Shown: positions 1-64,000 of the stretch, piece after piece
Layout: each line of letters starts with the position of its first letter
How positions within the stretch are numbered: the first letter of the stretch is position 1
Assembly (NCBI RefSeq): GCF_030128825.1
Contig: NZ_CP119127.1
Span: 3,771,501-3,835,500, forward strand
Reading direction: 5' to 3'
Length of the DNA stretch: 64,000 nucleotides
Source of the DNA: Sphingobium sp. WTD-1
GTDB lineage: Bacteria > Pseudomonadota > Alphaproteobacteria > Sphingomonadales > Sphingomonadaceae
Program-made: the position numbers and the translations under genes
The notes under the pieces: model-generated
Told to the model about the DNA's origin: nothing
The model's input: only the letters and a program-made list of their open reading frames with translations
The model's database searches: none

Positions 1-714
1 CGCGACTGGTTCGCGGGCCTCCCCGAAGCGCAGGCGCGCGGCTACAAGCCGGGCCGCTTCTCCTTCAACGTCAAGGGCGGCCGCTGCGAAGCCTGCCAGG
101 GCGACGGCGTGCTCAAGATCGAGATGCACTTCCTCCCCGACGTCTATGTCACATGCGACGTCTGCCACGGCGCCCGCTACAATCGCGAGACGCTGGAGGT
201 GAAGTTCAAGGGGATGAGCATCGCCGACGTGCTCGACATGACGGTCGAGGATGCGGTCGAATTCTTCAAGGCCGTGCCGCCGATCCGCGACAAGATGGCG
301 ATGCTCGCCGAAGTGGGCCTTGGCTATATCAAGGTCGGCCAGCAGGCCACCACCCTGTCGGGCGGCGAAGCCCAGCGCGTCAAGCTCGCCAAGGAATTGT
401 CGCGCCGCGCCACCGGCAACACCCTCTATATCCTCGACGAACCCACCACCGGCCTGCATTTCGAAGATGTCCGCAAGCTGCTGGAAGTCCTCCACGCCCT
501 AGTCGAACAGGGCAACAGCGTCGTGGTGATCGAGCATAATCTCGATGTTATCAAGACGGCGGATTATATCATCGACATGGGACCGGAAGGCGGCGTGAAA
601 GGCGGCGAAGTCGTCGCGCAGGGCACGCCGGAGCAGGTGGTGAAGGAGAAGCGCAGCTTTACCGGGCGCTATCTGGCGCCGTTGCTGGGGCTGGAGGCTG
701 TGGCGGCGGAGTAA
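1..714 (+). CDS. uvrA: UvrA, excinuclease ABC subunit A (C-terminal part)
   Basis: This is the C-terminal 237 residues of the UvrA ATPase, which finds bulky DNA lesions and loads UvrB in nucleotide excision repair. The frame is open from the first base, so the gene starts outside the window. Visible landmarks are the C-terminal zinc module (CEACQGDG, then CDVCHG about 20 residues later), the ABC signature LSGGEAQR, and the Walker B region [12 protein letters not shown] followed by the [12 protein letters not shown] switch region. The C-terminus is the normal one for the family, so only the 5' part is missing, because of the window edge. A hairpin directly overlaps the stop codon. Confidence 0.97.
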
Positions 715-722
715 TCCGCCGC
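703..722 (+). terminator. Hairpin overlapping the uvrA stop
   Basis: GCGGCGGA, loop GTAA, TCCGCCGC: a perfect 8 bp stem whose loop carries the stop codon. No T tract follows, so termination strength is uncertain. Confidence 0.5.
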
Positions 723-826
723 TTAGGCAGCGGTCGTTGATCCAAGCCCTAGCGCGCCCACCATACTGTTGGTTGCATACTCCTCTCCGCGCGCGGACCA
801 ACCACGAGTTCTGAGTACCGTTCCTT

Positions 827-2239
827 TTATGAAGGTGCTTGTTTCGCGGTTTTTGGATATATAAATGGACTCCGTTGCATTTCGCCAAGGTTTGTCAAAC
901 CGAGAGGTAAGTGCGCCTTACCTTCGGGCAATCGACTCCGCGTGTCGGCGTAGGCCCCTAAATATGCACCGATAGCCAAGCGAACCTTTTCATCGACGGT
1001 TTGAAAAAGGTGCCGATCATTGCAGAACCAGTAATGCTTGCCCCAGCCGTCTATCATACCGTCAATCCGCTTGAGCGTAGCTATTAGAGCCAACTTCGGA
1101 TCTAGTTTGTGTCCATGGCGCAGGCCCGTTATTGCGTTTTTGCTCGCATCAAGCTGAGCGTCGATTGAGCTGATAAACTTGGTGCGCGCCCTCTTGGCAG
1201 GGCGAACAAAGCCAGCAGATATTTCTATTCCCAAAAATTCAAAGCCTTTGCTCACCTCATGGGCCTGTTTCGACGATTTCTCAGGTGCGAGTTCCATATC
1301 GAACTCCTCCAGCAGTCTCCGGGCCTTCCGGAGGCGTGCATCAGCTGCTTTCCTTGTCGGGGCCAGAATGACGAAGTCGTCGATGTATCTAATGCAGCGG
1401 CAATCTCCTTCGTTCATTGCGTTATCAAATGCCGCGAGGAGGATGTTGCCGAGCAACGGGGACAAGGAATTACCTTGTGCAACGCCAATATCTTCAATCG
1501 GAAACTGATCAGCGAATTTCCGTAACTCGCTCAAATTCGCCAGTTCAACGCTGATGGCAGCCTCGAGCAGCGCCATCAAATCATCATCTTTGATTGCACC
1601 ACGGATTATGCCCATCACCGTTGATTTTGGAACTTTGGTGAAGAAGCCAGTAATATCCGCAGCCGCGACCCAGCCTGCTCCTCGGCCGATCCCATCCAGC
1701 ACGGCCTTGATCGCAGCGGGTACTGCCGAGATGCCATCACCCTTCGCTCTGTCATCCGTTTGAGCTTTACGTAACCCGCCAAAACTATGAGGTGTGTTTA
1801 CGTAAGGCTTGAGTGCCGGAATCTCGACCAAAACGTTGAGAATTGCCCTTTGCACAATTCGGGCCTCAAGCGATGAGATAACAATTGGGCGGATTTTCCC
1901 CGTAGGCTTGCCCCTACCGTCACGCTTTTGGATCGGCGCACCTCTGGCCTGCCCAAAGGTGAACGTACCGCGCGAAAGGCGGCGCTGTATTGATCGGAGA
2001 TTGGCAGCCGGGTCTTCGGAAAAGCGTTCAATCGCTTGCCGAACGTCTTCAGAATTGGAGAACTTGCCGTTGCGGTAAATTACCCGCCAAGCATCTTCAA
2101 GGTTGGAAGATTTGTGAACGGCTCTACGTAGCTTTGATAACACGTCTTGCGGGTCCTGTCGGTGAACCAGACCCATCTGACGGAGCGCTAAACCTCGCAG
2201 CGGTTCCAAATGGCCCGTGCCGCGCATACTTGGCGTCAA
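827..2239 (-). CDS. Stand-alone reverse transcriptase with YIDD active site
   Basis: A 470-residue RNA-directed DNA polymerase. The conserved blocks are in order: KIRPIVISSLEARIVQRAIL (fingers), AADITGFFTKVP (first catalytic Asp), GVAQGNSLSPLLGNILL, then the catalytic box YIDDFVILA, then KGFEFLGIEI. After the palm, the stretch IDGMIDGWGKHYWFC resembles the thumb/X region of group II intron maturases, but there is no HNH or zinc-finger endonuclease domain. The start is uncertain: TTG at 2239, ATG at 2227 or ATG at 2176, none with a clear Shine-Dalgarno. It stands alone between uvrA and a toxin-antitoxin pair. I see no intron domain V, no template/variable repeat pair and no clear msr-msd. It may be a group II-like or 'unknown group' defence RT; this assignment is inference. 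Confidence 0.85.
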   Translation of the reverse strand: MTPSMRGTGHLEPLRGLALRQMGLVHRQDPQDVLSKLRRAVHKSSNLEDAWRVIYRNGKFSNSEDVRQAIERFSEDPAANLRSIQRRLSRGTFTFGQARGAPIQKRDGRGKPTGKIRPIVISSLEARIVQRAILNVLVEIPALKPYVNTPHSFGGLRKAQTDDRAKGDGISAVPAAIKAVLDGIGRGAGWVAAADITGFFTKVPKSTVMGIIRGAIKDDDLMALLEAAISVELANLSELRKFADQFPIEDIGVAQGNSLSPLLGNILLAAFDNAMNEGDCRCIRYIDDFVILAPTRKAADARLRKARRLLEEFDMELAPEKSSKQAHEVSKGFEFLGIEISAGFVRPAKRARTKFISSIDAQLDASKNAITGLRHGHKLDPKLALIATLKRIDGMIDGWGKHYWFCNDRHLFQTVDEKVRLAIGAYLGAYADTRSRLPEGKAHLPLGLTNLGEMQRSPFIYPKTAKQAPS

Positions 2240-2521
2240 CCTGAGTCGTCGCCTCGCCGTGGCAATGAGTCATGGTCACAACGGACGCGCCGCCTGTCCC
2301 GATCACCGCCAAAGTCAGCACCATCAGTATAGGAGGAAATCGTTTCGCCTTCAAGATTATTACGGAGGTAGCATAATTATTTTCAGCTAATCTGCTGACC
2401 CAAAACTAGATCACGATGAATGTTTACTTGCCTCCTAAGCCTAACCGAACATCCTCCAATCTGAACCAAACTCCACCCCTCTCAATCGACACCACGCAGC
2501 ATCCCTGATACCTTCCCACTG
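2240..2521. other. Intergenic region upstream of the RT
   Basis: 282 bp between the divergent RT and antitoxin. On the minus strand a TTGGGT about 17 nt before an AT-rich AATAATTA could be the RT promoter, with a small dyad (CAGC-N6-GCTG) between them. A minus-strand open frame at 2124-2354 overlaps the RT start and encodes a hydrophobic N-terminus, but it starts with TTG and lacks a ribosome site, so I do not call it. No structured RNA could be defined by eye. Confidence 0.3.
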
Positions 2522-2692
2522 ATGACCAAGCTCACCCCCATCGAGTCCGAATTTGCGACGACCGAGGATGCGGAAGCCCATGACGCATGGGTCCGCGCCA
2601 AGGTGGAACGCGCACTGGCCTCCACCAAGCCGCGCATCCCGCATGACGCAGTCATGGCAAAGGCGCAGGCCGTTCTCGACAAATATAAATGA
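2522..2692 (+). CDS. Antitoxin of a ParE/RelE-type pair (56 aa)
   Basis: A 56-residue protein, MTKLTPIESEF to VLDKYK, with the pattern SPIESEFATTEDAEAHDAWVR-K and IPHDAVMAKAQAVLDKYK that I know from short 'stability determinant' antitoxins paired with ParE-like toxins in sphingomonads and other proteobacteria. It lies directly upstream of the toxin, and its TGA overlaps the toxin ATG in ATGA, which points to translational coupling. The product should bind the toxin and probably autoregulate the operon. No good Shine-Dalgarno precedes the ATG. Confidence 0.75.
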   Translation: MTKLTPIESEFATTEDAEAHDAWVRAKVERALASTKPRIPHDAVMAKAQAVLDKYK

Positions 2693-2967
2693 CCCTGCCG
2701 GTCGTCTGGGATGACGAGGCCGAAACAGCCCTCCTCACCATCCTCGACTATATCGGCCCGCGCAACAAAACTGCGGCCGAGCGCCTCTATGCCGCCATCC
2801 GGCACACTGCCGACAATCTGCCCAACCACCCCTATGCGCATCGCCCAGGCCGCACGCCCGGCACGCGCGAAGCCGTGGTTCACCCCAATTATATCCTCAT
2901 CTACCGCGTCGGGATCGAGGCGATCGAGATATTGACGCTCGTTCACGCGCGCCAGCAATATCCCTGA
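2689..2967 (+). CDS. ParE/RelE superfamily toxin
   Basis: A 92-residue toxin-like protein. Family features visible are the N-terminal WDDEAETALLTILDYIGPRN helix-rich start, the HPYAHRPGRTPGTREAVVHPNYILIYRV core with the central strand, and the C-terminal IEILTLVHARQQYP. The length and the order, antitoxin first with a 4 bp overlap, are normal for a type II toxin-antitoxin module. ParE-like members poison gyrase and RelE-like members cleave mRNA at the ribosome; the sequence alone does not tell which. The C-terminal H-x-R-x-x-Y/P pattern is typical of the ParE side. Confidence 0.85.
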   Translation: MTLPVVWDDEAETALLTILDYIGPRNKTAAERLYAAIRHTADNLPNHPYAHRPGRTPGTREAVVHPNYILIYRVGIEAIEILTLVHARQQYP

Positions 2968-3104
2968 GCACCGGAACGCAGAAAGGCGCGCTTTGCAGGC
3001 CCGTATGGGCGCACTGGTGGCCAATTCCTATTCCGCTGTCCTACACCCCGCCTTTCTGCCTACCCTTCCGGCAACGCGTTCTCTTTCCCTGAAAGGGCCT
3101 TGCC

Positions 3105-4301
3105 ATGTCCTGCGCATTTCCGCCGATCACGCCGCCCCTGCCGGACACCATCCCCACACCCGATCCGCAGCGGCGGGTCGATGGCTGGAGCCCGGCGCGC
3201 CAGCGGCGCTTCCTGGAGATACTCGCCGCCACCGGCGTCATCATGCTCGCCTGCGAAGGGGTGCGCATCACCGCGCGCTCGGCCTACACGCTGCGTATCC
3301 GCCATGACGGCGCCGCCTTTCGCCTGGGCTGGGACGCCGCGATCCTGATCGCCCGCGCCCGCCTGGCCGACGATCTCCTGTCGCGCGCGATCATGGGCAG
3401 CGAGGAGGTGATCCGCAAGGATCCCGACAATTATGAAGTCCGCCGCCACCGCCATGACAATCGCCTCGCCATGTCGATGCTCGCCCGGCTCGATCGCAAG
3501 GCCGACAGCCCGCCCGAAGGGTCGGACGCCGCGCTCGCCCGCGTCGTGGCCCAGGATTTCACCGCCTATCTCGACCTGATCTGCCCGGCCGAGGATGCCG
3601 ACAAGGAGTCTGAACTGATCGGCCTGCCGCGCACCGGCATGGAGCGCATGGCCCGCGACATGGCCGACGCCCGCCTGCTCAACGGCGACCAGCCCGAGAC
3701 GCCCGAACCCATCGCGCCGGAAGCCGCACCCGCCCTCGCCCCCGCCGCCTCGGTCGCGCTCTTCATCGCCGCCCGGCTGGCGCTCCAGCCCGGTGCGAAA
3801 CGCCCGCCCATCCAGCCGGGAATCTCGCCCTTTTCCGACCGGAATGAACGGTGTGAACTTCCGCCCCATATCCACCGCGCCGACCTGCCGCCGGAGGAGG
3901 CCGCGACCCGTTTGCGCGGCGTCTGGTGGGATGAGGATCGCGAGCAATTGCGCACCGATTACCCCGCCCCGCCCGGCTTCACCGGCGACCAGAGCGAGGA
4001 TTATTACGATATCGACGAGTATGACCGCGCCCTGACACAAGCCGAGGAGGCCGCCTATGCCGCGGAGCTGGAGGCGCAGGCCCGCCCCTATGAGGAGGCC
4101 GCCACCCGCGCCCGCGACGCCCGTTTCGGCTTCGCGCCCGGCAGTGACGAGGAAATCGCCGTGCTGGAAGCGGCCGGCTACGAGCTTTTGAGCGAGGATG
4201 AGGAAGACGAGGCGGAAGAGGAGGACGCGGCGGCAGACCCCGCCGAAACGGCCAGTGATTTGCCAGGACGCCCGCAATGCCGTACAAGGGCGCTGCTATA
4301 G
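3105..4301 (+). CDS. Sphingomonad protein with N-terminal HTH-like region and acidic tail
   Basis: 398 residues. Residues about 22-70 (DGWSPARQRRFLEILAATG...ITARSAYTLRIRHDGAAF-LGWDAA) follow a helix-turn-helix pattern I know from a family of uncharacterised sphingomonad proteins that begin DGWTPERQRRFLEALA. The middle is Pro/Ala-rich, and residues about 260-340 form a charged domain with GVWWDEDREQLRTDYPAPPGF. The C-terminal region, about 365-380, is very acidic (SEDEEDEAEEEDAAAD). The start at 3105 is preceded by CTTGCC rather than a strong ribosome site, but no better start keeps the conserved region. Function unknown; DNA binding is inferred from the HTH pattern only. Confidence 0.7.
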   Translation: MSCAFPPITPPLPDTIPTPDPQRRVDGWSPARQRRFLEILAATGVIMLACEGVRITARSAYTLRIRHDGAAFRLGWDAAILIARARLADDLLSRAIMGSEEVIRKDPDNYEVRRHRHDNRLAMSMLARLDRKADSPPEGSDAALARVVAQDFTAYLDLICPAEDADKESELIGLPRTGMERMARDMADARLLNGDQPETPEPIAPEAAPALAPAASVALFIAARLALQPGAKRPPIQPGISPFSDRNERCELPPHIHRADLPPEEAATRLRGVWWDEDREQLRTDYPAPPGFTGDQSEDYYDIDEYDRALTQAEEAAYAAELEAQARPYEEAATRARDARFGFAPGSDEEIAVLEAAGYELLSEDEEDEAEEEDAAADPAETASDLPGRPQCRTRALL

Positions 4302-4412
4302 TCGCAAATCGACGGTCTTCGGCGCTTTGCGGCACCTATCTCCTTCTTTCCCTGCCCCTCTAGCCCCCGGCGAGTCCACACGGGGCCCGCCGCATTGAAA
4401 GAAGGAAATATC

Positions 4413-4628
4413 ATGAGCAGCATCACCGGAACCGTGAAGTTCTTCAACGCCGACAAGGGCTATGGCTTCATCGAGCCCGACACCGGCGGCCAGGACGCGT
4501 TCGTCCACATCAGCGCCGTCGAGCGCGCCGGCCTCGCCACCCTGCGCGAGAAGGACCGCGTGTCCTATGACCTGGAGCAGGACAAGCGCGGCAAGATGGC
4601 CGCGGTGAACATCGCCCACGCCGAATAA
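4413..4628 (+). CDS. Cold-shock domain protein
   Basis: A 71-residue CspA-family protein, a single OB-fold RNA chaperone. RNP1 is KGYGFIE and RNP2 is AFVHISAV; the start MSSITGTVKFFNADKGYGFI is diagnostic. The start ATG follows GAAGGAA. The gene has a roughly 110 nt leader after the preceding stop, as often seen for csp genes, which are regulated by their 5' untranslated region. Single-domain length is normal for the family. Confidence 0.95.
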   Translation: MSSITGTVKFFNADKGYGFIEPDTGGQDAFVHISAVERAGLATLREKDRVSYDLEQDKRGKMAAVNIAHAE

Positions 4629-4675
4629 TCGGCCAATCGGGCCGGGCGCCGCCGCATGGTGGCGCCCGGTCCCGG

Positions 4676-5278
4676 TCAGATATAATCCTCGGCAATGCTG
4701 GCGCCGAGCAGGATCAGGTTCGCCGCGATCAGCATCGCCATGTTCGCGCGCCGGCTCCGCACCCGCAGCAGCGCGACCAGCAGGGTCAGCAGCCCCACCA
4801 GCCCGCCCAGCAGGATCGGCGCGGCATAGGGGGCGAGCGGCCCAGCGGGGGCATCGGCCACCGGCCTCACCTCTTCCAGCACGCCCTGGCCGATCGTGAC
4901 CGCGACATTGGCCAGCAGCAGCCCGCCGATCACCATCCGCTTCTGCCGGTCATACCAGTCGTCGAAATCGGGCCATTGTTCCGGCTCGTCGGGAAAGATC
5001 AGCGACGCGGCAAGATGATAGACGCCGACGATCGCCAGCACCACGACCAGCGTCAGATAGCTCGCATCCATCTGGTCCCGCATGATATAGGCGCTGCCCC
5101 AGAAGCTGGTGAGGTCCAGCAGCACGAACAGCCCCAGCAGCGGCGTCAGCCAGCCGATCCGCACCGGCTTGGCAGTCCGCTTGAGCTTCAGCGCACGGGC
5201 AAAGCCGCCCAGCACCTCGGCGATCGCCAGCCCCAGCAGCAACCCGAACACCGCGAACACCAGATCGAATGCCGACAT
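4676..5278 (-). CDS. Multi-pass membrane protein of unknown function
   Basis: 200 residues from the ATG at 5278 (MSAFDLVFAVFGLLLGLAIAEVLGG). I count about six hydrophobic segments: residues 3-24, 42-60, 74-94, 118-138, 152-174 and 180-196. The conserved-looking charged elements are the LKLKRTAKP loop and the PDEPEQWPDFDDWYDRQKR loop. It is a host gene in a cluster of small envelope-related genes. I do not recognise a family with a known activity. Upstream in-frame extension lacks hydrophobic character and is probably not translated. Confidence 0.75.
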   Translation of the reverse strand: MSAFDLVFAVFGLLLGLAIAEVLGGFARALKLKRTAKPVRIGWLTPLLGLFVLLDLTSFWGSAYIMRDQMDASYLTLVVVLAIVGVYHLAASLIFPDEPEQWPDFDDWYDRQKRMVIGGLLLANVAVTIGQGVLEEVRPVADAPAGPLAPYAAPILLGGLVGLLTLLVALLRVRSRRANMAMLIAANLILLGASIAEDYI

Positions 5279-5414
5279 TGCCACCCCCTTGTCCCGGCGG
5301 CCCCCGCCACCGTCCGTCGCAAGACTAGCAAGGCCCGTCGCGGACGCAATCATGCTCGGAACCCTTGCCGCCGACGCCGGTTCTTTTCCCCGACTGGCAA
5401 CCAAGGAGTTCCCC

Positions 5415-5621
5415 ATGATCCGCACCCTGATTTTCGGCGCCATCGCCGGCTATGTCGGCAAGAAGCTCTATGACGATGGCAAGCTGACCGAGTTCAAGGA
5501 CGACCTCGTCGCCCGCTACAACGAAGCCCGTGCCAAGCTGGAGGATCAGCGCATCCAGGACAGCCCGGCCCCGGTCGTCACCCCGGCCACGGCCAGCGGC
5601 GCTTCCCCCCTGGCCCATTAA
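5415..5621 (+). CDS. Small protein with hydrophobic N-terminus
   Basis: 68 residues starting MIRTLIFGAIAGYVGKKLYDDGKL, with an AAGGAG ribosome site 9 nt upstream. The first 15 residues are a short hydrophobic segment; the rest is an amphipathic charged stretch (FKDDLVARYNEARAKLEDQRIQ) and a Pro/Ala tail. It resembles small membrane-anchored proteins common in sphingomonads. Function unknown. Confidence 0.7.
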   Translation: MIRTLIFGAIAGYVGKKLYDDGKLTEFKDDLVARYNEARAKLEDQRIQDSPAPVVTPATASGASPLAH

Positions 5622-5800
5622 GCCCCATCCTCTCGGCGGCGCGCCATCTCGACGCGCCGTTGATGCCGTCCGCTCGCTGCCGCACTCCCCTCTCGATGGC
5701 AGCGGCGGGCGGTTTCGCGTTTCTGATCAGTATCTTGGCGCAACCTTCGCGCCGCTTGCGGGTTCTCCTCCCGACAGGGAAAAGAAGAGGAGACTATCCC

Positions 5801-6184
5801 GTGCGTACCCCCATAATGGCGCTTGCCGCCCTTGCCATGCTCCCGCTCGGCGCCTGCACCTCGGACAATTATGGCGGCGGCTATGGCTATGACCGCCCCG
5901 GCGGCTACAACCGCCCGCCCGGCGGCCGTGACCGCGACCGGGATCGCCGCCCGCCGCGCCGCCACCTCGGCGACAATGACCAGATCTACCGCGACCGCGA
6001 CGGCCGCTATTATTGCAAGCGGGATGACGGCACCACCGGCACCATCGTCGGCGCCATCGCCGGCGGCGTGCTCGGCAATGTCATCGCTCCCGGCGGTTCC
6101 AAGACGCTCGGCACCATCCTCGGCGGCGCGGGCGGCGCGCTTGCCGGCCGGGCCATCGACAAGAACGACATCAACTGCGAATGA
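5801..6184 (+). CDS. Glycine-zipper 2TM lipoprotein
   Basis: 127 residues if translation begins at GTG 5801, which has AGAAGAGGAGA upstream. The N-terminus [19 protein letters not shown] is a lipoprotein signal peptide with lipobox LGAC. A Tyr/Gly/Arg/Asp-rich linker follows (about residues 25-60), then a [51 protein letters not shown] region, the glycine-zipper repeat typical of Rick_17kDa_Anti/SlyB-like outer membrane lipoproteins. It probably sits in the outer membrane as an envelope stability factor. Confidence 0.85.
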
Positions 6185-6192
6185 CAAAAAGA

Positions 6193-6218
6193 GGGCGTGG
6201 GGATCACTCCCCACGCCC
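6193..6218. terminator. Bidirectional terminator between convergent genes
   Basis: GGGCGTGGGG, loop ATCACT, CCCCACGCCC: a perfect 10 bp stem between the lipoprotein gene and etfA, followed by TTTCC on the plus strand and preceded by an A-run on the other side. It serves both strands. Confidence 0.85.
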
Positions 6219-6241
6219 TTTCCTACTCAAGCCAATTCGGC

Positions 6242-7174
6242 TTACAGCTTGCCGGTCAGTTCCGGCACCACCTTGAACAGATCACCGACCAGGCCGATGT
6301 CAGCCACCTGGAAGATCGGCGCGTCCTCGTCTTTGTTGATGGCGATGATGGTCTTGCTGTCCTTCATGCCGGCAAGGTGCTGGATCGCGCCCGAGATGCC
6401 GACAGCGATATAGACTTCCGGCGCGACGATCTTGCCTGTCTGGCCGACTTGATAGTCGTTGGGGACATAGCCCGCGTCGACCGCAGCACGCGAGGCACCG
6501 ACGGCCGCGCCCAGCTTGTCGGCCAGCGGCATGATATATTCCTCGAAGGTCGGACCGTCCTTCAGCGCGCGGCCACCCGACACGATGATCTTGGCACTGG
6601 TCAGCTCGGGGCGTTCCAGCTTGGCGATCTCGGCGCCGACGAAGGAGGAAATGCCCTTGTCGCCGGTCGAGGCCACGGCTTCCACCGCACCATTGCCGCC
6701 TTCTTTGGCTGCCTTTTCAAAGGCCGTGCCGCGCACGGTGATGACCTTCTTGGCATCCTTCGACTTGACCGTGGCGATCGCGTTGCCAGCATAGATCGGA
6801 CGGGTGAAGGTATCTTCGCTCTCGACCGACAGGATGTCGCTGATCTGCATCACGTCCAGCAGGGCGGCGACGCGCGGCGCGATATTCTTGCCGTTGCTGG
6901 TGGCCGGCGCGACGAACGCATCATGATGGCCCATCAGCTCGACGATCAGCGGCGCGACATTTTCTGCCAGCGCATGGCCAAAGGCCGCGTCGTCGGCGAC
7001 ATGGACCTTGCCCACGCCGGCGATCTTGGCGGCTTCGGCGGCAACGCCCTCGACGCCCTGGCCGGCAACCAGCAGATGGACTTCGCCCAGCTTGGCCGCG
7101 GCGGTCACGGCGGAAAGGGTCGCGTCCTTGACGGCGGCGCCCTCATGTTCAACCCAAACGAGCGTCTTCGTCAT
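6242..7174 (-). CDS. etfA: Electron transfer flavoprotein alpha subunit
   Basis: 310 residues, full length. EtfA carries the FAD domain that hands electrons from acyl-CoA and other dehydrogenases to ETF-ubiquinone oxidoreductase. The C-terminal FAD-binding signature is clear: [17 protein letters not shown], then [26 protein letters not shown]. The central [10 protein letters not shown] also belongs to this domain. It follows etfB with a 4 bp ATGA overlap, the usual order and coupling for this heterodimer. Confidence 0.97.
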
Positions 7175-7920
7175 GCTGCAACTCCCAGAGCCTTGAGCTT
7201 CGCCACCAGTTCATCGACATCGGCAACCTTGATGCCGGCCGAACGCTTGGGCGGTTCGGAGACCTTGAGCGTCTCCAGACGGGCGGCGATGTCGACGCCA
7301 TAGTCGGCCGGCGTCTTGTTCGCGAGCGGCTTGGACTTGGCCTTCATGATGTTCGGCAGCGACGCATAGCGCGGCTCGTTCAGGCGCAGGTCGGTGGTGA
7401 TGATCGCCGGGGTGGCGAGCTTCACCGTCTCCAGGCCGCCATCGACTTCGCGGGTGACATTGACCTTGTCGCCCTCGACCTCGACCTTGCTGGCAAAGGT
7501 GCCCTGCGGCAGGTTCAGCAGCGCGGCGAGCATCTGGCCGGTCTGGTTGCTGTCGTCGTCGATCGCCTGCTTGCCCAGGATGATCAGGCCAGCGCCTTCC
7601 TCTTCCTGCACCTTGGCGAGCAGCTTGGCGACGCCCAGCGGTTCAACTTCGTCATCGGTCTGGATCAGGATGGCGCGGTCAGCGCCCATCGCCAGCGCCG
7701 TGCGCAGCGTTTCCTGCGCCTTGGCGACGCCGATCGATACCGCCACCACCTCGGTCGCCGCGCCCTTTTCCTTCAGGCGAATGGCTTCCTCGACGGCGAT
7801 TTCGTCGAATGGGTTCATGCTCATCTTGACGTTGGCCAGGTCGACACCCGTGCCATCCGCCTTCACGCGCGGCTTCACATTATAGTCGATAACCCGCTTC
7901 ACGGGCACAAGGATCTTCAT
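7171..7920 (-). CDS. etfB: Electron transfer flavoprotein beta subunit
   Basis: 249 residues from the ATG at 7920 ([20 protein letters not shown]). It is the AMP-binding partner of EtfA. The beta-subunit signature is visible in [31 protein letters not shown] and [23 protein letters not shown]. It is first in the etfBA operon and its stop overlaps the etfA start. A longer in-frame extension to 7965 exists but the family begins at MKILVPVK. Confidence 0.97.
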
Positions 7921-8032
7921 TTCAACATCCTCCATTTTCACGCCATCGCCCGCCAACGCGAACACGGACGTGGGCGACCCGTTTCTAGGTCACCCACGCC
8001 CTATGGCGTATCTTCTCAGGTGATTAGGGGGC

Positions 8033-9232
<1,200 letters not shown>

Positions 9233-9308
9233 GGGCTAGCCCGTCCTTTGTTCACAGGAAAACTGTTGAGGCGGGTTAAGCACAGGCGAGGAAGCAGGGC
9301 CAGAGCCA

Positions 9309-9350
9309 TTTCGCAAAACGACTTTGCAAAATTGCAAAACCCTTGCGAAG
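9309..9350 (-). promoter_or_regulatory. TTTGCAAA-type box cluster upstream of sucC
   Basis: Three direct repeats on the plus strand, TTTCGCAAAA (9309-9318), TTTGCAAAA (9323-9331) and TTGCAAAA (9332-9339), then the reversed CTTGCGAAG (9342-9350). They lie about 75-120 nt before the sucC start. TTTGCAAA boxes are the known targets of RamB/PccR-family regulators of acetate and propionate metabolism; the match is by motif only. Confidence 0.45.
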
Positions 9351-9379
9351 CCCGACCCTGCTTTATTGTGAAATCAGTG

Positions 9380-9718
9380 TCAGAAGGAGCAGTGGATGGC
9401 GGCCTTGCTGGTCACCAGGAAAATCTCCGGATCCTCCAGCGCACGGACCTTATAGAGGAGTTCGTCCATGCTCATCTTGCCCATGTGCGACTTGTGGAGC
9501 GAGGCGATCGACTGGAGCCGCCGCAACTGCACCAGACTAAGCCGATCGACCATGCGTTCGGCCATGCAGCCAGCCATACGCGGCGAAAGACCAGCGTCGA
9601 TCAGCCCGACACGCACGCGTGATTCGGGGGAAACACTGGCACAGGAGGCCAGCAGAAGGGAGCCGGCGAGCGCGCCGATCGTTGCACGAAAAGATATGGT
9701 TGCCATGGACATGGCCAT
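9380..9718 (-). CDS. Putative lipoprotein
   Basis: 112 residues from the ATG at 9718, or 107 from the ATG at 9703. The N-terminus (FRATIGALAGSLLLASCASV) is a lipoprotein signal with lipobox LLAS-C. The mature part contains AGLSPRMAGCMAERMVDRLSLVQLRRLQSIASL and a DELLYKVRALEDPEIFLVTSKAAIHC segment. This matches a common uncharacterised sphingomonad lipoprotein. It is a host gene just outside the prophage and divergent from the interrupted permease gene. Function unknown. Confidence 0.75.
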   Translation of the reverse strand: MAMSMATISFRATIGALAGSLLLASCASVSPESRVRVGLIDAGLSPRMAGCMAERMVDRLSLVQLRRLQSIASLHKSHMGKMSMDELLYKVRALEDPEIFLVTSKAAIHCSF

Positions 9719-9772
9719 GGCAGCAGATGGCTGAACAGAGCCTAAATGCGCCGAGCACCCAAAGGAGTTTCC

Positions 9773-9988
9773 ATGGATCGGATATTTTCCGCCCTATCGG
9801 CACGGATCGCCAGTTGGACCGGCCAGCCACTCGCCTTCATCCTGGCAGTCAGCGTGGTCGCAATCTGGGGCCTGACCGGCCCGCTTTTTCACTATTCCGA
9901 CACTTGGCAACTGGTGATCAACACCGGCACGACCATCGTTACCTTCCTGATGGTCTTCCTGAACGCAACGGTTGTAGCAAAAAGCTAA
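9773..9988 (+). pseudogene. Low-affinity iron permease family protein, 5' part split by the prophage
   Basis: Residues 1-63 are the host sequence [17 protein letters not shown] to TFLMVFL; after the att core the frame reads NATVVAKS and stops in phage DNA. Two membrane segments are visible ([18 protein letters not shown] and [16 protein letters not shown]), together with the family motif [15 protein letters not shown]. The 3' part is at 59597-59813. Fused at CTTCCTGA they give an in-frame 132-residue protein reading VFL-IQNAQNRD. A second in-frame ATG at 9746 adds nine residues; AAGGAG before 9773 supports the later start. Confidence 0.88.
9955..9980 (+). other. attL
   Basis: Core CTTCCTGA (9955-9962), 7 nt, then the phage arm GGTTGTAGCAA (9970-9980). 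This arm is the exact reverse complement of the arm in attR. Confidence 0.88.
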
Positions 9989-10012
9989 CGCTTTCACTGC
10001 TAAGGCCGTCGA

Positions 10013-11593
10013 ATGTCCAAGAACGCAATAATTTACGCACGTTTTAGCTCTGCCGAGCAAAGCAAGGGTCACTCTCTAGAGCGCCAAAAAGAGAACGGCC
10101 AGAAATATGTAGCCGAAAACGGCTACATTCTTTCGGGGATTTTGACCGACGAGGGACGCTCCGCTTTTAGTGGGAAGAACCGTTCAGAAGGCTCGTCACT
10201 CTTTCAGTTCGAGGCAGAAGCCCGCGAAGGCTTGCATACAGGTAAAGTCCTGTGCGTCGAAAATGTCGACCGACTTTCCCGTCAAGGCGCGAAAGCAGCC
10301 GCGCAGCTAATTTGGGCGCTAAACGAAAATGGTGTCGATGTCGCGACCTGGAGCGACAACACGACATATCGGGCCAACAGCAATTCCGACATGATGGAGT
10401 TGTTCGGCCTCATCATCAAAGCGCAACTTGCCCACGAGGAAAGCGTCAAAAAGAGTGAGCGCGTCCTTGATGCTATCGGCAAACGCTATTCCAGAATTGC
10501 AGCAGGCGACCGCACGGTATCAATCGGCAGAGTGCCCGCATGGCTCGAAAAGACCGAAAGTGGGTATGAGCTTAATCCACACCGGACAAAAGTGCTCAAC
10601 GAGATTTTTGATTGGTATGCCAGCGGCGTCGGCATTTACCGAATTGTCGCAAACCTCAATGATCGAAACGAACCGGGCTGGCAGGATTGCGGAGAAGAGC
10701 GCGGCAACGGTTGGTATATGCCGTATATCCATCGCCTGTTGCAGCATCGCGCAGTGCTAGGTGAGTTCATAACCCTCAAAGGCGAACTGATCTCACCTGA
10801 CTTTTTCCCCCAAGCGGTGACAGCAGACAAGTTCATGCGCGCCCAGATTATGCGCGCCGGCAAACAGCGCACAGGTGGCCGCGACACCACACAAATGAGA
10901 AACCTGCTGTCGGGTATGGTGGTCTGCTCCGAATGTCAGGGCAAAGCAGGTTATCAATATCGCGTCCCTTCCACGCGCAGCTACATCACTAAAGCAGGTG
11001 AGCCGCGCATCTATGAGATTTTAGCATCCGAGCATCTGCGTTGCGACCGCTACCGGCGCAAACACTCCTGCTCCAATTCGGTCATTGTCGATTACAAGCT
11101 AGTCGAAAAATCGGTGCTCGACCAACTGCTATCCGTTGCATTTTCCGAGCAAGAGGAAGTCAGCCAGCCCAACCAGTTCGACGTTCAGATTGCCGAAACT
11201 GTCCGGCAAATCGAGCATACCACGCAACGCCTCAACAATCTCTACGATCAGGTAGAAGACGGCATCAAAGGGCTAGGCAGTCGTATCGAACAGCGTCAAG
11301 CCGAATTGCAGCTACTCGAAACTGCACTAAAGGAGCAGCAGGAAGCGCGAGCAATCGACGCAGCAAAGCCCAGCCATTTTGACGATGCAGCGATGATTGC
11401 CAGCTTGCGTGATGACCTCAACAGCGACGACCCAGACATTCGCTATTATGCCCGCACCCAGACCAACGCAGCGCTCAAGCGCGTCATTGAGGAAATTATA
11501 ATCTGCCCCGATGGCACGTTCACTGTCGAAGCCGACATTGCAGTTTGGCACTTCGATAAAAACGGAACCTGTATAGGCGGACAAGCGCTATAA
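10013..11593 (+). CDS. int: Large serine recombinase (phage integrase)
   Basis: 526 residues. The N-terminal resolvase domain begins NAIIYARFSSAEQSKGHSLERQ with the catalytic Ser at about 12, followed by the recombinase domain (about 170-300), a zinc ribbon (VVCSECQGK, then HLRCDRYRRKHSCSN) and a coiled coil (about 390-445). The C-terminal part is typical of phage integrases such as those of phiC31 and TP901-1. It should insert the phage at attB without host factors; excision needs a directionality factor that I could not identify. It lies 33 nt inside attL, which fits the reconstructed attP with inverted arms. The start ATG at 10013 is the only one that keeps the catalytic motif complete. 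Confidence 0.95.
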   Translation: MSKNAIIYARFSSAEQSKGHSLERQKENGQKYVAENGYILSGILTDEGRSAFSGKNRSEGSSLFQFEAEAREGLHTGKVLCVENVDRLSRQGAKAAAQLIWALNENGVDVATWSDNTTYRANSNSDMMELFGLIIKAQLAHEESVKKSERVLDAIGKRYSRIAAGDRTVSIGRVPAWLEKTESGYELNPHRTKVLNEIFDWYASGVGIYRIVANLNDRNEPGWQDCGEERGNGWYMPYIHRLLQHRAVLGEFITLKGELISPDFFPQAVTADKFMRAQIMRAGKQRTGGRDTTQMRNLLSGMVVCSECQGKAGYQYRVPSTRSYITKAGEPRIYEILASEHLRCDRYRRKHSCSNSVIVDYKLVEKSVLDQLLSVAFSEQEEVSQPNQFDVQIAETVRQIEHTTQRLNNLYDQVEDGIKGLGSRIEQRQAELQLLETALKEQQEARAIDAAKPSHFDDAAMIASLRDDLNSDDPDIRYYARTQTNAALKRVIEEIIICPDGTFTVEADIAVWHFDKNGTCIGGQAL

Positions 11594-11619
11594 GCGTCAT
11601 GCAGACGCGCTCATGCAGA

Positions 11620-11646
11620 AAGCCCCCAGCGTATAGCTAGGGGCTT
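11620..11646 (+). terminator. Terminator after the integrase gene
   Basis: AAGCCCC, 13 nt loop, GGGGCTT, about 30 nt after the integrase stop. Confidence 0.65.
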
Positions 11647-11672
11647 CTGGCTATCAGGATGGGCTTCCTAGC
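11646..11672 (+). repeat. Spaced repeat, copy 1
   Basis: TCTGGCTATCA-N6-GCTTCCTAGC. The same two blocks with the same 6 nt spacer recur at 20147-20173. Both copies are next to serine recombinase genes. A third copy of only the second block is at 48650-48659. Confidence 0.75.
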
Positions 11673-11689
11673 AGCCCTGTGAAGCTATC

Positions 11690-11863
11690 TCACATGCGGG
11701 GCAACTCGAAGATCGCAGAGCCAATTTCCAAACGGAAATGCGACTTGTGACGCTCGCAATAAACACGCGCATCATCGAATGAAAATGCAAATTGGTCATC
11801 TTCATATTCGGGATTGCTGTCCAGCGTTTCTACGAAGTTAGCAAGTGCGTCCATGTTAACCAT
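11690..11863 (-). CDS. Small phage protein, unknown
   Basis: 57 residues from the ATG at 11863 (MVNMDALANFVETLDSNPEYEDDQFAFSFDD), chosen because GGAGAAGGAG lies 8-17 nt upstream. The C-terminus is ARVYCERHKSHFRLEIGSAIFELPRM. An acidic first half is followed by a basic C-terminal strand-rich half. No family recognised. Confidence 0.6.
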   Translation of the reverse strand: MVNMDALANFVETLDSNPEYEDDQFAFSFDDARVYCERHKSHFRLEIGSAIFELPRM

Positions 11864-12063
11864 CTGTCGTCTCCTTCTCCAACTGTAGAACACCAGTCAG
11901 TTTCCAGAGCGAGCAAAGACTACTCTCAAATTCAGAACTTAGGCAGAAAAATAGGCAGAACAACGAGTAGACGAAAAACCAGACATTGAGTTGAAATCTG
12001 CTCTTGTCCAGTTTGCTCAAAGGCTATGTATGGAGTGTTGGCAACAACAAGGAGTGGCCGACA

Positions 12064-12237
12064 ATGAACATCAAGAAGCACCCCGAATTTGAAACTGAAC
12101 ATACGATCGGGGGCAAGAAGACTGCCGTGTTCGCTGGTGACACAAATGTGTGGCTGCTCATCGAGAGCAACGAAGAAGACCCCGACGCTTTCGAGTTTAA
12201 CGGGACGTGGTGGCGCAAAGCACTGCCCGACCTATAA
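12064..12237 (+). CDS. Small phage protein, unknown
   Basis: 57 residues, MNIKKHPEFETEHTIGGKKTAVFAGDTNVW to TWWRKALPDL, with AAGGAGTGG upstream of the ATG. It looks like a compact beta-rich protein with a Trp-rich end. A strong terminator follows directly, so it is a single-gene transcript. No family recognised. Confidence 0.6.
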   Translation: MNIKKHPEFETEHTIGGKKTAVFAGDTNVWLLIESNEEDPDAFEFNGTWWRKALPDL

Positions 12238-12259
12238 GTTAAAGACAGCTTAACAAATG

Positions 12260-12283
12260 GCCCCGGAAAGCAATTTCCGGGGC
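12260..12283 (+). terminator. Intrinsic terminator
   Basis: GCCCCGGAAA, loop GCAA, TTTCCGGGGC, then TTTCGTGT. Confidence 0.85.
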
Positions 12284-12350
12284 TTTCGTGTCTTTGCTTG
12301 ACTTATGATATATAGGCACTGCTATTCGCGGCAGATCAGCCGGAGGACGT

Positions 12351-12728
12351 ATGGGCAGACGCATTGAAATTCGCTTGCTTGAGGGCTTGCCCGAGCATCT
12401 ACAAGACACCATCCTGACCAGCAGCACACTTAGGACTGTCCGACCGACAAAAGTCGTAGAGAAGCGGGTTAGCGAAGCTGCGCTTGCATGGCTCAGGGAA
12501 CGCGCAATCGGCCAGGAACATATCAGCTTTGCGTTTTACAAATGGCCCGCAAACGGCCCTGCTCATTACGGCCTGCTATTCGCATATAACCCGCGCACCG
12601 ATCGGACATTCCGACTGCCGTTCAGTGAGACGGTTGGGGAAACCGAAAACATAGCAAGCTGGGATGAGGCAGAAATCGAACTGCACCTGTTCAGCCTAAA
12701 ACAATTTGGCCAGCCCAGCGCGGTATAG
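12351..12728 (+). CDS. Phage protein, unknown
   Basis: 125 residues starting MGRRIEIRLLEGLPEHLQDTIL, with a GGAGG (CCGGAGGACGT) ribosome site. The middle has WLRERAIGQEHISFAFYKWPANGPAHYGLLFAYNPRTDRTFRLPF, which reads as alternating strands, and the end is acidic then hydrophobic (WDEAEIELHLFSLKQFG). It precedes the DUF2958 gene in the same direction, 65 nt apart. No family recognised. Confidence 0.6.
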   Translation: MGRRIEIRLLEGLPEHLQDTILTSSTLRTVRPTKVVEKRVSEAALAWLRERAIGQEHISFAFYKWPANGPAHYGLLFAYNPRTDRTFRLPFSETVGETENIASWDEAEIELHLFSLKQFGQPSAV

Positions 12729-12793
12729 CATTGCCCTTTTGCCAGTTTGGCGCACTGTTTTCTCAGGCACACAACCTAGGAGTGCCTAAGAAA

Positions 12794-13147
12794 ATGGAAT
12801 GGACTAGCTTAATCCGCCCGCAGCAGATGCAGCAGCTTATCATCAATCATGAGATACAGCAGCCGCTCAAAGGGACACGCAAGGAAATCAATTTCCAGCC
12901 AATCGTGAAGCTGCATATTCCCGGCACATTTTGCATGTGGCTGCTAACCGAGTGCGACAATGATGGGATGGCGTTCGGGCTATGCCAGATACAATGTGCA
13001 GAGCTTGGCTCGGTCTGGCTACCGGAAGTTGCTGATTTGGACCTGAACGGCGTCCGAGTGATCGAGGATGAGACGTTCGTCGTCAATCATAGCCTCAACA
13101 CATATGCGGACATGGCCAAGCGCAACGGCGGCCTATTGCTGCTCTAA
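12794..13147 (+). CDS. DUF2958-like protein
   Basis: 117 residues from the ATG at 12794. The pattern VKLHIPGTFCMWLLTECDNDGMAFGLCQIQCAELGSVWLPEVADL matches the DUF2958 core (K-F-P-W-TWY-TE----D-FGL--G---ELGYF-L-EL). That domain is common on plasmids, integrative elements and phages and has no established biochemical role. A terminator follows. The next genes downstream are on the other strand. Confidence 0.65.
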   Translation: MEWTSLIRPQQMQQLIINHEIQQPLKGTRKEINFQPIVKLHIPGTFCMWLLTECDNDGMAFGLCQIQCAELGSVWLPEVADLDLNGVRVIEDETFVVNHSLNTYADMAKRNGGLLLL

Positions 13148-13200
13148 TAAATAGAGGCAGCAGGGTTCTGCATAGCCTGCTGCCTTTCAGTCCGTGAAGG

Positions 13201-13230
13201 AAAGCCCCGGAACTCTCCTGCCGGGGCTTT
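13201..13230. terminator. Bidirectional terminator
   Basis: AAAGCCCCGG, 10 nt loop, CCGGGGCTTT, between the DUF2958 gene and the convergent gene ending at 13238. Confidence 0.85.
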
Positions 13231-13237
13231 CTCTACC

Positions 13238-13771
13238 TTACTTGCCCGACTTTTCCGCAAGCACCTTGTCGATGTCGGCAGCATCATATTTGCCAGCCTC
13301 TTTCAAAGCAGCAGCAGCCTCAGCGGCAGTTTGCTTCTTCTTCCCGATCCGATTAGCGAACGCTCTACGGATATTGGTCAGGGGATCGCTGCTGGGCGCG
13401 CGAGTAGCAGCAGCTTTCGGCTTTGCACTCACAGAGGCACTTCCGGTCAGCAGATCGTCAAGTTCCCCCGCATCCACATTTGCGATCAGCTTATTCAGGG
13501 CTTCAACGAACCGCTCGCTGGGAATGAAAAGCTCAGTCTTGTCGGAAATGGCCAGCGGTTGACCCTTGAGCTTCGGAGTGAATTTCACCGTATCGCCGTT
13601 AGCGGTCCACATGCGGTTAGGCGCTTTGGTGCGACCTTCCTCAAACTGCTTAATTGCCGCTTCCAGCGCTCTCTTAAACGGCTTTCGGATAGCCGTCTTA
13701 TCGACCGGCTTAGCTTCAAACTGTTCACGAAGGGTATCGTCGGTAAGCGACAGGAAATCAGATAAGGGCAT
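13238..13771 (-). CDS. Phage protein, unknown (177 aa)
   Basis: 177 residues, MPLSDFLSLTDDTLREQFEAKPVDKTAIRKPFKRALEAAIKQFEEG at the start, an IPSERFVEALNKLIANVDAGELDDLLTG middle and an Ala/Lys-rich C-terminus (KKKQTAAEAAAALKEAGKYDAADIDKVLAEKSGK). GGAGGACATT lies just before the ATG. Mostly helical and basic at the C-terminus, so nucleic-acid binding is conceivable but unproven. It lies downstream of the IS256-interrupted gene on the same strand and probably shared its transcript. Confidence 0.65.
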   Translation of the reverse strand: MPLSDFLSLTDDTLREQFEAKPVDKTAIRKPFKRALEAAIKQFEEGRTKAPNRMWTANGDTVKFTPKLKGQPLAISDKTELFIPSERFVEALNKLIANVDAGELDDLLTGSASVSAKPKAAATRAPSSDPLTNIRRAFANRIGKKKQTAAEAAAALKEAGKYDAADIDKVLAEKSGK

Positions 13772-14243
13772 AATGTCCTCCTAGTGCGACTACCAGCGCA
13801 CTAAAGGGACATTGTAGAGCAGTTGTCAACAAAATGGGGTCGAGAAGCCCGACCCCATTGCAGTTAATGGTTGTTTAGCAGTTAGCTTGCAGGCTTGTCC
13901 GCTTTGGGCTTCGACTTGCGCGTCTCACGCATCTTTTCGGTTCTGGTAGCACGAGCAGCTTCAAGGGCAGATAATTGTTCGTCAAAAGCCCCCTTCCCGA
14001 TCTCATCGGCAAAATAGGCCATCGCTTCGGGAAACGCCTTTGTTTCGACGGCAAGCTGCGTTTCATCGCCGCGCAATTTGAGAGCAGAGTTGCCGTAACG
14101 GATCGAGAATGCAGTGTCGGAAGCACCCGACCTGAACCAGCGCCGACCATCCTTCTTCGGATCGTTGAAAAGTGCGATCTGCGTTTTGATCGCCTCAAGC
14201 ACAACATCACGCGCAGTGCGCTTGCCGGTCTTGCTCAGGTCAG

Positions 14244-15565
14244 GGGACTGTCAGGATTTCCGTGTGCGGCCGGGCGGTTGATCATCAGGCCGCCATGGCT
14301 CTGATGAAACGTTCGCCGAAGATCACGGCAAATTGCGCCTTCGCCATGGTCCACTCACGTGGTGGCATCTTCCACTCTTTCTCCGACCGATTCAAGATCA
14401 GGTAGAGCAGCTTGGTGGCGGCCTCGTCGCTGGGGAAGTGTCCCCTGGCCCTGACAGCCCGCCTGAGCTTCGAGTTCAAAGCTTCGATGGCGTTCGTAGT
14501 GTAGATGATCCGGCGGACCTCGTCGGGGAACGCAAAAAACGGGATCACCTCGCCCCAGGCGCGCCGCCAGCTCTGGCCGATGGCGGGATAGCGCTGCCCC
14601 CAAGGGCCAGCCTCAAATGCTGTCAGCGCCTTTTCGGCGGCATCTGCGTCGGTGGCACGGTAAATCTCCTTGAGCGCGCTGGCGAGGTTCTTTCGGTCCT
14701 TCCAGGAGACGAAGTCCATCGAGTTGCGCAGCAGGTGAACGATGCAGGTCTGGACGATCGCATCGGGGAACACTGCGGTGATCGCATCGGGAAAGCCCTT
14801 CAGGCCGTCAACGACGGCCAGCAGGATGTCTTCAACGCCACGGTTGCGAAGCTCGTTCATCACCCGAAGCCAGAACTTGGCACCCTCATTCTGCTCGAGC
14901 CACAAGCCGAGCACCTCCTTTGCGCCGTCGGCGCGGACGCCCAGCGCAATGTGGATCGCCTTGTTGCGCACCATGCCCTCGTCGCGGATCTTGACCCGGA
15001 TCGCGTCGAAGAAGACCAGCGGGTAAACCGGATCGAGCGGCCGCTGCTGCCAAGTGGCGACCTCATCGAGCACGGCGTCGGTCACCGTGCTAATCAAATC
15101 GGGTGAGACGTCGATGCCGTATAGATCGTGCAGGTGCCTGGTGATCTCGCGGGTGCTCATGCCGCGCGCGTACATCGACACGATCTTGTCGTCGAAGCCG
15201 GGAAAGCGGCGTTGATACTTGGCGATCAACTGCGGGTCGAAGCTCGACTGGCGATCGCGCGGCACGTCGATCGCCAACTTGCCGGTGTCGGTCATTACCG
15301 TCTTCCGACCGTAGCCGTTGCGCATGTTGCCGGCGCCGTCTTCGCCAGCGAGGTGGTGATCCATCTCCGCATTCAGGGCACGCTCTGTCAGCGCCTTCTT
15401 CAGCGAATCGAGCAGACCGCCCTGCTCGAAGGCGGCACTGGCAGCGCCGCCCGCCAAAAGCTGATCGAGAAGCTCATTCGGTATGGCAGGTTCTTTGCGT
15501 CGTGACATAGTGGGACTCCTTGTTGCCCATTATGCCCGGCCGCACACGGAAATCCTGACAGTCCC
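14244..15565 (-). mobile_element. IS256-family insertion sequence, 1322 bp
   Basis: The terminal inverted repeats begin GGGACTGTCAGGATTTCCGT at both ends. An 8 bp target duplication CAGGTCAG flanks it at 14236-14243 and 15566-15573, the length expected for IS256. Confidence 0.95.
14285..15508 (-). CDS. tnp: IS256-family (Mutator-type) transposase
   Basis: 407 residues. Visible DDE features are DLISTVTDAVLDEV, VFFDAIRVKIRD (first Asp), LAVVDGLKGFPDAI (second Asp) and YTTNAIEALNSKLRRAVRARGHFPSDEAATKLLYL with the catalytic Glu in the last block. Length is normal and no frameshift is seen, so the element looks able to move. The start follows an AAGGAGT on the minus strand. Confidence 0.95.
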   Translation of the reverse strand: MSRRKEPAIPNELLDQLLAGGAASAAFEQGGLLDSLKKALTERALNAEMDHHLAGEDGAGNMRNGYGRKTVMTDTGKLAIDVPRDRQSSFDPQLIAKYQRRFPGFDDKIVSMYARGMSTREITRHLHDLYGIDVSPDLISTVTDAVLDEVATWQQRPLDPVYPLVFFDAIRVKIRDEGMVRNKAIHIALGVRADGAKEVLGLWLEQNEGAKFWLRVMNELRNRGVEDILLAVVDGLKGFPDAITAVFPDAIVQTCIVHLLRNSMDFVSWKDRKNLASALKEIYRATDADAAEKALTAFEAGPWGQRYPAIGQSWRRAWGEVIPFFAFPDEVRRIIYTTNAIEALNSKLRRAVRARGHFPSDEAATKLLYLILNRSEKEWKMPPREWTMAKAQFAVIFGERFIRAMAA

Positions 15566-15779
15566 CAGGTCAGCAACGGCGGAAACCGACTTCAGTGCAT
15601 TAGGATTGAACGCCATCTAATTAACTCCGATCTGTGCAAGCATCATTGCTTACTCAGTTCGTATGTTGCCACTCCCCAACCAGAACAACCGAAGAAAGAC
15701 AGCCAGATTACCTTTTAGGCTATTGACCTCAAGAGCAACTAGGCAACCGACCTTCCAGAGTGACGCTCTGCTCCTGTGA

Positions 15780-15785
15780 TAAATA
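15780..15785 (+). promoter_or_regulatory. TAAATA box
   Basis: TAAATA 27 nt before the start at 15807, in context GTGATAAATATGC. The gene also has its own ribosome site (GGAGAGGAG). Confidence 0.45.
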
Positions 15786-15806
15786 TGCGGGAGAGGAGAA
15801 CACACT

Positions 15807-16052
15807 ATGATCTATATCATCACCGCACTTGCGGTTTTCATGTTTCTTGCGCTTTGCGGAGTATGCAGCCGGCTCAAGAAAGCCGAAGAGCATATCGAGA
15901 TTATCCGCGTAGCGCTGGACCGTCATCTAACCGACGGCACTGACTATCGTTCTACGACAAGCAAACAGCAGGTCAAACAGGCACAGCTACTTGCCGAACT
16001 TGCCCAATATCGTGCTGCAAAGTCGGTAGGCCGCAAGGGAGACAACGCATGA
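15807..16052 (+). CDS. Small membrane-anchored phage protein
   Basis: 81 residues. MIYIITALAVFMFLALCGVCSRL is a single N-terminal membrane segment; the rest (KKAEEHIEIIRVALDRHL...KQQVKQAQLLAELAQYRAA) is a probable coiled coil on the cytoplasmic side. It is the first of three tightly packed genes: its stop overlaps the next start in ATGA. Such single-pass coiled-coil proteins in early phage regions can be superinfection or membrane-associated factors; that is inference. Confidence 0.65.
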   Translation: MIYIITALAVFMFLALCGVCSRLKKAEEHIEIIRVALDRHLTDGTDYRSTTSKQQVKQAQLLAELAQYRAAKSVGRKGDNA

Positions 16053-16291
16053 GCCACTACACCAAAAGTGAATGGCAGCGCGTAAAGGCTAACGCGACGG
16101 CCCGCTGGCAGGCTTTCTCGTCAAACCCGCTGCTGCCATCCGACTACAGGACAGCGAAAGTCGCATTCTGGCTCGCGATAGAAGAAGGCGCGGACAATGC
16201 GCTCAGTCTGATCCAATCAGGCAGCAACCTCGATGAGGCAGCACAATATGTCCCCGACTTCCTCGACTGGAAGCTGGGAGGTGACGCATAA
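16049..16291 (+). CDS. Small phage protein, unknown
   Basis: 80 residues, MSHYTKSEWQRVKANATARWQAFSSNPLLPSDYRTAKVAFWLAIEEGADNALSLIQ to DFLDWKLGGDA. Helical, no membrane segment. It is translationally coupled on both sides, overlapping the gene before it by ATGA and the next one by TAATG. Confidence 0.65.
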   Translation: MSHYTKSEWQRVKANATARWQAFSSNPLLPSDYRTAKVAFWLAIEEGADNALSLIQSGSNLDEAAQYVPDFLDWKLGGDA

Positions 16292-16548
16292 TGGACAAGA
16301 TCACCCGACATGTCATCGAAAGGATGGCAGAGCGTTTGAAGCGCACCATCGACGGCGAGGGTTACAACGCTCTTTGCCAAGCTGCTCACAAGGGCTTTGT
16401 GGTCGAACGAAAGACCACCTCATCAAAGCGTGTATTCAGGTTCCAGCGGAAATGGCTGCTCGCAGTCTATGACGAACAAAAGTGCCGCGTTGTGACCTGC
16501 TGGCGTCCACACAAAAAGATCATCGAGAAAGCGAGGCTGGCATCCTGA
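16291..16548 (+). CDS. DUF4258-like small protein
   Basis: 85 residues. The layout HVIERMAERLKRTID...GFVVERKTTSSKRVFRFQRKWLLAVYDEQKCRVVTCWRP matches DUF4258 proteins (H-ER---R---, then a beta hairpin and a final V-T-W strand), a family related in fold to RelE/BrnT-type toxins. It ends the three-gene cluster. An RNase or toxin role is possible but not shown by recognisable catalytic residues. Confidence 0.45.
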   Translation: MDKITRHVIERMAERLKRTIDGEGYNALCQAAHKGFVVERKTTSSKRVFRFQRKWLLAVYDEQKCRVVTCWRPHKKIIEKARLAS

Positions 16549-16613
16549 TCCTCACGACTATCCCGACCGACTTATTTGCGTCCTATCCTAAACAACTCAA
16601 ACAGGCTTAAGCA

Positions 16614-17420
16614 TCAATCGCATCTTATTGCCTCCCACTTCGCGACAATATCTGCCTGAATTGCTCGCTCAACTACAAACTGGTAGGTTGCTTTTAGTAT
16701 CAGCTTCTGAGCCTCTGCCAAGGTGATCGTCTTCTGTGGAGGGCCATGCCTTTTAGCGCCGTGACGAGCAAATACGCCGAGCGTCTCTACGTTGTTCACC
16801 GTCCCAGTGAAACGCTTGACGTCCCCAGAATTCATCCCAGAGCAGCCGGCTATCCTCTCATCCGACCATCCGTGGGTCTTCAGCCAATCGAGCACTGAGT
16901 AGAGCGTTCGATAGTCAGGGCCATTGTACCCGAGGTGCTTTAGCAAATCGCGGGTTACATCATCAAAACGTGAGAGGAAAATCATCTGCTCGACACTTAG
17001 TGATTTACCAGGAGCGTAAACTCTTGGCACTCCCATACTGAGAACTAAATCATCAAACGGGTTAGAAAGCACGTTGCCTTCCCAGCATTCGTACGACTTT
17101 CCGGTTCTATTGTTAATCAAACGGCCAAATGTGAAAGGCTCATGAGCTGGACTGAACAGGTACATCGCTCCATCTAATATCGCTTTTAGCGCTGCTGCAC
17201 GATCAAAGACGACATTGTTGGTTGCAGCCAATTCGAAGTGAGGAGATGCAAAGATAAATCGATTGCAGACGAAACCGGCCTCACATTTCCACATACTGAT
17301 ATCAGGACTGCGAAAATCAGTCGCTAATGCAACTGTCTGATTCAGAGTGGAGCGAAATTCCATTCCCCAGGTTGGCTGCGAGAAGATGCTGGGGGGATTC
17401 CTATAGCTGGTAAAACTCAT
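16614..17420 (-). CDS. Phage or moron protein, unknown (268 aa)
   Basis: 268 residues, MSFTSYRNPPSIFSQPTWGMEFRSTLNQTVALATDF at the start. The second half has NNRTGKSYECWEGNVLSNPFDDLVLSMGVPRVYAPGKSLSVEQMIFLSRFDDVTRDLLKHLGY and a helix-turn-helix-like DWLKTHGWSDERIAGCSGMNSGDVKRFTGTVNNVETLGVF. It is on the strand opposite the late genes, next to the AbiJ-like gene, as expected of a gene expressed from the lysogen. Family not recognised; a regulatory role through the HTH-like stretch is a guess. Confidence 0.55.
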   Translation of the reverse strand: MSFTSYRNPPSIFSQPTWGMEFRSTLNQTVALATDFRSPDISMWKCEAGFVCNRFIFASPHFELAATNNVVFDRAAALKAILDGAMYLFSPAHEPFTFGRLINNRTGKSYECWEGNVLSNPFDDLVLSMGVPRVYAPGKSLSVEQMIFLSRFDDVTRDLLKHLGYNGPDYRTLYSVLDWLKTHGWSDERIAGCSGMNSGDVKRFTGTVNNVETLGVFARHGAKRHGPPQKTITLAEAQKLILKATYQFVVERAIQADIVAKWEAIRCD

Positions 17421-17743
17421 AGAGCCGCTCTCAATCCTATTACCTAATAACTATCAACGCAGGTTGCTTAATTGCCTCCACATAGCCCTAAAGTCTATTT
17501 GGTGAGGTGTCTAAAAAATATCAACCTCAGAGCGTTATCAATGATTTGCTTGGCAATGACTGTGGAATACCATAAGAACAGCTTCATCGGAACCCATATG
17601 ACTTATCCTAACGCGAGCTTCCCCCTCAGATGCACGGTAGCTGCGATTGATTTCCAGCCATTCTTGTAAAAATGTGGGCATCGTCACCACGTCATTCGTT
17701 GCACGCCAATAAAGAGCGCCAAAAATGGACAACTACAGCCGCA
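17421..17743. other. Gap between two minus-strand moron genes
   Basis: 323 bp. A minus-strand frame at 17538-17732 (TTG start) or its inner ATG at 17681 (47 residues) is open, but has no ribosome site and no recognisable protein. No strong hairpin. It probably holds the promoter of the gene ending at 16614. Confidence 0.3.
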
Positions 17744-18790
17744 CTACATCCTCTGGATAAGGCTCTTTGCCCAAGACATTGCGGTGTCAATGGCCCAGTT
17801 GGTTTGTTGCGGGGACAGCGACGGCATACGATCTGGCCCCGGCCCATGCGCAAAGGGATTGCGAACATCCGTAAACATCTTCTTCAACAAGTCCGCTTCC
17901 CATTGTTCTATGAAGTTGCCATTTGCCCTAGATCCGAGATTGTCGACGTAATTAGCTGCGCCTTTTTCCATGCCAGTGTTCCACCCCTTCTTGCCACTGA
18001 TTATCTTGATAACGCTTTCGAGTGCAGAGACAGCGTGGAATGCAGCAGTTCGATCCGCATTATCCCTGCGATCAATTGCCTCCTTCATTTGCAGATCGAC
18101 ATTTGACCACATCGGATCGGCAACAAGCGACCAGAACGGCTCATGTATCTCATCAGAAGTTAAGCGATCATCAGTGAACTGGAAGAAGCCGTTGTTATAG
18201 CTCAGCGGATAAGCCGCCTGACGCAAGCGCTCATTAATCTCCAGAATTGCTGCACTAAGATGCTCTGTAATCCGCTTGTGGTTTGCAAGAACATGCTGCT
18301 CATTGTTAAAAAGCGAAAACGGACTCATATTGCTATCAAGCGACCGGGCTGCCTCCAATTTGCTGTCCAGCCCATCATTGAGCCGCGCAACAAAATCAGA
18401 ATGTATCCGCAATACCTGCTCAATCAGTGATAGCCGAAGCCCTATAGTGATAAATGGCTGCACCCTCAGGTCATATTTCTGATTAAGATACTCGTTGCTG
18501 ATTACCGAATATAGCTTCCGCTCCGGCCTACCATTGTAATGGTGATACGGGTCTGCCAGACTATCGACACCCAACTCATCACACACCCGCTCATGCGCGT
18601 TTTCAAATGTGGATTCCATTCGGGTCTGATCCTCATAGAGGTCTTGCCCATTCTGCGTCCATTCGGGTTTCGATAGAAGCATGACCCGCAATAGCTTCGA
18701 TGCCTGAAACATGAAGCGCCGATCAAGCTCAGTCCATGCGCTTTTTACAGGCTTATTCGGATAACGATTATAGAAGATGTCGGTCAGCAT
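17744..18790 (-). CDS. AbiJ-NTD4/HEPN-type abortive-infection protein
   Basis: 348 residues from the ATG at 18790. The N-terminus MLTDIFYNRYPNKPVKSAWTELDRRFMFQASKLL matches the AbiJ-NTD4 domain that precedes many abortive-infection proteins. The C-terminal region (about 245-348) has AVSALESVIKIISGK, then LLKKMFTDVRNPFAHGPG: RNPFAH at about 310-315 is the R-x4-H motif of HEPN ribonucleases in the Abi_C group. It is encoded opposite to terS, so it can be expressed in the lysogen. Its likely job is to stop a second phage by cleaving RNA and halting the cell. In-frame ATGs at 18829 and 18844 would extend it, but the family begins near MLTDIF. Confidence 0.7.
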   Translation of the reverse strand: MLTDIFYNRYPNKPVKSAWTELDRRFMFQASKLLRVMLLSKPEWTQNGQDLYEDQTRMESTFENAHERVCDELGVDSLADPYHHYNGRPERKLYSVISNEYLNQKYDLRVQPFITIGLRLSLIEQVLRIHSDFVARLNDGLDSKLEAARSLDSNMSPFSLFNNEQHVLANHKRITEHLSAAILEINERLRQAAYPLSYNNGFFQFTDDRLTSDEIHEPFWSLVADPMWSNVDLQMKEAIDRRDNADRTAAFHAVSALESVIKIISGKKGWNTGMEKGAANYVDNLGSRANGNFIEQWEADLLKKMFTDVRNPFAHGPGPDRMPSLSPQQTNWAIDTAMSWAKSLIQRM

Positions 18791-18831
18791 AACGGTTTTC
18801 AGCCCCAAATCCCGCTTGGTAGCACCCATTA

Positions 18832-18837
18832 TAAATA
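18832..18837 (+). promoter_or_regulatory. TAAATA box
   Basis: TAAATA, here as the full TATAAATA, 11 nt before the ATG at 18843. No Shine-Dalgarno lies between them. Confidence 0.4.
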
Positions 18838-18842
18838 TGAGC

Positions 18843-19355
18843 ATGGAGAAAACCAAGCAAACCAAGTCAACCCTACCGGCGGTAGTCGCAGAACAGCAAG
18901 CTATGGTTCCAGCTGTGACGAACCTAATCGGCAAAGTAACTCGCCCACGTCCCGGTCAGCCCACAAAGCGCACGGAAGCCATTGTAGAAGAGATCGTAGA
19001 TCGAATTGCCGACGGTGAGAGCCTTTTAGCGATCTGCCAGGACGAGCATTTGCCCGGTTACAGCACATTTAACCGCTGGCAGCGCGCAGACCCCGACCTA
19101 CTGCGCTTGGTTGATCTCGCATATGAGTTCCATGCGCGCACGATGGATGACATCATCGACGACATGCTGGCCGGTGGGCCGTCTAGTTGCGGTGAATTCC
19201 GTCGAGACGTGGAACGCGCTGCTCACTTGCGTTGGCGATTGGGCAAACTGAACCGTAGGCGTTTCGGTGACAGGCAGCAGATTGAGATTACCACCTATGA
19301 GCCTGTGGTCATTGATGGCACGATCATCGAAGGACCGGGCGGCGACGGCGTTTAA
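18843..19355 (+). CDS. terS: Terminase small subunit
   Basis: 170 residues. The pattern RPTKRTEAIVEEIVDRIADGESLLAICQDEHLPGYSTFNRWQRADPDLLRLVDLAYEFHARTMDDIIDDM is that of Sf6-type small terminase proteins, with the DNA-binding helix-turn-helix at about 45-80 and the C-terminal oligomerisation part after it. It recognises the packaging site and hands DNA to TerL, which is unusually far away here (2.5 kb, with three other genes between). Start choice is ATG 18843 over 18837, because the TAAATA box would overlap the earlier start. It converges with the recombinase gene, sharing 4 bp at the stops. Confidence 0.8.
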   Translation: MEKTKQTKSTLPAVVAEQQAMVPAVTNLIGKVTRPRPGQPTKRTEAIVEEIVDRIADGESLLAICQDEHLPGYSTFNRWQRADPDLLRLVDLAYEFHARTMDDIIDDMLAGGPSSCGEFRRDVERAAHLRWRLGKLNRRRFGDRQQIEITTYEPVVIDGTIIEGPGGDGV

Positions 19356-20008
19356 TTTAAGCCGATAAGCCGCTTAACACTCGCTGCATACCACTGACCA
19401 CCCTGTGCGGTCGTGATATGTCGGGCATTCAGGTATGCAGCGATATCCCTCAAGGACACACAACCCTCAGCCCTAGCAGCGTCTATATGGGGCTTAACGA
19501 GAGCAGCACGGGCAGCAGTAGCCTTAGTGCGCTTATCCGCGCTAGCGATACGTCCTAGCGCACCTATGGCCGCTATGTTGCCACGATCCCCACCCAGCTT
19601 TGCCCCTTTAGCCTTTGCAGCCGCAAGAGCCTCCTTTGTGCGCTTGCTTATTTGTTCGGCTTCCCATTGTGCAACCTGAGCCATAATGCCGATCATAAAG
19701 CGATCCGCGAAAGGCATATCGGCAAAGCGAATAGGCACATGACTGTCGATGAGGCTATTCAGGAAAGCAGCATTGCGGCTAAGCCTATCCAGCTTTGCAA
19801 CTAACAAGGTCGCTCCGGTAAGGCTCGCATAATCCATTGCGGCCTTCAGTTGCGGGCGGTCATTGTTCCTACCGCTTTCGACTTCCGTAAACTCGGCTAA
19901 CAATGGCGCATCGATGATTGCGGCGACTGCCTGCTTCTGAGCCTCGAGCCCTAGTCCACTGTTGCCCTGCTTGCGAGTGGAAACCCGATAGTAAGCGACG
20001 CACTTCAT
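19352..20008 (-). CDS. Small serine recombinase (resolvase/invertase type)
   Basis: 218 residues from the ATG at 20008. MKCVAYYRVSTRKQGNSGLGLEAQ carries the catalytic Ser at 10; ESGRNNDRPQLKAAMDYA and LLVAKLDRLSRN are the other active-site blocks. RFMIGIMAQVAQWEAEQISKRTKEALAAAKAKG is the long E helix, and the C-terminus has a recombinase HTH (SLRDIAAYLNARHITTAQGGQWYAASVKRLI). It lacks the zinc ribbon of the integrase. It could act as a resolvase or site-specific invertase, or be a hitch-hiker between terS and terL. A repeated site lies upstream at 20147-20173. Confidence 0.85.
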   Translation of the reverse strand: MKCVAYYRVSTRKQGNSGLGLEAQKQAVAAIIDAPLLAEFTEVESGRNNDRPQLKAAMDYASLTGATLLVAKLDRLSRNAAFLNSLIDSHVPIRFADMPFADRFMIGIMAQVAQWEAEQISKRTKEALAAAKAKGAKLGGDRGNIAAIGALGRIASADKRTKATAARAALVKPHIDAARAEGCVSLRDIAAYLNARHITTAQGGQWYAASVKRLIGLN

Positions 20009-20393
20009 GCCGTAACCCTGTTGCAATGTCCGTTGCGCGAGGTGTTACAGCCACAGCACAGCTAGAGCGACCTAAGACTAGAAGCCCCAAAGAAGCCCAG
20101 CACGACTAAGCACTTCTCAGACGCTACATGGTGTGCTGCAAGGCCGTCTGGCTATCACAGTGAGCTTCCTAGCGCTTCTATGACGCAAGGAATGACAGGG
20201 GGTAGTATACACATGCTGAGCAGTGGGGTGGGGTGTGGGTGCAATGGACTATTTTCTGTCTTCCAAAAACCTGACTGTATAGTCTGGATTTTTCACCACT
20301 TTTTCCGAAAGCCGCGACCGTATTATAGATTTGTTACCGTCGTCTCATTATTTTTGGGCTTTAACAACCTAATCCCATGAAGGAGCAAATTAG
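20009..20393. other. Intergenic region between recombinase and DUF3800 gene
   Basis: 385 bp. It holds the spaced repeat copy 2 (20147-20173), a small dyad GACTGTATAGTC (20273-20284) and an AT-rich stretch ending in TATTATAG about 70 nt before the DUF3800 start, a plausible -10. No open frame of note. Confidence 0.4.
20147..20173 (+). repeat. Spaced repeat, copy 2
   Basis: TCTGGCTATCA-N6-GCTTCCTAGC, same orientation as the copy at 11646. The spacer bases differ, so the blocks, not the spacer, are conserved. Confidence 0.75.
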
Positions 20394-21203
20394 ATGGACC
20401 TTCTTTACTGCGATGAAAGCAACCTAGAAAATCGCGAGAATGAGTTTCTACTTTATGGTGGTGTCCGCATTCCTGGCGATCAAGCCGCCGCCCTGAGCAA
20501 CCGAATTGAGGAACTGCGAGCCGAATCTGGTTTAGCGCCAGATGCTCAACTCAAATTCAATCCGGCTCCCGATGGGCTTACGCACGAAGCATTCCGCGAC
20601 CTCAAGCAAAGCATTATCGAAGCCGCCATCGAACACGACTGTCAGTTCCTAGCGTATGTGGCGTTGCATAACATAGCAGGCGAGCCTGACGTGGCACGTC
20701 GGTATGGCATCAACACCATCTGCTATCATTTTCATTGCTGTCTAAATCGTGAAGATAAGAACGGACTTGTCCTGATTGATCGTTTCAACGACGAAGGCAA
20801 CAGGATCGATGGACACCTTCGAGATAAGATGTCGATTGGAGTCCAACTTCCCCATGAGAATGAACCCACCCGACTATCTACTATAAATGGTTTTCATTAC
20901 AGCGCGATCGGGCAGTCGCACTTCACTTCTTTAGCAGATATACTCATCAGTTCACTTCGGTGGGCAATCAATGTGCATTCAAGAAATACTGGCGACCTTA
21001 GAGACAATGCGTTGACACTTTTACGGGTCATGTCTCCACTATTTTTCCGCTATGATGCAGGAGCAGCAGTACCAGACCTCGGCTTTTGTTTTTCCCCGAT
21101 GAACGTAAAAGTCGCCGCCTACCATAAACTATATCTGGACCTTCAAGGCTTTCTCCGTGAGGGCGGCATTGATAGTAGCCAGATTATAACGAATAATCGG
21201 TGA
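20394..21203 (+). CDS. DUF3800 protein, possible defence nuclease
   Basis: 269 residues. The start MDLLYCDESNLENRENEFLLYGGVRI has the DUF3800 signature Y-x-D-E-S with Asp7/Glu8; LVLIDRFNDEGNRIDGHL and FHYSAIGQSHFTSLADILISSLRWAINVH are the middle and C-terminal blocks with further acidic residues. DUF3800 proteins have an RNase H-like fold and are frequent in defence islands and on phages. A ribosome site AAGGAG precedes the ATG. The gene sits alone with its own upstream region and a terminator, as expected for a moron. Confidence 0.75.
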   Translation: MDLLYCDESNLENRENEFLLYGGVRIPGDQAAALSNRIEELRAESGLAPDAQLKFNPAPDGLTHEAFRDLKQSIIEAAIEHDCQFLAYVALHNIAGEPDVARRYGINTICYHFHCCLNREDKNGLVLIDRFNDEGNRIDGHLRDKMSIGVQLPHENEPTRLSTINGFHYSAIGQSHFTSLADILISSLRWAINVHSRNTGDLRDNALTLLRVMSPLFFRYDAGAAVPDLGFCFSPMNVKVAAYHKLYLDLQGFLREGGIDSSQIITNNR

Positions 21204-21208
21204 TTGAC

Positions 21209-21233
21209 AGGGGGCGCCCAAACCGCGCCCCCT
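21209..21233. terminator. Bidirectional terminator
   Basis: AGGGGGCGC, loop, GCGCCCCCT then TTTCC, between the DUF3800 gene and the convergent exported-protein gene. Confidence 0.8.
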
Positions 21234-21257
21234 TTCCTCCGCTAAAAGCGGAAGCTG

Positions 21258-21761
21258 TTAAAGCGAGATAGCGTCAGCCTTAGTATAGCTGAGCTCCCAA
21301 CTGGACTTGCCCAGACCACCGCCGCCGAAAGCGCCGTTCTCGAACTTCTTGAAGCGCATCGCTACGCCATCGGCTCGCGGCCACATTGCGACCTTCCCCT
21401 GACGAGCCAAGATCGAACCCGCGCTGCTATCCCAATTGGCGGGCTGGCCATATTTCGCCGACAGTGCGGTCAGAACATCATTCGAGCAACGACCGCCCAT
21501 GCTGGGATTGCCTGCGATCATGACCTCGCGCACCAGCCCGTTGTCGTCAAAGCGGATATTGACCTCCGCGTCGCACTTCTCCGTGATCTTAATATCGCTG
21601 AGTTCGATGTTCTTGGGCTGGTAGCTAACGCCTTTGCCTTTCGGATACAGCGCCTCGACCTGGCTTCGCGTCATGCCAAATTCGATGTTGTTCCAGACCG
21701 GCGCTGCCATTGCTGGAGCGGAAATGCCCAGAGCCAAAGCAGCGATTATTACTTTCTTCAT
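21258..21761 (-). CDS. Exported periplasmic protein, unknown
   Basis: 167 residues with a classical signal peptide, MKKVIIAALALGISAPAMAA, cleaved after AMA. The mature part (PVWNNIEFGMTRSQVEALYPKGKGVSYQPKNI) resembles small periplasmic proteins with a 'G-T--QV--L-P' opening. Two cysteines (EKCDAEV and GGRCSND) could form a disulphide. It is a minus-strand gene inside the packaging region, so probably a lysogenic-conversion gene that changes the host envelope. Function unknown. Confidence 0.75.
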   Translation of the reverse strand: MKKVIIAALALGISAPAMAAPVWNNIEFGMTRSQVEALYPKGKGVSYQPKNIELSDIKITEKCDAEVNIRFDDNGLVREVMIAGNPSMGGRCSNDVLTALSAKYGQPANWDSSAGSILARQGKVAMWPRADGVAMRFKKFENGAFGGGGLGKSSWELSYTKADAISL

Positions 21762-21846
21762 TTTTTACTCCCTGTTGCAAAGCGCGTAGCCTTACAGCCG
21801 CCCTTATAGACCTGTCATCCTCAAAGGACAGTTAATATCCATCCTC

Positions 21847-21852
21847 TAAATA
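21847..21852 (+). promoter_or_regulatory. TAAATA box
   Basis: TAAATA 10 nt before the terL ATG at 21857; no Shine-Dalgarno lies between. Confidence 0.45.
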
Positions 21853-21856
21853 TGGG

Positions 21857-23284
21857 ATGACTACAAGTTCCAGTAAGGGCATCCGCCCCAACTTCGATGG
21901 CTTTAATGAAGACCAGTGGGAAGCATATCGCCTTGCCACTACCGCAGGTAACAAGTTCCACCTTTTTTACGGGGGTGGTGGTTCCGGCAAAAGCTGGCTC
22001 ATCATGTTCATTGTGTTGCTTCGTGCGTATCGCGCTAGGAACACCCGTCACGCAATTTACCGCCTGACCAGAAACTCTTGTGAGCAGACCCTTTTCAATA
22101 AGACGCTCTTCGAAGTGCTGGATCAGGGATTTCCGGGCCTTCGTGAACAGATCGAAGCAAAGAATGGCATCAGCTATTCGAAGATGATCGTCACCCTCCC
22201 CAACGGCAGTGAACTCTATTTCAACGGGCTTGATGAAAACCGAACATCGAAAGTCCTTGGTGACGAGTTCAACACTGTCTGGCTCAATGAGTGCAACGAG
22301 GACGGCCTAAGTTACAGTCAGGTATCCACTCTAATGACCCGACTTCGAAGAAAGTCGGAAACAGAAGATGGAAAGCTGCTCAAAAACAAGATGTTCTTTG
22401 ATTGCAACCCGCGCTTCTTTAGCGACTGGGAATATAAGGCGTTCAAGCTGCACATTAATCCCAGCGATGGCGACGCAATGCCGCGTGAGCATCAATGGGT
22501 ATCCCAGAAACTCCGAACCGAAGCCAACTTAGAAAATCTCTCGGAAGACTACACCGAAAATATGGAAACGATGAGCGCAAGTGATCGCCGTCGTTATCTG
22601 GAAGGTGAATGGTCCGACGAAAACAGCAACGCATTGTTCAATGAGAGGATGTTTGTCGATCATCGCTTTCCTAAGCCCAACAGCATCGTCACTCCAGCAC
22701 AGACATTGGACCTACTTGCCGATCACGGCATCGAGTTGAACCGTATCACAGTTGCAGTCGATCCAGCGACAAAGGGCGATACAAAGAACGACCTTCACGG
22801 CATCACCGTTCAGGGGATTTCAGGATACGGCAAAGACGCGGAAGTCTATGTGTTGGCCGACTATAGCCGCAACGGCTCTCCTATCCATGTCTGTGATGTT
22901 ATCGCAGAGGCATATAGGGATTGGGGTGCAAGTCGCATCATTCTGGAAGACAATGCGGGTGGTAAGTGGCTGCAAAGCACCATTATGCAACATAGTCCGC
23001 ATCTGCCACTGAAGTTCGTCAATGCCAATCGAACTACGGGCGACAAGTCGTCTCGTGCTGAACCTGTTGCTGCTCAGTATGAGATCGGCAAAGTGCATCA
23101 TGTGGGCACTCACAAAGAGCTAGAAGCGCAAATGTGTGATTGGGGTAGTCCAGCGAGTAGAAGGAAGTCACCTGACCGCATGGACGCGGTAGTTTGGGGC
23201 ATCACTGAACTGCTGGACTTGAACCAAGAGAAGAAGCCCGAACCAACGGGCGGCGGCGCATACCGCTACAAACGACTACGCTAA
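21857..23284 (+). CDS. terL: Terminase large subunit
   Basis: 475 residues. The ATPase half has Walker A GGGGSGKS at residues 39-46 and a Walker B-like FNTVWLNECNED. The nuclease half begins near TVAVDPATKGDTKNDLHG, whose Asp residues form the RNase H-like metal site; ILEDNAGGKWLQSTI and SPDRMDAVVWGITELL complete it, the last with the final Asp. The protein pumps DNA into the prohead and cuts it. Length is normal. Its stop touches the stop of the convergent gene at 23285. Confidence 0.95.
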   Translation: MTTSSSKGIRPNFDGFNEDQWEAYRLATTAGNKFHLFYGGGGSGKSWLIMFIVLLRAYRARNTRHAIYRLTRNSCEQTLFNKTLFEVLDQGFPGLREQIEAKNGISYSKMIVTLPNGSELYFNGLDENRTSKVLGDEFNTVWLNECNEDGLSYSQVSTLMTRLRRKSETEDGKLLKNKMFFDCNPRFFSDWEYKAFKLHINPSDGDAMPREHQWVSQKLRTEANLENLSEDYTENMETMSASDRRRYLEGEWSDENSNALFNERMFVDHRFPKPNSIVTPAQTLDLLADHGIELNRITVAVDPATKGDTKNDLHGITVQGISGYGKDAEVYVLADYSRNGSPIHVCDVIAEAYRDWGASRIILEDNAGGKWLQSTIMQHSPHLPLKFVNANRTTGDKSSRAEPVAAQYEIGKVHHVGTHKELEAQMCDWGSPASRRKSPDRMDAVVWGITELLDLNQEKKPEPTGGGAYRYKRLR

Positions 23285-23743
23285 TCAGGCTAGATTTAAA
23301 TCATACATCACCTCTGTAGCTAACGAACTCATAGAGGATTTCAATTTCGCAATAAGCGCTGGACCGCCGACATATGTTGATGGCTTAATTTCTCCATACA
23401 AATTATATTCAATTTCCGGTATTCCAGATCGATGCTTACGAAGTTGATTTTCGACGCTTTGAAAGGCGGCTTGCACTTCCTTTGAGAAGACACACTTAGC
23501 TTCCAACATCAGCCTCTCAAACTGCGCGTCTTTAATCTGATAGCCTTCGCTCTCGATATATATTTCAACGAGCTTTTTCGTGGCACTATACACCTCGATC
23601 CGGCGATCAAATAACGCTTGCTTGTTGGCCTGCTTTTGAACCCGCAACTGCTGCCCGTAGATCAGCGCCTGAACAATGCCAACAAAGGCTGCTGCACACC
23701 CTACGCCGATCGTTGCCCAAACCCCCGCTTCCGCTACGTCCAT
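23285..23743 (-). CDS. Single-pass membrane protein (moron)
   Basis: 152 residues. MDVAEAGVWATIGVGCAAAFVGIVQALIYGQQL is one membrane segment; the following part (RVQKQANKQALFDRRIEVYSATKKLVEIYIESEGY...FERLMLEAKCVFSKEVQAAF) is helical and probably cytoplasmic. It is encoded against the late genes between terL and portal. The same layout recurs at 26372-26890. The type is common among phage-encoded membrane proteins of unknown role; superinfection exclusion is a possibility. Confidence 0.6.
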   Translation of the reverse strand: MDVAEAGVWATIGVGCAAAFVGIVQALIYGQQLRVQKQANKQALFDRRIEVYSATKKLVEIYIESEGYQIKDAQFERLMLEAKCVFSKEVQAAFQSVENQLRKHRSGIPEIEYNLYGEIKPSTYVGGPALIAKLKSSMSSLATEVMYDLNLA

Positions 23744-23803
23744 TCTAACCTCATCTAGCTTTTGCCGTTATGTTTCGCATCATAACCCTCTTCGGCAACC
23801 TCA

Positions 23804-23809
23804 TAAATA
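23804..23809 (+). promoter_or_regulatory. TAAATA box
   Basis: TAAATA 82 nt before the portal start, in context CTCATAAATAGCC. Confidence 0.45.
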
Positions 23810-23885
23810 GCCAAGGCAGGGCTGTGCCACGCCGCTTCATTGCGTCCGTGACGCGCCCCCTTAATGCCTTTGGCAGAGGATTTTA

Positions 23886-25313
23886 GTGCCTATCGATGAT
23901 ATTTCCAAAGCAACACCTGAGATTGCTAAACATCACCCGCGTTTTGTTCGTAACCGCGATTTTGCAGATGGCGAAGAAGCCGTAAAAGCAAAGAATTCCA
24001 TCTATCTGCCTGCTGCTAATCCCGCAGATGATGATGCAACATACAACTCGCACCTTTTCCGAACCCGTTTCTTTCCCGCAGCATCAAAGACGCTGCAAGG
24101 CTGGGTCGGCCTCATCAAGCGCAAGCCCGATCAGCTTGGCACAAAGAGCGAGATTATCGGCACGCTCTGCGAACTGCTTACACCCGACTATCTGAACCTC
24201 AACGAACTGACCGAATGGCTGATCCGCGAGACGCTAATCACCAATTTCACCGGACTGCTTGTCGATCACCCAAGCAGGGATGAATTTACCGGACTGAGCG
24301 CCGCCAATGCATTCGAGCAGGGATATCGCCCGTTCATTGCTGGCTATACCGCCGAAAGCATCCTTGAATTGAAGCCCGGCTTGGTCGGTGGAAAGCGCCA
24401 GCTAGTCCGCGTCCGACTGATGGAACAGGATTGCACTCGCATCCGCGAACTGATGGTCAATCAGGGCATCTATCAGGTGCGTATCTGGACCAAGGATGGC
24501 GAGGCATTCATTCCCGGCCCGATCCAAACTCCATTGGTCAACGGCAAGGCATTGGGTGAAATTCCGTTCGTTCTGGTCAGCACGTCGGAAAAGCTCACGC
24601 CGCAGCCATCGCTTTTGCAGCATGTGGTGGATCTCAATCTCCAGCTTTATATCCAGCAGGGTTTGCTCTCCAACGTCCATTACACGTTGAGCGCCCCCAT
24701 CCCCACCATTCGCGGCATTTCGCCGTTGAAGGACAAGGATGACAATTACGTTCTCGACAAGGACGGCCAGCTACAGTTTCCAGACTTTCCGGTAGCCCCC
24801 GGCAGTTTGTGGCTCTTTGAGAGCAAGGACACGGTTGCTGAATATCTGGAATTCAAGGGACAAGGCGCGGCTACGCTCGAAAACTCGGTCAAGGAGATAA
24901 AGGACGAACTGCGCATCGCAGGCCATTCCATTGTCGCTCCCGACAAGCCCGCACCAGAAGCACCAGAAACGCAGATGATCTACCGCGCAGCGGAAATGGC
25001 CATCCTTGCCAGCTTTGCGCGCACAATTTCCGCCAAGATGCTTCGCGCTCTCAAGCTGTTGGCGCGCTGGGCCGATCCGGCGGCAGAAGCTGACCTGACA
25101 TTCTCCGTCAACAAGGACTTCGTGCCACAGAGCTTGTCGCCACAGGCAATCTCTGCGCTCCAAGGTCTATGGCAGGCCGGTGCTATCACGCATGACCAGC
25201 TATTGCTCTGCCTCAAGGATGGTGAAGTGCTGTCGCCGGCGCTCGACGTTGCGGCCGAAATCGAAGCCACGAAGGTCGAGGTCGCGGACAGGCCAAGCAC
25301 TGAGGCTCTATAA
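23886..25313 (+). CDS. Portal protein (DUF4055 type)
   Basis: 475 residues from a GTG start with AGAGGA 5 nt upstream. The opening (TPEIAKHHPRFVRNRDFADGEEAVKAKNSIYLPAANPADDDATYNSHLFRTRFFPAASKTLQGWVGLIKRKP) and the EIPFVLVSTSEKLTPQPSLLQHVVDLNLQLYIQQGLLSNVHYTL block are those of DUF4055 portals. The portal is the dodecameric ring through which DNA enters and leaves the head. It follows TerL and precedes the Mu-F-like protein, the standard order. The stop (TATAATGG) overlaps the next ATG by one base. Confidence 0.88.
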   Translation: MPIDDISKATPEIAKHHPRFVRNRDFADGEEAVKAKNSIYLPAANPADDDATYNSHLFRTRFFPAASKTLQGWVGLIKRKPDQLGTKSEIIGTLCELLTPDYLNLNELTEWLIRETLITNFTGLLVDHPSRDEFTGLSAANAFEQGYRPFIAGYTAESILELKPGLVGGKRQLVRVRLMEQDCTRIRELMVNQGIYQVRIWTKDGEAFIPGPIQTPLVNGKALGEIPFVLVSTSEKLTPQPSLLQHVVDLNLQLYIQQGLLSNVHYTLSAPIPTIRGISPLKDKDDNYVLDKDGQLQFPDFPVAPGSLWLFESKDTVAEYLEFKGQGAATLENSVKEIKDELRIAGHSIVAPDKPAPEAPETQMIYRAAEMAILASFARTISAKMLRALKLLARWADPAAEADLTFSVNKDFVPQSLSPQAISALQGLWQAGAITHDQLLLCLKDGEVLSPALDVAAEIEATKVEVADRPSTEAL

Positions 25314-26386
25314 TGGCCACAGTCAATCAGTCCCTACAGGACCGCGCCATTGCCCACGCCATAGCGATCAGTCGCTATGGCAACGGCATTTCCGACCGCA
25401 TCGTCAAATTGCTCAACAGCGCTGACGCTGATCTTCTGGAAAAGATCGCTGGTCGGCTCGCCTCCATTGAGGAACGCAGATACGACCTAGGCCCGAAAAG
25501 CACCAAGCGTTTGCTTGCCCTGCTGGACGAGCTGCGCGCTCTCAATGCCGCGATCTATGAGCAATTGCATGACAGCCTGGCCGACGAGCTAAACGATTTC
25601 GCGGCAGCGGAAGCGGGTTTCCAGAAGGCAGCGATCGAAGGCGCATTGCTGGTGGAAGTCGGCACGAAACTGCCCGCCCCTGCCCGCTTGAAAGCCATTG
25701 TCGAGGAAGTGCCATTTGAAGGTCGCCTGCTGAAAAGCTGGACCGAAGGGATGGAGCAAGGACGCATTGATCGCGTCACCCAAGCAATCCGTCTGGGCCT
25801 CACTCAGAGTGAGACGACGGATCAAATTGTCCGTCGCATCCGGGGCACGAAAGCCGCTCAATATAGCGATGGCATCCTTGATGTTAGCCGTCGATCCGCT
25901 CAGTCGATTGTCCGCACCGCTGTTACTCATGTCTCCAACGTCACCGCTCAGGAGACGTGGAAGGCAAATAGTCATGTGGTCAAAGGCTGGCAGTTTCTGG
26001 CCACGCTAGACACGCGCACGACTATTGGGTGCGCCAGCCTCGACGGAAAAGTCTTTCCAATTGGCGAAGGTCCAATTCCACCCAGACATATCCGCTGCCG
26101 CTCGATCAGCGTTGCGGTGACAAAGAGCTTCCGGGAAATGGGTATCGACAAGGACGAACTGCCCAAGGGTGATCGTGCGAGCATGGACGGTCAGGTAGCT
26201 GGCGCACCGCGCTATGAGCAATGGCTGTCCGCTAAGAGTGCCGCTGTTCAGGACGATATACTAGGCCCGACCCGTGCAGCTTTGTTCCGCGACGGAAAGC
26301 TGAAACTAGACCAGCTTGTAAAGTCGGATGGCACAAAGCTGACACTGGACCAGCTAAAGGACAAATACCCGTCAATTCTCCAGTAA
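25313..26386 (+). CDS. Mu gpF-like head morphogenesis protein
   Basis: 357 residues. The C-terminal third contains the Mu-F core: SAQSIVRTAVTHVSNVTAQETWKANSHVVKGWQFLATLDTRTTIGCASLDGKVFPIGEGPIPPRHIRCRSISV, with the conserved C-x-x-LDG-----G--P-PP-H--CRC/S pattern. Such minor head proteins associate with the portal and prohead. The N-terminal half is helical. It directly follows the portal gene and its 3' end overlaps the convergent membrane-protein gene by 15 bp. Confidence 0.88.
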   Translation: MATVNQSLQDRAIAHAIAISRYGNGISDRIVKLLNSADADLLEKIAGRLASIEERRYDLGPKSTKRLLALLDELRALNAAIYEQLHDSLADELNDFAAAEAGFQKAAIEGALLVEVGTKLPAPARLKAIVEEVPFEGRLLKSWTEGMEQGRIDRVTQAIRLGLTQSETTDQIVRRIRGTKAAQYSDGILDVSRRSAQSIVRTAVTHVSNVTAQETWKANSHVVKGWQFLATLDTRTTIGCASLDGKVFPIGEGPIPPRHIRCRSISVAVTKSFREMGIDKDELPKGDRASMDGQVAGAPRYEQWLSAKSAAVQDDILGPTRAALFRDGKLKLDQLVKSDGTKLTLDQLKDKYPSILQ

Positions 26387-26890
26387 TCTGACCACCGCCG
26401 CGCGGCGTTCAAACATAATATCGCGCATCCGCCTCAACTGCCCCCCGACCAATCCTGCCGATTTATTATGGATATCATGCACGAAAACCGCTTCGCGGGT
26501 GATGCGCCCAATTTCACCATAAAGCTGGGGATCAGAAGTGGCTAATTGCTGCAACGATTCCAATTGCAACCGGATAGGCTCGATCTCGGAAATATCCTTT
26601 CGCCAGCTATCTCCGAACGTGGATGTAGCGACGACCCTTCCATAGACCTCTTGGATTTTCGCCTCAATCTCAGCGGTCAGGCGGATCACTTCACCGATCA
26701 AATGGGCGCGTTTCTCATGTGCTTGGTTATCAGCAATCTGTCGAAGCTGCTGGTCATAACGGCGCTGACTATTTGCGATCCTAACAGCAAAGATCACTGC
26801 AACCACGCTACCCACGCCAGCTATGACGCTTGCAATTCCAGAAACCCAGTCTGCGACATTACCATAATCGACTGCCAACGGACAGAACAT
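26372..26890 (-). CDS. Single-pass membrane protein (moron)
   Basis: 172 residues from the ATG at 26890, which has AGCGGGG upstream; a longer frame to 26959 would run across the TAAATA box. WVSGIASVIAGVGSVVAVIFAVRIANSQRRYDQQL is the membrane segment, followed by a long coiled coil (LRQIADNQAHEKRAHLIGEVIRLTAEIEAKIQEVY). Like the protein at 23285 it lies on the opposite strand inside the head operon and has an N-terminal anchor with a helical tail. No family recognised. Confidence 0.55.
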   Translation of the reverse strand: MFCPLAVDYGNVADWVSGIASVIAGVGSVVAVIFAVRIANSQRRYDQQLRQIADNQAHEKRAHLIGEVIRLTAEIEAKIQEVYGRVVATSTFGDSWRKDISEIEPIRLQLESLQQLATSDPQLYGEIGRITREAVFVHDIHNKSAGLVGGQLRRMRDIMFERRAAVVRLLEN

Positions 26891-26903
26891 CAATAACCCC
26901 GCT

Positions 26904-26909
26904 AAATAC
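26904..26909 (+). promoter_or_regulatory. TAAATA box
   Basis: TAAATA 58 nt before the scaffold start, in the gap left once the divergent gene starts at 26890. Confidence 0.4.
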
Positions 26910-26961
26910 GATTGCTTCCAAGTGGAAGTAACCGAGAACGCCTGTGGCGGGAAGGACAAAA

Positions 26962-27621
26962 ATGACCGACAATACTAAGACTGTCACGGAAGACAGCGAA
27001 ATCAACACCAGCAACGACACTGCTGATCTTCAAACCGAAATCGACAAGCTACGCGCCAAGAACAAGGAACTTCTAGCTGAGAAGCAGAAGGTCAAGCAGA
27101 AAGCTCAGGAAGCCCAAGACGCAGCCGACGAAGCAGCGGCTCAGGCAGCAGAACGCAATGGCGACATCGAAGCGCTGAAATCCGCACATGTGAAAGAACT
27201 CAAGAAGCTGCAAGACAAGCTAGATGCAGCGGATACCGACCTGCGCAAAATCCGCATCGATAACGAACTTACTCGCGCCTACAACGAAAGCGGCAGGCCC
27301 GAACTTGCTGAGCAGTTCATTGCTTGGGCAAAGGATCGCGTTCAGTATGAGAATGGCGTTGCGACAATCGAAGCTGTCGGTGTCGGGGAATATGTCACCA
27401 ACTACCTGAACAGCAACACCGGCGCACATTTCCGTCGAGTAGCTGACAATAGTGGCGCTGGCGCATCCGGCAACACCAACACCACCGCTCCCTCCAAATG
27501 GACGAAAGAAGAGTTCCTGGGAACGCGCTCGCGTGAGGCTCAGTTACTCGCTCGCGACAACCCTACCGAACATAACGCCATCGTCAGCCAGCTAGGACTT
27601 CCCGATAGTTTGAAGGTCTAA
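26962..27621 (+). CDS. Head scaffold protein
   Basis: 219 residues from the ATG at 26962, with GGGAAGGA upstream. The protein is highly charged and helical (LQTEIDKLRAKNKELLAEKQKVKQKAQEAQDAADEAAAQAAE), a long coiled coil, then LQDKLDAADTDLRKIRIDNELTRAYNESGRPELAEQFIAWAKDRV and a disordered Gly/Asn/Thr linker before a C-terminal helical end (KWTKEEFLGTRSREAQLLAR). This is the usual make-up of scaffolds, and it lies immediately before the major capsid gene. It assists prohead assembly and is then lost. Confidence 0.8.
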   Translation: MTDNTKTVTEDSEINTSNDTADLQTEIDKLRAKNKELLAEKQKVKQKAQEAQDAADEAAAQAAERNGDIEALKSAHVKELKKLQDKLDAADTDLRKIRIDNELTRAYNESGRPELAEQFIAWAKDRVQYENGVATIEAVGVGEYVTNYLNSNTGAHFRRVADNSGAGASGNTNTTAPSKWTKEEFLGTRSREAQLLARDNPTEHNAIVSQLGLPDSLKV

Positions 27622-27643
27622 GCCACCTAAAGAGCCATTGGAA

Positions 27644-27649
27644 TAAATA
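27644..27649 (+). promoter_or_regulatory. TAAATA box
   Basis: TAAATA 82 nt before the capsid start. A hairpin (27651-27675) follows directly. Confidence 0.45.
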
Positions 27650-27650
27650 A

Positions 27651-27675
27651 CGGGGAAGCAAGAACAGCTTCCCCG
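27651..27675 (+). promoter_or_regulatory. Hairpin in the capsid leader
   Basis: CGGGGAAGC, 7 nt loop, GCTTCCCCG, between the TAAATA box and the ribosome site of the capsid gene. Without a T tract it may stabilise the 5' end of the mRNA rather than terminate. Confidence 0.5.
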
Positions 27676-27725
27676 GCCCTCCAACATGGGCCGAGTTTTG
27701 TCCCGTAGTTGGAGAACATAATAAG

Positions 27726-28724
27726 ATGACCATTCAAGGCACAACTATTAACGATCTAGTCCCGAGCGAAAAGGCACTTGGCGCTCGTGTTGACCTCGTT
27801 CTGAAAGAACAGAACCCAATCATCAACAGCGGTCTTGCTGCAACCGGCCCAGAAGTAGATGCAGTTCTTAGCGGTGGTGCGCGAAAGCAGGGCCTCGCCT
27901 ACATCGAACCACTCGACGCCTCTAACGTCAACATCAGCACCGATGACATCAACGAACAGGGCGCTAGCGGCAAGCTGACCGCCGACGAATTTAACGTCCT
28001 GCGTCATGAGCAAAACTGGGCTTGGGGCTACACCGATCTCGCTCGTATGGTCACCCAGTATGATGCCAAGGGCGGCATCGAAGCTGGTATCGGTCAGTAT
28101 TGGAACACCCGCTTCCAGAAGACCACTGTATCGTCTGTGAAGGGTGTTCAGGCACACATTGAAGGCGTTCTCGCTTATTCCGGCGCTGACGCGTCCCTGC
28201 TTGCTAAGAAGGCAGCTTATGCTGGTCTTGTTTCGGGTTCGACCTCGACCGACTTTTCGATGAACACCGTTCTCAAGGCTGCTGCTACTGCACTTGAGTA
28301 TCAGGATATGTTCGACGTTATGATCGTTCACCCAACCCTTTACGCACTCTTCCAGAGCCAGGAGACTTCGGGCTTCCTGACTCCTGCGCAGACCGGCACC
28401 AAGTTCGCAACTTACAAGGGCTACAAGCTGCTCAAGAGCGTAGCTTTCGGTGAAACTCAGATGGCTATCGCACGTAGCGGCGCAATCGCATTTGGTGCGC
28501 GTAGCAACGAAATCGAAATCAACCGCCTCGCTAATGGCGGTACGGGCGGCGGCGCTACCCTGCTGCACTCGCGTCAGGGCTTCGTTTCTCACGTTCAGGG
28601 CACTAACTATGCTGGTTCGGTTGCACCCGACCTGACCGCACTAGAGAACGCCGCAACTTGGGAACTGGAAGTCGCTCCTGAACACTTCGGCTTCCGCTTC
28701 ATTAAGTATAAGAAGCCAGCATAA
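27726..28724 (+). CDS. Major capsid protein
   Basis: 332 residues. Placement right after the scaffold, length, and a strong GTTGGAGAA ribosome site support the call. The sequence (MTIQGTTINDLVPSEKALGARVDLVLKEQ..., QDMFDVMIVHPTLYALFQSQETSGFLTP, ATWELEVAPEHFGFRFIKYKKPA) looks like an HK97-fold capsid of the type that uses a separate scaffold. Codons ending in C or T predominate, as expected for a highly expressed gene. A strong terminator follows. Confidence 0.85.
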   Translation: MTIQGTTINDLVPSEKALGARVDLVLKEQNPIINSGLAATGPEVDAVLSGGARKQGLAYIEPLDASNVNISTDDINEQGASGKLTADEFNVLRHEQNWAWGYTDLARMVTQYDAKGGIEAGIGQYWNTRFQKTTVSSVKGVQAHIEGVLAYSGADASLLAKKAAYAGLVSGSTSTDFSMNTVLKAAATALEYQDMFDVMIVHPTLYALFQSQETSGFLTPAQTGTKFATYKGYKLLKSVAFGETQMAIARSGAIAFGARSNEIEINRLANGGTGGGATLLHSRQGFVSHVQGTNYAGSVAPDLTALENAATWELEVAPEHFGFRFIKYKKPA

Positions 28725-28749
28725 TTCTCCCGCGAAAGGGAAACAGAAA

Positions 28750-28775
28750 CCTGCTCTGGAAACGGAGCAGGTTTT
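28750..28775 (+). terminator. Terminator after the capsid gene
   Basis: CCTGCTC, 8 nt loop, GAGCAGG, TTTTCTT. It should limit read-through, so the capsid gene would be a separate transcript from the connector genes, which have their own box. Confidence 0.8.
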
Positions 28776-28786
28776 CTTGTGCCTCA

Positions 28787-28792
28787 TAAATA
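28787..28792 (+). promoter_or_regulatory. TAAATA box
   Basis: TAAATA 26 nt before the start at 28813 and just after the capsid terminator, where a new promoter is needed. Confidence 0.5.
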
Positions 28793-28812
28793 CTGAAAAC
28801 TCAGGAGGCCTA

Positions 28813-29211
28813 ATGGCAGTTACACTAGATCAAGTTGATACCTTCCATGCAGATCGCGGCTACTCCGAGTGGGCAGCGATTGCCGAGAACACACGTCGCG
28901 CAATGATTGTCCGCGCTCTCGATTATGTTGAAGCAAACTATGCTCCGCTTATTGCGGAAGCAGAAGCGCACCCGCGCTATCTCATGTCGGTGGCCCTTCT
29001 TGCACTTCGCCTTTTCCAATCCGTCGATCCAATGACGGCGCAGCCTGTCGTGAAGAGTGAGAAGAAGGAAATGAAGGGAATGAAGAAGGAGGTCGAGTAT
29101 TTCGAGCCATCCGCACTTGATCCCTTTCCCGGCGTGACCAAGCTAATCGAACCCCTCAAACTACCCACGGTAGCTGTCCCATCGGTCAGCTTCGGAAAGC
29201 TGGTCCGCTAA
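28813..29211 (+). CDS. Head-tail connector (DnaT-like/gp6-type adaptor)
   Basis: 132 residues from the ATG at 28813, which has CAGGAGG upstream. The N-terminal pattern (VTLDQVDTFHADRGYSEWAAIAENTRRAMIVRALDYVEANYAPL) is that of the phage 'DnaT-like' adaptors that form the first ring under the portal. A Lys-rich linker (KSEKKEMKGMKKEVEYFEPSA) follows. Its stop overlaps the next start in TAATG. First gene of the connector operon. Confidence 0.7.
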   Translation: MAVTLDQVDTFHADRGYSEWAAIAENTRRAMIVRALDYVEANYAPLIAEAEAHPRYLMSVALLALRLFQSVDPMTAQPVVKSEKKEMKGMKKEVEYFEPSALDPFPGVTKLIEPLKLPTVAVPSVSFGKLVR

Positions 29212-29555
29212 TGACGTTCTATGAGGAAATGGCAGAACTCGCAGTCGAAATGCTGAACGAGTTTGGCGCTGCTGCAACCCTGAGCCGTGAGACAGTTTCC
29301 TTCGACAAGAAGAGCAATCGACGCATTGCTGTCACGGTCGATCCAGTGGCTACCCTAGCTGTCATGGATGAACTTGAAGTGCTGGATGAGAACACAGGCC
29401 GTCTTGTTGTCCGTACGGTCGCATACCTGCTCGCAAAGCCAGCGACCGGCGACATTCTGATGATGGGTGATCGCAAGTGGACAATCGGCAAAGTGACAAC
29501 TGTTCAGCCAACCAACCTAGCTATCATCCATTTTGCGGAGGTGGAGAATGCTTAA
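29211..29555 (+). CDS. Head-closure/neck protein (probable)
   Basis: 114 residues, MTFYEEMAELAVEMLNEFGAAATLSRETVSFDKKSNRRIAVTVDPVATLAVMDE to GKVTTVQPTNLAIIHFAEVENA. A short helix followed by a beta-rich body (LLAKPATGDILMMGDRKWTIGKV) is typical of head-closure (stopper) proteins, and it lies in that position. The next gene overlaps it by 8 nt. Assignment rests on position and size. Confidence 0.6.
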   Translation: MTFYEEMAELAVEMLNEFGAAATLSRETVSFDKKSNRRIAVTVDPVATLAVMDELEVLDENTGRLVVRTVAYLLAKPATGDILMMGDRKWTIGKVTTVQPTNLAIIHFAEVENA

Positions 29556-29853
29556 AATCGATCTCTCCGACTTGCTCAACAAGACCCCAGCCATGAAGCA
29601 GATGGTTGAACAGAAAGTCGTTGAAGTGGCAGCTAAGGTCACACTTGATGTTCATGCCAACGTGGTTGCTGGTTCGCCCGTAGATACTGGCGCATTCCGT
29701 GGTGCGTGGACTGTCGAAACTCCCACACAGCCATTTGAAAACGGCAAGGTCGAGAACACCACAACATACGGCCCACAGCTTGTTGATGGTCATTCTGGAC
29801 AAGCGCCCAAAGGCTGGATCGATAATGCCGTCCTAGCTGCAACCCGACTTTAA
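29548..29853 (+). CDS. HK97 gp10-like neck/tail protein
   Basis: 101 residues from the ATG at 29548, with GGAGGTGGAG upstream. The pattern VVAGSPVDTGAFRGAWTVETPTQPFENG...TTYGPQLVDGHSGQAPKGWIDNAV is the 'S-V-DTG--R--W' and 'Y---L--G-S-QAP-G---' signature of HK97 gp10-like proteins at the head-tail joint. Length is on the short side of normal. Confidence 0.8.
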   Translation: MLKIDLSDLLNKTPAMKQMVEQKVVEVAAKVTLDVHANVVAGSPVDTGAFRGAWTVETPTQPFENGKVENTTTYGPQLVDGHSGQAPKGWIDNAVLAATRL

Positions 29854-29862
29854 GGAGAACCG

Positions 29863-30294
29863 ATGATTTATTTGGACGTAGATGATTTGAATGCGCGTTT
29901 CTGGACTTGTGAACTGAGTTACAAGGATGAGAACGGCGACACGGTTGTTCTCTCTGATAGCCAGAAGCTAGTCGAGAACCAGCCAGACGAAGAGGTTGAC
30001 GCAACCCAGCCTTATGTTCGCTGGGTGATTGAACCCGGTGCGAGTGTCCAAAAGGTCAACGCCGGTCCACACATGTTCAAGAGTGTTGGCACTGCCTATT
30101 TGCAGGTCTTTGTACCAAAGGGAATGGGCACTGGTCCAGCAACCGACATTGTTGATTGCTTCCATAATCACTTCCGTAAATATCGAAGCGAAGACACTTG
30201 CTTGCGTGTCCTATCGACGGATCAGCGCAAGGGCTATGACAAGAAGTTCTATCAGGTGAATGGCTCATTTGCCTACGAAAGCAATCGCTCCTGA
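29863..30294 (+). CDS. Tail terminator protein (DUF4128 type)
   Basis: 143 residues with AAGGAGAACC before the ATG. The core PYVRWVIEPGASVQKVNAGPHMFKSVGTAYLQVFVPKGMGTGPATDIVDCFHNHFRKYR is the strand-rich tail-terminator pattern (W-----G------G-----G---V-VF-P-G-G). These hexameric proteins cap the tail tube and set where it ends. It precedes the tail-tube gene, the usual order. Confidence 0.75.
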   Translation: MIYLDVDDLNARFWTCELSYKDENGDTVVLSDSQKLVENQPDEEVDATQPYVRWVIEPGASVQKVNAGPHMFKSVGTAYLQVFVPKGMGTGPATDIVDCFHNHFRKYRSEDTCLRVLSTDQRKGYDKKFYQVNGSFAYESNRS

Positions 30295-30302
30295 CCTCGC
30301 AA

Positions 30303-30308
30303 TAAATA
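30303..30308 (+). promoter_or_regulatory. TAAATA box followed by a small hairpin
   Basis: TAAATA 58 nt before the tail-tube start. Immediately after it comes CAGGC-ACGGA-GCCTG-TTTTT (30309-30328), which looks like an intrinsic terminator for the connector operon placed between box and gene. Confidence 0.4.
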
Positions 30309-30360
30309 CAGGCACGGAGCCTGTTTTTGCGGCTCCCTAGTTTAACAACAAGGAGACCGC

Positions 30361-31266
30361 ATGGCACTCGTTAGCTCATCTGATATTACGTCCAGCATCA
30401 TCGCTGAGACTGTGTTTGGCGTTACGCCAACCGCAACTGCAACCCGTTACGAACTTCCGCTAGGAGCGGACGCGGCTCTTCTGACCGCTGCTGCTACCAC
30501 TATCGCAAGCCCTACCAAGCGTCCAAATCGCGCCAGCAATGGTTCGCGTCGTGCCATGGTCAATCCAGAAGGCTCACTGGACATTCGTTTCCAGAACCAT
30601 GCTTTTATGGACATTCTGCTGCAAAGCGCTCTGTCGAACACCTTTGCTACTAAAGTCCTGAAAGCGGGCACTGTCGATAGCAGCTTCTCGGTCATCCATA
30701 AGCTGGCCAATGACATGTATAAGACCTACGCGGGTAACATGGTCACTGGTTTCTCGATCTCGACCACCGGCAATGACGAAGTGAAAAGCTCGTGGAACTT
30801 GATCGGCGCAAGCGTGACCGACGGCGCAACCGATAACGCGCTGGCTGTTACCGCGATCACCGGCGCTACTGAGTTTCTGGCTTCGGAAGTTCAGAGCATC
30901 ACTGTTGCGGGCCAGACCCTCTCCGTTGCTGAACTGACCTTCGAAACCACGCTGGACCGCACTCGTCGTCCGGTCCTCGGCTCGAACACCGGTCTACAGT
31001 TTGGCGTCAACGGCACTCGCGAAACCACTGTCACGGTCAGGGCTTATCGTGAGAGCTTCGCCATCAATAGCGCGATCACCGGTCTGGCTCAGGCTGTTAG
31101 CTTCGATATCGGAACAACCGGTGCTGGCTATCGTTTCCAGCTTCCTGCTGCATATGGCGATATGCCCGTCGATAGCATCAGCGATGGTTCGGCTTTCGTG
31201 ACGATCACCTTCAAGGCTGGCTATGACGCAACTTCGGGCACAGATTTGGTAATCACCAAGTTGTAA
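30361..31266 (+). CDS. Major tail tube protein
   Basis: 301 residues, starting MALVSSSDITSSIIAETVFGVTPTATATRYELPLGADAALLTAAATTIASPTKRPNRASNGSRRAM. The N-terminal half and the motifs GSLDIRFQNHAFMDILLQSAL and TYAGNMVTGFSIST fit the phage tail-tube family with 'phage tail protein' repeats of Gly/Thr-rich strands. It is the largest gene between tail terminator and chaperones, as expected. Strong AAGGAG site. Confidence 0.8.
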   Translation: MALVSSSDITSSIIAETVFGVTPTATATRYELPLGADAALLTAAATTIASPTKRPNRASNGSRRAMVNPEGSLDIRFQNHAFMDILLQSALSNTFATKVLKAGTVDSSFSVIHKLANDMYKTYAGNMVTGFSISTTGNDEVKSSWNLIGASVTDGATDNALAVTAITGATEFLASEVQSITVAGQTLSVAELTFETTLDRTRRPVLGSNTGLQFGVNGTRETTVTVRAYRESFAINSAITGLAQAVSFDIGTTGAGYRFQLPAAYGDMPVDSISDGSAFVTITFKAGYDATSGTDLVITKL

Positions 31267-31272
31267 GAGATA

Positions 31273-31304
31273 GAGAGCTACTTCCTCTCCCTTAGGTAGC
31301 TCTC
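31273..31304 (+). terminator. Hairpin after the tail-tube gene
   Basis: GAGAGCTAC, 14 nt loop, GTAGCTCTC. A second hairpin (31306-31333, GCGGC...TTCG...GCCGC) follows directly. No long T tract; likely a processing or termination signal. Confidence 0.5.
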
Positions 31305-31349
31305 GGCGGCTCTGGGCTTCGGCTCAGGGCCGCTTCCTTATCAGACGCA

Positions 31350-31355
31350 TAAATA
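31350..31355 (+). promoter_or_regulatory. TAAATA box
   Basis: TAAATA 40 nt before the start at 31390; follows the tail-tube hairpins. Confidence 0.45.
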
Positions 31356-31389
31356 CCTTTGCCGATAAACCATTAAGGGAGAACATAAG

Positions 31390-31845
31390 ATGGCAAAGAA
31401 CGAAACTACCGTAGCCGATGAGAACTTCGGCTTTGATATCCCAGTCCGTTATGACGCAGACGTTGCAGTTGAAGGCGTTTGGTCGCCTCCTGTTCTGGAC
31501 GAACATGACCAGTGTTGGGGTGAATTTAAGCTGGTCATGTATGACGGCGACAATCCAGCGATCAAGAAGGTGCAAGAGCGCGTTAAGAATAAGCACGCTA
31601 AGGCAATCCGCTTGAAGCAAGTCACTGCTGACGATCTTGCACTTGAAGTCTTCCTTGACGCTATCCTACTTGATTGGAAGGGCGTCAAGAAGAGTGGCGA
31701 AGAAGTTCCATATAGCAAGGAAATGGCGAAGCAGTATTTTTCCATTCCGGCTGTCCGCAAGGTGGTCTTTGTGGAACTGCTGGAATTTGCTGCTGACGTT
31801 CGCAACTATGGCTCAGCCGACAAGGACGAAATCTCGGGAAACTAA
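31390..31845 (+). CDS. Tail assembly chaperone, short form (gpG-like)
   Basis: 151 residues, with AGGGAGAAC upstream. It lies between the tube and tape-measure genes, where siphoviruses encode the chaperones that wrap the tape measure. The reading frame ends ...SADKDEISGN-stop with the slippery heptamer G-GGA-AAC directly before the UAA. Ribosomes that slip -1 continue into 31842-32183 and make a 264-residue longer form, in the same way as lambda gpG/gpGT. Confidence 0.85.
   Translation: MAKNETTVADENFGFDIPVRYDADVAVEGVWSPPVLDEHDQCWGEFKLVMYDGDNPAIKKVQERVKNKHAKAIRLKQVTADDLALEVFLDAILLDWKGVKKSGEEVPYSKEMAKQYFSIPAVRKVVFVELLEFAADVRNYGSADKDEISGN
31836..31842 (+). promoter_or_regulatory. -1 ribosomal frameshift site GGGAAAC
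   Basis: Canonical X-XXY-YYZ heptamer in phase with the 0 frame (G GGA AAC), immediately followed by UAA. In the -1 frame the next codons are CTA ATA AAG GCT TTG. Lambda uses GGGAAAG at the same place in its chaperone genes. Confidence 0.85.
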
Positions 31846-32183
31846 TAAAGGCTTTGGACTGGAGTATGCGCGATGATCTCGCGCCACTCCAGAAAGGAGC
31901 CGATGCCGGTAATGAGCTTGCCATTAAAGCACTAGCCGACCAGCCAGATATTGAATGGTCATGGCACTGGTGGGCATATCATGAACTATCTACGGATCGT
32001 CCAGCAACACAAGGTGCGCTACTCCCCATCCCTCATTCTGCAATCCGGCTTATGGCAGACGAGTGGCATTTGAAGGGTAAAGAGCGCTCCGACTTCCTCT
32101 ACATCATTCGCGAACTGGACGGCTTTGTTCTCAACAAAGCGCGTGAGCAGGCAGAGCGAGCCATGTCCTCTAAGGGCAAGTAG
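31842..32183 (+). CDS. Tail assembly chaperone, -1 frame extension (gpT-like)
   Basis: 113 codons read only after the -1 shift; the frame has no good start of its own (first ATG is inside, no ribosome site). The product segment includes LDWSMRDDLAPLQKGADAGNELAIKALADQPDIEWSWHWWAYHELS and ends REQAERAMSSKGK. The Trp-rich and helical C-terminal part would bind the tape measure, as does lambda T. The whole fusion is 264 residues. Confidence 0.8.
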   Translation, partial: LIKALDWSMRDDLAPLQKGADAGNELAIKALADQPDIEWSWHWWAYHELSTDRPATQGALLPIPHSAIRLMADEWHLKGKERSDFLYIIRELDGFVLNKAREQAERAMSSKGK

Positions 32184-32190
32184 AGCCAGC

Positions 32191-32196
32191 TAAATA
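32191..32196 (+). promoter_or_regulatory. TAAATA box
   Basis: TAAATA 35 nt before the tape-measure start. Confidence 0.45.
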
Positions 32197-32225
32197 ACGG
32201 GAACCTCTCATAAGAAGGAGAACCC

Positions 32226-35200
32226 GTGGCAGACGCACAAGCAGTAATTAGGATCAATATCGAGGCTGCTGGTGCGGAGGCTGGCGCTCGCCGCGTCAAT
32301 CAGGCCATTGGTTCAGTCGGTAATTCTTCACGTCGCACAGCAGCGGCAAGCGACAATCAGACATCGGCATTGGGTCGCCTGACCCGCGCAATGAACGACA
32401 ACGCCAAAGCCGGTGGCGCAGTCGGCAAGATCATGGACGACATCAATGGTCGTTCTGCTGCCGCAATTCCGGTTGTCGGCAATCTCATTTCCAAACTCAT
32501 GGGCATGGGTCCGGTCGCGGGCATCATCGGTGGTGTCGTCCTGGGTATTGGCGCGCTCGCCACCGTAGCAGTCGGAGCAGCCGCGAAGGTCGAGACATGG
32601 AAAGCCAATTTGCTGACCATGACAAAAAGCACGGAAGCCGCTGACGCAGCTTATCGTGAACTGGTCGCTTTCGGTAACAATACCCCGTTCTCGACGGAGC
32701 AGTCCGTCAATGGCTTCATCAAAATGCGCGCTCTGGGTCTAGAGACCTCGACCGAGATCATGACCAGCTTCGGCAATACGTCTGCCGCGATGGGCAAGGA
32801 CATGACGCAGATGGTCGAAGCCGTTGCGGACGCCACGACCGGTGAGTTTGAACGCCTCAAGGAATTTGGCATCAAGGCCAGCCAAGAAGGCAATAAGGTC
32901 AAATTCACTTTTCAGGGCGTGACCACGACCGTCGATAAAAACGCATCGGCAATTCAGAAATACATTGTCGGTATCGGCAACACCAATTTCGGTGGAGCAA
33001 TGGCCCGACAGATGGCCACCGCTCAGGGCGCGTTCTCCCAATTCGAAGATCAGATTTTCAACACACTCGCGGCAATGGGTGACGGCGTTCTGAATAAGAC
33101 CGTCGGCAAGGTCGTCAATGCTGTATCGGGTGGTCTAGCGGCCATCACTCCCCTGCTTTCCGGCATCATGGATATTGTTGGTGGCTTGCTGTCGGTCGTC
33201 GTGGATGTTGGCGGCGGCCTGCTTTCCATGTGGATCGGCGGCACTCAGGGCGCTGGCACATTCAAGAGCCAGCTTGATGGCCTAGCCGTCGCTTTCAAGT
33301 TCCTAGGTGAATGGGTCTCGATGGCGGGCAGCGTCATCGGCAGCGTTATGGGCTTTGCCGGTGATATCATCGGCATGGTCGCCGGTGGCATTCGTAGTGC
33401 GTTTGGTGCTGCTTTCGATTGGCTAATGCCCGCGACGCAATCGACTGGCCAGAGTATGGGCGAAAGCCTTGTCGGGATTTTGCGCGCTGCTCAGTATGTC
33501 GCTGGTCAGCTTCCGAATATCTTCAAGGTCGCACTGGCCGAATTGAAGACATCGTTCATGCAGACCGGTGCGGCTCTTGCTGCCGCCCTCACTGGCGATT
33601 TCTCCAAGTTCAGCAAAATCGATCTCTGGTTTAGCCGCACTCAAAAGGTCGCGAGCCGTGTTATTGCCGGTGCAGGCCGTGTCCAGCAAGACCAGCGCGG
33701 CAATCGCAAGTGGATCGATGAAGCAGCCGGAAAATCGGCAAAGGGCAACATCGACTTTGCTGCATTGGGCAAGGACAAGCCAGCAGCGGATAAGAAGAAG
33801 AGCGGCGAAAGCGATGCCGAAAAGCGCGCGAAGGCAGAAAAGGAGTTCTGGGAAACTCTCAAGAACGAAGCTGCCACTGCCGAACTGCTGGGCATCAAAG
33901 CCGAAGATCATAAAAAGCAGCTAGAGCTACAGAAAATCCTAGGCCGTGATCTGGTTGCTGCCGAATTGCAGCGCCTGACCACCGCGACCCAGCTCGTCCG
34001 CACCAACAAGTTCCTAGCCGATGCCGCTCAGGCCCATATCGACGCTGTGACCGCTGCCGGGATCTCGGAAGAGATGACCAAGAAGCGAATTGCCGGTCTC
34101 ACTCAGGATCAGATTGAGAGCGAACGCGGCATTCTGGAATTCCGTGCAAAGGCTGCGGCCGAAGGCGTGGACCTGCAAAGCGCTGCGTATCAGGCCGCGG
34201 AAAAGGCACTGCGCACCGATCTTGCCCGCGTGGATGCCAATAAGCTGCTTAATCAGCAATTGGACCGCGCTGTCGACCTGGCCGACAAATACAGCGCGTC
34301 ATTTCGCAAAGCACAGGCCGCTAAGCAGTCCGCAACCGATATGGCTGCGCTCGAAGTGGGCCGTGCAAATGGCACGATCAGCGATGCGGTCTATAAGGAA
34401 ATCAAAGAGGGTCTGGCACAAGCTGCGCTCGATACCTCAATGCAATTCCGCGACGAGTTCGGTCAGCGCATCGAGGCCCTTGGCGATCAATTCCAAGGTG
34501 CGTTCGGCTCCGCGATCAGCAAGCTAGGCCGTGCCATTCAGGGCATTGCGACCGCAGCTACCGGCAAGAATTTCGGTGGTCTTGGTGCAATCGGATCGCT
34601 GGTCGATGTCTTCGGTCGCAAGGTCGATGGGTCGCTAAACGGTCTGGGCAAATCATTCCAGAGCGGCGCAAGTTCGTTTGGTGACAAGCTGTTCACAAGC
34701 AGCACTTGGACCAAACCGCTGTCCAGCATTTCGGACAGCTTCGGTGGATTTAAGAAATCCTTCGGCAGCATGTTCAGCAAGGGCGGCGACTTTATGAGCG
34801 GCCTTGGTAGCGTTCTGGGCAACGCTGCTGGCGGCGCTGGCATCGGTAGCGCAGTCGGCTCCATGCTGGGCCTCAATAGCACTGGTTCATCCATTGGCGG
34901 CGCAATCGGCTCGATTGGCGGCCCTCTTGGTTCGCTGGCCGGATCGCTGATCGGCGGCGCGCTTGGTGGTCTGCTGAAAAAGGCCAAGTGGGGCACAGCG
35001 ACCGTCACCAACGGCACTGTCACTACTCGCGGTAACAAGCAGGCATATGAGGACAATGCGTCCGCTGCCGGTAACAGCATCATATCGACGCTCGACAACA
35101 TCGCTGCCCAGCTTGGCGCAGACGTGGGCAATTACTCCGTCTCGCTTGGTCAGTATAAGGGGAAATGGCGTGTCAGCAGCAGCGGGCGTTCTGGTAAGCT

Positions 35201-36050
35201 CAAGGGCAAATACAGCGACGTTTCCGACTATGGCAAGGATGGCGCAGAAGCAGCACTCCGCGCAGCCATCGCGGACGCAATCAGTGATGGTGCAATCGTC
35301 GGTGTCAGGGCTTCCACTAATGCACTGTTGAAAGCTGGCGACGACATCGAAGCGCAGATGGAAAAGGCGCTGACCTTCGAGAACGTCTTCAAGGATTTGA
35401 AGAGCCGTCTCGATCCGGTTGGCTCTGCACTCGACGCACTCAGCTTGGAGTTCAATAACCTCACGAAGATATTCAACGAGGCAGGTGCGACCAGCGAAGA
35501 ATATGCCCAGCTAGAACAGCTTCGCACTCTCAAGCTACAGGACATCATTAAGGAACAGACTTCTGGTCTGCGCGATATCTTGGACACTCTAAACGGCGAA
35601 GCAAGCGGAAAGTCCGCTATGGCGCAGTTGACCGAGAACATGGCCGCGTTTGCTTCCTACCAGAGCGATGCACTTGCGGGCAAGCAAGTCGATCAGGACG
35701 CATATTCAACTCTTGTCGATAAAATCCTTAACAACAGTCAGTCGGTCTATGGCACGAACTCTAAGGAGTATCAGGCGCTCCTTTCGGACTTGAAGTCCAC
35801 GACCACCGGCTTCCTAACAAATGTCGAAACTGCGCTTGGCGTAGCTTCTACCGCTTCAACTTCGTCGGACGTGACTTCGGTTCTAAACAGCCAGACGAAC
35901 GCGATCACAACCAACCAGACACTACAGACCGATTACCTCGCGCAAATCCTATCCGCGATCAAGTCGGGCAATAGCGCTGGAACTGTCGTTTACACCACAA
36001 CCGGCGGAACGACTTACACGGCCATCAACGGCAAGCTGCAATATGTTTAA
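32226..36050 (+). CDS. Tail tape measure protein
   Basis: 1274 residues from GTG 32226, with AAGGAGAACCC upstream. The tape-measure domain is at about 110-260 (NNTPFSTEQSVNGFIKMRALGLETSTEIMTSFGNTSAAMGKDMTQMVEAVADATTGEFERLKEFGIKASQEG). Hydrophobic Gly-rich segments occur at about 75-120, 275-400 and 875-920. Coiled-coil regions lie at about 515-720. It sets tail length and is ejected into the cell; if about 0.15 nm per residue applies, the tail is roughly 190 nm, so a long-tailed siphovirus. Confidence 0.93.
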   Translation: MADAQAVIRINIEAAGAEAGARRVNQAIGSVGNSSRRTAAASDNQTSALGRLTRAMNDNAKAGGAVGKIMDDINGRSAAAIPVVGNLISKLMGMGPVAGIIGGVVLGIGALATVAVGAAAKVETWKANLLTMTKSTEAADAAYRELVAFGNNTPFSTEQSVNGFIKMRALGLETSTEIMTSFGNTSAAMGKDMTQMVEAVADATTGEFERLKEFGIKASQEGNKVKFTFQGVTTTVDKNASAIQKYIVGIGNTNFGGAMARQMATAQGAFSQFEDQIFNTLAAMGDGVLNKTVGKVVNAVSGGLAAITPLLSGIMDIVGGLLSVVVDVGGGLLSMWIGGTQGAGTFKSQLDGLAVAFKFLGEWVSMAGSVIGSVMGFAGDIIGMVAGGIRSAFGAAFDWLMPATQSTGQSMGESLVGILRAAQYVAGQLPNIFKVALAELKTSFMQTGAALAAALTGDFSKFSKIDLWFSRTQKVASRVIAGAGRVQQDQRGNRKWIDEAAGKSAKGNIDFAALGKDKPAADKKKSGESDAEKRAKAEKEFWETLKNEAATAELLGIKAEDHKKQLELQKILGRDLVAAELQRLTTATQLVRTNKFLADAAQAHIDAVTAAGISEEMTKKRIAGLTQDQIESERGILEFRAKAAAEGVDLQSAAYQAAEKALRTDLARVDANKLLNQQLDRAVDLADKYSASFRKAQAAKQSATDMAALEVGRANGTISDAVYKEIKEGLAQAALDTSMQFRDEFGQRIEALGDQFQGAFGSAISKLGRAIQGIATAATGKNFGGLGAIGSLVDVFGRKVDGSLNGLGKSFQSGASSFGDKLFTSSTWTKPLSSISDSFGGFKKSFGSMFSKGGDFMSGLGSVLGNAAGGAGIGSAVGSMLGLNSTGSSIGGAIGSIGGPLGSLAGSLIGGALGGLLKKAKWGTATVTNGTVTTRGNKQAYEDNASAAGNSIISTLDNIAAQLGADVGNYSVSLGQYKGKWRVSSSGRSGKLKGKYSDVSDYGKDGAEAALRAAIADAISDGAIVGVRASTNALLKAGDDIEAQMEKALTFENVFKDLKSRLDPVGSALDALSLEFNNLTKIFNEAGATSEEYAQLEQLRTLKLQDIIKEQTSGLRDILDTLNGEASGKSAMAQLTENMAAFASYQSDALAGKQVDQDAYSTLVDKILNNSQSVYGTNSKEYQALLSDLKSTTTGFLTNVETALGVASTASTSSDVTSVLNSQTNAITTNQTLQTDYLAQILSAIKSGNSAGTVVYTTTGGTTYTAINGKLQYV

Positions 36051-36060
36051 GGGAGGCGCG

Positions 36061-36066
36061 TAAATA
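36061..36066 (+). promoter_or_regulatory. TAAATA box
   Basis: TAAATA 11 nt before the ATG at 36072; no Shine-Dalgarno lies between box and start, though GGGAGG lies 5' of the box. Confidence 0.45.
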
Positions 36067-36071
36067 AGCAC

Positions 36072-36425
36072 ATGGCAATAGACGCAAACAGAGCATCTTT
36101 CATCAAGAAGGAATATCGTTGGGACGTGAAGGAAGACACTGCCGTTAAGGCGCGTGACAATACCGCTCGCGAAGAAGAGTTTTCCTGCAATGTCGATCCT
36201 ACTACCGCAAGCCAGCTAGGCCCGTTGATCCTCGCCCAGAACAACACTGCTCGCATTTTCACAGTGAGCATTGATGGCGTGATGACCCTTGAGGATTTTC
36301 TAACAGGCGTTCCCCGCTACATTCCCGTCATCCCCAAATACGGCACAGACGGCAGGACTTATCGCGTCCTGAGTTTCACCACCGATTTGAACAAGGGAAT
36401 TACAACCGCAAAGGTGCATGGATAA
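36072..36425 (+). CDS. Minor tail protein (unknown family)
   Basis: 117 residues, MAIDANRASFIKKEYRWDVKEDTAVKARDNTAREEEFSCNVDPTTASQLGPLILAQNNTARIFTVSIDG to NKGITTAKVHG. Compact and strand-rich with one Cys. The stop overlaps the next start (GGATAATGG). Its position after the tape measure suggests a distal-tail or baseplate component. No family recognised. Confidence 0.6.
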   Translation: MAIDANRASFIKKEYRWDVKEDTAVKARDNTAREEEFSCNVDPTTASQLGPLILAQNNTARIFTVSIDGVMTLEDFLTGVPRYIPVIPKYGTDGRTYRVLSFTTDLNKGITTAKVHG

Positions 36426-37189
36426 TGGCAGTCGTCATTTGTGCCCCTAGGGCTTTCACCGTTCAATCATCGAACAACAGCACAACAGCACCAGCGACCA
36501 ATCTGAATCTCGATCACCCGTCGATGGTCTGGCGCTCGTCTAACCTGTCTTCCGTGCAGATCACCGTGCAATTGCCTGCTGGCTCATGGGATACGGTCTG
36601 CCTGTCTGACACAAATCTGCGCGCCACCGATACCATTCGCATCCGTGCAGCGGCGACCGCAGCGGCGACCACCAGTGCCCCGACCTACGATAGCACCGCT
36701 CTCCCCGCTTTTAGCGGAGCGGCGAATGGCGGTGGCAATACGTCGCTGATCCTCACTCCGAGTGTCCGCACTGAGACATTTATCCGCATCGACATCACCA
36801 GCACGGGTAATCCGGCAACCTATGTGGAAGCGCGTCGTCTCATCATCGGCAAGCGCATTGAGGAAGATGGTATCGACCTGAACGCAGAGCATAGTTTCGA
36901 GGATAACAGCCAGCGCACCGAGTATCGCAATTTCGAGACTGTCGATCCCTACGACACTAAAACATCTTGGAAGTTCAGCATCGGCTACGTCAAGGAAGCA
37001 TCCTACTGGAGCAACTGGTTTCCACTGTTGCGCGATGTTGGCACTAAGAAAGGTCTGTTGTTCATTCCTGACAGCCAAAGTGTCTACTTGCAGAGCGAAG
37101 CGGTCTTTGGTCGCATCACAAGTTCAGCCAAAGGCAGTCCGGTTTCATCCGACTATTACAAGTTGGAACTCTACGTCCGAGAAATCTAA
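36425..37189 (+). CDS. Distal tail protein (probable)
   Basis: 254 residues. The first half is Thr/Ala/Ser-rich and strand-like (SSNLSSVQITVQLPAGSWDTVCLSDTNLRATDTIRIRAAATAAA). The second half, RRLIIGKRIEEDGIDLNAEHSFEDNSQRTEYRNFETVDPYDTKTSWKFSIGYVKEASYWSNWFPLLRDVGTKKGLLFIPD, resembles phage minor tail proteins placed just before the receptor-binding fibre. Assignment rests on position and the general pattern. Confidence 0.55.
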   Translation: MAVVICAPRAFTVQSSNNSTTAPATNLNLDHPSMVWRSSNLSSVQITVQLPAGSWDTVCLSDTNLRATDTIRIRAAATAAATTSAPTYDSTALPAFSGAANGGGNTSLILTPSVRTETFIRIDITSTGNPATYVEARRLIIGKRIEEDGIDLNAEHSFEDNSQRTEYRNFETVDPYDTKTSWKFSIGYVKEASYWSNWFPLLRDVGTKKGLLFIPDSQSVYLQSEAVFGRITSSAKGSPVSSDYYKLELYVREI

Positions 37190-37205
37190 GCACTGAGCCA
37201 GTCGC

Positions 37206-37211
37206 TAAATA
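37206..37211 (+). promoter_or_regulatory. TAAATA box
   Basis: TAAATA 11 nt before the fibre ATG at 37217; no Shine-Dalgarno lies between. Confidence 0.45.
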
Positions 37212-40200
37212 GCGATATGGCTACAGTGTATAACATGCTCCTTGAAGTTACGCCTCTCAACGGCGCAACCCCTAAAACCCTTCGCCTTACGAATGTGAGC
37301 GCCGACAAACTGGCGACCACTGCAAACGATCAAGCATGGCTTCCCTGCATCACCTCAATGCCTTCGCTGAGCTTTACGCTCTCAAGCGATGGTTTGCTCG
37401 ATGACCCCAAGGTCGAACGCGGCGAGATTAGCTTCTTCTGCTCTGACGACTTCACAAACCATGAGTGGAGTAGCTATGTCTGGAACGGCGCAACATACAA
37501 GGCATGGTATGGCGAGCATGGCACTGACTTCTCCAACTATCAGAAATGGGGCGAAGGCAAAGCATCGAACCTAGAGCGCGAAGGCAATATCGTTACCGTT
37601 CGCTTGCTTGGTCCAGAAGCTGACCTAACTACCAAGATACTATCAAAGACATATGCGGGCAGCGGTGGCGCAGAAGGACCGATTGGTTCAAAGGGCAACT
37701 TGAAGCCACGTTGCTTCGGCAATCCCAAGTCGGTCGAGCCTGTTGAGATTGATCCGGTCAATCTCGTCTATCAGGTTCATGGCTATGGCGCTGTCTATGC
37801 GATCCAGCCTTATGAATATGGTCTTCCACTGGATGCCACGCAATATAAGGGCAATGCCACTTCATATGCGAACCTGATCGCCGCAACCCTAAAGCCGGGT
37901 GAATATGCGACTTGCTTTGCAGAAGGCTTGTTCCGTTTCGGTGGCACTCCTACTCCAAAGATCACCGCTGACGTTTCTATGTCAGGTGGCACTACCCTGC
38001 CCGCTGTCGCTACTGCGCTGCTTCAAGCTGCTGGCGTGTCTGCCGATAAGATCGGTGATTTCTCCGCGTTCAATGCCGTTGAAACGGACCTGTATGTCAC
38101 CAGCCAGACCGAGTTCTTCGACGCGCTGCAAAAGCTGTTCAGGGATGCCGGCGGTTATGTCTTTGCGGACAAGAACGGCGTTTATCAGTGCGGCAAGTTC
38201 TATCAGTCCGCTAAAAGCGCGGTCACGCTTAATGCGGATCGCTCGACGTTTCCCCTGTTTCTGGATTGGAAAGAAGAGCCGCCAAAGGCTCCGATCTGCA
38301 AAGTCAGCTACGGTTATCAAAAATGCTGGGGCGTCCACTCGGACAGCGATGCTTCGCCAATCGTCAATGAACTGGCGGAAGCTGCTGATGAAGCGGCTCT
38401 AGCCGCACAGACTGCCCAGACGACTGCCGACAACGCGCAATCGCTGGCCAATGACGCCAAGGGCGTTGCCGACACTGCGCTTGATGCGGTCAAGGATGAC
38501 GACGGCACGGTCATCAAGTCCAAGACCATTCAGGAGAAGGTCAACGAGGCGAACGCCGATATCGCTGATCTGGTCGAGACATATGGCAGCACGGCAACCG
38601 CAGCAGCATCGGCCAATGCGGCTAAAATCTCAGAAGACGCGGCAAAGGCAGCAGCGACCACTTCTCAGACCGCGAGCAATAATGCTGCTCAGGCAAAGGC
38701 CGACGCAGAAGCAGCAGAGGCGGATGCCATTGCAGCAAAGACCGCAGCGGAGACAGCCAGGTCACAGGCCCAGACCGCAGCGACCAACGCGACCACGGCG
38801 AAGACCGCCGCTGAGACTGCAAAGACCGCTGCTGAAACGGCCAAAACAGCGGCACAGACAGCAAAGACCGACGCGGAAACCGCATTCAGCAATTCGACCA
38901 CGGCAAAAAATGCTGCCGTTGCGGCTCAGGGTGCGGCCGAAACTGCCCGCAATAATGCCCAGACCTACGCGACCAATGCCAGCAATAGCGCAACTGCTGC
39001 ATCTGGTTCGGCATCGACCGCCAGCACCAAGGCCACTGAGGCAGGAAATAGCGCGACCGCAGCACAGGCAAGCAACGTCTCTGCCACGTCTACATATAAT
39101 GACCTGCTCAACACGGTCTATAATCAGCCGTTGCTACCGTTTTCGTTTGAGGAAGGCACAAAGCACTGGACCCGTGTTCGCAATGGCGCACCTGCAACCC
39201 TAGCGACGACCACAGGCACTCAGGTCACAGATGCGGATCTCGGTCAGGCGCTACAGCTCTCCGATTGGACCTCTGCCGGAACGAATATCCTGAGCAAAGG
39301 CGCGGTCGCTGTCTCGGCGGGTCGCATCTACGAAGTGACGGTTCGCTTCAAGGTCACGGCTTCCGACGGTTCGGTCAGCTTCAACCCGATCCTCGCGACT
39401 ATGGCCGAAAACTACGTCGGCACAGATGGATCGTCAGCAGCATTCGCTTCGGGCGGTTCGTCTAGCGTCACAACCAACAATACCGTCCAGACCTTCACTG
39501 CCAAATTCGCGATCGGTGGCGGCATTGGCATCGCCTCGCTTCCATCCAATACCAAATATATCCGCCCAGGCCTTCGACTGAACTCGTCTGAAAGCGGGCT
39601 TGCTCTCGTTATCGGTGAAATTCGCCTGCTCGACGTTACCGAGCGCGAAGCATCAGCCGCGTCCGCGAATGCAGCTTCCACTTCTGCCAGCGCCGCAGCG
39701 ACCAGTGCTACCGACGCGGGCACTTCTGCATCTGCTGCCCAGACCAGTGCGACCACTGCCACCACACAGGCCGGTAAAGCATCCACGTCCGCGACCAACG
39801 CCGCGACGAGCGAGACAAACGCTAAGGGGTCGGAAAATGCGGCCAAAACGTCTCAGACAGCCGCTGCGACATCCGCAACGAACGCGGGCAACTCGGCTAC
39901 TGCCGCAGCGACATCGGCGTCCACGGCTAGCTCAAAAGCGACGGAAGCAAGTCAATCCGCATCGACCGCGACCACACAGGCTAACACTGCAACCACGAAG
40001 GCCGGTGAAGCATCGACCAGTGCGACGAATGCCGCAACCAGCGAAAGCAATGCGCTAGGGTCGAAGAACGCAGCAGCGACTTCCGCGACCAACGCCGCGA
40101 CCAGCGCCACAAATGCCGGAAATAGCGCGACGGCTGCAAGTGGCTCGGCATCGACCGCAGGCACAAAAGCCACGGAAGCGGGTAACGCGGCGACTTCTGC

Positions 40201-40792
40201 CGCAGCATCGGCGGTGTCCGCGAACTCGACCTATAACAGCACGCTCGGTGCGCTCTATGTCACTTCGCCCATTTTGCCATCGACCTTTGATGAAGGCGCG
40301 AAGCACTGGACCAACCAGCGAACCGGCAATCCAACCAGCTTAGCCGACATTCCCGGAACGGCGGTGATCGACGCCGACATGGGTCCGTCGTTGGAATTCA
40401 ACAATTGGGCCGGTGCAGGCAATAATATCCTGACCAAAGGCGTGATCGCACCAAAGCCCGGTCGCATCTATGAAGTCTCGGTTTCGTTCAAGATCACTCA
40501 GAGTGACGGCTCGGTTAGTTTCAACATAGCGTTGGGAACGATGCTATCCGGCTTCGGAACAGCAGCATCCAATTATAGATCAAGCACTATCGGTAACTAT
40601 TCGACCACCGGTTCTGTCAATGTCCTAACTGCCAAATTCTCGCTTGATACCATCTCCGGTGTGACCACCATCCCAGCCGATGTCGTGCTATTTCGCGCTG
40701 GCATTCGCCTGAACTCATCAGAGACTGCGGGATCGCTGATTTTCCGTGTTGGTGAAATTCGCATCACGGACGTTACCGAACGCGAAGCGGCT

Positions 40793-41574
40793 CTAGGCGG
40801 TGTTGACAAAAGCTTTCAGCCATAGTCGCGCGGCAGCGAGGTTGATGAAGCTCTCGAACGACAGGACGGTCTTGTCGTAGCGGGTGGCGATGCGGCGCTG
40901 CTGCTTGAGTTTGGCGAACATGCGCTCGACACGATTGCGATCCTTGTAGCGCCGGTAGTCGGGATGGGCCGGCACCTTGCGGTTGGAGCGCGGCGGGATG
41001 ACGGGCAGGATGCCTCGCATGAGCAGGTTCTCCCGGAACCTGTCGCCATCATAGCCTTTGTCGGCGAGCAGCGCCCTGGGCTTGGGCAGCGGCAGGTTCA
41101 TCAGATCGTCGGCCGCCGTATAGTCCGATGCCTCGCCGCCGGTAAGGATGAAGCCGACAGGGAGGCCCTGATTGTCACAGCGGGCGTGGATCTTGCTCGT
41201 AAAGCCGCCGCGTGATCGACCAAAAGCCTGCGCACAAGCCCCCCTTTTCCGCCCGCTGCCGAGACGTGGCCGCGAACCGTGGTGCTGTCGATCATGTGCT
41301 GCCAGTCGTCGGTGAGGCCCAGATCGACCAACGTTTGCAGCATGGCGTCCCAGACGCCTTGCTCCGCCCAGCGCCGGAACCGGACATAGACCGAGTTCCA
41401 CTTGCCATAGCGCTCGTGCATGTCGCGCCACGGGCAACCGACCCGCAGCACATGCAGCATGCCATTGAGAAAGCGCCGGTTATCGCCGGCCGGTCGGGCA
41501 TGCCTCCCACGCTCGGACGGGAGTAGCGGCCCGATCAACTCCCACTCCGCGTCCGACAAATCCCCTCGATCCAT
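40793..41574 (-). CDS. tnp: IS5-family transposase, OrfA + OrfB by -1 frameshift
   Basis: OrfA (41574 to about 41240) starts MDRGDLSDAEWELIGPLLPSERGRHARPAGDNRRFLNGMLHVLRVGCPWRDMHERYGKWNSVYVRFRRW and carries the first catalytic Asp region (MIDSTTVRGH). OrfB continues FGRSRGGFTSKIHARCDNQGLPVGFILTGGEASD, LLADKGYDGDRFREN (second Asp) and NRVERMFAKLKQQRRIATRYDK (Glu). The frames join at A4G6 (CCCCCCTTTTCC at 41239-41250), a usual slippery run. The OrfB stop TAG is completed by the target duplication and the next base, outside the IS. Confidence 0.9.
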
Positions 41575-41644
41575 GACCGCTCCCCAAAGAGCAGCCTTGA
41601 ATCAGAACACGCACCGATTGGGAATCCCTTTTGTCAACGCCGCC
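40796..41644 (-). mobile_element. IS5-family element (IS427-like), 849 bp, copy 1
   Basis: The ends are GGCGGTGTTGACAAAAG and CTTTTGTCAACGCCGCC. It is flanked by TA at 40794-40795 and 41645-41646; the original target was CTAG. It is apparently identical to the copy at 57109-57957, in the same orientation. Confidence 0.93.
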
Positions 41645-44600
41645 TAGCTTCGGCAAATGGTGCAGCGGCTAGCGCATCGGCGGCAGCAACTTCCGCTTCC
41701 ACTGCATCGACCAATGCGACGAATGCTGGAACGTCGGCCACGTCGGCGTCGAATTCCGCAAACACCGCAACCACCAAGGCAGGCGAAGCATCGACCAGCG
41801 CCAGCAATGCAGCGACCAGCGAGAGCAACGCCAACGCATCGAAGAATGCGGCTTCGACCAGTGCAACAAGTGCCGCCAATAGCGCGACTGCTGCCGGTGG
41901 TTCGGCGTCTGCAGCATCCGGCAGTGCCAGCAACGCCCAGACCAGCGCAACGAATGCGGGCAACTCGGCATCGTCGGCCGCTGCTTCGGCGGTTTTAGCT
42001 TCATCCAGCTTTGATGGCGCGAAAGTAACCGCCGCATCGCTGTTGCCATCCGACTTCATGCAAGATGGCTTGTTCTGGTCGCACACTTTTACGGGTGTGC
42101 CCGGCTCTCAAGCCGCTTTGTCCAATGCGGTCTCGTATCTCGATGTCGCCAATGTCGGTCGCGTCGCTCAAATGGGCGGTACAACCACATATCGATACAT
42201 CGCGCCGCTGGGTGCTGTCAGCGTGATCGCCGGTCGAACCTATCGCCTAACCATGTCGGTGCGCGCAACATCTGCCACTGCACCGGGCGTGCGCCTCTAC
42301 GGCATTTACCTGTCCAGTTCATATGGTCAGATTGGTCAGCCATCCACTCTGCAGACCCTTTCGGTCCAAAACCAGTGGTATAACGTAACAATCGACGTAA
42401 CCGGTGACGCAGTGATCGCGGGTAGCGGCGCTTACTTGCGACCATTGCTGCGCCTCGAACCGGGCGAAACACACACGATCCAGCTCGCATTTCTGAAAAT
42501 CGAAGATGTTACGAGCCAATTGGCCGCTGCCTCGTCTGCTTCCGCCGCCGCAACCAGCGCATCGTCGGCAGGCACGTCCGCGACCAACGCGGGGAATAGC
42601 GCGAACAGCGCAACCCAGTCCGCAAACACGGCTTCCACCAAGGCCAACGAAGCATCCAATAGCGCGACCTCGGCGGCCAATAGCGCGTCTAGCGCGTCGT
42701 CGTCCTCGACCGATGCCAGCAACAGCGCGACCGCCGCGAACTCGTCCGATGTTTCCGCGAAGCTCAGCGCGGCTTCTCAGATGCCATCGGATTTCCAGCA
42801 GGACGGCAAGTTCTGGCAGCAGGGTTTTGGCGGTCTACCGGCTGCACTAAACCCGATCACCGCCAATTCGACCTTCGCTTTCGTCAACAACAGCGATGTC
42901 GGTCGATCCATGCGCGTCACTGCAAATAGCCAGATTGACGTTGGCAATATCGGAATGATGCCGCTCCAAGCGGATCGCGTTTATCGCATCACCGCAAAGG
43001 TCCGTCAGCAGACCGGTTCTGTTTTTGCCCAGCTTCAGCTTTACCGCATTGGCGTGAATACGACCGGCAGCACGATGGGCAATGGCACAGTTCAGTCGAC
43101 TTATACTTTTACCGCGCTGAACCAGTGGGTCGAACTGACCGGCACTGTTCCGGCATCCACGACCAACGCAATGATTGCGGCTGGCGCGTCCAGCATTCGC
43201 TGCTTGCTGCGCCTCTTGGCTGCGTCATCCACGGTCACGGTCGATTATGCATTCATCCGTATTGAGGATATCACCGAAAGCACGGGTGCGGCCGGATCAG
43301 CAAGCGCAGCAGCCAATAGCGCTTCTCAGGCATCCGCAAGTCAGTCCGCTGCTGGATCGTCCGCTTCATCGGCCCAGACCAGCGCAACCAACGCGGCGAC
43401 ATCAGCGGGTCAGGCATCGACCAGTGCAAACAATGCGTCGACATCGGCCAACAATGCCGCTGGCAGCGCCAACACTGCATCGACACAGGCGACGAACGCC
43501 AGCAACTCCGCAAATGCCGCATCTGGCAGCGCGACGAGCGCCAGCAACAGCGCATCAGCGGCTAGCACGTCGGCATCGAACGCGGGCAACAGCGCATCGA
43601 CCTCAGCGGCGCAGGCTCTTTATGCTGGCAGCTATGCGACCGGCAATTTCGTCGCAAAGCCGACATTTGAAGACGGTAGCACGGGCATGTGGAATGGCTC
43701 GGTGTCCGTCACCAGTTATTCCAACGGCTCGATAGGCACGACCAAGGAACTGCGTAGTCAGGCGCGTGACGCCACCGAAGGTGCAGAGTTCATTCCGCTA
43801 CCCCAGACCAATGATCGCGTTTTTCGCATTTCGGGTTATGCGCGCTGCGGCTCATCATCTGCATATCCGGTTAACGTCGGCATTCAGGGACAATTGGCCA
43901 ACGGATCATATTCGTTCCCATATAGCCGTGCGGCTAATGCCGGTGTCACGACCTGGAGCTATTTCGAGTTTAATCTCGGCATTCCGGCAAACATCCTTCG
44001 CTTCAAGCCTTTCGTCCAATCTCAGAACGACGCCGGTCAAGCCGGGTCCGTGCATGATGCGCGTGTCGTCGGACTTCGCATTGAGGACATTACCGAAAGC
44101 AACAGCGCAGCCGGATCAGCGAGCGCAGCGGCGACCAGTGCGTCTAACGCCCAGACCAGCGCCACAAATGCAGGCAATTCAGCCTCGTCGGCTAGTGGCT
44201 CGGCCAACACGGCAGCGACACAAGCGAATAATGCCTCAAATAGCGCCAGCGCGGCTGCTGGTAGCGCATCGAGTGCCGCGACCCATTCGTCTAACGCTGG
44301 ATCATCCGCAACATCGGCAAGCAATTCCGCAAACACGGCATCGACCAAAGCCAATGAAGCATCATCCAGTGCAAGCGCGGCATCTGGTTCGGCCGCGACG
44401 GCATCCAGCGCAGCATCGACGGCTACCACCCAAGCAAATCTGACCGCTCAGTATAGCACTGGCGGCGGCAATCTCCTGACCAACACGGAATTTGCGGTGG
44501 ACACTTCCGGCTGGTGGACCGGCATCAACAGTCAGTCGAATGTCGTGTTTCCCATCAACGGCGGTGGCAACGACTGGCATCCGCAATATGTGAACGCGAT

Positions 44601-45838
44601 AAGCATTTATCAGCAGAACAGCAGCAGTTCGGGAAGTTCCGACTGGATGCAGGACATCACGATCCAGCCAAGCAAATGGTACGATGTTTCGGTCCAAGTC
44701 GCAGCGCATCGCTGTCAGGTGCAAGTCTATCTTCAGTTCCAGAATGCGTCTGGCGGTGCAGTTTCAACTCCATCGTCTGGCGCCCTAACTCCGCTTAGCG
44801 GCGGCATTAGCATGGGCAACTGGACGCAGGTCGGCTTCAAGGGGCAAGCCCCTTCCGATGCTGTGAAGGCCCGTTTGTATCTTCGCAAATTCGGAACGCT
44901 CAGCAATCAATCTGATAGCTGGGCATGGTTCATGCGCCCGCAAGTGCGCGAGACATTCGCAAATGCTCCGACGCCTTGCAGCTACTCGCCCGGCAACGGC
45001 AGCGCAGTGGCGACCACTCAGCAGGCATCCATCAATAGCGCACAGACTGCAATCGCCACCGCAAACTCGTCCATCGCGAGCCTGAACAATAGCGTCTCGA
45101 CGCTGAATTCCTCCGTGAGCGTCCAGCAGACCGCAATCAACAATCTGAACGGCAAAACCGCTGCCTATTGGCAGGTCAATGCCGTGTCGGGTGGTCGCGC
45201 ACAGTTGACGGTCTTCGCTGATAGCAACGGCGGTGGAGGCGTCGATATTGTGGGCGATCTTCGCATTTCCGGTAACGCGATGATCGGTGGCACGATCAAC
45301 CCGGAAGCGCTGGCTCTACAGCGTTTCGTGAAGCGTATTGGCCCTGTGACAGTGGCGGGCAATCCTGGTGCTACGATGTATTCCGGCAGCCTTGGTCAAA
45401 CCACTGGCTACGGCAGCTACCTGCTGGAAGGCAATCTCTCGTTCACTTATCTGACCGGCAGACAGACGAGCACGCAGAGCGGAAAGCCATATTACATCGA
45501 CTATCTCCAAGACGGCGGCCTGACTATCTACATCAAGAAGAATGGCGTTCTTCTCGCAAGTGCTTCGTGGACCGGCGCGGCTCAGAGCACCTACGCTTCG
45601 CGTTCGTTCTCTGCTGCGCTCACAACGAACTTCGACGGCCCTGACCCGGACACGTTCACCGGTGACGTGACTATCGAAGTTGTCCCGTTCAAGGGCAACA
45701 CCGATACCGGAATGGTCAATCAGGGCGACTACTACACGCGTCAGATCAGCGGCAATTACTTGAACTTCTCGATCAACAATCTGCGGCTGAAATGGACGTT
45801 CATCTAATCCGATAATTACAAGAAAGAGAGGAATATCT

Positions 45839-46090
45839 ATGAACCAATACGCAAATCCAAACCTAACACAGCGCCAGCAGGTTGAAGCCAGCCTTGAAGC
45901 AATCGAACTAAGGATGACCGCTGTCGATGAAATGATGGAAGACGCTACTGCGGCTACCGACACGGCACTCGACTATGTGACTGCTCAAGTAATTGCTCAG
46001 CATGTGAGCATTCTCAACGGCAGCAAAATCCAGCTTGAACAAGAGCGCCAGCGCCTAGCTAACATCATTGCAGTCTGGGACGCAGCCTAA
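45839..46090 (+). CDS. Small phage protein downstream of the fibre
   Basis: 83 residues with AGAGAGGAATA upstream. MNQYANPNLTQRQQVEASLEAIELRMTAVDEMMEDATAATDTALDYVTAQVIAQHVSILNGSKIQLEQERQRLANIIAVWDAA is almost wholly helical, a likely coiled coil. It lies between the fibre and the holin-like genes and could be a fibre-assembly factor. Not recognised. Confidence 0.6.
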   Translation: MNQYANPNLTQRQQVEASLEAIELRMTAVDEMMEDATAATDTALDYVTAQVIAQHVSILNGSKIQLEQERQRLANIIAVWDAA

Positions 46091-46149
46091 CTAAGTTGCC
46101 GGGGGTTCATTCTCCCGGCACTACCATGAGTATCTGACGACCATTCCTC

Positions 46150-46155
46150 TAAATA
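46150..46155 (+). promoter_or_regulatory. TAAATA box
   Basis: TAAATA 34 nt before the start at 46184, opening the lysis transcript. Confidence 0.45.
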
Positions 46156-46183
46156 CGGAATACCATTTGGAGGTCGCCAGACT

Positions 46184-46363
46184 ATGAAGATCAAACTCAC
46201 TTCCGTTATCGACAAGGTAGCTACCGTTGTCGCCAAGAACAAGGTAGTCGCTGCTGCCGCCGTATCCCTCTTCGCCATCATGGGCGTTGTATCTCAAGAA
46301 GACGCCAGCACATGGACTAACGTCGTAACAGCGATTGCTACCGTAGTCAGTCAGGTGCTGTAA
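46184..46363 (+). CDS. Small membrane protein, holin-like (59 aa)
   Basis: MKIKLTSVIDKVATVVAKNKVVAAAAVSLFAIMGVVSQEDASTWTNVVTAIATVVSQVL. A basic amphipathic start, one hydrophobic stretch (VVAAAAVSLFAIMGVV) and a second weaker one at the C-terminus. TTTGGAGGT lies 12 nt before the ATG. The stop overlaps the next ATG (TAATG). It may be one partner of a two-component holin. Confidence 0.6.
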   Translation: MKIKLTSVIDKVATVVAKNKVVAAAAVSLFAIMGVVSQEDASTWTNVVTAIATVVSQVL

Positions 46364-46551
46364 TGATCCATCATCTGGAAGATGCCCGTAACATCGGAGA
46401 CATTCTGTCTGGGCTACTGGCCGTTGGCACTCTAGCCCAACTCCTGCCTCAGATCGCTGCCGTCCTATCAATCGGCTGGACACTCATTCGCATCGCTGAA
46501 TGGATCAGGTCGAAGATCAGGAAGCGACGTATCGATCCCCTCGATCTCTAA
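46363..46551 (+). CDS. Holin-like membrane protein (62 aa)
   Basis: MIHHLEDARNIGDILSGLLAVGTLAQLLPQIAAVLSIGWTLIRIAEWIRSKIRKRRIDPLDL: one or two membrane segments between an acidic N-terminus and a strongly basic tail (RSKIRKRR), the usual make-up of small phage holins. It follows the fibre region and is coupled to the gene before it; a strong terminator ends the late transcript. It would open the inner membrane for the endolysin encoded at 54489-55782. Confidence 0.65.
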   Translation: MIHHLEDARNIGDILSGLLAVGTLAQLLPQIAAVLSIGWTLIRIAEWIRSKIRKRRIDPLDL

Positions 46552-46556
46552 TGGAA

Positions 46557-46582
46557 AAGCCCCGGAATTTCTTCCGGGGCTT
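46557..46582 (+). terminator. Late-operon terminator
   Basis: AAGCCCCGGAA, loop TTTC, TTCCGGGGCTT then CTTTG. Strong 9 bp GC-rich core stem. Confidence 0.9.
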
Positions 46583-46609
46583 CTTTGAATCAACATGCCG
46601 AAAGTGCGT

Positions 46610-46957
46610 TCAGTGACCGCCGTGGGCGAGCTTGAACAGCATTGCGTCTGACTTTTTGCGAAACATAATCCGATAATTGTATTGAGAAACATCTGGATTA
46701 AGTAGACTGCTTCTGCATGACCTAGTGACACCATATTCGAAGTAGTCTTCCGAAGCTGCATCCAAATCAGATACAAACTCGCTCAGAAATATCGTCTGCA
46801 ATGTCATTTCACTCACATATTGAGCGTTTGGGACAACCCCAATGACCTTGAGCGCCGCTACAGCTTCACGATATGCTGCACGCTCCTTTTCATAACTGAC
46901 TAAAGCGCGAGCGTTGAACTCGATGAAATGATGACCATCTTTCTCTTCATATATCAT
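46610..46957 (-). CDS. Phage protein with C-terminal KSDAMLFKL motif
   Basis: 115 residues from the ATG at 46957, with AAGGGGAGAG upstream. MIYEEKDGHHFIEFNARALVSYEKERAAYREAVAALKVIG at the start; the end reads YRIMFRKKSDAMLFKLAHGGH. The protein at 47611-47913 ends in a closely similar F-x-x-KSEAMLFKLTFGG, so the two are probably distant paralogues. A 16 bp palindrome and the AATAGAATAGGTAT repeat lie upstream. Function unknown. Confidence 0.6.
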   Translation of the reverse strand: MIYEEKDGHHFIEFNARALVSYEKERAAYREAVAALKVIGVVPNAQYVSEMTLQTIFLSEFVSDLDAASEDYFEYGVTRSCRSSLLNPDVSQYNYRIMFRKKSDAMLFKLAHGGH

Positions 46958-46987
46958 TGCATTCTCTCCCCTTATGTTTTTCTTATT

Positions 46988-47003
46988 ATTGATTATAATC
47001 AAT
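46988..47003. promoter_or_regulatory. 16 bp perfect palindrome
   Basis: ATTGATTATAATCAAT. It contains TATAAT on the minus strand, so it may be both -10 element and operator for the gene at 46957. Confidence 0.5.
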
Positions 47004-47014
47004 AGAATAGGTAT
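47001..47014 (+). repeat. AATAGAATAGGTAT repeat, copy 1
   Basis: Same 14-mer at 48152-48165 and 48211-48224. Copies 1 and 3 share a longer C-AATAGAATAGGTATAT core. Confidence 0.7.
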
Positions 47015-47023
47015 ATAAGGGCT

Positions 47024-47614
47024 TTAGCTGTCCGACTGGTCGCCACCGCTCTTCATGGCCTCCAATTGCGCCCATGCCGCATCTTCGGCAGATTTTCTTA
47101 CAACATCAGCAGCAGCCTTCTTATCCGCGATCAGCTTGCGGCGTTCAGCTTTGCGTTCTTCGGACCAACCGGCTTTCTTGCTACCCTGCTGGGCCTTGCT
47201 CATGTTCGCACGATGCTCTTCGGTTTTTGCAACGCCAGTCAGCTTCTTCGCGATAGCTTCCTTGTGATCCTCACGAAGAGTGTCGCCTTTCTGGGGCAGA
47301 TTGATTTGCCTGCTCTTCATGCGCGAACAGATGGTCGCGGTGGTCTTATCCATCACGTTGAGCGACTTCGCCGCATAGGACTTCCACGAAAGAACCAGTG
47401 CGTATGGGTTTTTAACGTCCATGAGATAGCGTATGCGATTAGCCGCGATGGCTTCTTCCAGAGTTTTCAACTGACGGGCTGTGAATAGATCGAAAAAGTC
47501 CTGAAATGGGAGATTGACCACCGATCCAGCTGCACGCTGCTTAGTGGTCGAAGTCTCATGCCACGATACTAGATACGCATATAGCCTTGGACTGACATTC
47601 AGCTTGGAGTTCAT
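47024..47614 (-). CDS. Phage protein with NUMOD3-like DNA-binding repeats
   Basis: 196 residues, MNSKLNVSPRLYAYLVSWHETSTTKQRAAGSVVNLPFQDFFDLFTARQLKTLEEAI at the start. Residues about 125-165 (LREDHKEAIAKKLTGVAKTEEHRANMSKAQQGSKKAGWSEERKAERRKL) follow the NUMOD3 pattern ('S-E---KIS-A--G----EEH-A-MS-A--G'), a helical DNA-binding repeat known from homing endonucleases. No GIY-YIG or HNH catalytic motif is present. It overlaps the preceding gene by ATGA. Possibly a DNA-binding regulator derived from a homing endonuclease. Confidence 0.55.
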   Translation of the reverse strand: MNSKLNVSPRLYAYLVSWHETSTTKQRAAGSVVNLPFQDFFDLFTARQLKTLEEAIAANRIRYLMDVKNPYALVLSWKSYAAKSLNVMDKTTATICSRMKSRQINLPQKGDTLREDHKEAIAKKLTGVAKTEEHRANMSKAQQGSKKAGWSEERKAERRKLIADKKAAADVVRKSAEDAAWAQLEAMKSGGDQSDS

Positions 47615-47913
47615 GCCACACCTCCGAAGGTCAGCTTGAACAGCATGGCTTCTGACTTGCTATGAAACTCTAGATTTGCACTCAGCGGAGTAGTGTCGAA
47701 CGCACAATAAGTGACTGTCATCCAACTACCACGCATTTCCTCCCAACCATCTGCGGTGTTGTCATCGAACCACTGTCCCAGTTTATGGGTAAGGTAGTTC
47801 TCTGCGATAAATGATGACGTCATCGTCAGCTTGAGTGGGGTAAGGATCGCGATTTGCGCCAGTTCCCAAGCAGCAAGGTCGGCTGGGTCGATGTGATATG
47901 TGATTTGCGTCAT
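47611..47913 (-). CDS. Phage protein with C-terminal KSEAMLFKL motif
   Basis: 100 residues from the ATG at 47913, MTQITYHIDPADLAAWELAQIAILTPLKLTMTSSFIAENYLTHKLGQWFDD to FHSKSEAMLFKLTFGGVA. AAGGAG lies 9-14 nt upstream. It heads a two-gene unit with the NUMOD3-like gene (4 bp overlap). A large hairpin lies in its leader. Function unknown. Confidence 0.6.
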   Translation of the reverse strand: MTQITYHIDPADLAAWELAQIAILTPLKLTMTSSFIAENYLTHKLGQWFDDNTADGWEEMRGSWMTVTYCAFDTTPLSANLEFHSKSEAMLFKLTFGGVA

Positions 47914-47932
47914 GTTGTAGAACTCCTTAAAA

Positions 47933-47982
47933 CGAAAGACCCGCTTGTGCGGGTCCAATGCACAAGCGGGTCAAGTCTTTCG
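47933..47982 (-). promoter_or_regulatory. Leader hairpin before the 47913 gene
   Basis: On the minus strand: GACCCGCTTGTGC, 9 nt loop, GCACAAGCGGGTC, a perfect 13 bp stem with a CGAAA/TTTCG outer stem, followed by TTTT and then the AAGGAG ribosome site. It looks like an attenuator or a stable 5' structure. Confidence 0.65.
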
Positions 47983-48151
47983 CTAAGGATAAAAACAGGA
48001 TACCGCTGTCATAGACGACAGCATTTGGACCCTGCGTCTACATATGTATTTATCTGAGTAGCGTCAAAACCGGCTTCAAACAGGTTTCAGCGAACTGCTC
48101 TTCATGTCCTGACTATACTGACCCTGACTCCGTGCTGTCATTATTCATTTG

Positions 48152-48165
48152 AATAGAATAGGTAT
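48152..48165 (+). repeat. AATAGAATAGGTAT repeat, copy 2
   Basis: Identical 14-mer, followed by CTATATATAAAATAGG. Confidence 0.7.
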
Positions 48166-48210
48166 CTATATATAAAATAGGTTGTCGGAAGCGCAGCTAG
48201 AGAACAAGGC

Positions 48211-48224
48211 AATAGAATAGGTAT
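48211..48224 (+). repeat. AATAGAATAGGTAT repeat, copy 3
   Basis: Identical 14-mer, ending 1 nt before the palindrome at 48226. Confidence 0.7.
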
Positions 48225-48225
48225 A

Positions 48226-48242
48226 TTACTCTCGTAGAGTAA
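48226..48242. promoter_or_regulatory. 17 bp palindrome, operator-like
   Basis: TTACTCT-CGT-AGAGTAA, perfect 7 bp arms, right next to repeat copy 3. Typical size for a dimeric repressor site. Confidence 0.5.
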
Positions 48243-48661
48243 CATCCCCTAATCCCATTCCCTCATTCCCTAACTACACATCCAACAAGTAGCGATTGGC
48301 ACTTCGCGCCAATTCCGTTCCTCGCGGAACACTTCGCTTATCCGCTCCGGTACTCATTGGCCTCAGAAGCCATCGCGATTTGAGATCAATTGGTTTCCTG
48401 GATCCGTTTCACGGAGTTATTGTCTGCGACGCTCAGGGGTCTGCGACGCTCCAGAAGTCCTGCGGACAGCCAACGCTTCGCTTGTGGGGTCACAGGAACT
48501 CGCCGTTCGGGCGCAGATAAAATGGGTGACTGAGGGAGACGGGCAGACGCGACCAGCCTTCGACCGCACCGCGTCATTGCGCCCCATCCTGATATGTCCA
48601 TGCGCTGGGGGCAACATGGACACACCGGAAAGATAATGGCGCTTAGAGCGCTTCCTAGCAG

Positions 48662-48808
48662 TTAAGTTAGATCTTTCTCCTCCTCTTCTGCGACAGTTGA
48701 TAGTGCGCTATGAATCATGTCGATAAGATAATCCGCTTCGGAACTACATGCCCCATGGAGTCGGAAGTATTTTTCGGCCAGTTCACCGATTTGTTGTTCA
48801 ATGGTCAT
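48662..48808 (-). CDS. Small acidic phage protein (48 aa)
   Basis: MTIEQQIGELAEKYFRLHG, then ACSSEADYLIDMIHSALSTVAEEEEKDLT. Its ATG overlaps the TGA of the gene before it (ATGA), so it is coupled and translated. Helical and acidic. Function unknown. Confidence 0.6.
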   Translation of the reverse strand: MTIEQQIGELAEKYFRLHGACSSEADYLIDMIHSALSTVAEEEEKDLT

Positions 48809-49596
48809 TGTTCGCTACGCCCCTCATTATGATCTTTCATCGCATTTTGCGATGAACCTGACCCCTTCCGCATTTTTGCCGCTTCTCTCTCGGCTCTTTT
48901 TTGGGCCTTCTTGAAATCGGCTGCGACTTTTTTGACTCTACTGGCCACAGTAGCGGCTTCGCGCTCCTGTCTTTTGATAACTTCAAGCTGCTTCAGTCCT
49001 TCGTTTGCCCTGAAAAGCCGGAACATCTCGAGCGTAGCAGCGGCCTGCTTCGCCCTCTCTTCCTGCGTAGGTTCAGGCTGGGCGATTGCTGCCAACACTA
49101 TTCCCTGAGCATAATTGCGGACATTGGGAACGATGTATGAATTGCAGAAATCATCCCTTAGAAGCGGAGGATCAAAATCCAGATAGGACCATCGGGGGTC
49201 ATATGTTTCCGCTGCCCGCTGGGCATCATAGGTCTTGAACTTGTACCTCTCCGCTCCCGAAACCAGTTCATCAAAGCGCTCGACTTGCCGTTCGCATTCT
49301 TTGAAAAGAATGCGTTCAGCCTCACGATCACTCTTAGCCTGTACCGCCTTTCCGCGCTCAATGAGCGTTAGCACCTCAGACCAGTATGTCGCAGCTTCTG
49401 GAGTGAGATCAGGACCATCGTGGCTTTGTGCAATGGCGTTTGCTTCCTTCACAGCCGCGACTTCTTCCTCGATGTGCTTCACAACATCGGCCCCAAAAGT
49501 CCTTTTCAGGGATGCCTTGTCGTGCGTGAAATTGCTGTCGGAATTGAGTGCGCGCAGAGCCACCCGTGCAGCAGCGCGTTGCAACAAATTAGTCAT
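48805..49596 (-). CDS. Phage protein, unknown (263 aa)
   Basis: MTNLLQRAAARVALRALNSDSNFTHDKASLKRTFGADVVKHIEEEVAAVKEANAIAQSHDGPDLTPEAATYWSEVLTLIERGKAVQAKSDREAERILFKECERQVERF is almost all helix; residues about 215-250 are a basic coiled coil (RQEREAATVASRVKKVAADFKKAQKRAEREAAKMRKG). AGGAG lies upstream. It is the middle gene of a three-gene minus-strand unit with 49644-50582 and 48662-48808, 47 nt after the first. The basic C-terminus could bind nucleic acid. Confidence 0.6.
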   Translation of the reverse strand: MTNLLQRAAARVALRALNSDSNFTHDKASLKRTFGADVVKHIEEEVAAVKEANAIAQSHDGPDLTPEAATYWSEVLTLIERGKAVQAKSDREAERILFKECERQVERFDELVSGAERYKFKTYDAQRAAETYDPRWSYLDFDPPLLRDDFCNSYIVPNVRNYAQGIVLAAIAQPEPTQEERAKQAAATLEMFRLFRANEGLKQLEVIKRQEREAATVASRVKKVAADFKKAQKRAEREAAKMRKGSGSSQNAMKDHNEGRSEQ

Positions 49597-49643
49597 TTTA
49601 TTAAACTCCTATGAACGGCGGGCCGAAGCCCGCCGTGAATGCA

Positions 49644-50582
49644 TCAGCCTTCGTACTCGCCAGTCTTGGCTTTAGCCTCGACACTTGCTTGAAAGTCAGC
49701 GAGTGCCTTAGGCGTGACGCGCAAAGGAGACGGGCTTTTCACAGCCTTCTTCTGCTCTTTGAGTGCCTTCGCGATGCCTTCATTGATTGCTGCTTGCTTC
49801 TCGCGCTCGGCCTTCAAAGCAGGATATGCTTCCTTCGCCAGCTTTTGCAGAACGCTGTCGGCTTTTGTGCTGGCCACCCCCCGGAAGAATGTGTTTCCAA
49901 GCTCATCACGTTCGAGCAGCACGGTGAAGTAGCCATTGGTGTCTTTCGGGAGAGCCAGCGCAGCGGGTTCAATGTCGATGCGCACAGCAGGGCCATCCTG
50001 GAGATACATTTCCCGCTCGACCTTTTCGGTGGGTTCGCGATCCTTCTTGGCTTCCTCCGCCTTGGCGGACTTCCGCTTGTTGGCGACGACCGATGCGCCT
50101 CCGTTGGCAACGAAATAGGCCACCACCTCATCTACAGAGCTCTTATGAGAATAACCGGCGTCGGCCGCTGCTTCGCAAGCGTGGAAATAAAATGCCATGC
50201 TCTTTTCAGCATTCCATTTGGAGTAAAGCTGCCCGTCGATTGCCTTGACCTTATCAGCCAAAGGGTCTTCTTCGCCCCACGCGGTCATGAGCCAAGGGGT
50301 GAAACGAGAAGTCCCGGCCCGACCAAAGTCCATCTGGTGCTGCGAAAGCACGATGGCTTGGACTTCCTCATCGACGTTATTGAGGATGAAATCTGCGGTG
50401 ACGAACGCCTGAGCGACCATTCGCGCCAACGCGGCCTTGCCACGAGCCGCCTTCCAAGCCGCCTGCTGTCCCCCGATATCCGATCGGACAGAGGCCAGCT
50501 CCTTGTCGATACGAGCCTGTTCAGCAGCATCGCGACCCTCACGGCTTTCGATGTTGGCGACGTTAGTAACTTCTTCAACCAT
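49644..50582 (-). CDS. Phage protein, unknown (312 aa)
   Basis: 312 residues with AAGGAG upstream. Helical N-terminus (SREGRDAAEQARIDKELASVRSDIGGQQAAWKAARGKAALARMVAQAFVTADFIL), a middle with FTPWLMTAWGEEDPLADKVKAIDGQLYSKWNAEKSMAFYFHACEAAADAGYSHKSSVDEVVAYF, a Lys/Glu-rich hinge (NKRKSAKAEEAKKDREPTEKVE) and a beta-rich domain (AVRIDIEPAALALPKDTNGYFTVLLERDELGNTFFRGVASTKADSV). It heads the minus-strand operon and may belong to DNA metabolism; no family recognised. Confidence 0.6.
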   Translation of the reverse strand: MVEEVTNVANIESREGRDAAEQARIDKELASVRSDIGGQQAAWKAARGKAALARMVAQAFVTADFILNNVDEEVQAIVLSQHQMDFGRAGTSRFTPWLMTAWGEEDPLADKVKAIDGQLYSKWNAEKSMAFYFHACEAAADAGYSHKSSVDEVVAYFVANGGASVVANKRKSAKAEEAKKDREPTEKVEREMYLQDGPAVRIDIEPAALALPKDTNGYFTVLLERDELGNTFFRGVASTKADSVLQKLAKEAYPALKAEREKQAAINEGIAKALKEQKKAVKSPSPLRVTPKALADFQASVEAKAKTGEYEG

Positions 50583-50634
50583 ACCTATCTAACTCCTTAT
50601 TTTCCAACGACACTCACTGCGTCTTGGTGAGGAA

Positions 50635-51555
50635 TTGATAGGCTGGGACGGGCTAGATGATCGATTATCTAGATGCGTCCAGATGGAACTTGATAACCCG
50701 ATGCTGATGAAATTGCGCCAATATCTCCGTAAGGGCGACCGATGGGTCAAACCGAACGAAGCCATCTTTTGCAGCCTCTGGACGCAGTTCCTGACCTACA
50801 GCCCAAGCTACGAATTAGCTCGCAGGGATCGTGCGGGTGAATTGACAGATGCAGACCGGGCGCGCCTTCCAGCGGACTTCGATACCGTTCTGGCGGTCTA
50901 TGATGATTTTGGAGATATGCGTCGGCTCGATTACGATGCGTGGTGGCTAGAGACTGGCCTGCGCCTGTTCGGACACCACGGCGAACAGCCTCGTATCGGA
51001 CTGGTAGACGTCCTGACTGAACATGGCTCGACGCCGTTAGAAACGCTGATGGAGCGGGGCCATGACTACATTACCGGACGATGGGAGCGGCAAGGGAAGC
51101 AACCATCTGCGATACTGGCTATTCCGCTTGGCCTGAGCAAAACAGAGCTGGTCAAGCAGTTTGAATATGTTTTGACGATGTATGAAGATGACCTGAAATA
51201 CATCAATCCAGTGCCGAAAAAATATAGCCTTTATGGAACAAAATACAGCGACTCCAGCCTGATTAGTCAAATCAAGTGCATGACGATTAAAGCCCACATA
51301 CCAGAGATGCCGCTTTTTCAGATAGGCGCAGTGGCAGAATTAAGTTCGACGTACAGTTCCCGCGTCCTCGACGATAATTACAACTCAGATGATCGCGAGG
51401 CACTAAAAATCCTGACAAGTCGCGCACTTTCATATGGAATGGCGACTGCCGAGAATGCTGCACGGGGTATTTTCCCCTCAAACGATAAATGCGAACATGC
51501 CGTCGCACCCATCTGGGAAGAGATACGAGAAACGTCCGACCGTTGCGATGAGTAG
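50635..51555 (+). CDS. Phage protein, unknown (306 aa)
   Basis: 306 residues from TTG 50635, with GGTGAGGA just upstream; the alternative ATG at 50683 (MELDNPMLMKLRQYLRKG) lacks a site. Contents: MKLRQYLRKGDRWVKPNEAIFCSLWTQFLTYSPSYELARRDRAGELTDADRARLPADFDTVLAVYDDFGDMRRLDYDAWWLETGLRLFG, then LAIPLGLSKTELVKQFEYVLTMYEDDL, a helix-turn-helix-like stretch. Divergent from 49644-50582. A DNA-binding or structural role cannot be decided. Confidence 0.55.
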   Translation: MIGWDGLDDRLSRCVQMELDNPMLMKLRQYLRKGDRWVKPNEAIFCSLWTQFLTYSPSYELARRDRAGELTDADRARLPADFDTVLAVYDDFGDMRRLDYDAWWLETGLRLFGHHGEQPRIGLVDVLTEHGSTPLETLMERGHDYITGRWERQGKQPSAILAIPLGLSKTELVKQFEYVLTMYEDDLKYINPVPKKYSLYGTKYSDSSLISQIKCMTIKAHIPEMPLFQIGAVAELSSTYSSRVLDDNYNSDDREALKILTSRALSYGMATAENAARGIFPSNDKCEHAVAPIWEEIRETSDRCDE

Positions 51556-51570
51556 CTTCGACAAAGAAAA

Positions 51571-51594
51571 CCCCAGCCGAAGTTCCGACTGGGG
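51571..51594 (+). terminator. Terminator after the 306-residue gene
   Basis: CCCCAG, 12 nt interior, CTGGGG, preceded by AAAGAAAA and followed by TCTAATTTA. The IS at 51604 lies 9 nt further on. Confidence 0.65.
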
Positions 51595-51600
51595 TCTAAT

Positions 51601-52415
51601 TTAGGTTTCGTGGACAAAGGGTATCCATTGCAGGGCTGAGACGAGATTGACGAAGCCGAGGTAGGACTCTTTGGTTTTGTCGTATCGAGTTGCGATACGC
51701 CGCCAGTTCTTGAGTTTGTTGAAGAGGCGTTCGACAAGATTGCGCCAACGGTATTTTTCGCGATCGTGTGGGATTGGATCGCGCCGATTGCTTTTGGCGG
51801 GAATGACAGCCTCAACGTCAGCATTGGCCAATTCCTCGCGGATGGCATCTGCATCGTAGCCCTTGTCCGCCAACAATGCCTCGATCTTATGAGCAATCAA
51901 ACGGAACAGCGGGCCAAAGCCTTGGATATCGTGGCTCTGGCCCGGCGTCAGGACAAAGCCGAGCGGTCGGCCTTTGGCATCGCAGCGGGCGTGGAGCTTT
52001 GTGCTGAATCCGCCTCGCGATCGGCCAAGCGCCTCGGTTTCCTGAGTCCCTTTTTTATGCCGACGGCACAATGATGTGCTCGGACCACGGTGCTGTCGAT
52101 CATGTCCGCAGTGGCATCACGAGCCACCATTTCGCCCAGTGTCTCGAGCATCGCCTCGAACACCCCGGTCGTAACCCAGCGCCGGTAGCGGCGGAAAACG
52201 CTGTTCCACTTGCCATATTCATCCGGCAAGTGGCGCCATTGCGAACCTGTGCGGGCGATCCACATCATGCCTTCGAAATACAGCCGGTTGTCCTGTGCTG
52301 GACGACAGCCACGACCACGCTCAGATGGCAGTAATGTGCCGATGATCCCCCACTCGTCCTCCGTCAGCCCAATACGCTCGCCCAACGCCACCTCCAAAAG
52401 GCAGCCTTGAATCAA
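51601..52415 (-). CDS. tnp: IS5-family transposase, OrfA + OrfB by -1 frameshift
   Basis: OrfA starts MIQGCLLEVALGERIGLTEDEWGIIGTLLPSERGRGCRPAQDNRLYFEGMMWIARTGSQWRHLP, with the first catalytic region ADMIDSTVVRAHH. OrfB reads EALGRSRGGFSTKLHARCDAKGRPLGFVLTPGQSHD, LLADKGYDADAIREEL (second Asp) and NLVERLFNKLKNWRRIATRYDK (Glu). The -1 shift is at A-AAA-AAG (six A then G). The stop TAA is made with the target TA. Confidence 0.9.
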
Positions 52416-52451
52416 CGCCCGATCCTGCTGTCAACCTTTGTCCACGAAACC
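51604..52451 (-). mobile_element. IS5-family element (second type), 848 bp, copy 1
   Basis: The ends are GGTTTCGTGGACAAAGG and CCTTTGTCCACGAAACC, with TA duplications at 51602-51603 and 52452-52453. It is inserted in an intergenic spot. It is inverted relative to copy 2 at 54902. Confidence 0.93.
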
Positions 52452-52507
52452 TAATATCTCGTCGGATTGAGCAGTCCGGTTGAGTGTCATGTTGACCGAC
52501 TATTTAA

Positions 52508-54154
52508 CCCGTCTTATTCACCGACGGGGGCCTGAAGGGTTGGCGGGAGTGGCATAAGCCTCTGATCTGAATTAGGAACTGGGTGTCTACGCCGGCCCTG
52601 CTGCAGGGCAGAAAATGCCACAGGCCACACCCGCCATGAAAGACGATATCGCAACTTCATTCCGATTCCCAGCGGTCGGCGGGAAGAAGATCACAGCCGC
52701 GTTTGACGGTGGCCGACTGACCTCGGACGGCGGCGTTCTGCTGCTTGCGCAGGCCGAGCGCGCGATGGGGCTCTGCCGGCGGCTTGCGGGTTGCATTGCC
52801 GATCCGCGTGACCCGACGCGGGTGATCCATCGCCTCGATGACATCCTACGTGCCCGGGTGTTCGCGATCGCGTGCGGCTATGAAGATGCCGATGATCTCG
52901 ACGCCCTGCGCGACGATCCGGGCTTCCGCCTGGCGCTGGGCAAGTTGCCGGGATCGGGCGCGGGGCTTGCCAGCCAACCGACGATGAGCCGCTGGGAGAA
53001 TGCTCCGACCACGCGTGAGCTGGCCAGGATGATGGCCGAGATGATCGGCGTCTACTGCGCCAGCTATCCGGCTCCACCAGTGGCGGTGACGCTGGACATC
53101 GATGACACCTGCGATGTCGTGCACGGCTATCAGCAGTTGTCCTTCTGGAACGGGCATCACGGTGAGCGCTGCTTCCTGCCGATCCATGTGTACGACACCG
53201 CGACCGGTCGTCCGGTCGCGATGCTGCTGCGCACCGGTAAGACGCCGTCAGGCGCCGAAGCTGCCGGCCACATCCGGCGCCTGGTGCGTCATATCCGCCG
53301 GTACTGGCCAGAAACGCACATCACCTTCCGCGGCGACGGGCATTATGGCCGCCCCGAAGTCATGGCCTTCTGCGAGGCCCACCGCGTCGATTACGTGTTC
53401 GGCTTGCCGACCAATGCCGCGCTACGTGCTGATCCGGTCATCGTTGCCATCGCAGACGCCTGCGCGGTCAAGCGGGCCACGGCCCAGTATCCGGTCCTGC
53501 GCAACTATGCCGAGACGCACTACGGCGCAAAGAGCTGGAACTGCCAGCGCCGCGTCGTCGCCCGGATCGAGGCCAGCACGCTGGGCATGGATATCCGCTA
53601 CGTCGTCACCTCGCTGACCGAAGGCTCGGCCGAGCATATCTACGACACGCTTTACTGCGCGCGCGGCCAAGCCGAAAACCTGATCAAGCGCCACAAGGCT
53701 CAACTCGCCAGCGATCGCACCTCGTGCCGCTCAGCCAATGCCAATCAAATGCGCCTCATCCTACACACCGCCGCCTACTGGCTGTTGTGGCGCGTCCAGC
53801 AGGCGATCCCCAAGACCACCGCGCTGGCCACGGCCGAGTTCGCAACGCTACGCTTGCGGCTGCTCAAGGTGGCTGCCCGCGTCATCGAAACCTCCTCGCG
53901 TATCCGTCTCGCCTTCGCGTCAGCCTGCCCGGAGGCCGACGTGTTCAAAGCAATCGCCACCAGTCTCCGGCCAGCACCGACATAGCCAGTGCGGCAGTGC
54001 CGCCGAAAGCCCGAGCCCTCGTCCATCAACCTCGAAAAGCCCTTTGCTCCTGCTGCGGTGAAAAACGCCGGCGCTGGCGCTCGCCCAGATCACGCGGCAA
54101 CCGACCCACCAAACCCGAAATACCCCAGTGCAGCGGGCTCATGAATAAGCCGGG
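52508..54154 (+). mobile_element. IS1380-family element, about 1647 bp
   Basis: The inverted ends read CCCGTCTTATTCA and, in reverse, CCCGGCTTATTCA. TTAA flanks both sides (52504-52507 and 54155-54158), consistent with a 4 bp target duplication. Confidence 0.85.
52615..53985 (+). CDS. tnp: IS1380-family transposase
   Basis: 456 residues. The start ITAAFDGGRLTSDGGVLLLAQAERAMGLCRRLA is characteristic of the family. Catalytic blocks include VTLDIDDTCDVVHGYQQLSFWNGHHGERCFLPIHVYD (first Asp), ITFRGDGHYGRPEVMAFCEAHRVDYVFGL (second Asp) and YCARGQAENLIKRHKAQLASDRTSCRSANANQMRLILHTAAYWLL (Glu). The true start may be the ATG at 52636 (MKDDIATSFRFPAVGGKK). Complete frame, so probably active. Confidence 0.95.
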   Translation: MPQATPAMKDDIATSFRFPAVGGKKITAAFDGGRLTSDGGVLLLAQAERAMGLCRRLAGCIADPRDPTRVIHRLDDILRARVFAIACGYEDADDLDALRDDPGFRLALGKLPGSGAGLASQPTMSRWENAPTTRELARMMAEMIGVYCASYPAPPVAVTLDIDDTCDVVHGYQQLSFWNGHHGERCFLPIHVYDTATGRPVAMLLRTGKTPSGAEAAGHIRRLVRHIRRYWPETHITFRGDGHYGRPEVMAFCEAHRVDYVFGLPTNAALRADPVIVAIADACAVKRATAQYPVLRNYAETHYGAKSWNCQRRVVARIEASTLGMDIRYVVTSLTEGSAEHIYDTLYCARGQAENLIKRHKAQLASDRTSCRSANANQMRLILHTAAYWLLWRVQQAIPKTTALATAEFATLRLRLLKVAARVIETSSRIRLAFASACPEADVFKAIATSLRPAPT

Positions 54155-54489
54155 TTAATCAGCCTCATGAAGTCATCCAACGACAGCACGACCAGCGGCT
54201 CTTTCCTATCCGCCTTCACAACGGCGATCGGTGTGAGATCGTTCTGGCCCTTGGCTTGCGTTAAAGCGTCGTAGATCAGAGCAATGGCTTTGCGGGCTTT
54301 GCATTCGACTGAAAAGGGAAACGCTCGCTTTGCGGCGGTTGAAAGCTGAATATCTTCACCGTTGCAGCCCATAGGCGTCGAGCGAACATCATCTGGGGTC
54401 AGGTCGGGATATTTGGCTAGGATCGCGTCACGCACCTTCTGCTGTAACGCACGGCCCTTCGCTTTCGCGGCAGCGGTCGAGATAGCCAT
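54139..54489 (-). CDS. Small phage nuclease-like protein (3' end altered by IS1380)
   Basis: 116 residues now; it begins MAISTAAAKAKGRALQQKVRDAILAKYPDLTPDDVRSTPMGCNGEDIQLSTAAKRAFPFSVECKARK. The spacing GED-x-QLS...PFSVECK fits a PD-(D/E)XK nuclease core. The IS1380 insertion replaces only the last codon: the original ended MRLIK-stop (AAA TAG, stop at 52500-52502); it now ends MRLINPAYS. Its ATG overlaps the endolysin stop. The gene is therefore probably still functional. Confidence 0.6.
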   Translation of the reverse strand: MAISTAAAKAKGRALQQKVRDAILAKYPDLTPDDVRSTPMGCNGEDIQLSTAAKRAFPFSVECKARKAIALIYDALTQAKGQNDLTPIAVVKADRKEPLVVLSLDDFMRLINPAYS

Positions 54490-54901
54490 TAGGATTTCAC
54501 GAACAGCATGGCTTCGGCTGCACGACGCTTTGTCAGCCCCGCCAGGACGCGACCACCGGCCTTGTCCCACCTGGCAAACTGTTGAGCAGCACCAGCATAA
54601 TTGCCCGCGTTGAGCATCCTCAACAGCGTGGACGAGCGCAGCGCACCGACGCCGACATTGAACGCGAAGCTGACCAACGCACCTAGCTGATTAGCACTGA
54701 CCGGCACTTTTACGAGCGCACGAACCTGTGCCTCATATGCATCATATTCCTTGATGAGAGCCGCGTCGGCTTCTGCCTGCGTGATCTTCTGACCAAGCTG
54801 GACCTTCTTGCCGTTCCATGTGGTGAAGCCCCAGCCGATAGTCGGCACTTTTGCGGGGCAGAGATAAGCCGAGAGCCTACAACCCTCGAACTGTCGGATT
54901 A

Positions 54902-55749
54902 GGTTTCGTGGACAAAGGTTGACAGCAGGATCGGGCGTTGATTCAAGGCTGCCTTTTGGAGGTGGCGTTGGGCGAGCGTATTGGGCTGACGGAGGACGAG
55001 TGGGGGATCATCGGCACATTACTGCCATCTGAGCGTGGTCGTGGCTGTCGTCCAGCACAGGACAACCGGCTGTATTTCGAAGGCATGATGTGGATCGCCC
55101 GCACAGGTTCGCAATGGCGCCACTTGCCGGATGAATATGGCAAGTGGAACAGCGTTTTCCGCCGCTACCGGCGCTGGGTTACGACCGGGGTGTTCGAGGC
55201 GATGCTCGAGACACTGGGCGAAATGGTGGCTCGTGATGCCACTGCGGACATGATCGACAGCACCGTGGTCCGAGCACATCATTGTGCCGTCGGCATAAAA
55301 AAGGGACTCAGGAAACCGAGGCGCTTGGCCGATCGCGAGGCGGATTCAGCACAAAGCTCCACGCCCGCTGCGATGCCAAAGGCCGACCGCTCGGCTTTGT
55401 CCTGACGCCGGGCCAGAGCCACGATATCCAAGGCTTTGGCCCGCTGTTCCGTTTGATTGCTCATAAGATCGAGGCATTGTTGGCGGACAAGGGCTACGAT
55501 GCAGATGCCATCCGCGAGGAATTGGCCAATGCTGACGTTGAGGCTGTCATTCCCGCCAAAAGCAATCGGCGCGATCCAATCCCACACGATCGCGAAAAAT
55601 ACCGTTGGCGCAATCTTGTCGAACGCCTCTTCAACAAACTCAAGAACTGGCGGCGTATCGCAACTCGATACGACAAAACCAAAGAGTCCTACCTCGGCTT
55701 CGTCAATCTCGTCTCAGCCCTGCAATGGATACCCTTTGTCCACGAAACC
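54902..55749 (+). mobile_element. IS5-family element (second type), 848 bp, copy 2
   Basis: Same ends as copy 1, inverse orientation, with TA duplications at 54900-54901 and 55750-55751. It interrupts the endolysin gene. Confidence 0.93.
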
Positions 55750-55752
55750 TAG
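54938..55752 (+). CDS. tnp: IS5-family transposase, OrfA + OrfB by -1 frameshift
   Basis: Translation is identical to that of copy 1 at 51601-52415, including the A6G slippery run. OrfA covers 54938-55405 and OrfB about 55282-55752. Here the stop is TAG, again made from the target TA plus the next base. Confidence 0.9.
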
Positions 55753-55865
55753 GCCAAGGCCGTTACGGGATGAGTTTTCCATCCCATAGTTATCAGAACA
55801 CCAAAATGAGCAGTTTTCGGCCTATAAGAAGCCGGTTTTTGCACTCTCAAGCTAAGTATTATTGA

Positions 55866-55882
55866 CAGCAAATGCTTTGCTG
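55866..55882. promoter_or_regulatory. Operator-like palindrome within a promoter
   Basis: CAGCAAA-TGC-TTTGCTG, perfect 7 bp arms, starting inside a TTGACA (55862-55867) and lying 20-37 nt before the start at 55903. Confidence 0.45.
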
Positions 55883-55902
55883 CAATCGCTTAGGAGAGAA
55901 CG

Positions 55903-56574
55903 ATGATCGACCCAACAATCACAATCAGTCTATTCAAACTGCGCACTCAAAGAGCGCTGGTCAAATTCAGCTATACCGCAAGCATCTACGGCACTGGTGG
56001 CTTTGAGAACATGGGCCACAACCTCGCGGAACTGGTCAAACATAGCCGCGAACAGAAGGACGAATACTACTGGTCCTTTGCCCGCTATAAGCGCAATCAC
56101 CTCAAAGCCGATATTCAGGAAATGACCGCGATCATGCTTGAATATCCCTACTCCTGTCGCAACAAACTGGATGCTGCTCTAGCTGAGCTTCCATATGTCC
56201 ACTACGTCATTCATTCACAGGACGAGATCAACACGAAGCGACCGGAAGAACGCCTGCTGGTCGCAATCCCGCTGGTCGAACCAATTACCGACCCATCGCG
56301 CTACACTCGCGTTGCTTCTATCCTAAGTGAGAAGATCGGCGTTGGAAGCCACAGCAAGGGTGACTTCTCCAGCACATTCCTATTTGCGCCATTCACTCAG
56401 GTATGCAGCCAGCCGAAAGTCGTTCTGCACGATAACAACCGCACATTCCTGAATGCGGATCAGTTCTACGATGAGAACAAGGGAGTATGGGTCAATGCCC
56501 GACTTCTACAAGAAGGTGCAGCGCCTCAACCAAAGGCATTGAAGCTAGATCAATCTGGCCTGTTTCTGGTTTAA
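55903..56574 (+). CDS. Phage protein with primase/polymerase-like region
   Basis: 223 residues with TTAGGAGAGAACG upstream. Residues about 98-170 (YVHYVIHSQDEINTKRPEERLLVAIPLVEPITDPSRYTRVASILSEKIGVGSHSKGDFSSTFLFAPFTQ) match the layout of archaeo-eukaryotic primase-type domains in phage and plasmid replication proteins ('R-R-V-PL--P------Y--V---L---G', then 'LF-P'). The expected D-x-D metal motif is not obvious. It is the only replication-like gene I could find. Divergent from the endolysin gene, behind an operator-like site. Confidence 0.5.
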   Translation: MIDPTITISLFKLRTQRALVKFSYTASIYGTGGFENMGHNLAELVKHSREQKDEYYWSFARYKRNHLKADIQEMTAIMLEYPYSCRNKLDAALAELPYVHYVIHSQDEINTKRPEERLLVAIPLVEPITDPSRYTRVASILSEKIGVGSHSKGDFSSTFLFAPFTQVCSQPKVVLHDNNRTFLNADQFYDENKGVWVNARLLQEGAAPQPKALKLDQSGLFLV

Positions 56575-56585
56575 GGAGAGCGCAA

Positions 56586-56753
56586 ATGACTAAAGTGGAA
56601 AGCACTCCGATTGCACCGGAAGACGCTCAGGAAATGATGCGGGACGATATTACGGCTCTGCTAAGTAGGGATATAGATTGCCCACTCGCAAAGGCGATCG
56701 AAGAAGCACTGGCCAGTTTGGAGCGCGCGATTGAAGCGCACAAACCGGACTAA
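56586..56753 (+). CDS. Small phage protein (55 aa)
   Basis: MTKVESTPIAPEDAQEMMRDDITALLSRDIDCPLAKAIEEALASLERAIEAHKPD, with AAGGAGAGCGCAA upstream. Helical and acidic, in an operon 11 nt after the primase-like gene. Function unknown. Confidence 0.6.
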   Translation: MTKVESTPIAPEDAQEMMRDDITALLSRDIDCPLAKAIEEALASLERAIEAHKPD

Positions 56754-57105
56754 TCGATTAAAGGGAGAACGAGAATGGCAGACAATGCTATCGAGAAATT
56801 GATTGAGGAAATGCGCGCTGCAAGGGAAGCGATCTTTGCCGCCGAATGTGGGATAGCTGATGCAAAGGCCGCTGTTCAGGCCGCAGAGGAAAAGCACCGC
56901 GCAGCATTGAAGCGAAACATCATCCTATCGCGCACTATGGAAAAGCATATCTACGAGGACATGCCCATCGTACAGGCGAAGATGCAGGCTCATGAGGAAA
57001 TCGAAAACCAAGTCGGGATTACGACGACAAGTGCCGTATGGGCAACCCAAGCCCGCACGTCCGCGACGATTGCGGGATCAAGCGCCGTGAATGCCGTGAC
57101 GATTG

Positions 57106-57887
57106 CTAGGCGGTGTTGACAAAAGCTTTCAGCCATAGTCGCGCGGCAGCGAGGTTGATGAAGCTCTCGAACGACAGGACGGTCTTGTCGTAGCGGGTGG
57201 CGATGCGGCGCTGCTGCTTGAGTTTGGCGAACATGCGCTCGACACGATTGCGATCCTTGTAGCGCCGGTAGTCGGGATGGGCCGGCACCTTGCGGTTGGA
57301 GCGCGGCGGGATGACGGGCAGGATGCCTCGCATGAGCAGGTTCTCCCGGAACCTGTCGCCATCATAGCCTTTGTCGGCGAGCAGCGCCCTGGGCTTGGGC
57401 AGCGGCAGGTTCATCAGATCGTCGGCCGCCGTATAGTCCGATGCCTCGCCGCCGGTAAGGATGAAGCCGACAGGGAGGCCCTGATTGTCACAGCGGGCGT
57501 GGATCTTGCTCGTAAAGCCGCCGCGTGATCGACCAAAAGCCTGCGCACAAGCCCCCCTTTTCCGCCCGCTGCCGAGACGTGGCCGCGAACCGTGGTGCTG
57601 TCGATCATGTGCTGCCAGTCGTCGGTGAGGCCCAGATCGACCAACGTTTGCAGCATGGCGTCCCAGACGCCTTGCTCCGCCCAGCGCCGGAACCGGACAT
57701 AGACCGAGTTCCACTTGCCATAGCGCTCGTGCATGTCGCGCCACGGGCAACCGACCCGCAGCACATGCAGCATGCCATTGAGAAAGCGCCGGTTATCGCC
57801 GGCCGGTCGGGCATGCCTCCCACGCTCGGACGGGAGTAGCGGCCCGATCAACTCCCACTCCGCGTCCGACAAATCCCCTCGATCCAT
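57106..57887 (-). CDS. tnp: IS5-family transposase, OrfA + OrfB by -1 frameshift
   Basis: Translations of both frames match copy 1 exactly (OrfA 57414-57887, OrfB 57106-57750), including the A4G6 slip site at 57552-57563 and the TAG completed by the target. Confidence 0.9.
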
Positions 57888-57957
57888 GACCGCTCCCCAA
57901 AGAGCAGCCTTGAATCAGAACACGCACCGATTGGGAATCCCTTTTGTCAACGCCGCC
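57109..57957 (-). mobile_element. IS5-family element (IS427-like), 849 bp, copy 2
   Basis: Apparently identical to copy 1 at 40796, same orientation, with TA duplications at 57107-57108 and 57958-57959. The target was again CTAG. Confidence 0.93.
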
Positions 57958-58053
57958 TAGCAACTCCGCGCTACTGGCTCAGACAGCCCACTCGCTCGCG
58001 AGCAAAGCATCGACCGCTTCTGGGGCATAACTGCGCTTAGACATGGTAAGAAA

Positions 58054-58075
58054 GCCCGTCAGGAAACTGGCGGGC
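58054..58075. terminator. Bidirectional terminator
   Basis: GCCCGTCAG, loop GAAA, CTGGCGGGC, then TTTTCC. It separates the coiled-coil gene from the convergent lipoprotein gene. Confidence 0.88.
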
Positions 58076-58092
58076 TTTTCCATGCCTGAACA

Positions 58093-58539
58093 TCAACGGC
58101 CCTCGTAAGCGCGCTCCAATGCCTGCCGATCTCCTGGCGGTAGACCACCCAAAATGTCCTCCCCACGACGCTGAGCTTCCATCGCGGCATCCTTGCGCGC
58201 CCAGTCACACAGCTTCGCGAGAGCATTTTGTTTCGTTTTCAGGATATTCGTCGCCTGCTCGTATGGGCTGCGAAGCCCATAACCCCAGTCACAGCCGCTC
58301 GGCTTATCCCGCTCATAATGGTGCATCGCGGCGCTATCTTCGAGCAAGCGATCCAAGCGCTGACAGCCATCGGCACGAGTTTCCGGATTGGAAATTCGCT
58401 CCATGATCGGCGCAAGTTCATTCACCGCAGCGATCCGAGCAATGCCACCGGAGCAAGCGCCGGGTTGCTCTATCACCTTGTCGTCACATGCTCCTAGCAT
58501 CGCGACCATAACACAGGCGATTAGTGGATTTTTCAGCAA
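58093..58539 (-). CDS. Putative phage lipoprotein
   Basis: 148 residues from TTG 58539 (LLKNPLIACVMVAMLGAC), chosen because GGGGAT lies upstream and because it gives a clean lipoprotein signal with lipobox MLGAC; the longer frame to 58584 has a non-signal N-terminus. The mature part has paired cysteines (PGACSGG, DGCQRLDRLL, SGCDWGYG, LCDWARK). The ribosome site sits beside a CCGACA-N5-TGTCGG hairpin (58549-58565) that could hide it. It could be a lysis or exclusion lipoprotein; function unknown. Confidence 0.6.
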   Translation of the reverse strand: MLKNPLIACVMVAMLGACDDKVIEQPGACSGGIARIAAVNELAPIMERISNPETRADGCQRLDRLLEDSAAMHHYERDKPSGCDWGYGLRSPYEQATNILKTKQNALAKLCDWARKDAAMEAQRRGEDILGGLPPGDRQALERAYEGR

Positions 58540-58614
58540 GACCGATCCCCGACAAATTCTGTCGGCAACATGCCGCGACATCACGGCCGCAGTCTATCCC
58601 CTTTGCGCGATTGG

Positions 58615-58800
58615 TCAGAGGCCAGCCTGACGCTCGGGATTCAGAACCTCCGCGACAAAATCATAGCTGTCCATCAATTCGAGCGTTCGGCCATCGGAAA
58701 ACACCACGAGAGTGCCATCGTCGCTCGGCTGAAAATAATCGACCTGATCCATGTTGATCGAAACCAGATTGCCGTCGAGCAAATTAAACTCCGCTATCAT
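58615..58800 (-). CDS. Small protein resembling FlbD-type or LytTR-like strands
   Basis: 61 residues from the ATG at 58800, chosen because GATGGAGGCAGAA gives it a strong ribosome site. MIAEFNLLDGNLVSINMDQVDYFQPSDDGTLVVFSDGRTLELMDSYDFVAEVLNPERQAGL follows the 'I-L--G----IN-D-I--I----D-T-V-F-DG----V-ES---V' layout of FlbD-like small proteins. A structural similarity only; function unknown. Confidence 0.6.
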   Translation of the reverse strand: MIAEFNLLDGNLVSINMDQVDYFQPSDDGTLVVFSDGRTLELMDSYDFVAEVLNPERQAGL

Positions 58801-58940
58801 TTCTGCCTCCATCATCATTGAACCTACGCAACGATCAACTTGCGCATTGGATCAACGTCGCCAACCATCCACAAGCCTCTTGCCTTTATGTTCCTATTTT
58901 GTTCTCATTCCGTATGACATCGACTCGAAGGGAACGAAAC

Positions 58941-59279
58941 ATGGACAAGCTGGAAGAGGCGTTCGTTGCGCTGAACGCTCATATCGACCTTCATGGCAAG
59001 AAAGGACCGCGCAATGGCTTCGTTGAGGTCGCAAAAGACCTTGGCATGTCGTTCAGCGACCTTTCCGACGCTAACGACATTCACCAGTTCCTTACGATGG
59101 CCGAAGGCGACGCGAAGCTGACCCTGATCTATCTCATGGTCCCGGTCGCGGAAGAGAACCCGCTTGAAGAAAACTACTGGCTGGAATTGTCGGGTCGTGG
59201 CCCTGCGAGCCATGCGAAGGTCTGGCATTTTAAGGGCGGTCAGTTGGTCGACAATGAGCCGCTTCGCCGCGCCGCGTAA
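58941..59279 (+). CDS. Phage protein, unknown (112 aa)
   Basis: 112 residues from the ATG at 58941 with GAAGGGAACG upstream. MDKLEEAFVALNAHIDLHGKKGPRNGFVEVAKDLGMSFSDLSDANDIHQFLTMAEGDAKLTLIYLMVPVAEENPLEENYWLELSGRGPASHAKVWHFKGGQLVDNEPLRRAA reads as an alpha/beta domain. GC content here is closer to the host than in the virion genes, so this end may have been acquired more recently. Confidence 0.6.
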   Translation: MDKLEEAFVALNAHIDLHGKKGPRNGFVEVAKDLGMSFSDLSDANDIHQFLTMAEGDAKLTLIYLMVPVAEENPLEENYWLELSGRGPASHAKVWHFKGGQLVDNEPLRRAA

Positions 59280-59288
59280 AGCGCTCGT

Positions 59289-59558
59289 ATGGGTGCGGCA
59301 TTAAAGTGGGATACGCTGGAGCATTTTACGTCGCGTCAGGCGAATATCTACGTGCATTGTTTCCTGTGCAATCGGACGGCGACCTTCGACAGCGGCGAAC
59401 TGGCTGCGCATTTCCGTGAGCGCGGCTGGGGCATGGGGATGGTGATCGTCTATCAGAAGCTGAAATGCAGCCGCTGCAAAACACCAGCGGGCAAGGTCGG
59501 ACCTACACGACGATTGGCGGACACGCATCCACCGAAAAAGCGCAGTTTCCTGCGATAA
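59289..59558 (+). CDS. Zinc-ribbon-like small phage protein
   Basis: 89 residues, 9 nt after the gene before it. Two Cys pairs, HCFLCNRTATF and LKCSRCKTPAGKV, about 40 residues apart, could bind one zinc; ELAAHFRERGWG between them is a helix. The C-terminus is basic (PPKKRSFLR). It is the last gene before attR. It could be a small DNA-binding protein; with its position near an att site, a directionality factor is possible but not shown. Confidence 0.6.
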   Translation: MGAALKWDTLEHFTSRQANIYVHCFLCNRTATFDSGELAAHFRERGWGMGMVIVYQKLKCSRCKTPAGKVGPTRRLADTHPPKKRSFLR

Positions 59559-59575
59559 TCCGGGCTAGGGCTTTG

Positions 59576-59604
59576 TTGCTACAACCCTCTGATTTGCTTC
59601 CTGA
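59576..59604 (+). other. attR
   Basis: Phage arm TTGCTACAACC (59576-59586), 10 nt, core CTTCCTGA (59597-59604). The arm is the exact reverse complement of the attL arm. Confidence 0.88.
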
Positions 59605-59813
59605 TCCAGAATGCCCAGAACCGCGACGGCGCCGCAATCCAGGCCAAGCTCGACGAACTGATCCGCTCGATCGAGAGCGCGCGCAACGATTTCATCGGCA
59701 TCGAACATCTGACGGAAGCCGAGTTGGAGAAGATCAAGACGATATTGGAGCGCGAATGCGGTGCCGATGGCCCGCATCAGGAAGTGATCGATCGACTGAT
59801 CTCTCGTCGATAG
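59597..59813 (+). pseudogene. Low-affinity iron permease family protein, 3' part
   Basis: From the att core the frame reads FLIQNAQNRDGAAIQAKLDELIRSIESARNDFIGIEHLTEAELEKIKTILERECGADGPHQEVIDRLISRR and stops at TAG 59811-59813. IQN-QNRD--AIQ-KLDELIR and IGIEHLT are the conserved C-terminal blocks of the family (PF04120 type). It has no start of its own here. It completes the 5' part at 9773-9962 in frame (190 + 209 = 399 nt). Confidence 0.88.
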
Positions 59814-59837
59814 CGCGATGGCGCAACGATCGGAGGA

Positions 59838-60020
59838 TCAGTGCGCCGGAATGATCAGTTTTTCCTGCTGCTCATTGCGCCTGCGATAGGCTTCGACCTG
59901 ATCGATATAACCGCGTGCCAGCCCTTCATAAGCAGCGCGCCCATCGGGCGATGCTGCCGCCTGCGCGTTTATCAGCGATATCTGCTGGCGATGCAGCAGA
60001 TAGTTGACGTCCGTCTCCAT
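59838..60020 (-). CDS. Small host protein (60 aa)
   Basis: METDVNYLLHRQQISLINAQAAASPDGRAAYEGLARGYIDQVEAYRRRNEQQEKLIIPAH, with GGGAGGAGGG upstream. This resembles short helical proteins frequent in sphingomonads ('YLL-RQQISLM-A--A----AR-AH-GLA--Y---I'). Convergent with the permease remnant. Function unknown. Confidence 0.75.
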   Translation of the reverse strand: METDVNYLLHRQQISLINAQAAASPDGRAAYEGLARGYIDQVEAYRRRNEQQEKLIIPAH

Positions 60021-60133
60021 CGGTTCGCCCTCCTCCCGTATTTTTCGAAAGTGCGGTCGGCGCGCTGACGCGAAGCGAGTCGCGGCAACGGCAGCGCAAT
60101 AGTAGCATGAAGGTTAATGCTACGCGATTCCCC

Positions 60134-61348
60134 TCACCCTACGCCCCGCTCAACCGAACGCGGCGTTGGCGCGAAACGCAACACCGAATAACCGCACAGC
60201 GCGGACAGCAAGGATCCGCCAAGGATGCCGATCTTGGCCTCCTCGACCAGCAATGGTTGCCCCGGAAAGGCGAGCGCGCCGATAAACAGGCTCATGGTGA
60301 AGCCAATGCCGCACAACAGCGCCATGCCGTAAATCTGCACCCAGGTTGCCCCCGAAGGCCGCGCCGCGATACCCAGCTTCTGCGCCAGCCAGATACTGCC
60401 GAATACGCCCAGCTGCTTGCCGACCAACAACCCCAGCGCCACGCCGATCGGCAAGGGGCTGAGCAAAGCGCCGATCGCGTCGCCGTTGAGGGTGATGCCG
60501 GCATTGGCAAAACCGAAGAGCGGCACGATCAGATAAGCGCTCCAGGGATGGATCAGATGCTCCAGGCGATGGAGCGGACTGTCCACCGCATCGGGCGCCC
60601 CCGGCGTACGATTAACCGGGATGGTGATGGCGGCGAGCACGCCCGCGATCGTGGCATGCACGCCCGACAGCAGCATCAGATACCAAAGCAGCAGGAAGCC
60701 GATGAGATAAGGTGCCAAGGCCCGCACGCCGACACGGTTCATGCCGAACATGACCAGCAGGACGACAAAGGCGCCGGCCAAAGCCATGATATCCAGCCCC
60801 TGGCTATAGGCCAGCGCAATGATCGCCACCGCGCCCATGTCGTCGACGATCGCGACAGCCGTCAGGAACAGCTTGATCGATGCGGGAGCCCGCGATCCCA
60901 GCAACGCCAGAACTCCGATCGCAAAGGCAATATCGGTGGCCGCCGGGATCGCCCAGCCGCGCGCCAGGGCCGGTTCCCCAGCCGTAACGGCCAGATAGAC
61001 CAGCGCCGGCGCGATCATGCCCGCCCCCGCCGCGATGAAAGGCAGGCGCCGCCTCTCCCAGGTGGACAGGCCACCATCGACGAACTCACGCTTGATCTCC
61101 AACCCGACGAGCAGGAAGAAGATCGCCATCAATCCGTCATTGACCCACAAATGGATCGTCATGGGACCGAGTGCGGGAGCAAGCACCGGCCCCGTCACCA
61201 TATGGAAGATGTCATGATAGACATGGCCGGCAGCACCCGGAAGATTCGCCATGATCATTGCGATCGCGGCCGAAATCATCAGCAAGACGCCACTGCCTGC
61301 TTCTCCCTTCAGGAAATTCCTGAGGGCGGACACGGGCCGTTCGGTCAC
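60134..61348 (-). CDS. nhaA: NhaA Na+/H+ antiporter
   Basis: 404 residues, about 12 membrane segments. The ion-binding Asp pair is visible in FLTAVAIVDDMGAVAIIALAYSQG. Other family blocks are the DGLMAIFFLLVGLEIKREFVDGGLS motif and AIPAATDIAFAIGVLALLGSRAPASIKLFL. It exports Na+ in exchange for protons for pH and salt homeostasis. Full length and normal. Host gene. Confidence 0.95.
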   Translation of the reverse strand: MTERPVSALRNFLKGEAGSGVLLMISAAIAMIMANLPGAAGHVYHDIFHMVTGPVLAPALGPMTIHLWVNDGLMAIFFLLVGLEIKREFVDGGLSTWERRRLPFIAAGAGMIAPALVYLAVTAGEPALARGWAIPAATDIAFAIGVLALLGSRAPASIKLFLTAVAIVDDMGAVAIIALAYSQGLDIMALAGAFVVLLVMFGMNRVGVRALAPYLIGFLLLWYLMLLSGVHATIAGVLAAITIPVNRTPGAPDAVDSPLHRLEHLIHPWSAYLIVPLFGFANAGITLNGDAIGALLSPLPIGVALGLLVGKQLGVFGSIWLAQKLGIAARPSGATWVQIYGMALLCGIGFTMSLFIGALAFPGQPLLVEEAKIGILGGSLLSALCGYSVLRFAPTPRSVERGVG

Positions 61349-61534
61349 GTCTCTTCTCCATAAGTGCTTGCCGATGTTACCATTCCTTCCCCTTAGGGAA
61401 ATTTCCGCTCAGGTCCAACCCAGATCCGCCGGCCAATGTTGAAAGATTTTCTCCAAAATACTTGGAAGACCGCTGTTCTCATGACATAAATTCGCCCTGC
61501 CGCATGGCGATCGGGACAGGGGAAATCCGGGATC

Positions 61535-62929
61535 GTGGGGGACATGCTCTTTGGCGCGCTACAGGCGCTGCATTATGAGATATTGTTGTTCGCGGCCATC
61601 GGCTTTGCGTTGGGCGGGCTGGATGATCTGGCGATCGACCTGCTATTCCTGATCCGCCGCGCCTGGCGGGCGGTTCGGCATCCTCGCCGCCTCCGCATGA
61701 CGATGGCAACATTGCCGCCGTCATCGACGCCAGGCCGTATCGCCATCTTCATTCCCGCCTGGCAGGAAGCGGACGTCGTCGGCGCCATGCTGCGCCATGC
61801 CGTGCATTGCTGGGGCGATGCCGATTATCGCATATTCGTCGGCGCCTATCCCAATGATCCGGCGACGATCGACGCAATCGCATCGGCCGCCATCGATCAA
61901 CCGCATATCATATTGTGCCTGAATGATCGCCCCGGCCCGACCACGAAGGCCGATTGCCTGAATATCAACTGGCGTAGCATGCTGGCGGAGGAAGGCCGAA
62001 GCGGCGTCCGATTCAAGGCTATCGTCATGCACGATGCGGAAGACGTCGTACATGCCGATGAAATTCGCCTGTTCGATCACATGATCGACCGGTTCGCACT
62101 GGTGCAGTTGCCGGTCCTGCCTTTGCCCGGTCGCGGCACCTGGTTTTCCCGCGCGATCGCCAATCATTATTGCGATGAGTTCGCGGAAGCTCATGGAAAG
62201 TCCCTGACTGTTAGAGAGTTTCTTGGCGCATCCATTCCATCCGCCGGTGTCGCCTGCGCGTTCGAACGAGACATATTGGCCGCGCTAGCCTCCCATCCCG
62301 ACGCAGGGCCGTTCGATCCGGGATCACTGACGGAAGATTATGAAGCCGGCCTGCGCATCGCCGACATGGGCGGCCGGGGCATCTTCCTGCGCATTCGTGA
62401 TGCACAGGGGCAACTGGTCGCAACCCGCGAATATTTTCCCGATAGCGTTCCGGCTGCCATCCGCCAGAAAGCCCGATGGATCATCGGCATTTCGCTCGCC
62501 GGATGGGACCGCATGGGCTGGCAGGGCGGCCCGGCCGAATGGTGGATGCGGATCAGGGACCGGCGCGCCACGCTGGCCGCATTGATCATTGTCGCTGCCT
62601 ACGCCACGCTGCTGCTCTGGAGCATATTGGAACTGGCGCGGCCTTTCCTGACTCAGCAGCAGCGACCGTCCGCGCCCCTGATCGACGCCCTGCTGACGCT
62701 CAATCTGTGGCTGATGGCATGGCGCATCATGATGCGCGCGGTCTTTGCCGGCCACGCTTATGGCTGGCGACATGGCCTGGCAGCGGTTCCGCGCATGTTC
62801 GTCGGCAACGCGATCGCCGTCCTTGCCGCCCGGCGCGCCGTGATCCTCTATGTCCAGTCGCTGCTGGGCAAGCCGCTGGTATGGGACAAGACGCAACATC
62901 GCTTCCCCGACATGGAGGAACAGGCATGA
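61535..62929 (+). CDS. NfrB-like membrane glycosyltransferase
   Basis: 464 residues if GTG 61535 is the start (461 from the ATG at 61544). Family GT2 features: IAIFIPAWQEADVVGAMLRHAVHCWG at the start of the catalytic domain, VMHDAEDVVHADEIRLFDHM (metal-binding acidic motif), GSLTEDYEAGLRIADMGGRG (catalytic Asp) and IRQKARWIIGISLAGWDRMGWQGG (a variant of the Q-x-x-RW motif). An N-terminal and two or three C-terminal membrane segments. It resembles NfrB, the inner-membrane partner in N4 phage adsorption, which makes a surface polysaccharide. Overlaps the next gene by ATGA. Confidence 0.8.
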   Translation: MGDMLFGALQALHYEILLFAAIGFALGGLDDLAIDLLFLIRRAWRAVRHPRRLRMTMATLPPSSTPGRIAIFIPAWQEADVVGAMLRHAVHCWGDADYRIFVGAYPNDPATIDAIASAAIDQPHIILCLNDRPGPTTKADCLNINWRSMLAEEGRSGVRFKAIVMHDAEDVVHADEIRLFDHMIDRFALVQLPVLPLPGRGTWFSRAIANHYCDEFAEAHGKSLTVREFLGASIPSAGVACAFERDILAALASHPDAGPFDPGSLTEDYEAGLRIADMGGRGIFLRIRDAQGQLVATREYFPDSVPAAIRQKARWIIGISLAGWDRMGWQGGPAEWWMRIRDRRATLAALIIVAAYATLLLWSILELARPFLTQQQRPSAPLIDALLTLNLWLMAWRIMMRAVFAGHAYGWRHGLAAVPRMFVGNAIAVLAARRAVILYVQSLLGKPLVWDKTQHRFPDMEEQA

Positions 62930-63966
62930 CCGGATCATCGGCTGATGGACGGCCGGTGCGCTTCTTTTTCATGCTGTGCATCGGCTGGACCGGCATGCGC
63001 CTGTTCGGCACGATTGCCTCCAGCCCACCCCCACCTGTAATAGCGCCAGCACCTTCCAAGGCTGCATGGGTCAGCGCGCCGACGAAAAAGGTCGTCAAAG
63101 GGCGCGTGATCATGATTGCCGCCGAAGCAAACACGCCAACCAACCAATTACTGCCGAGCCATATAATCCGTTCGTTCAGGCCATCCCCGACATCCTATCG
63201 CGTTGCACCGCTATCGATCGCATGGTCCATGCGCCCAGCGCCCCATAACCAAAGCAATCACCCCGCCCGTACGAAGCGCATAGACCCTCTCGCCATTTCC
63301 GTATCAACAGCACCAGCTATGGATCAGAAGCGATGGCAAGGCAGTGCCTGGCTGCTCTGGCGCTCCGGCGGCGGTTCATCGGCCGATCTCGCCACTGTCG
63401 GGCGCCTGGGTGGATCGCAGAGCGGCGCGCGGCTCGACTTCGACCTGACACCCCGATCCTCAGGGCGACTTGCGGGCTATGGCCGGGTTACGACGGCACT
63501 CCAGTCCCCCGAAGCGCCCGAGACTGCGATCGGCTTATCCTACCAGCCGATCCGCCACCTGGCCGTCAGCTTGGCTGCAGAACGACGAATAGCGCTTGAT
63601 GCCGAGGCCCGTAACGCGTTCGCCCTGCTCCTTGTGGGTGGCTTTGGCCCTGCGCCAGTCGCAGGTCCGATTGAGGCAAGTCTCTACGCGCAGACCGGCA
63701 TGGTGGGACTGCATAAGCGCGACCTTTTCATCGACGGAAAATTCTCGCTGCTCGCGCCGGTCAAGGACAGTCCTCTGCGCGTTGGCCTCAGCCTGTCTGG
63801 CGGTGCGCAACCCGATGTCGAACGACTGGATATCGGCCCCGAAATCCAGTTTCGCCTGCCCCTTCCAGCGATCGCCGCACGCATCGGGATCGAATGGCGT
63901 GAACGTGTCGCCGGTCAAGCCAAACCGGCTTCCGGCCTGGCGGTCACGCTCGCCGCCGATTTTTAG
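62926..63966 (+). CDS. Putative outer-membrane or secretion partner of the NfrB-like enzyme
   Basis: 346 residues from the ATG at 62926, coupled to the glycosyltransferase. The N-terminal 100 residues are variable (an uncleaved-looking hydrophobic start, then a Pro/Ala/Ser-rich stretch). From about 145 on, alternating strands (WQGSAWLLWRSGGGSSADLATVGRLGGSQSGARLDFDL, AGYGRVTTAL, IGLSYQPIRHLAVSLAAERRIAL, GPIEASLYAQTGMVG, LRVGLSLSGGAQPDVERLDIGPEIQFRL) are those of a beta-barrel, like the NfrA C-terminal region. It may form the outer-membrane exit for the polymer. Assignment by layout and context. Confidence 0.6.
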   Translation: MTGSSADGRPVRFFFMLCIGWTGMRLFGTIASSPPPPVIAPAPSKAAWVSAPTKKVVKGRVIMIAAEANTPTNQLLPSHIIRSFRPSPTSYRVAPLSIAWSMRPAPHNQSNHPARTKRIDPLAISVSTAPAMDQKRWQGSAWLLWRSGGGSSADLATVGRLGGSQSGARLDFDLTPRSSGRLAGYGRVTTALQSPEAPETAIGLSYQPIRHLAVSLAAERRIALDAEARNAFALLLVGGFGPAPVAGPIEASLYAQTGMVGLHKRDLFIDGKFSLLAPVKDSPLRVGLSLSGGAQPDVERLDIGPEIQFRLPLPAIAARIGIEWRERVAGQAKPASGLAVTLAADF

Positions 63967-64000
63967 CCTGCCAGCCATCTCCCGGCTTTCGCTCGGAGTC

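Follow-up and report, generated by a model that had tools for sequence, protein, structure and literature searches.

A tailed-phage prophage with a large serine integrase interrupts a PF04120 permease gene of Sphingobium sp. WTD-1

Large serine recombinases (LSRs), in the sections of Durrant et al. 2022 (PMC10083194) considered here, disrupt conserved genes, and their attB sites are grouped by the gene disrupted; a Mg-chelatase gene is the target of 12.4% of the site-specific integrases predicted in that study. According to the part of PMC3783163 drawn on here, every LSR listed there except one has a zinc-ribbon motif shifted inward in attB, which makes such a motif usual rather than strictly defining. 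Here, we describe a 49.6-kb prophage of a tailed phage with a three-domain LSR in Sphingobium sp. WTD-1, based on a window of 64,000 nucleotides, the whole stretch of DNA that was analyzed. We are highly confident that a temperate tailed phage was integrated by its own LSR, through recombination of a 47-bp attP with an attB inside a PF04120 gene. The insertion is a clean example of the well-known settlement of phages in bacterial genes, and its distinctive feature is the particular target gene. "Low affinity iron permease" is the family annotation of PF04120 and is a predicted function here.

Table 1. Features of the prophage and its host gene, in window positions, with strand and supporting evidence.
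Feature	Position	Strand	Evidence or remark
PF04120 permease gene, N-terminal piece (63 codons + 1 nt)	9773-9962	+	Ends in crossover core; PF04120 4.2e-27, profile 1-59
attL core CTTCCTGA	9955-9962	+	Crossover narrowed to TTCCTG or TTCCTGA (9956-9961 or 9956-9962) with S. limneticum junctions
Right attP arm GGTTGTAGCAA, in attL	9970-9980	+	Exact in S. limneticum
Large serine integrase, 526 aa (Resolvase, Recombinase, zinc ribbon)	10013-11593	+	Adjoins attL; 74% identity to S. limneticum integrase
Mutator-family transposase (IS in prophage)	14285-15508	-	PF00872 3.5e-135
Second, small serine recombinase (Resolvase + part of Recombinase)	19352-20026	-	DNA 77% conserved in S. limneticum phage
Terminase large subunit	21857-23284	+	phrog_979 2.4e-50
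Portal protein	23886-25313	+	phrog_145 4.3e-71
Head morphogenesis protein	25313-26386	+	phrog_241 9.1e-136
Scaffold (26944-27621) and major head protein (27726-28724)	26944-28724	+	phrog_206, phrog_247
Connectors, tail terminator, minor tail protein, tail assembly chaperone	28777-31845	+	phrog_477, 161, 179, 290, 313
Tail tape measure protein	32226-36050	+	phrog_1716 4.8e-40
Tail/tail-fibre region, long frames 37217-40825 and 42043-45807	37217-45807	+	IS between the two frames
IS copy 1, DDE transposase frame	40793-41648	-	856 bp identical to 57106-57961
Perfect 854-nt inverted pair (51602-52455 / 54898-55751), DDE transposase frame	51602-55751	.	Domain scan covered one arm
DDE_Tnp_1_4 transposase, between the 854-nt inverted arms	52615-53985
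Phage lysozyme domain protein, between the 854-nt inverted arms	54489-54848	-	PF00959 2.3e-40
IS copy 2	57106-57961	-	856 bp identical to 40793-41648
Right-end phage gene	58818-59279	+	DNA 69.8% over 328 bases against right end of S. limneticum phage
Left attP arm TTGCTACAACC, in attR	59576-59586	+	Sequence
attR core CTTCCTGA	59597-59604	+	Sequence
PF04120 permease gene, C-terminal piece up to stop codon	59605-59813	+	Profile 55-113, 6.4e-17

The two host pieces (190 and 209 nt) join to 399 nt, which encode 132 codons and a stop codon with no internal stop. The preliminary description had claimed an in-frame fusion of 133 codons; the frame stands, and the number becomes 132 once the stop codon, which had been counted, is set apart. 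The VFLIQN-QNRD block said to be recovered by the fusion is indeed regained, as FLIQNAQNRD. Each half scores above the curated cut-off of PF04120 on its own, and a profile search of the whole genome at E ≤ 0.001 returned no further match to the family; at the same threshold, no NCBIfam model matched the joined 132-aa protein. Since the two halves are the genome's only PF04120 matches, no intact permease paralogue was found, the presence of which had been named beforehand as an argument against the insertion. The left piece in the lysogen consists of 63 host codons followed by NATVVAKS and a stop codon, a truncated frame of 71 aa, so that the normal C-terminal half is lost; its product would probably lack full function. 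Mechanistically, a single crossover in the core would break the gene behind codon 63, forming attL and attR, and excision, for which a directionality factor would be required, would restore the gene.

The attL and attR cores are 49,642 bp apart. Both attB and attP can be rebuilt from the ends, as had been proposed, and the resulting attP, TTGCTACAACC-N10-CTTCCTGA-N7-GGTTGTAGCAA, has perfectly inverted 11-bp arms. The locus shows the attachment features of a large serine integrase: an attP close to 50 bp (here 47) with inverted arms (here 11 bp), a simple attB, and a short core common to both (here 8 bp). The dyad of attP is centered on a base and not between two, 47 bp being an odd length. Within the window, each arm 11-mer is unique to its own att site; the core by itself is common, with four copies on the forward and three on the reverse strand. 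When two 32-nt phage pieces were joined at random as a control, at least 11 perfect bases across the join were obtained in 6 of 20,000 cases, and a looser control that also counted one-sided hairpins gave 6 of 1500. Judged against the motif placement given in the part of PMC3783163 considered, GGTTGTAGCAA is probably the binding motif of the zinc-ribbon domain. With the arm taken, by inference, as this motif, an arm-like copy shifted inward in attB by about 5 bp was considered and dropped: the best match on either side was 6 of 11, the score that random host stretches give most often and no better than random host DNA. Like the dyad centered on a base, this counts against integration by the phage's own LSR.

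A search of related genomes for the empty gene, as suggested at the outset, found it uninterrupted in two of the genus (G092 and G093), where the joined flanks align in one piece over 1598/1599 bases (94.8% and 93.8%). A related prophage is present in Sphingobium limneticum DSM 25076 (NZ_VYPZ01000045.1, contig C49 of genome G029, with the right end on contig C35). It has the same target gene, position, 47-bp attP layout, and identical arms, its integrase is the 74% relative of Table 1, and the DNA of its terminase region and right end is related; it differs in being arranged in tandem with a second element, here called B, and is known from its two ends only. Because its junctions have the same layout, they narrow the crossover to six or seven bases, TTCCTG(A), and so locate it without an experiment. 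TTCCTGA is kept exactly at 29 of the 32 aligned permease loci of the genus, and an exact match to the right-arm pattern was obtained in 3 of the 94 genomes of the genus, with a split permease alongside every time. A left-arm-like site in G023 was dropped as a further insertion, as it has one mismatch and no permease alongside. Two checks are decisive for the insertion account, the uninterrupted gene of G092 and G093 and the S. limneticum phage at the matching position; together with the joined frame, they bear out the original proposal of a large-serine-integrase prophage within a permease gene.

The integrase, which we infer performed the insertion, carries PF00239, PF07508, and PF13408 in one protein, all above cut-off. 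Among 8000 candidates scored in a protein search, 253 relatives were found at E ≤ 1e-40, the nearest at 96%, 74% (S. limneticum), and 70%. Viral contigs gave no match when searched with the integrase alone and one 53% relative, adjoining an ArsC-like gene, when searched with an alignment of two integrases; no PDB chain matched the integrase by sequence at E ≤ 1e-3. In phage records, integrase identity was 25-27% among the 12 matches listed of 114, and terminase identity was at most 34% among the 12 matches listed of 213. The host side next to the integrase was read at 26 of the 27 loci of the integrase clade, with the remaining locus, L042, standing outside this count. All 26 are coding genes, the two permease cases included, and in 12 of the others the host coding gene was confirmed by Pfam. 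The view that a coding attB is unusual is thus corrected by the clade itself, and also by the gene-disrupting LSRs of PMC10083194. As an LSR or attachment target, a PF04120 gene was not encountered in the accessible portions of the open-access literature searched on iron permease with prophage or attB.

Between the att sites lie the terminase, portal, major head, tape measure, and tail genes of a tailed temperate phage; when 10 accessory proteins were scanned with PADLOC, one weak match was obtained. Several ISs are present, one of them between the two tail-fibre frames, so the prophage may be defective, and formation of infectious particles appears doubtful. There is nearly an even chance that the same insertion is now a decaying relic that neither excises nor forms particles, with the permease knock-out permanent and the att sites fossil, a reading compatible with integration by the phage's own LSR. 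The ISs at 14285-15508, 40793-41648, and 57106-57961 and within 51602-55751 point to decay, as does the position of one of them between the tail-fibre frames. However, long open frames remain for the integrase, terminase, portal, major head, and tape-measure proteins, both att sites fit the S. limneticum layout, and an insertion in a tail gene leaves excision possible.

Element B occupies the permease site in both S. limneticum and G054 and has one arm in common with the phage. The G054 permease, split by B at the same point, is the nearest case to the same two fragments without the phage, which had been put forward as a refutation, and it supports site-specific insertion rather than weakening it. 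In neither copy of B was a serine integrase frame seen. In the G054 copy, we noted by eye tyrosine-recombinase-like and IS91-like frames. Between G029 and G054, one end of B is 93% identical over 143 bases, of which about 44 belong to the host, and the other is 96% identical over 73 bases, and the host flanks are 70-81% identical; as its ends are more alike than the host flanks, B looks acquired rather than inherited. Matches to its interior are present in 36 of the 94 genomes of the genus, one of which is G029, and are for the most part short. We consider it unlikely, though worth stating, that the PF04120 attB is a landing site shared by related LSR phages and by B, which would use its one phage-like arm to borrow the phage integrase and spread. 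The S. limneticum phage would then have recombined with a host/B junction, and the integrase would tolerate a half-foreign attB and build tandem arrays.

Gene-splitting elements of the skin/gin type exist elsewhere (PMC5595907, in the part considered), and regulated excision that restores the permease on host need would agree with the in-frame joining, although any insertion placed precisely within coding sequence would allow the same. Such a role is very improbable here, as this 50-kb element is a phage that carries genes for structural proteins, and nothing was seen linking excision to iron. Moreover, 12 of the 94 genomes of the genus, 8 of them among the 83 of good quality, gave no PF04120 match, so loss of the permease seems tolerated. 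That the fragments are unrelated, or one a paralogue remnant, and fused in frame by chance has a negligible probability: the 8-bp core does recur in the window, but the halves are complementary on one profile with no other match in the genome, and the alignment of relatives in one piece over the join and flanks already refutes it.

Integration by the phage's own LSR adds PF04120 to the list of LSR target gene families. Sphingomonads are used in bioremediation, and the integrase defined here, whose attP is 47 bp long and whose attB is well conserved across the genus, is a candidate integration tool for them.

The locus resembles the LSRs of PMC10083194 that target Mg chelatase and prolyl isomerase genes: the LSR adjoins an att site, the core is short and identical, attB lies in a conserved gene, and related integrases have a common target gene. 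It differs in the target, PF04120, which is not named in the sections of that study considered here. Compared with the Listeria LI/A118 system (Rutherford et al. 2013, PMC3783163, as far as the part considered goes), the LI motif, 5'-TTTAGTATC, is unlike the arm sequence found here, and a shifted motif in attB was not recognized in our sequence. The two systems agree in attP architecture: the Listeria site measures about 50 bp and consists of two half-sites, each with a distal zinc-ribbon motif, to which the 47-bp site and its distal arms correspond here.

In the 5.67-Mb genome that carries the window (G000:C1:3771501-3835500), a gene of the PF04120 ('low affinity iron permease') family is split by a precisely bounded prophage. 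The core CTTCCTGA is found at both breaks, spaced 49,642 bp apart, and the G+C content of the insert is 54.6% versus about 62% for host DNA. The permease gene, which is neighbored by sucC upstream and nhaA downstream, has 132 codons and a stop when its pieces are joined. Each piece scores above the PF04120 cut-off, the two spanning complementary parts of the profile, and this genome has no other PF04120 match. In the lysogen, the left piece encodes 63 host residues followed by NATVVAKS and a stop, a predicted truncated product.

The insert is a tailed-phage prophage, and many of its other frames had no match when the remaining frames were scanned. Because it contains insertion sequences, the prophage may be defective; one inverted pair and the genes that it flanks look like a nested or composite insertion. 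A small second serine recombinase, which could be an invertase, is kept in the phage of Sphingobium limneticum. Another protein has a weak AbiJ_NTD4 match (5.9e-6, under the Pfam cut-off) and no match in a PADLOC scan; it is possible that this is a phage-defense gene carried by the prophage.

Features of the split permease gene, the prophage, and element B (window positions unless a locus is named)
Feature	Position	Evidence or remark
Permease 5′ piece	starts 9773	PF04120; cut after 190 nt
Core, left and right	9955 and 59597	
Large serine integrase (LSR)	10013-11593	all three large-serine-recombinase domains
Mutator-family transposase	14285-15508	
AbiJ_NTD4-like protein	17744-18934	
Small serine recombinase	19352-20026	
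Terminase, portal, head morphogenesis, scaffold, major head protein, connectors, tail terminator, tape measure, tail-fiber proteins	21857-45807	in order; PHROG profiles
Identical insertion-sequence pair, 856 bp	40793-41648 and 57106-57961	
Perfect 854-nt inverted pair	within 51602-55751	flanks third transposase, lysozyme gene, another small frame
Lysozyme domain	54489-54848	
Permease 3′ piece	59605-59813	PF04120; remaining 209 nt
Element B	L047 2999-4474 (G029 contig C35)	second copy L045 (G054)

A PF04120 match was found in 82 of the 94 genus genomes. The preliminary description had proposed looking for the uninterrupted gene in related genomes, and it is indeed present in two of them, G092 and G093, to which the joined flanks align in one single alignment each (1598/1599 bases, 94.8% and 93.8%). 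We aligned 32 permease loci to the joined gene, 30 from the genus PF04120 search and two fetched separately. The bases T, T, C, C, T, G, and A of TTCCTGA were kept in 32, 32, 30, 32, 32, 31, and 32 of these loci, respectively, and all seven in 29; this good conservation of the attB core reflects its coding for the FLI(Q) block. One permease copy (G013:C1:3625782-3626128) runs across two adjacent frames in a frameshift-like manner, with the break at profile position 50/51, away from the att site; another copy in that genome is full-length.

The same site is occupied in S. limneticum DSM 25076 (G029), whose integrase (locus L034, NZ_VYPZ01000045.1, the same contig as G029:C49) is 74% identical to the LSR of the window. 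At the left junction, host ATGGTGTTCCTG is followed by ATCCATACGGTTGTAGCAA. On contig C35, it is TTAAGGAATACC, not host DNA, that comes after the right phage end TTGCTACAACCCTCTGACTTGCTTCCTG, and about 1.5 kb past TTAAGGAATACC come a second arm and core and then the host C-terminal permease fragment. Juxtaposing the phage ends yields an attP of 47 bp whose perfect 11-bp arms are those found in the window. Together with the core of the window, these junctions narrow the crossover: it would be confined within TTCCTG if the S. limneticum phage recombined with a junction of host and element B, the intervening element, or within TTCCTGA if the phage arrived first and element B later. In G054, the same permease gene holds element B alone, with tyrosine-recombinase-like and IS91-like frames inside (named by eye). 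Element B has one phage-like attP arm, and no serine integrase frame was seen in either copy. Between the two species, its ends are 93-96% alike, compared with 70-81% for the flanks. What merits a specialist's look is the recurrence in the genus, along with the occupation of this site by element B.

The exact right-arm-plus-core pattern occurs in 3/94 genus genomes (once in G000, twice in G029, and once in G054), each time adjoining a split permease; two more genomes have it with one mismatch, and we took these as chance matches. The exact left pattern occurs in two of the 94; G023 adds a match with one mismatch that is not near a permease. Across a family sample of 397 genomes, which excludes G029 and G054, the window's own site was the only exact match, and four others had one mismatch.

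Counting the window's genome, relatives of the integrase were found in at least 8 of the 397 family genomes at E ≤ 1e-60, with up to three candidates scored per genome listed, and in 15/94 genus genomes at E ≤ 1e-80. We collected 27 integrase loci, 26 from these genomes plus the viral contig L088, and read the host side beside the integrase at 26 of them, leaving out L042, in which no integrase start was found. A coding attB had been considered unusual at the outset, a view that is not borne out, as the host side was coding at 26/26 loci. The targets, read at most of these sites from the integrase-side junction alone and with the cores unmapped, were comM (6), dprA (5), glycosyltransferase (5), ArsC-like (3), DedA-like (3), PF04120 (2), and phage-type head genes (2). 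Pfam matches confirmed the targets at L036, L038, L039, L040, L041, L044, L075, L078, L081, L082, L086, and L088, in addition to the permease of the window; the others were named by likeness. The three fragments tentatively called DedA-like were all scanned, and none had a Pfam match. In a tree of the 27 integrases, the two permease integrases pair up with full support (100/100). Targets cluster by clade: the tree has 11 label changes versus 18.8 in shuffles, as low in 0/200. None of the comM, arsC, glycosyltransferase, and head-gene targets formed a single clade. Durrant et al. (PMC10083194) report LSR insertion into coding genes as a broad habit; the PF04120 family was not met as an LSR target in the open-access literature searched.

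A third LSR in the window's genome (G000:C1:4782217-4783797, L043; 45% to the window's LSR) adjoins one of the presumed DedA-like genes. An insert of about 53 kb, starting with an LSR (38%), divides a portal gene of the same genome (G000:C1:3906873-3907415 and 3960644-3961105; L069, L098, and L100) into parts that match profile positions 146-321 and 1-148. The cluster to which this gene belongs also contains genes of the gene-transfer-agent type (TIGR02217, TIGR02218, and HK97 capsid), so a phage may have disabled the gene transfer agent of the host. At G053:C1 ~380849-381181 (L075 and L102), a capsid gene in a colinear cluster resembling a gene transfer agent is abutted at its C-terminal end by an LSR (53% across the first 417 residues of the LSR); the genome gave no PF04860 portal match. 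LSRs at G054:C1:355450-357003 and G079:C5:517541-519094 lie in a glycosyltransferase gene (by Pfam in G054, by likeness in G079) about 1-2.5 kb from the permease, placing two LSR landing sites close together.

The mechanism of the prophage insertion is ordinary. In LSR recombination, an integrase dimer occupies each of the two sites, attP and attB; the central dinucleotide is cut in both, and the strands are rotated and rejoined. The prophage LSR, whose activity is predicted, would recombine attP with the permease attB in this established manner. In the LI/A118 structure (PMC3783163), the zinc-ribbon domain binds at the distal end of each attP half-site, the position that the arms occupy in the rebuilt attP of this prophage.
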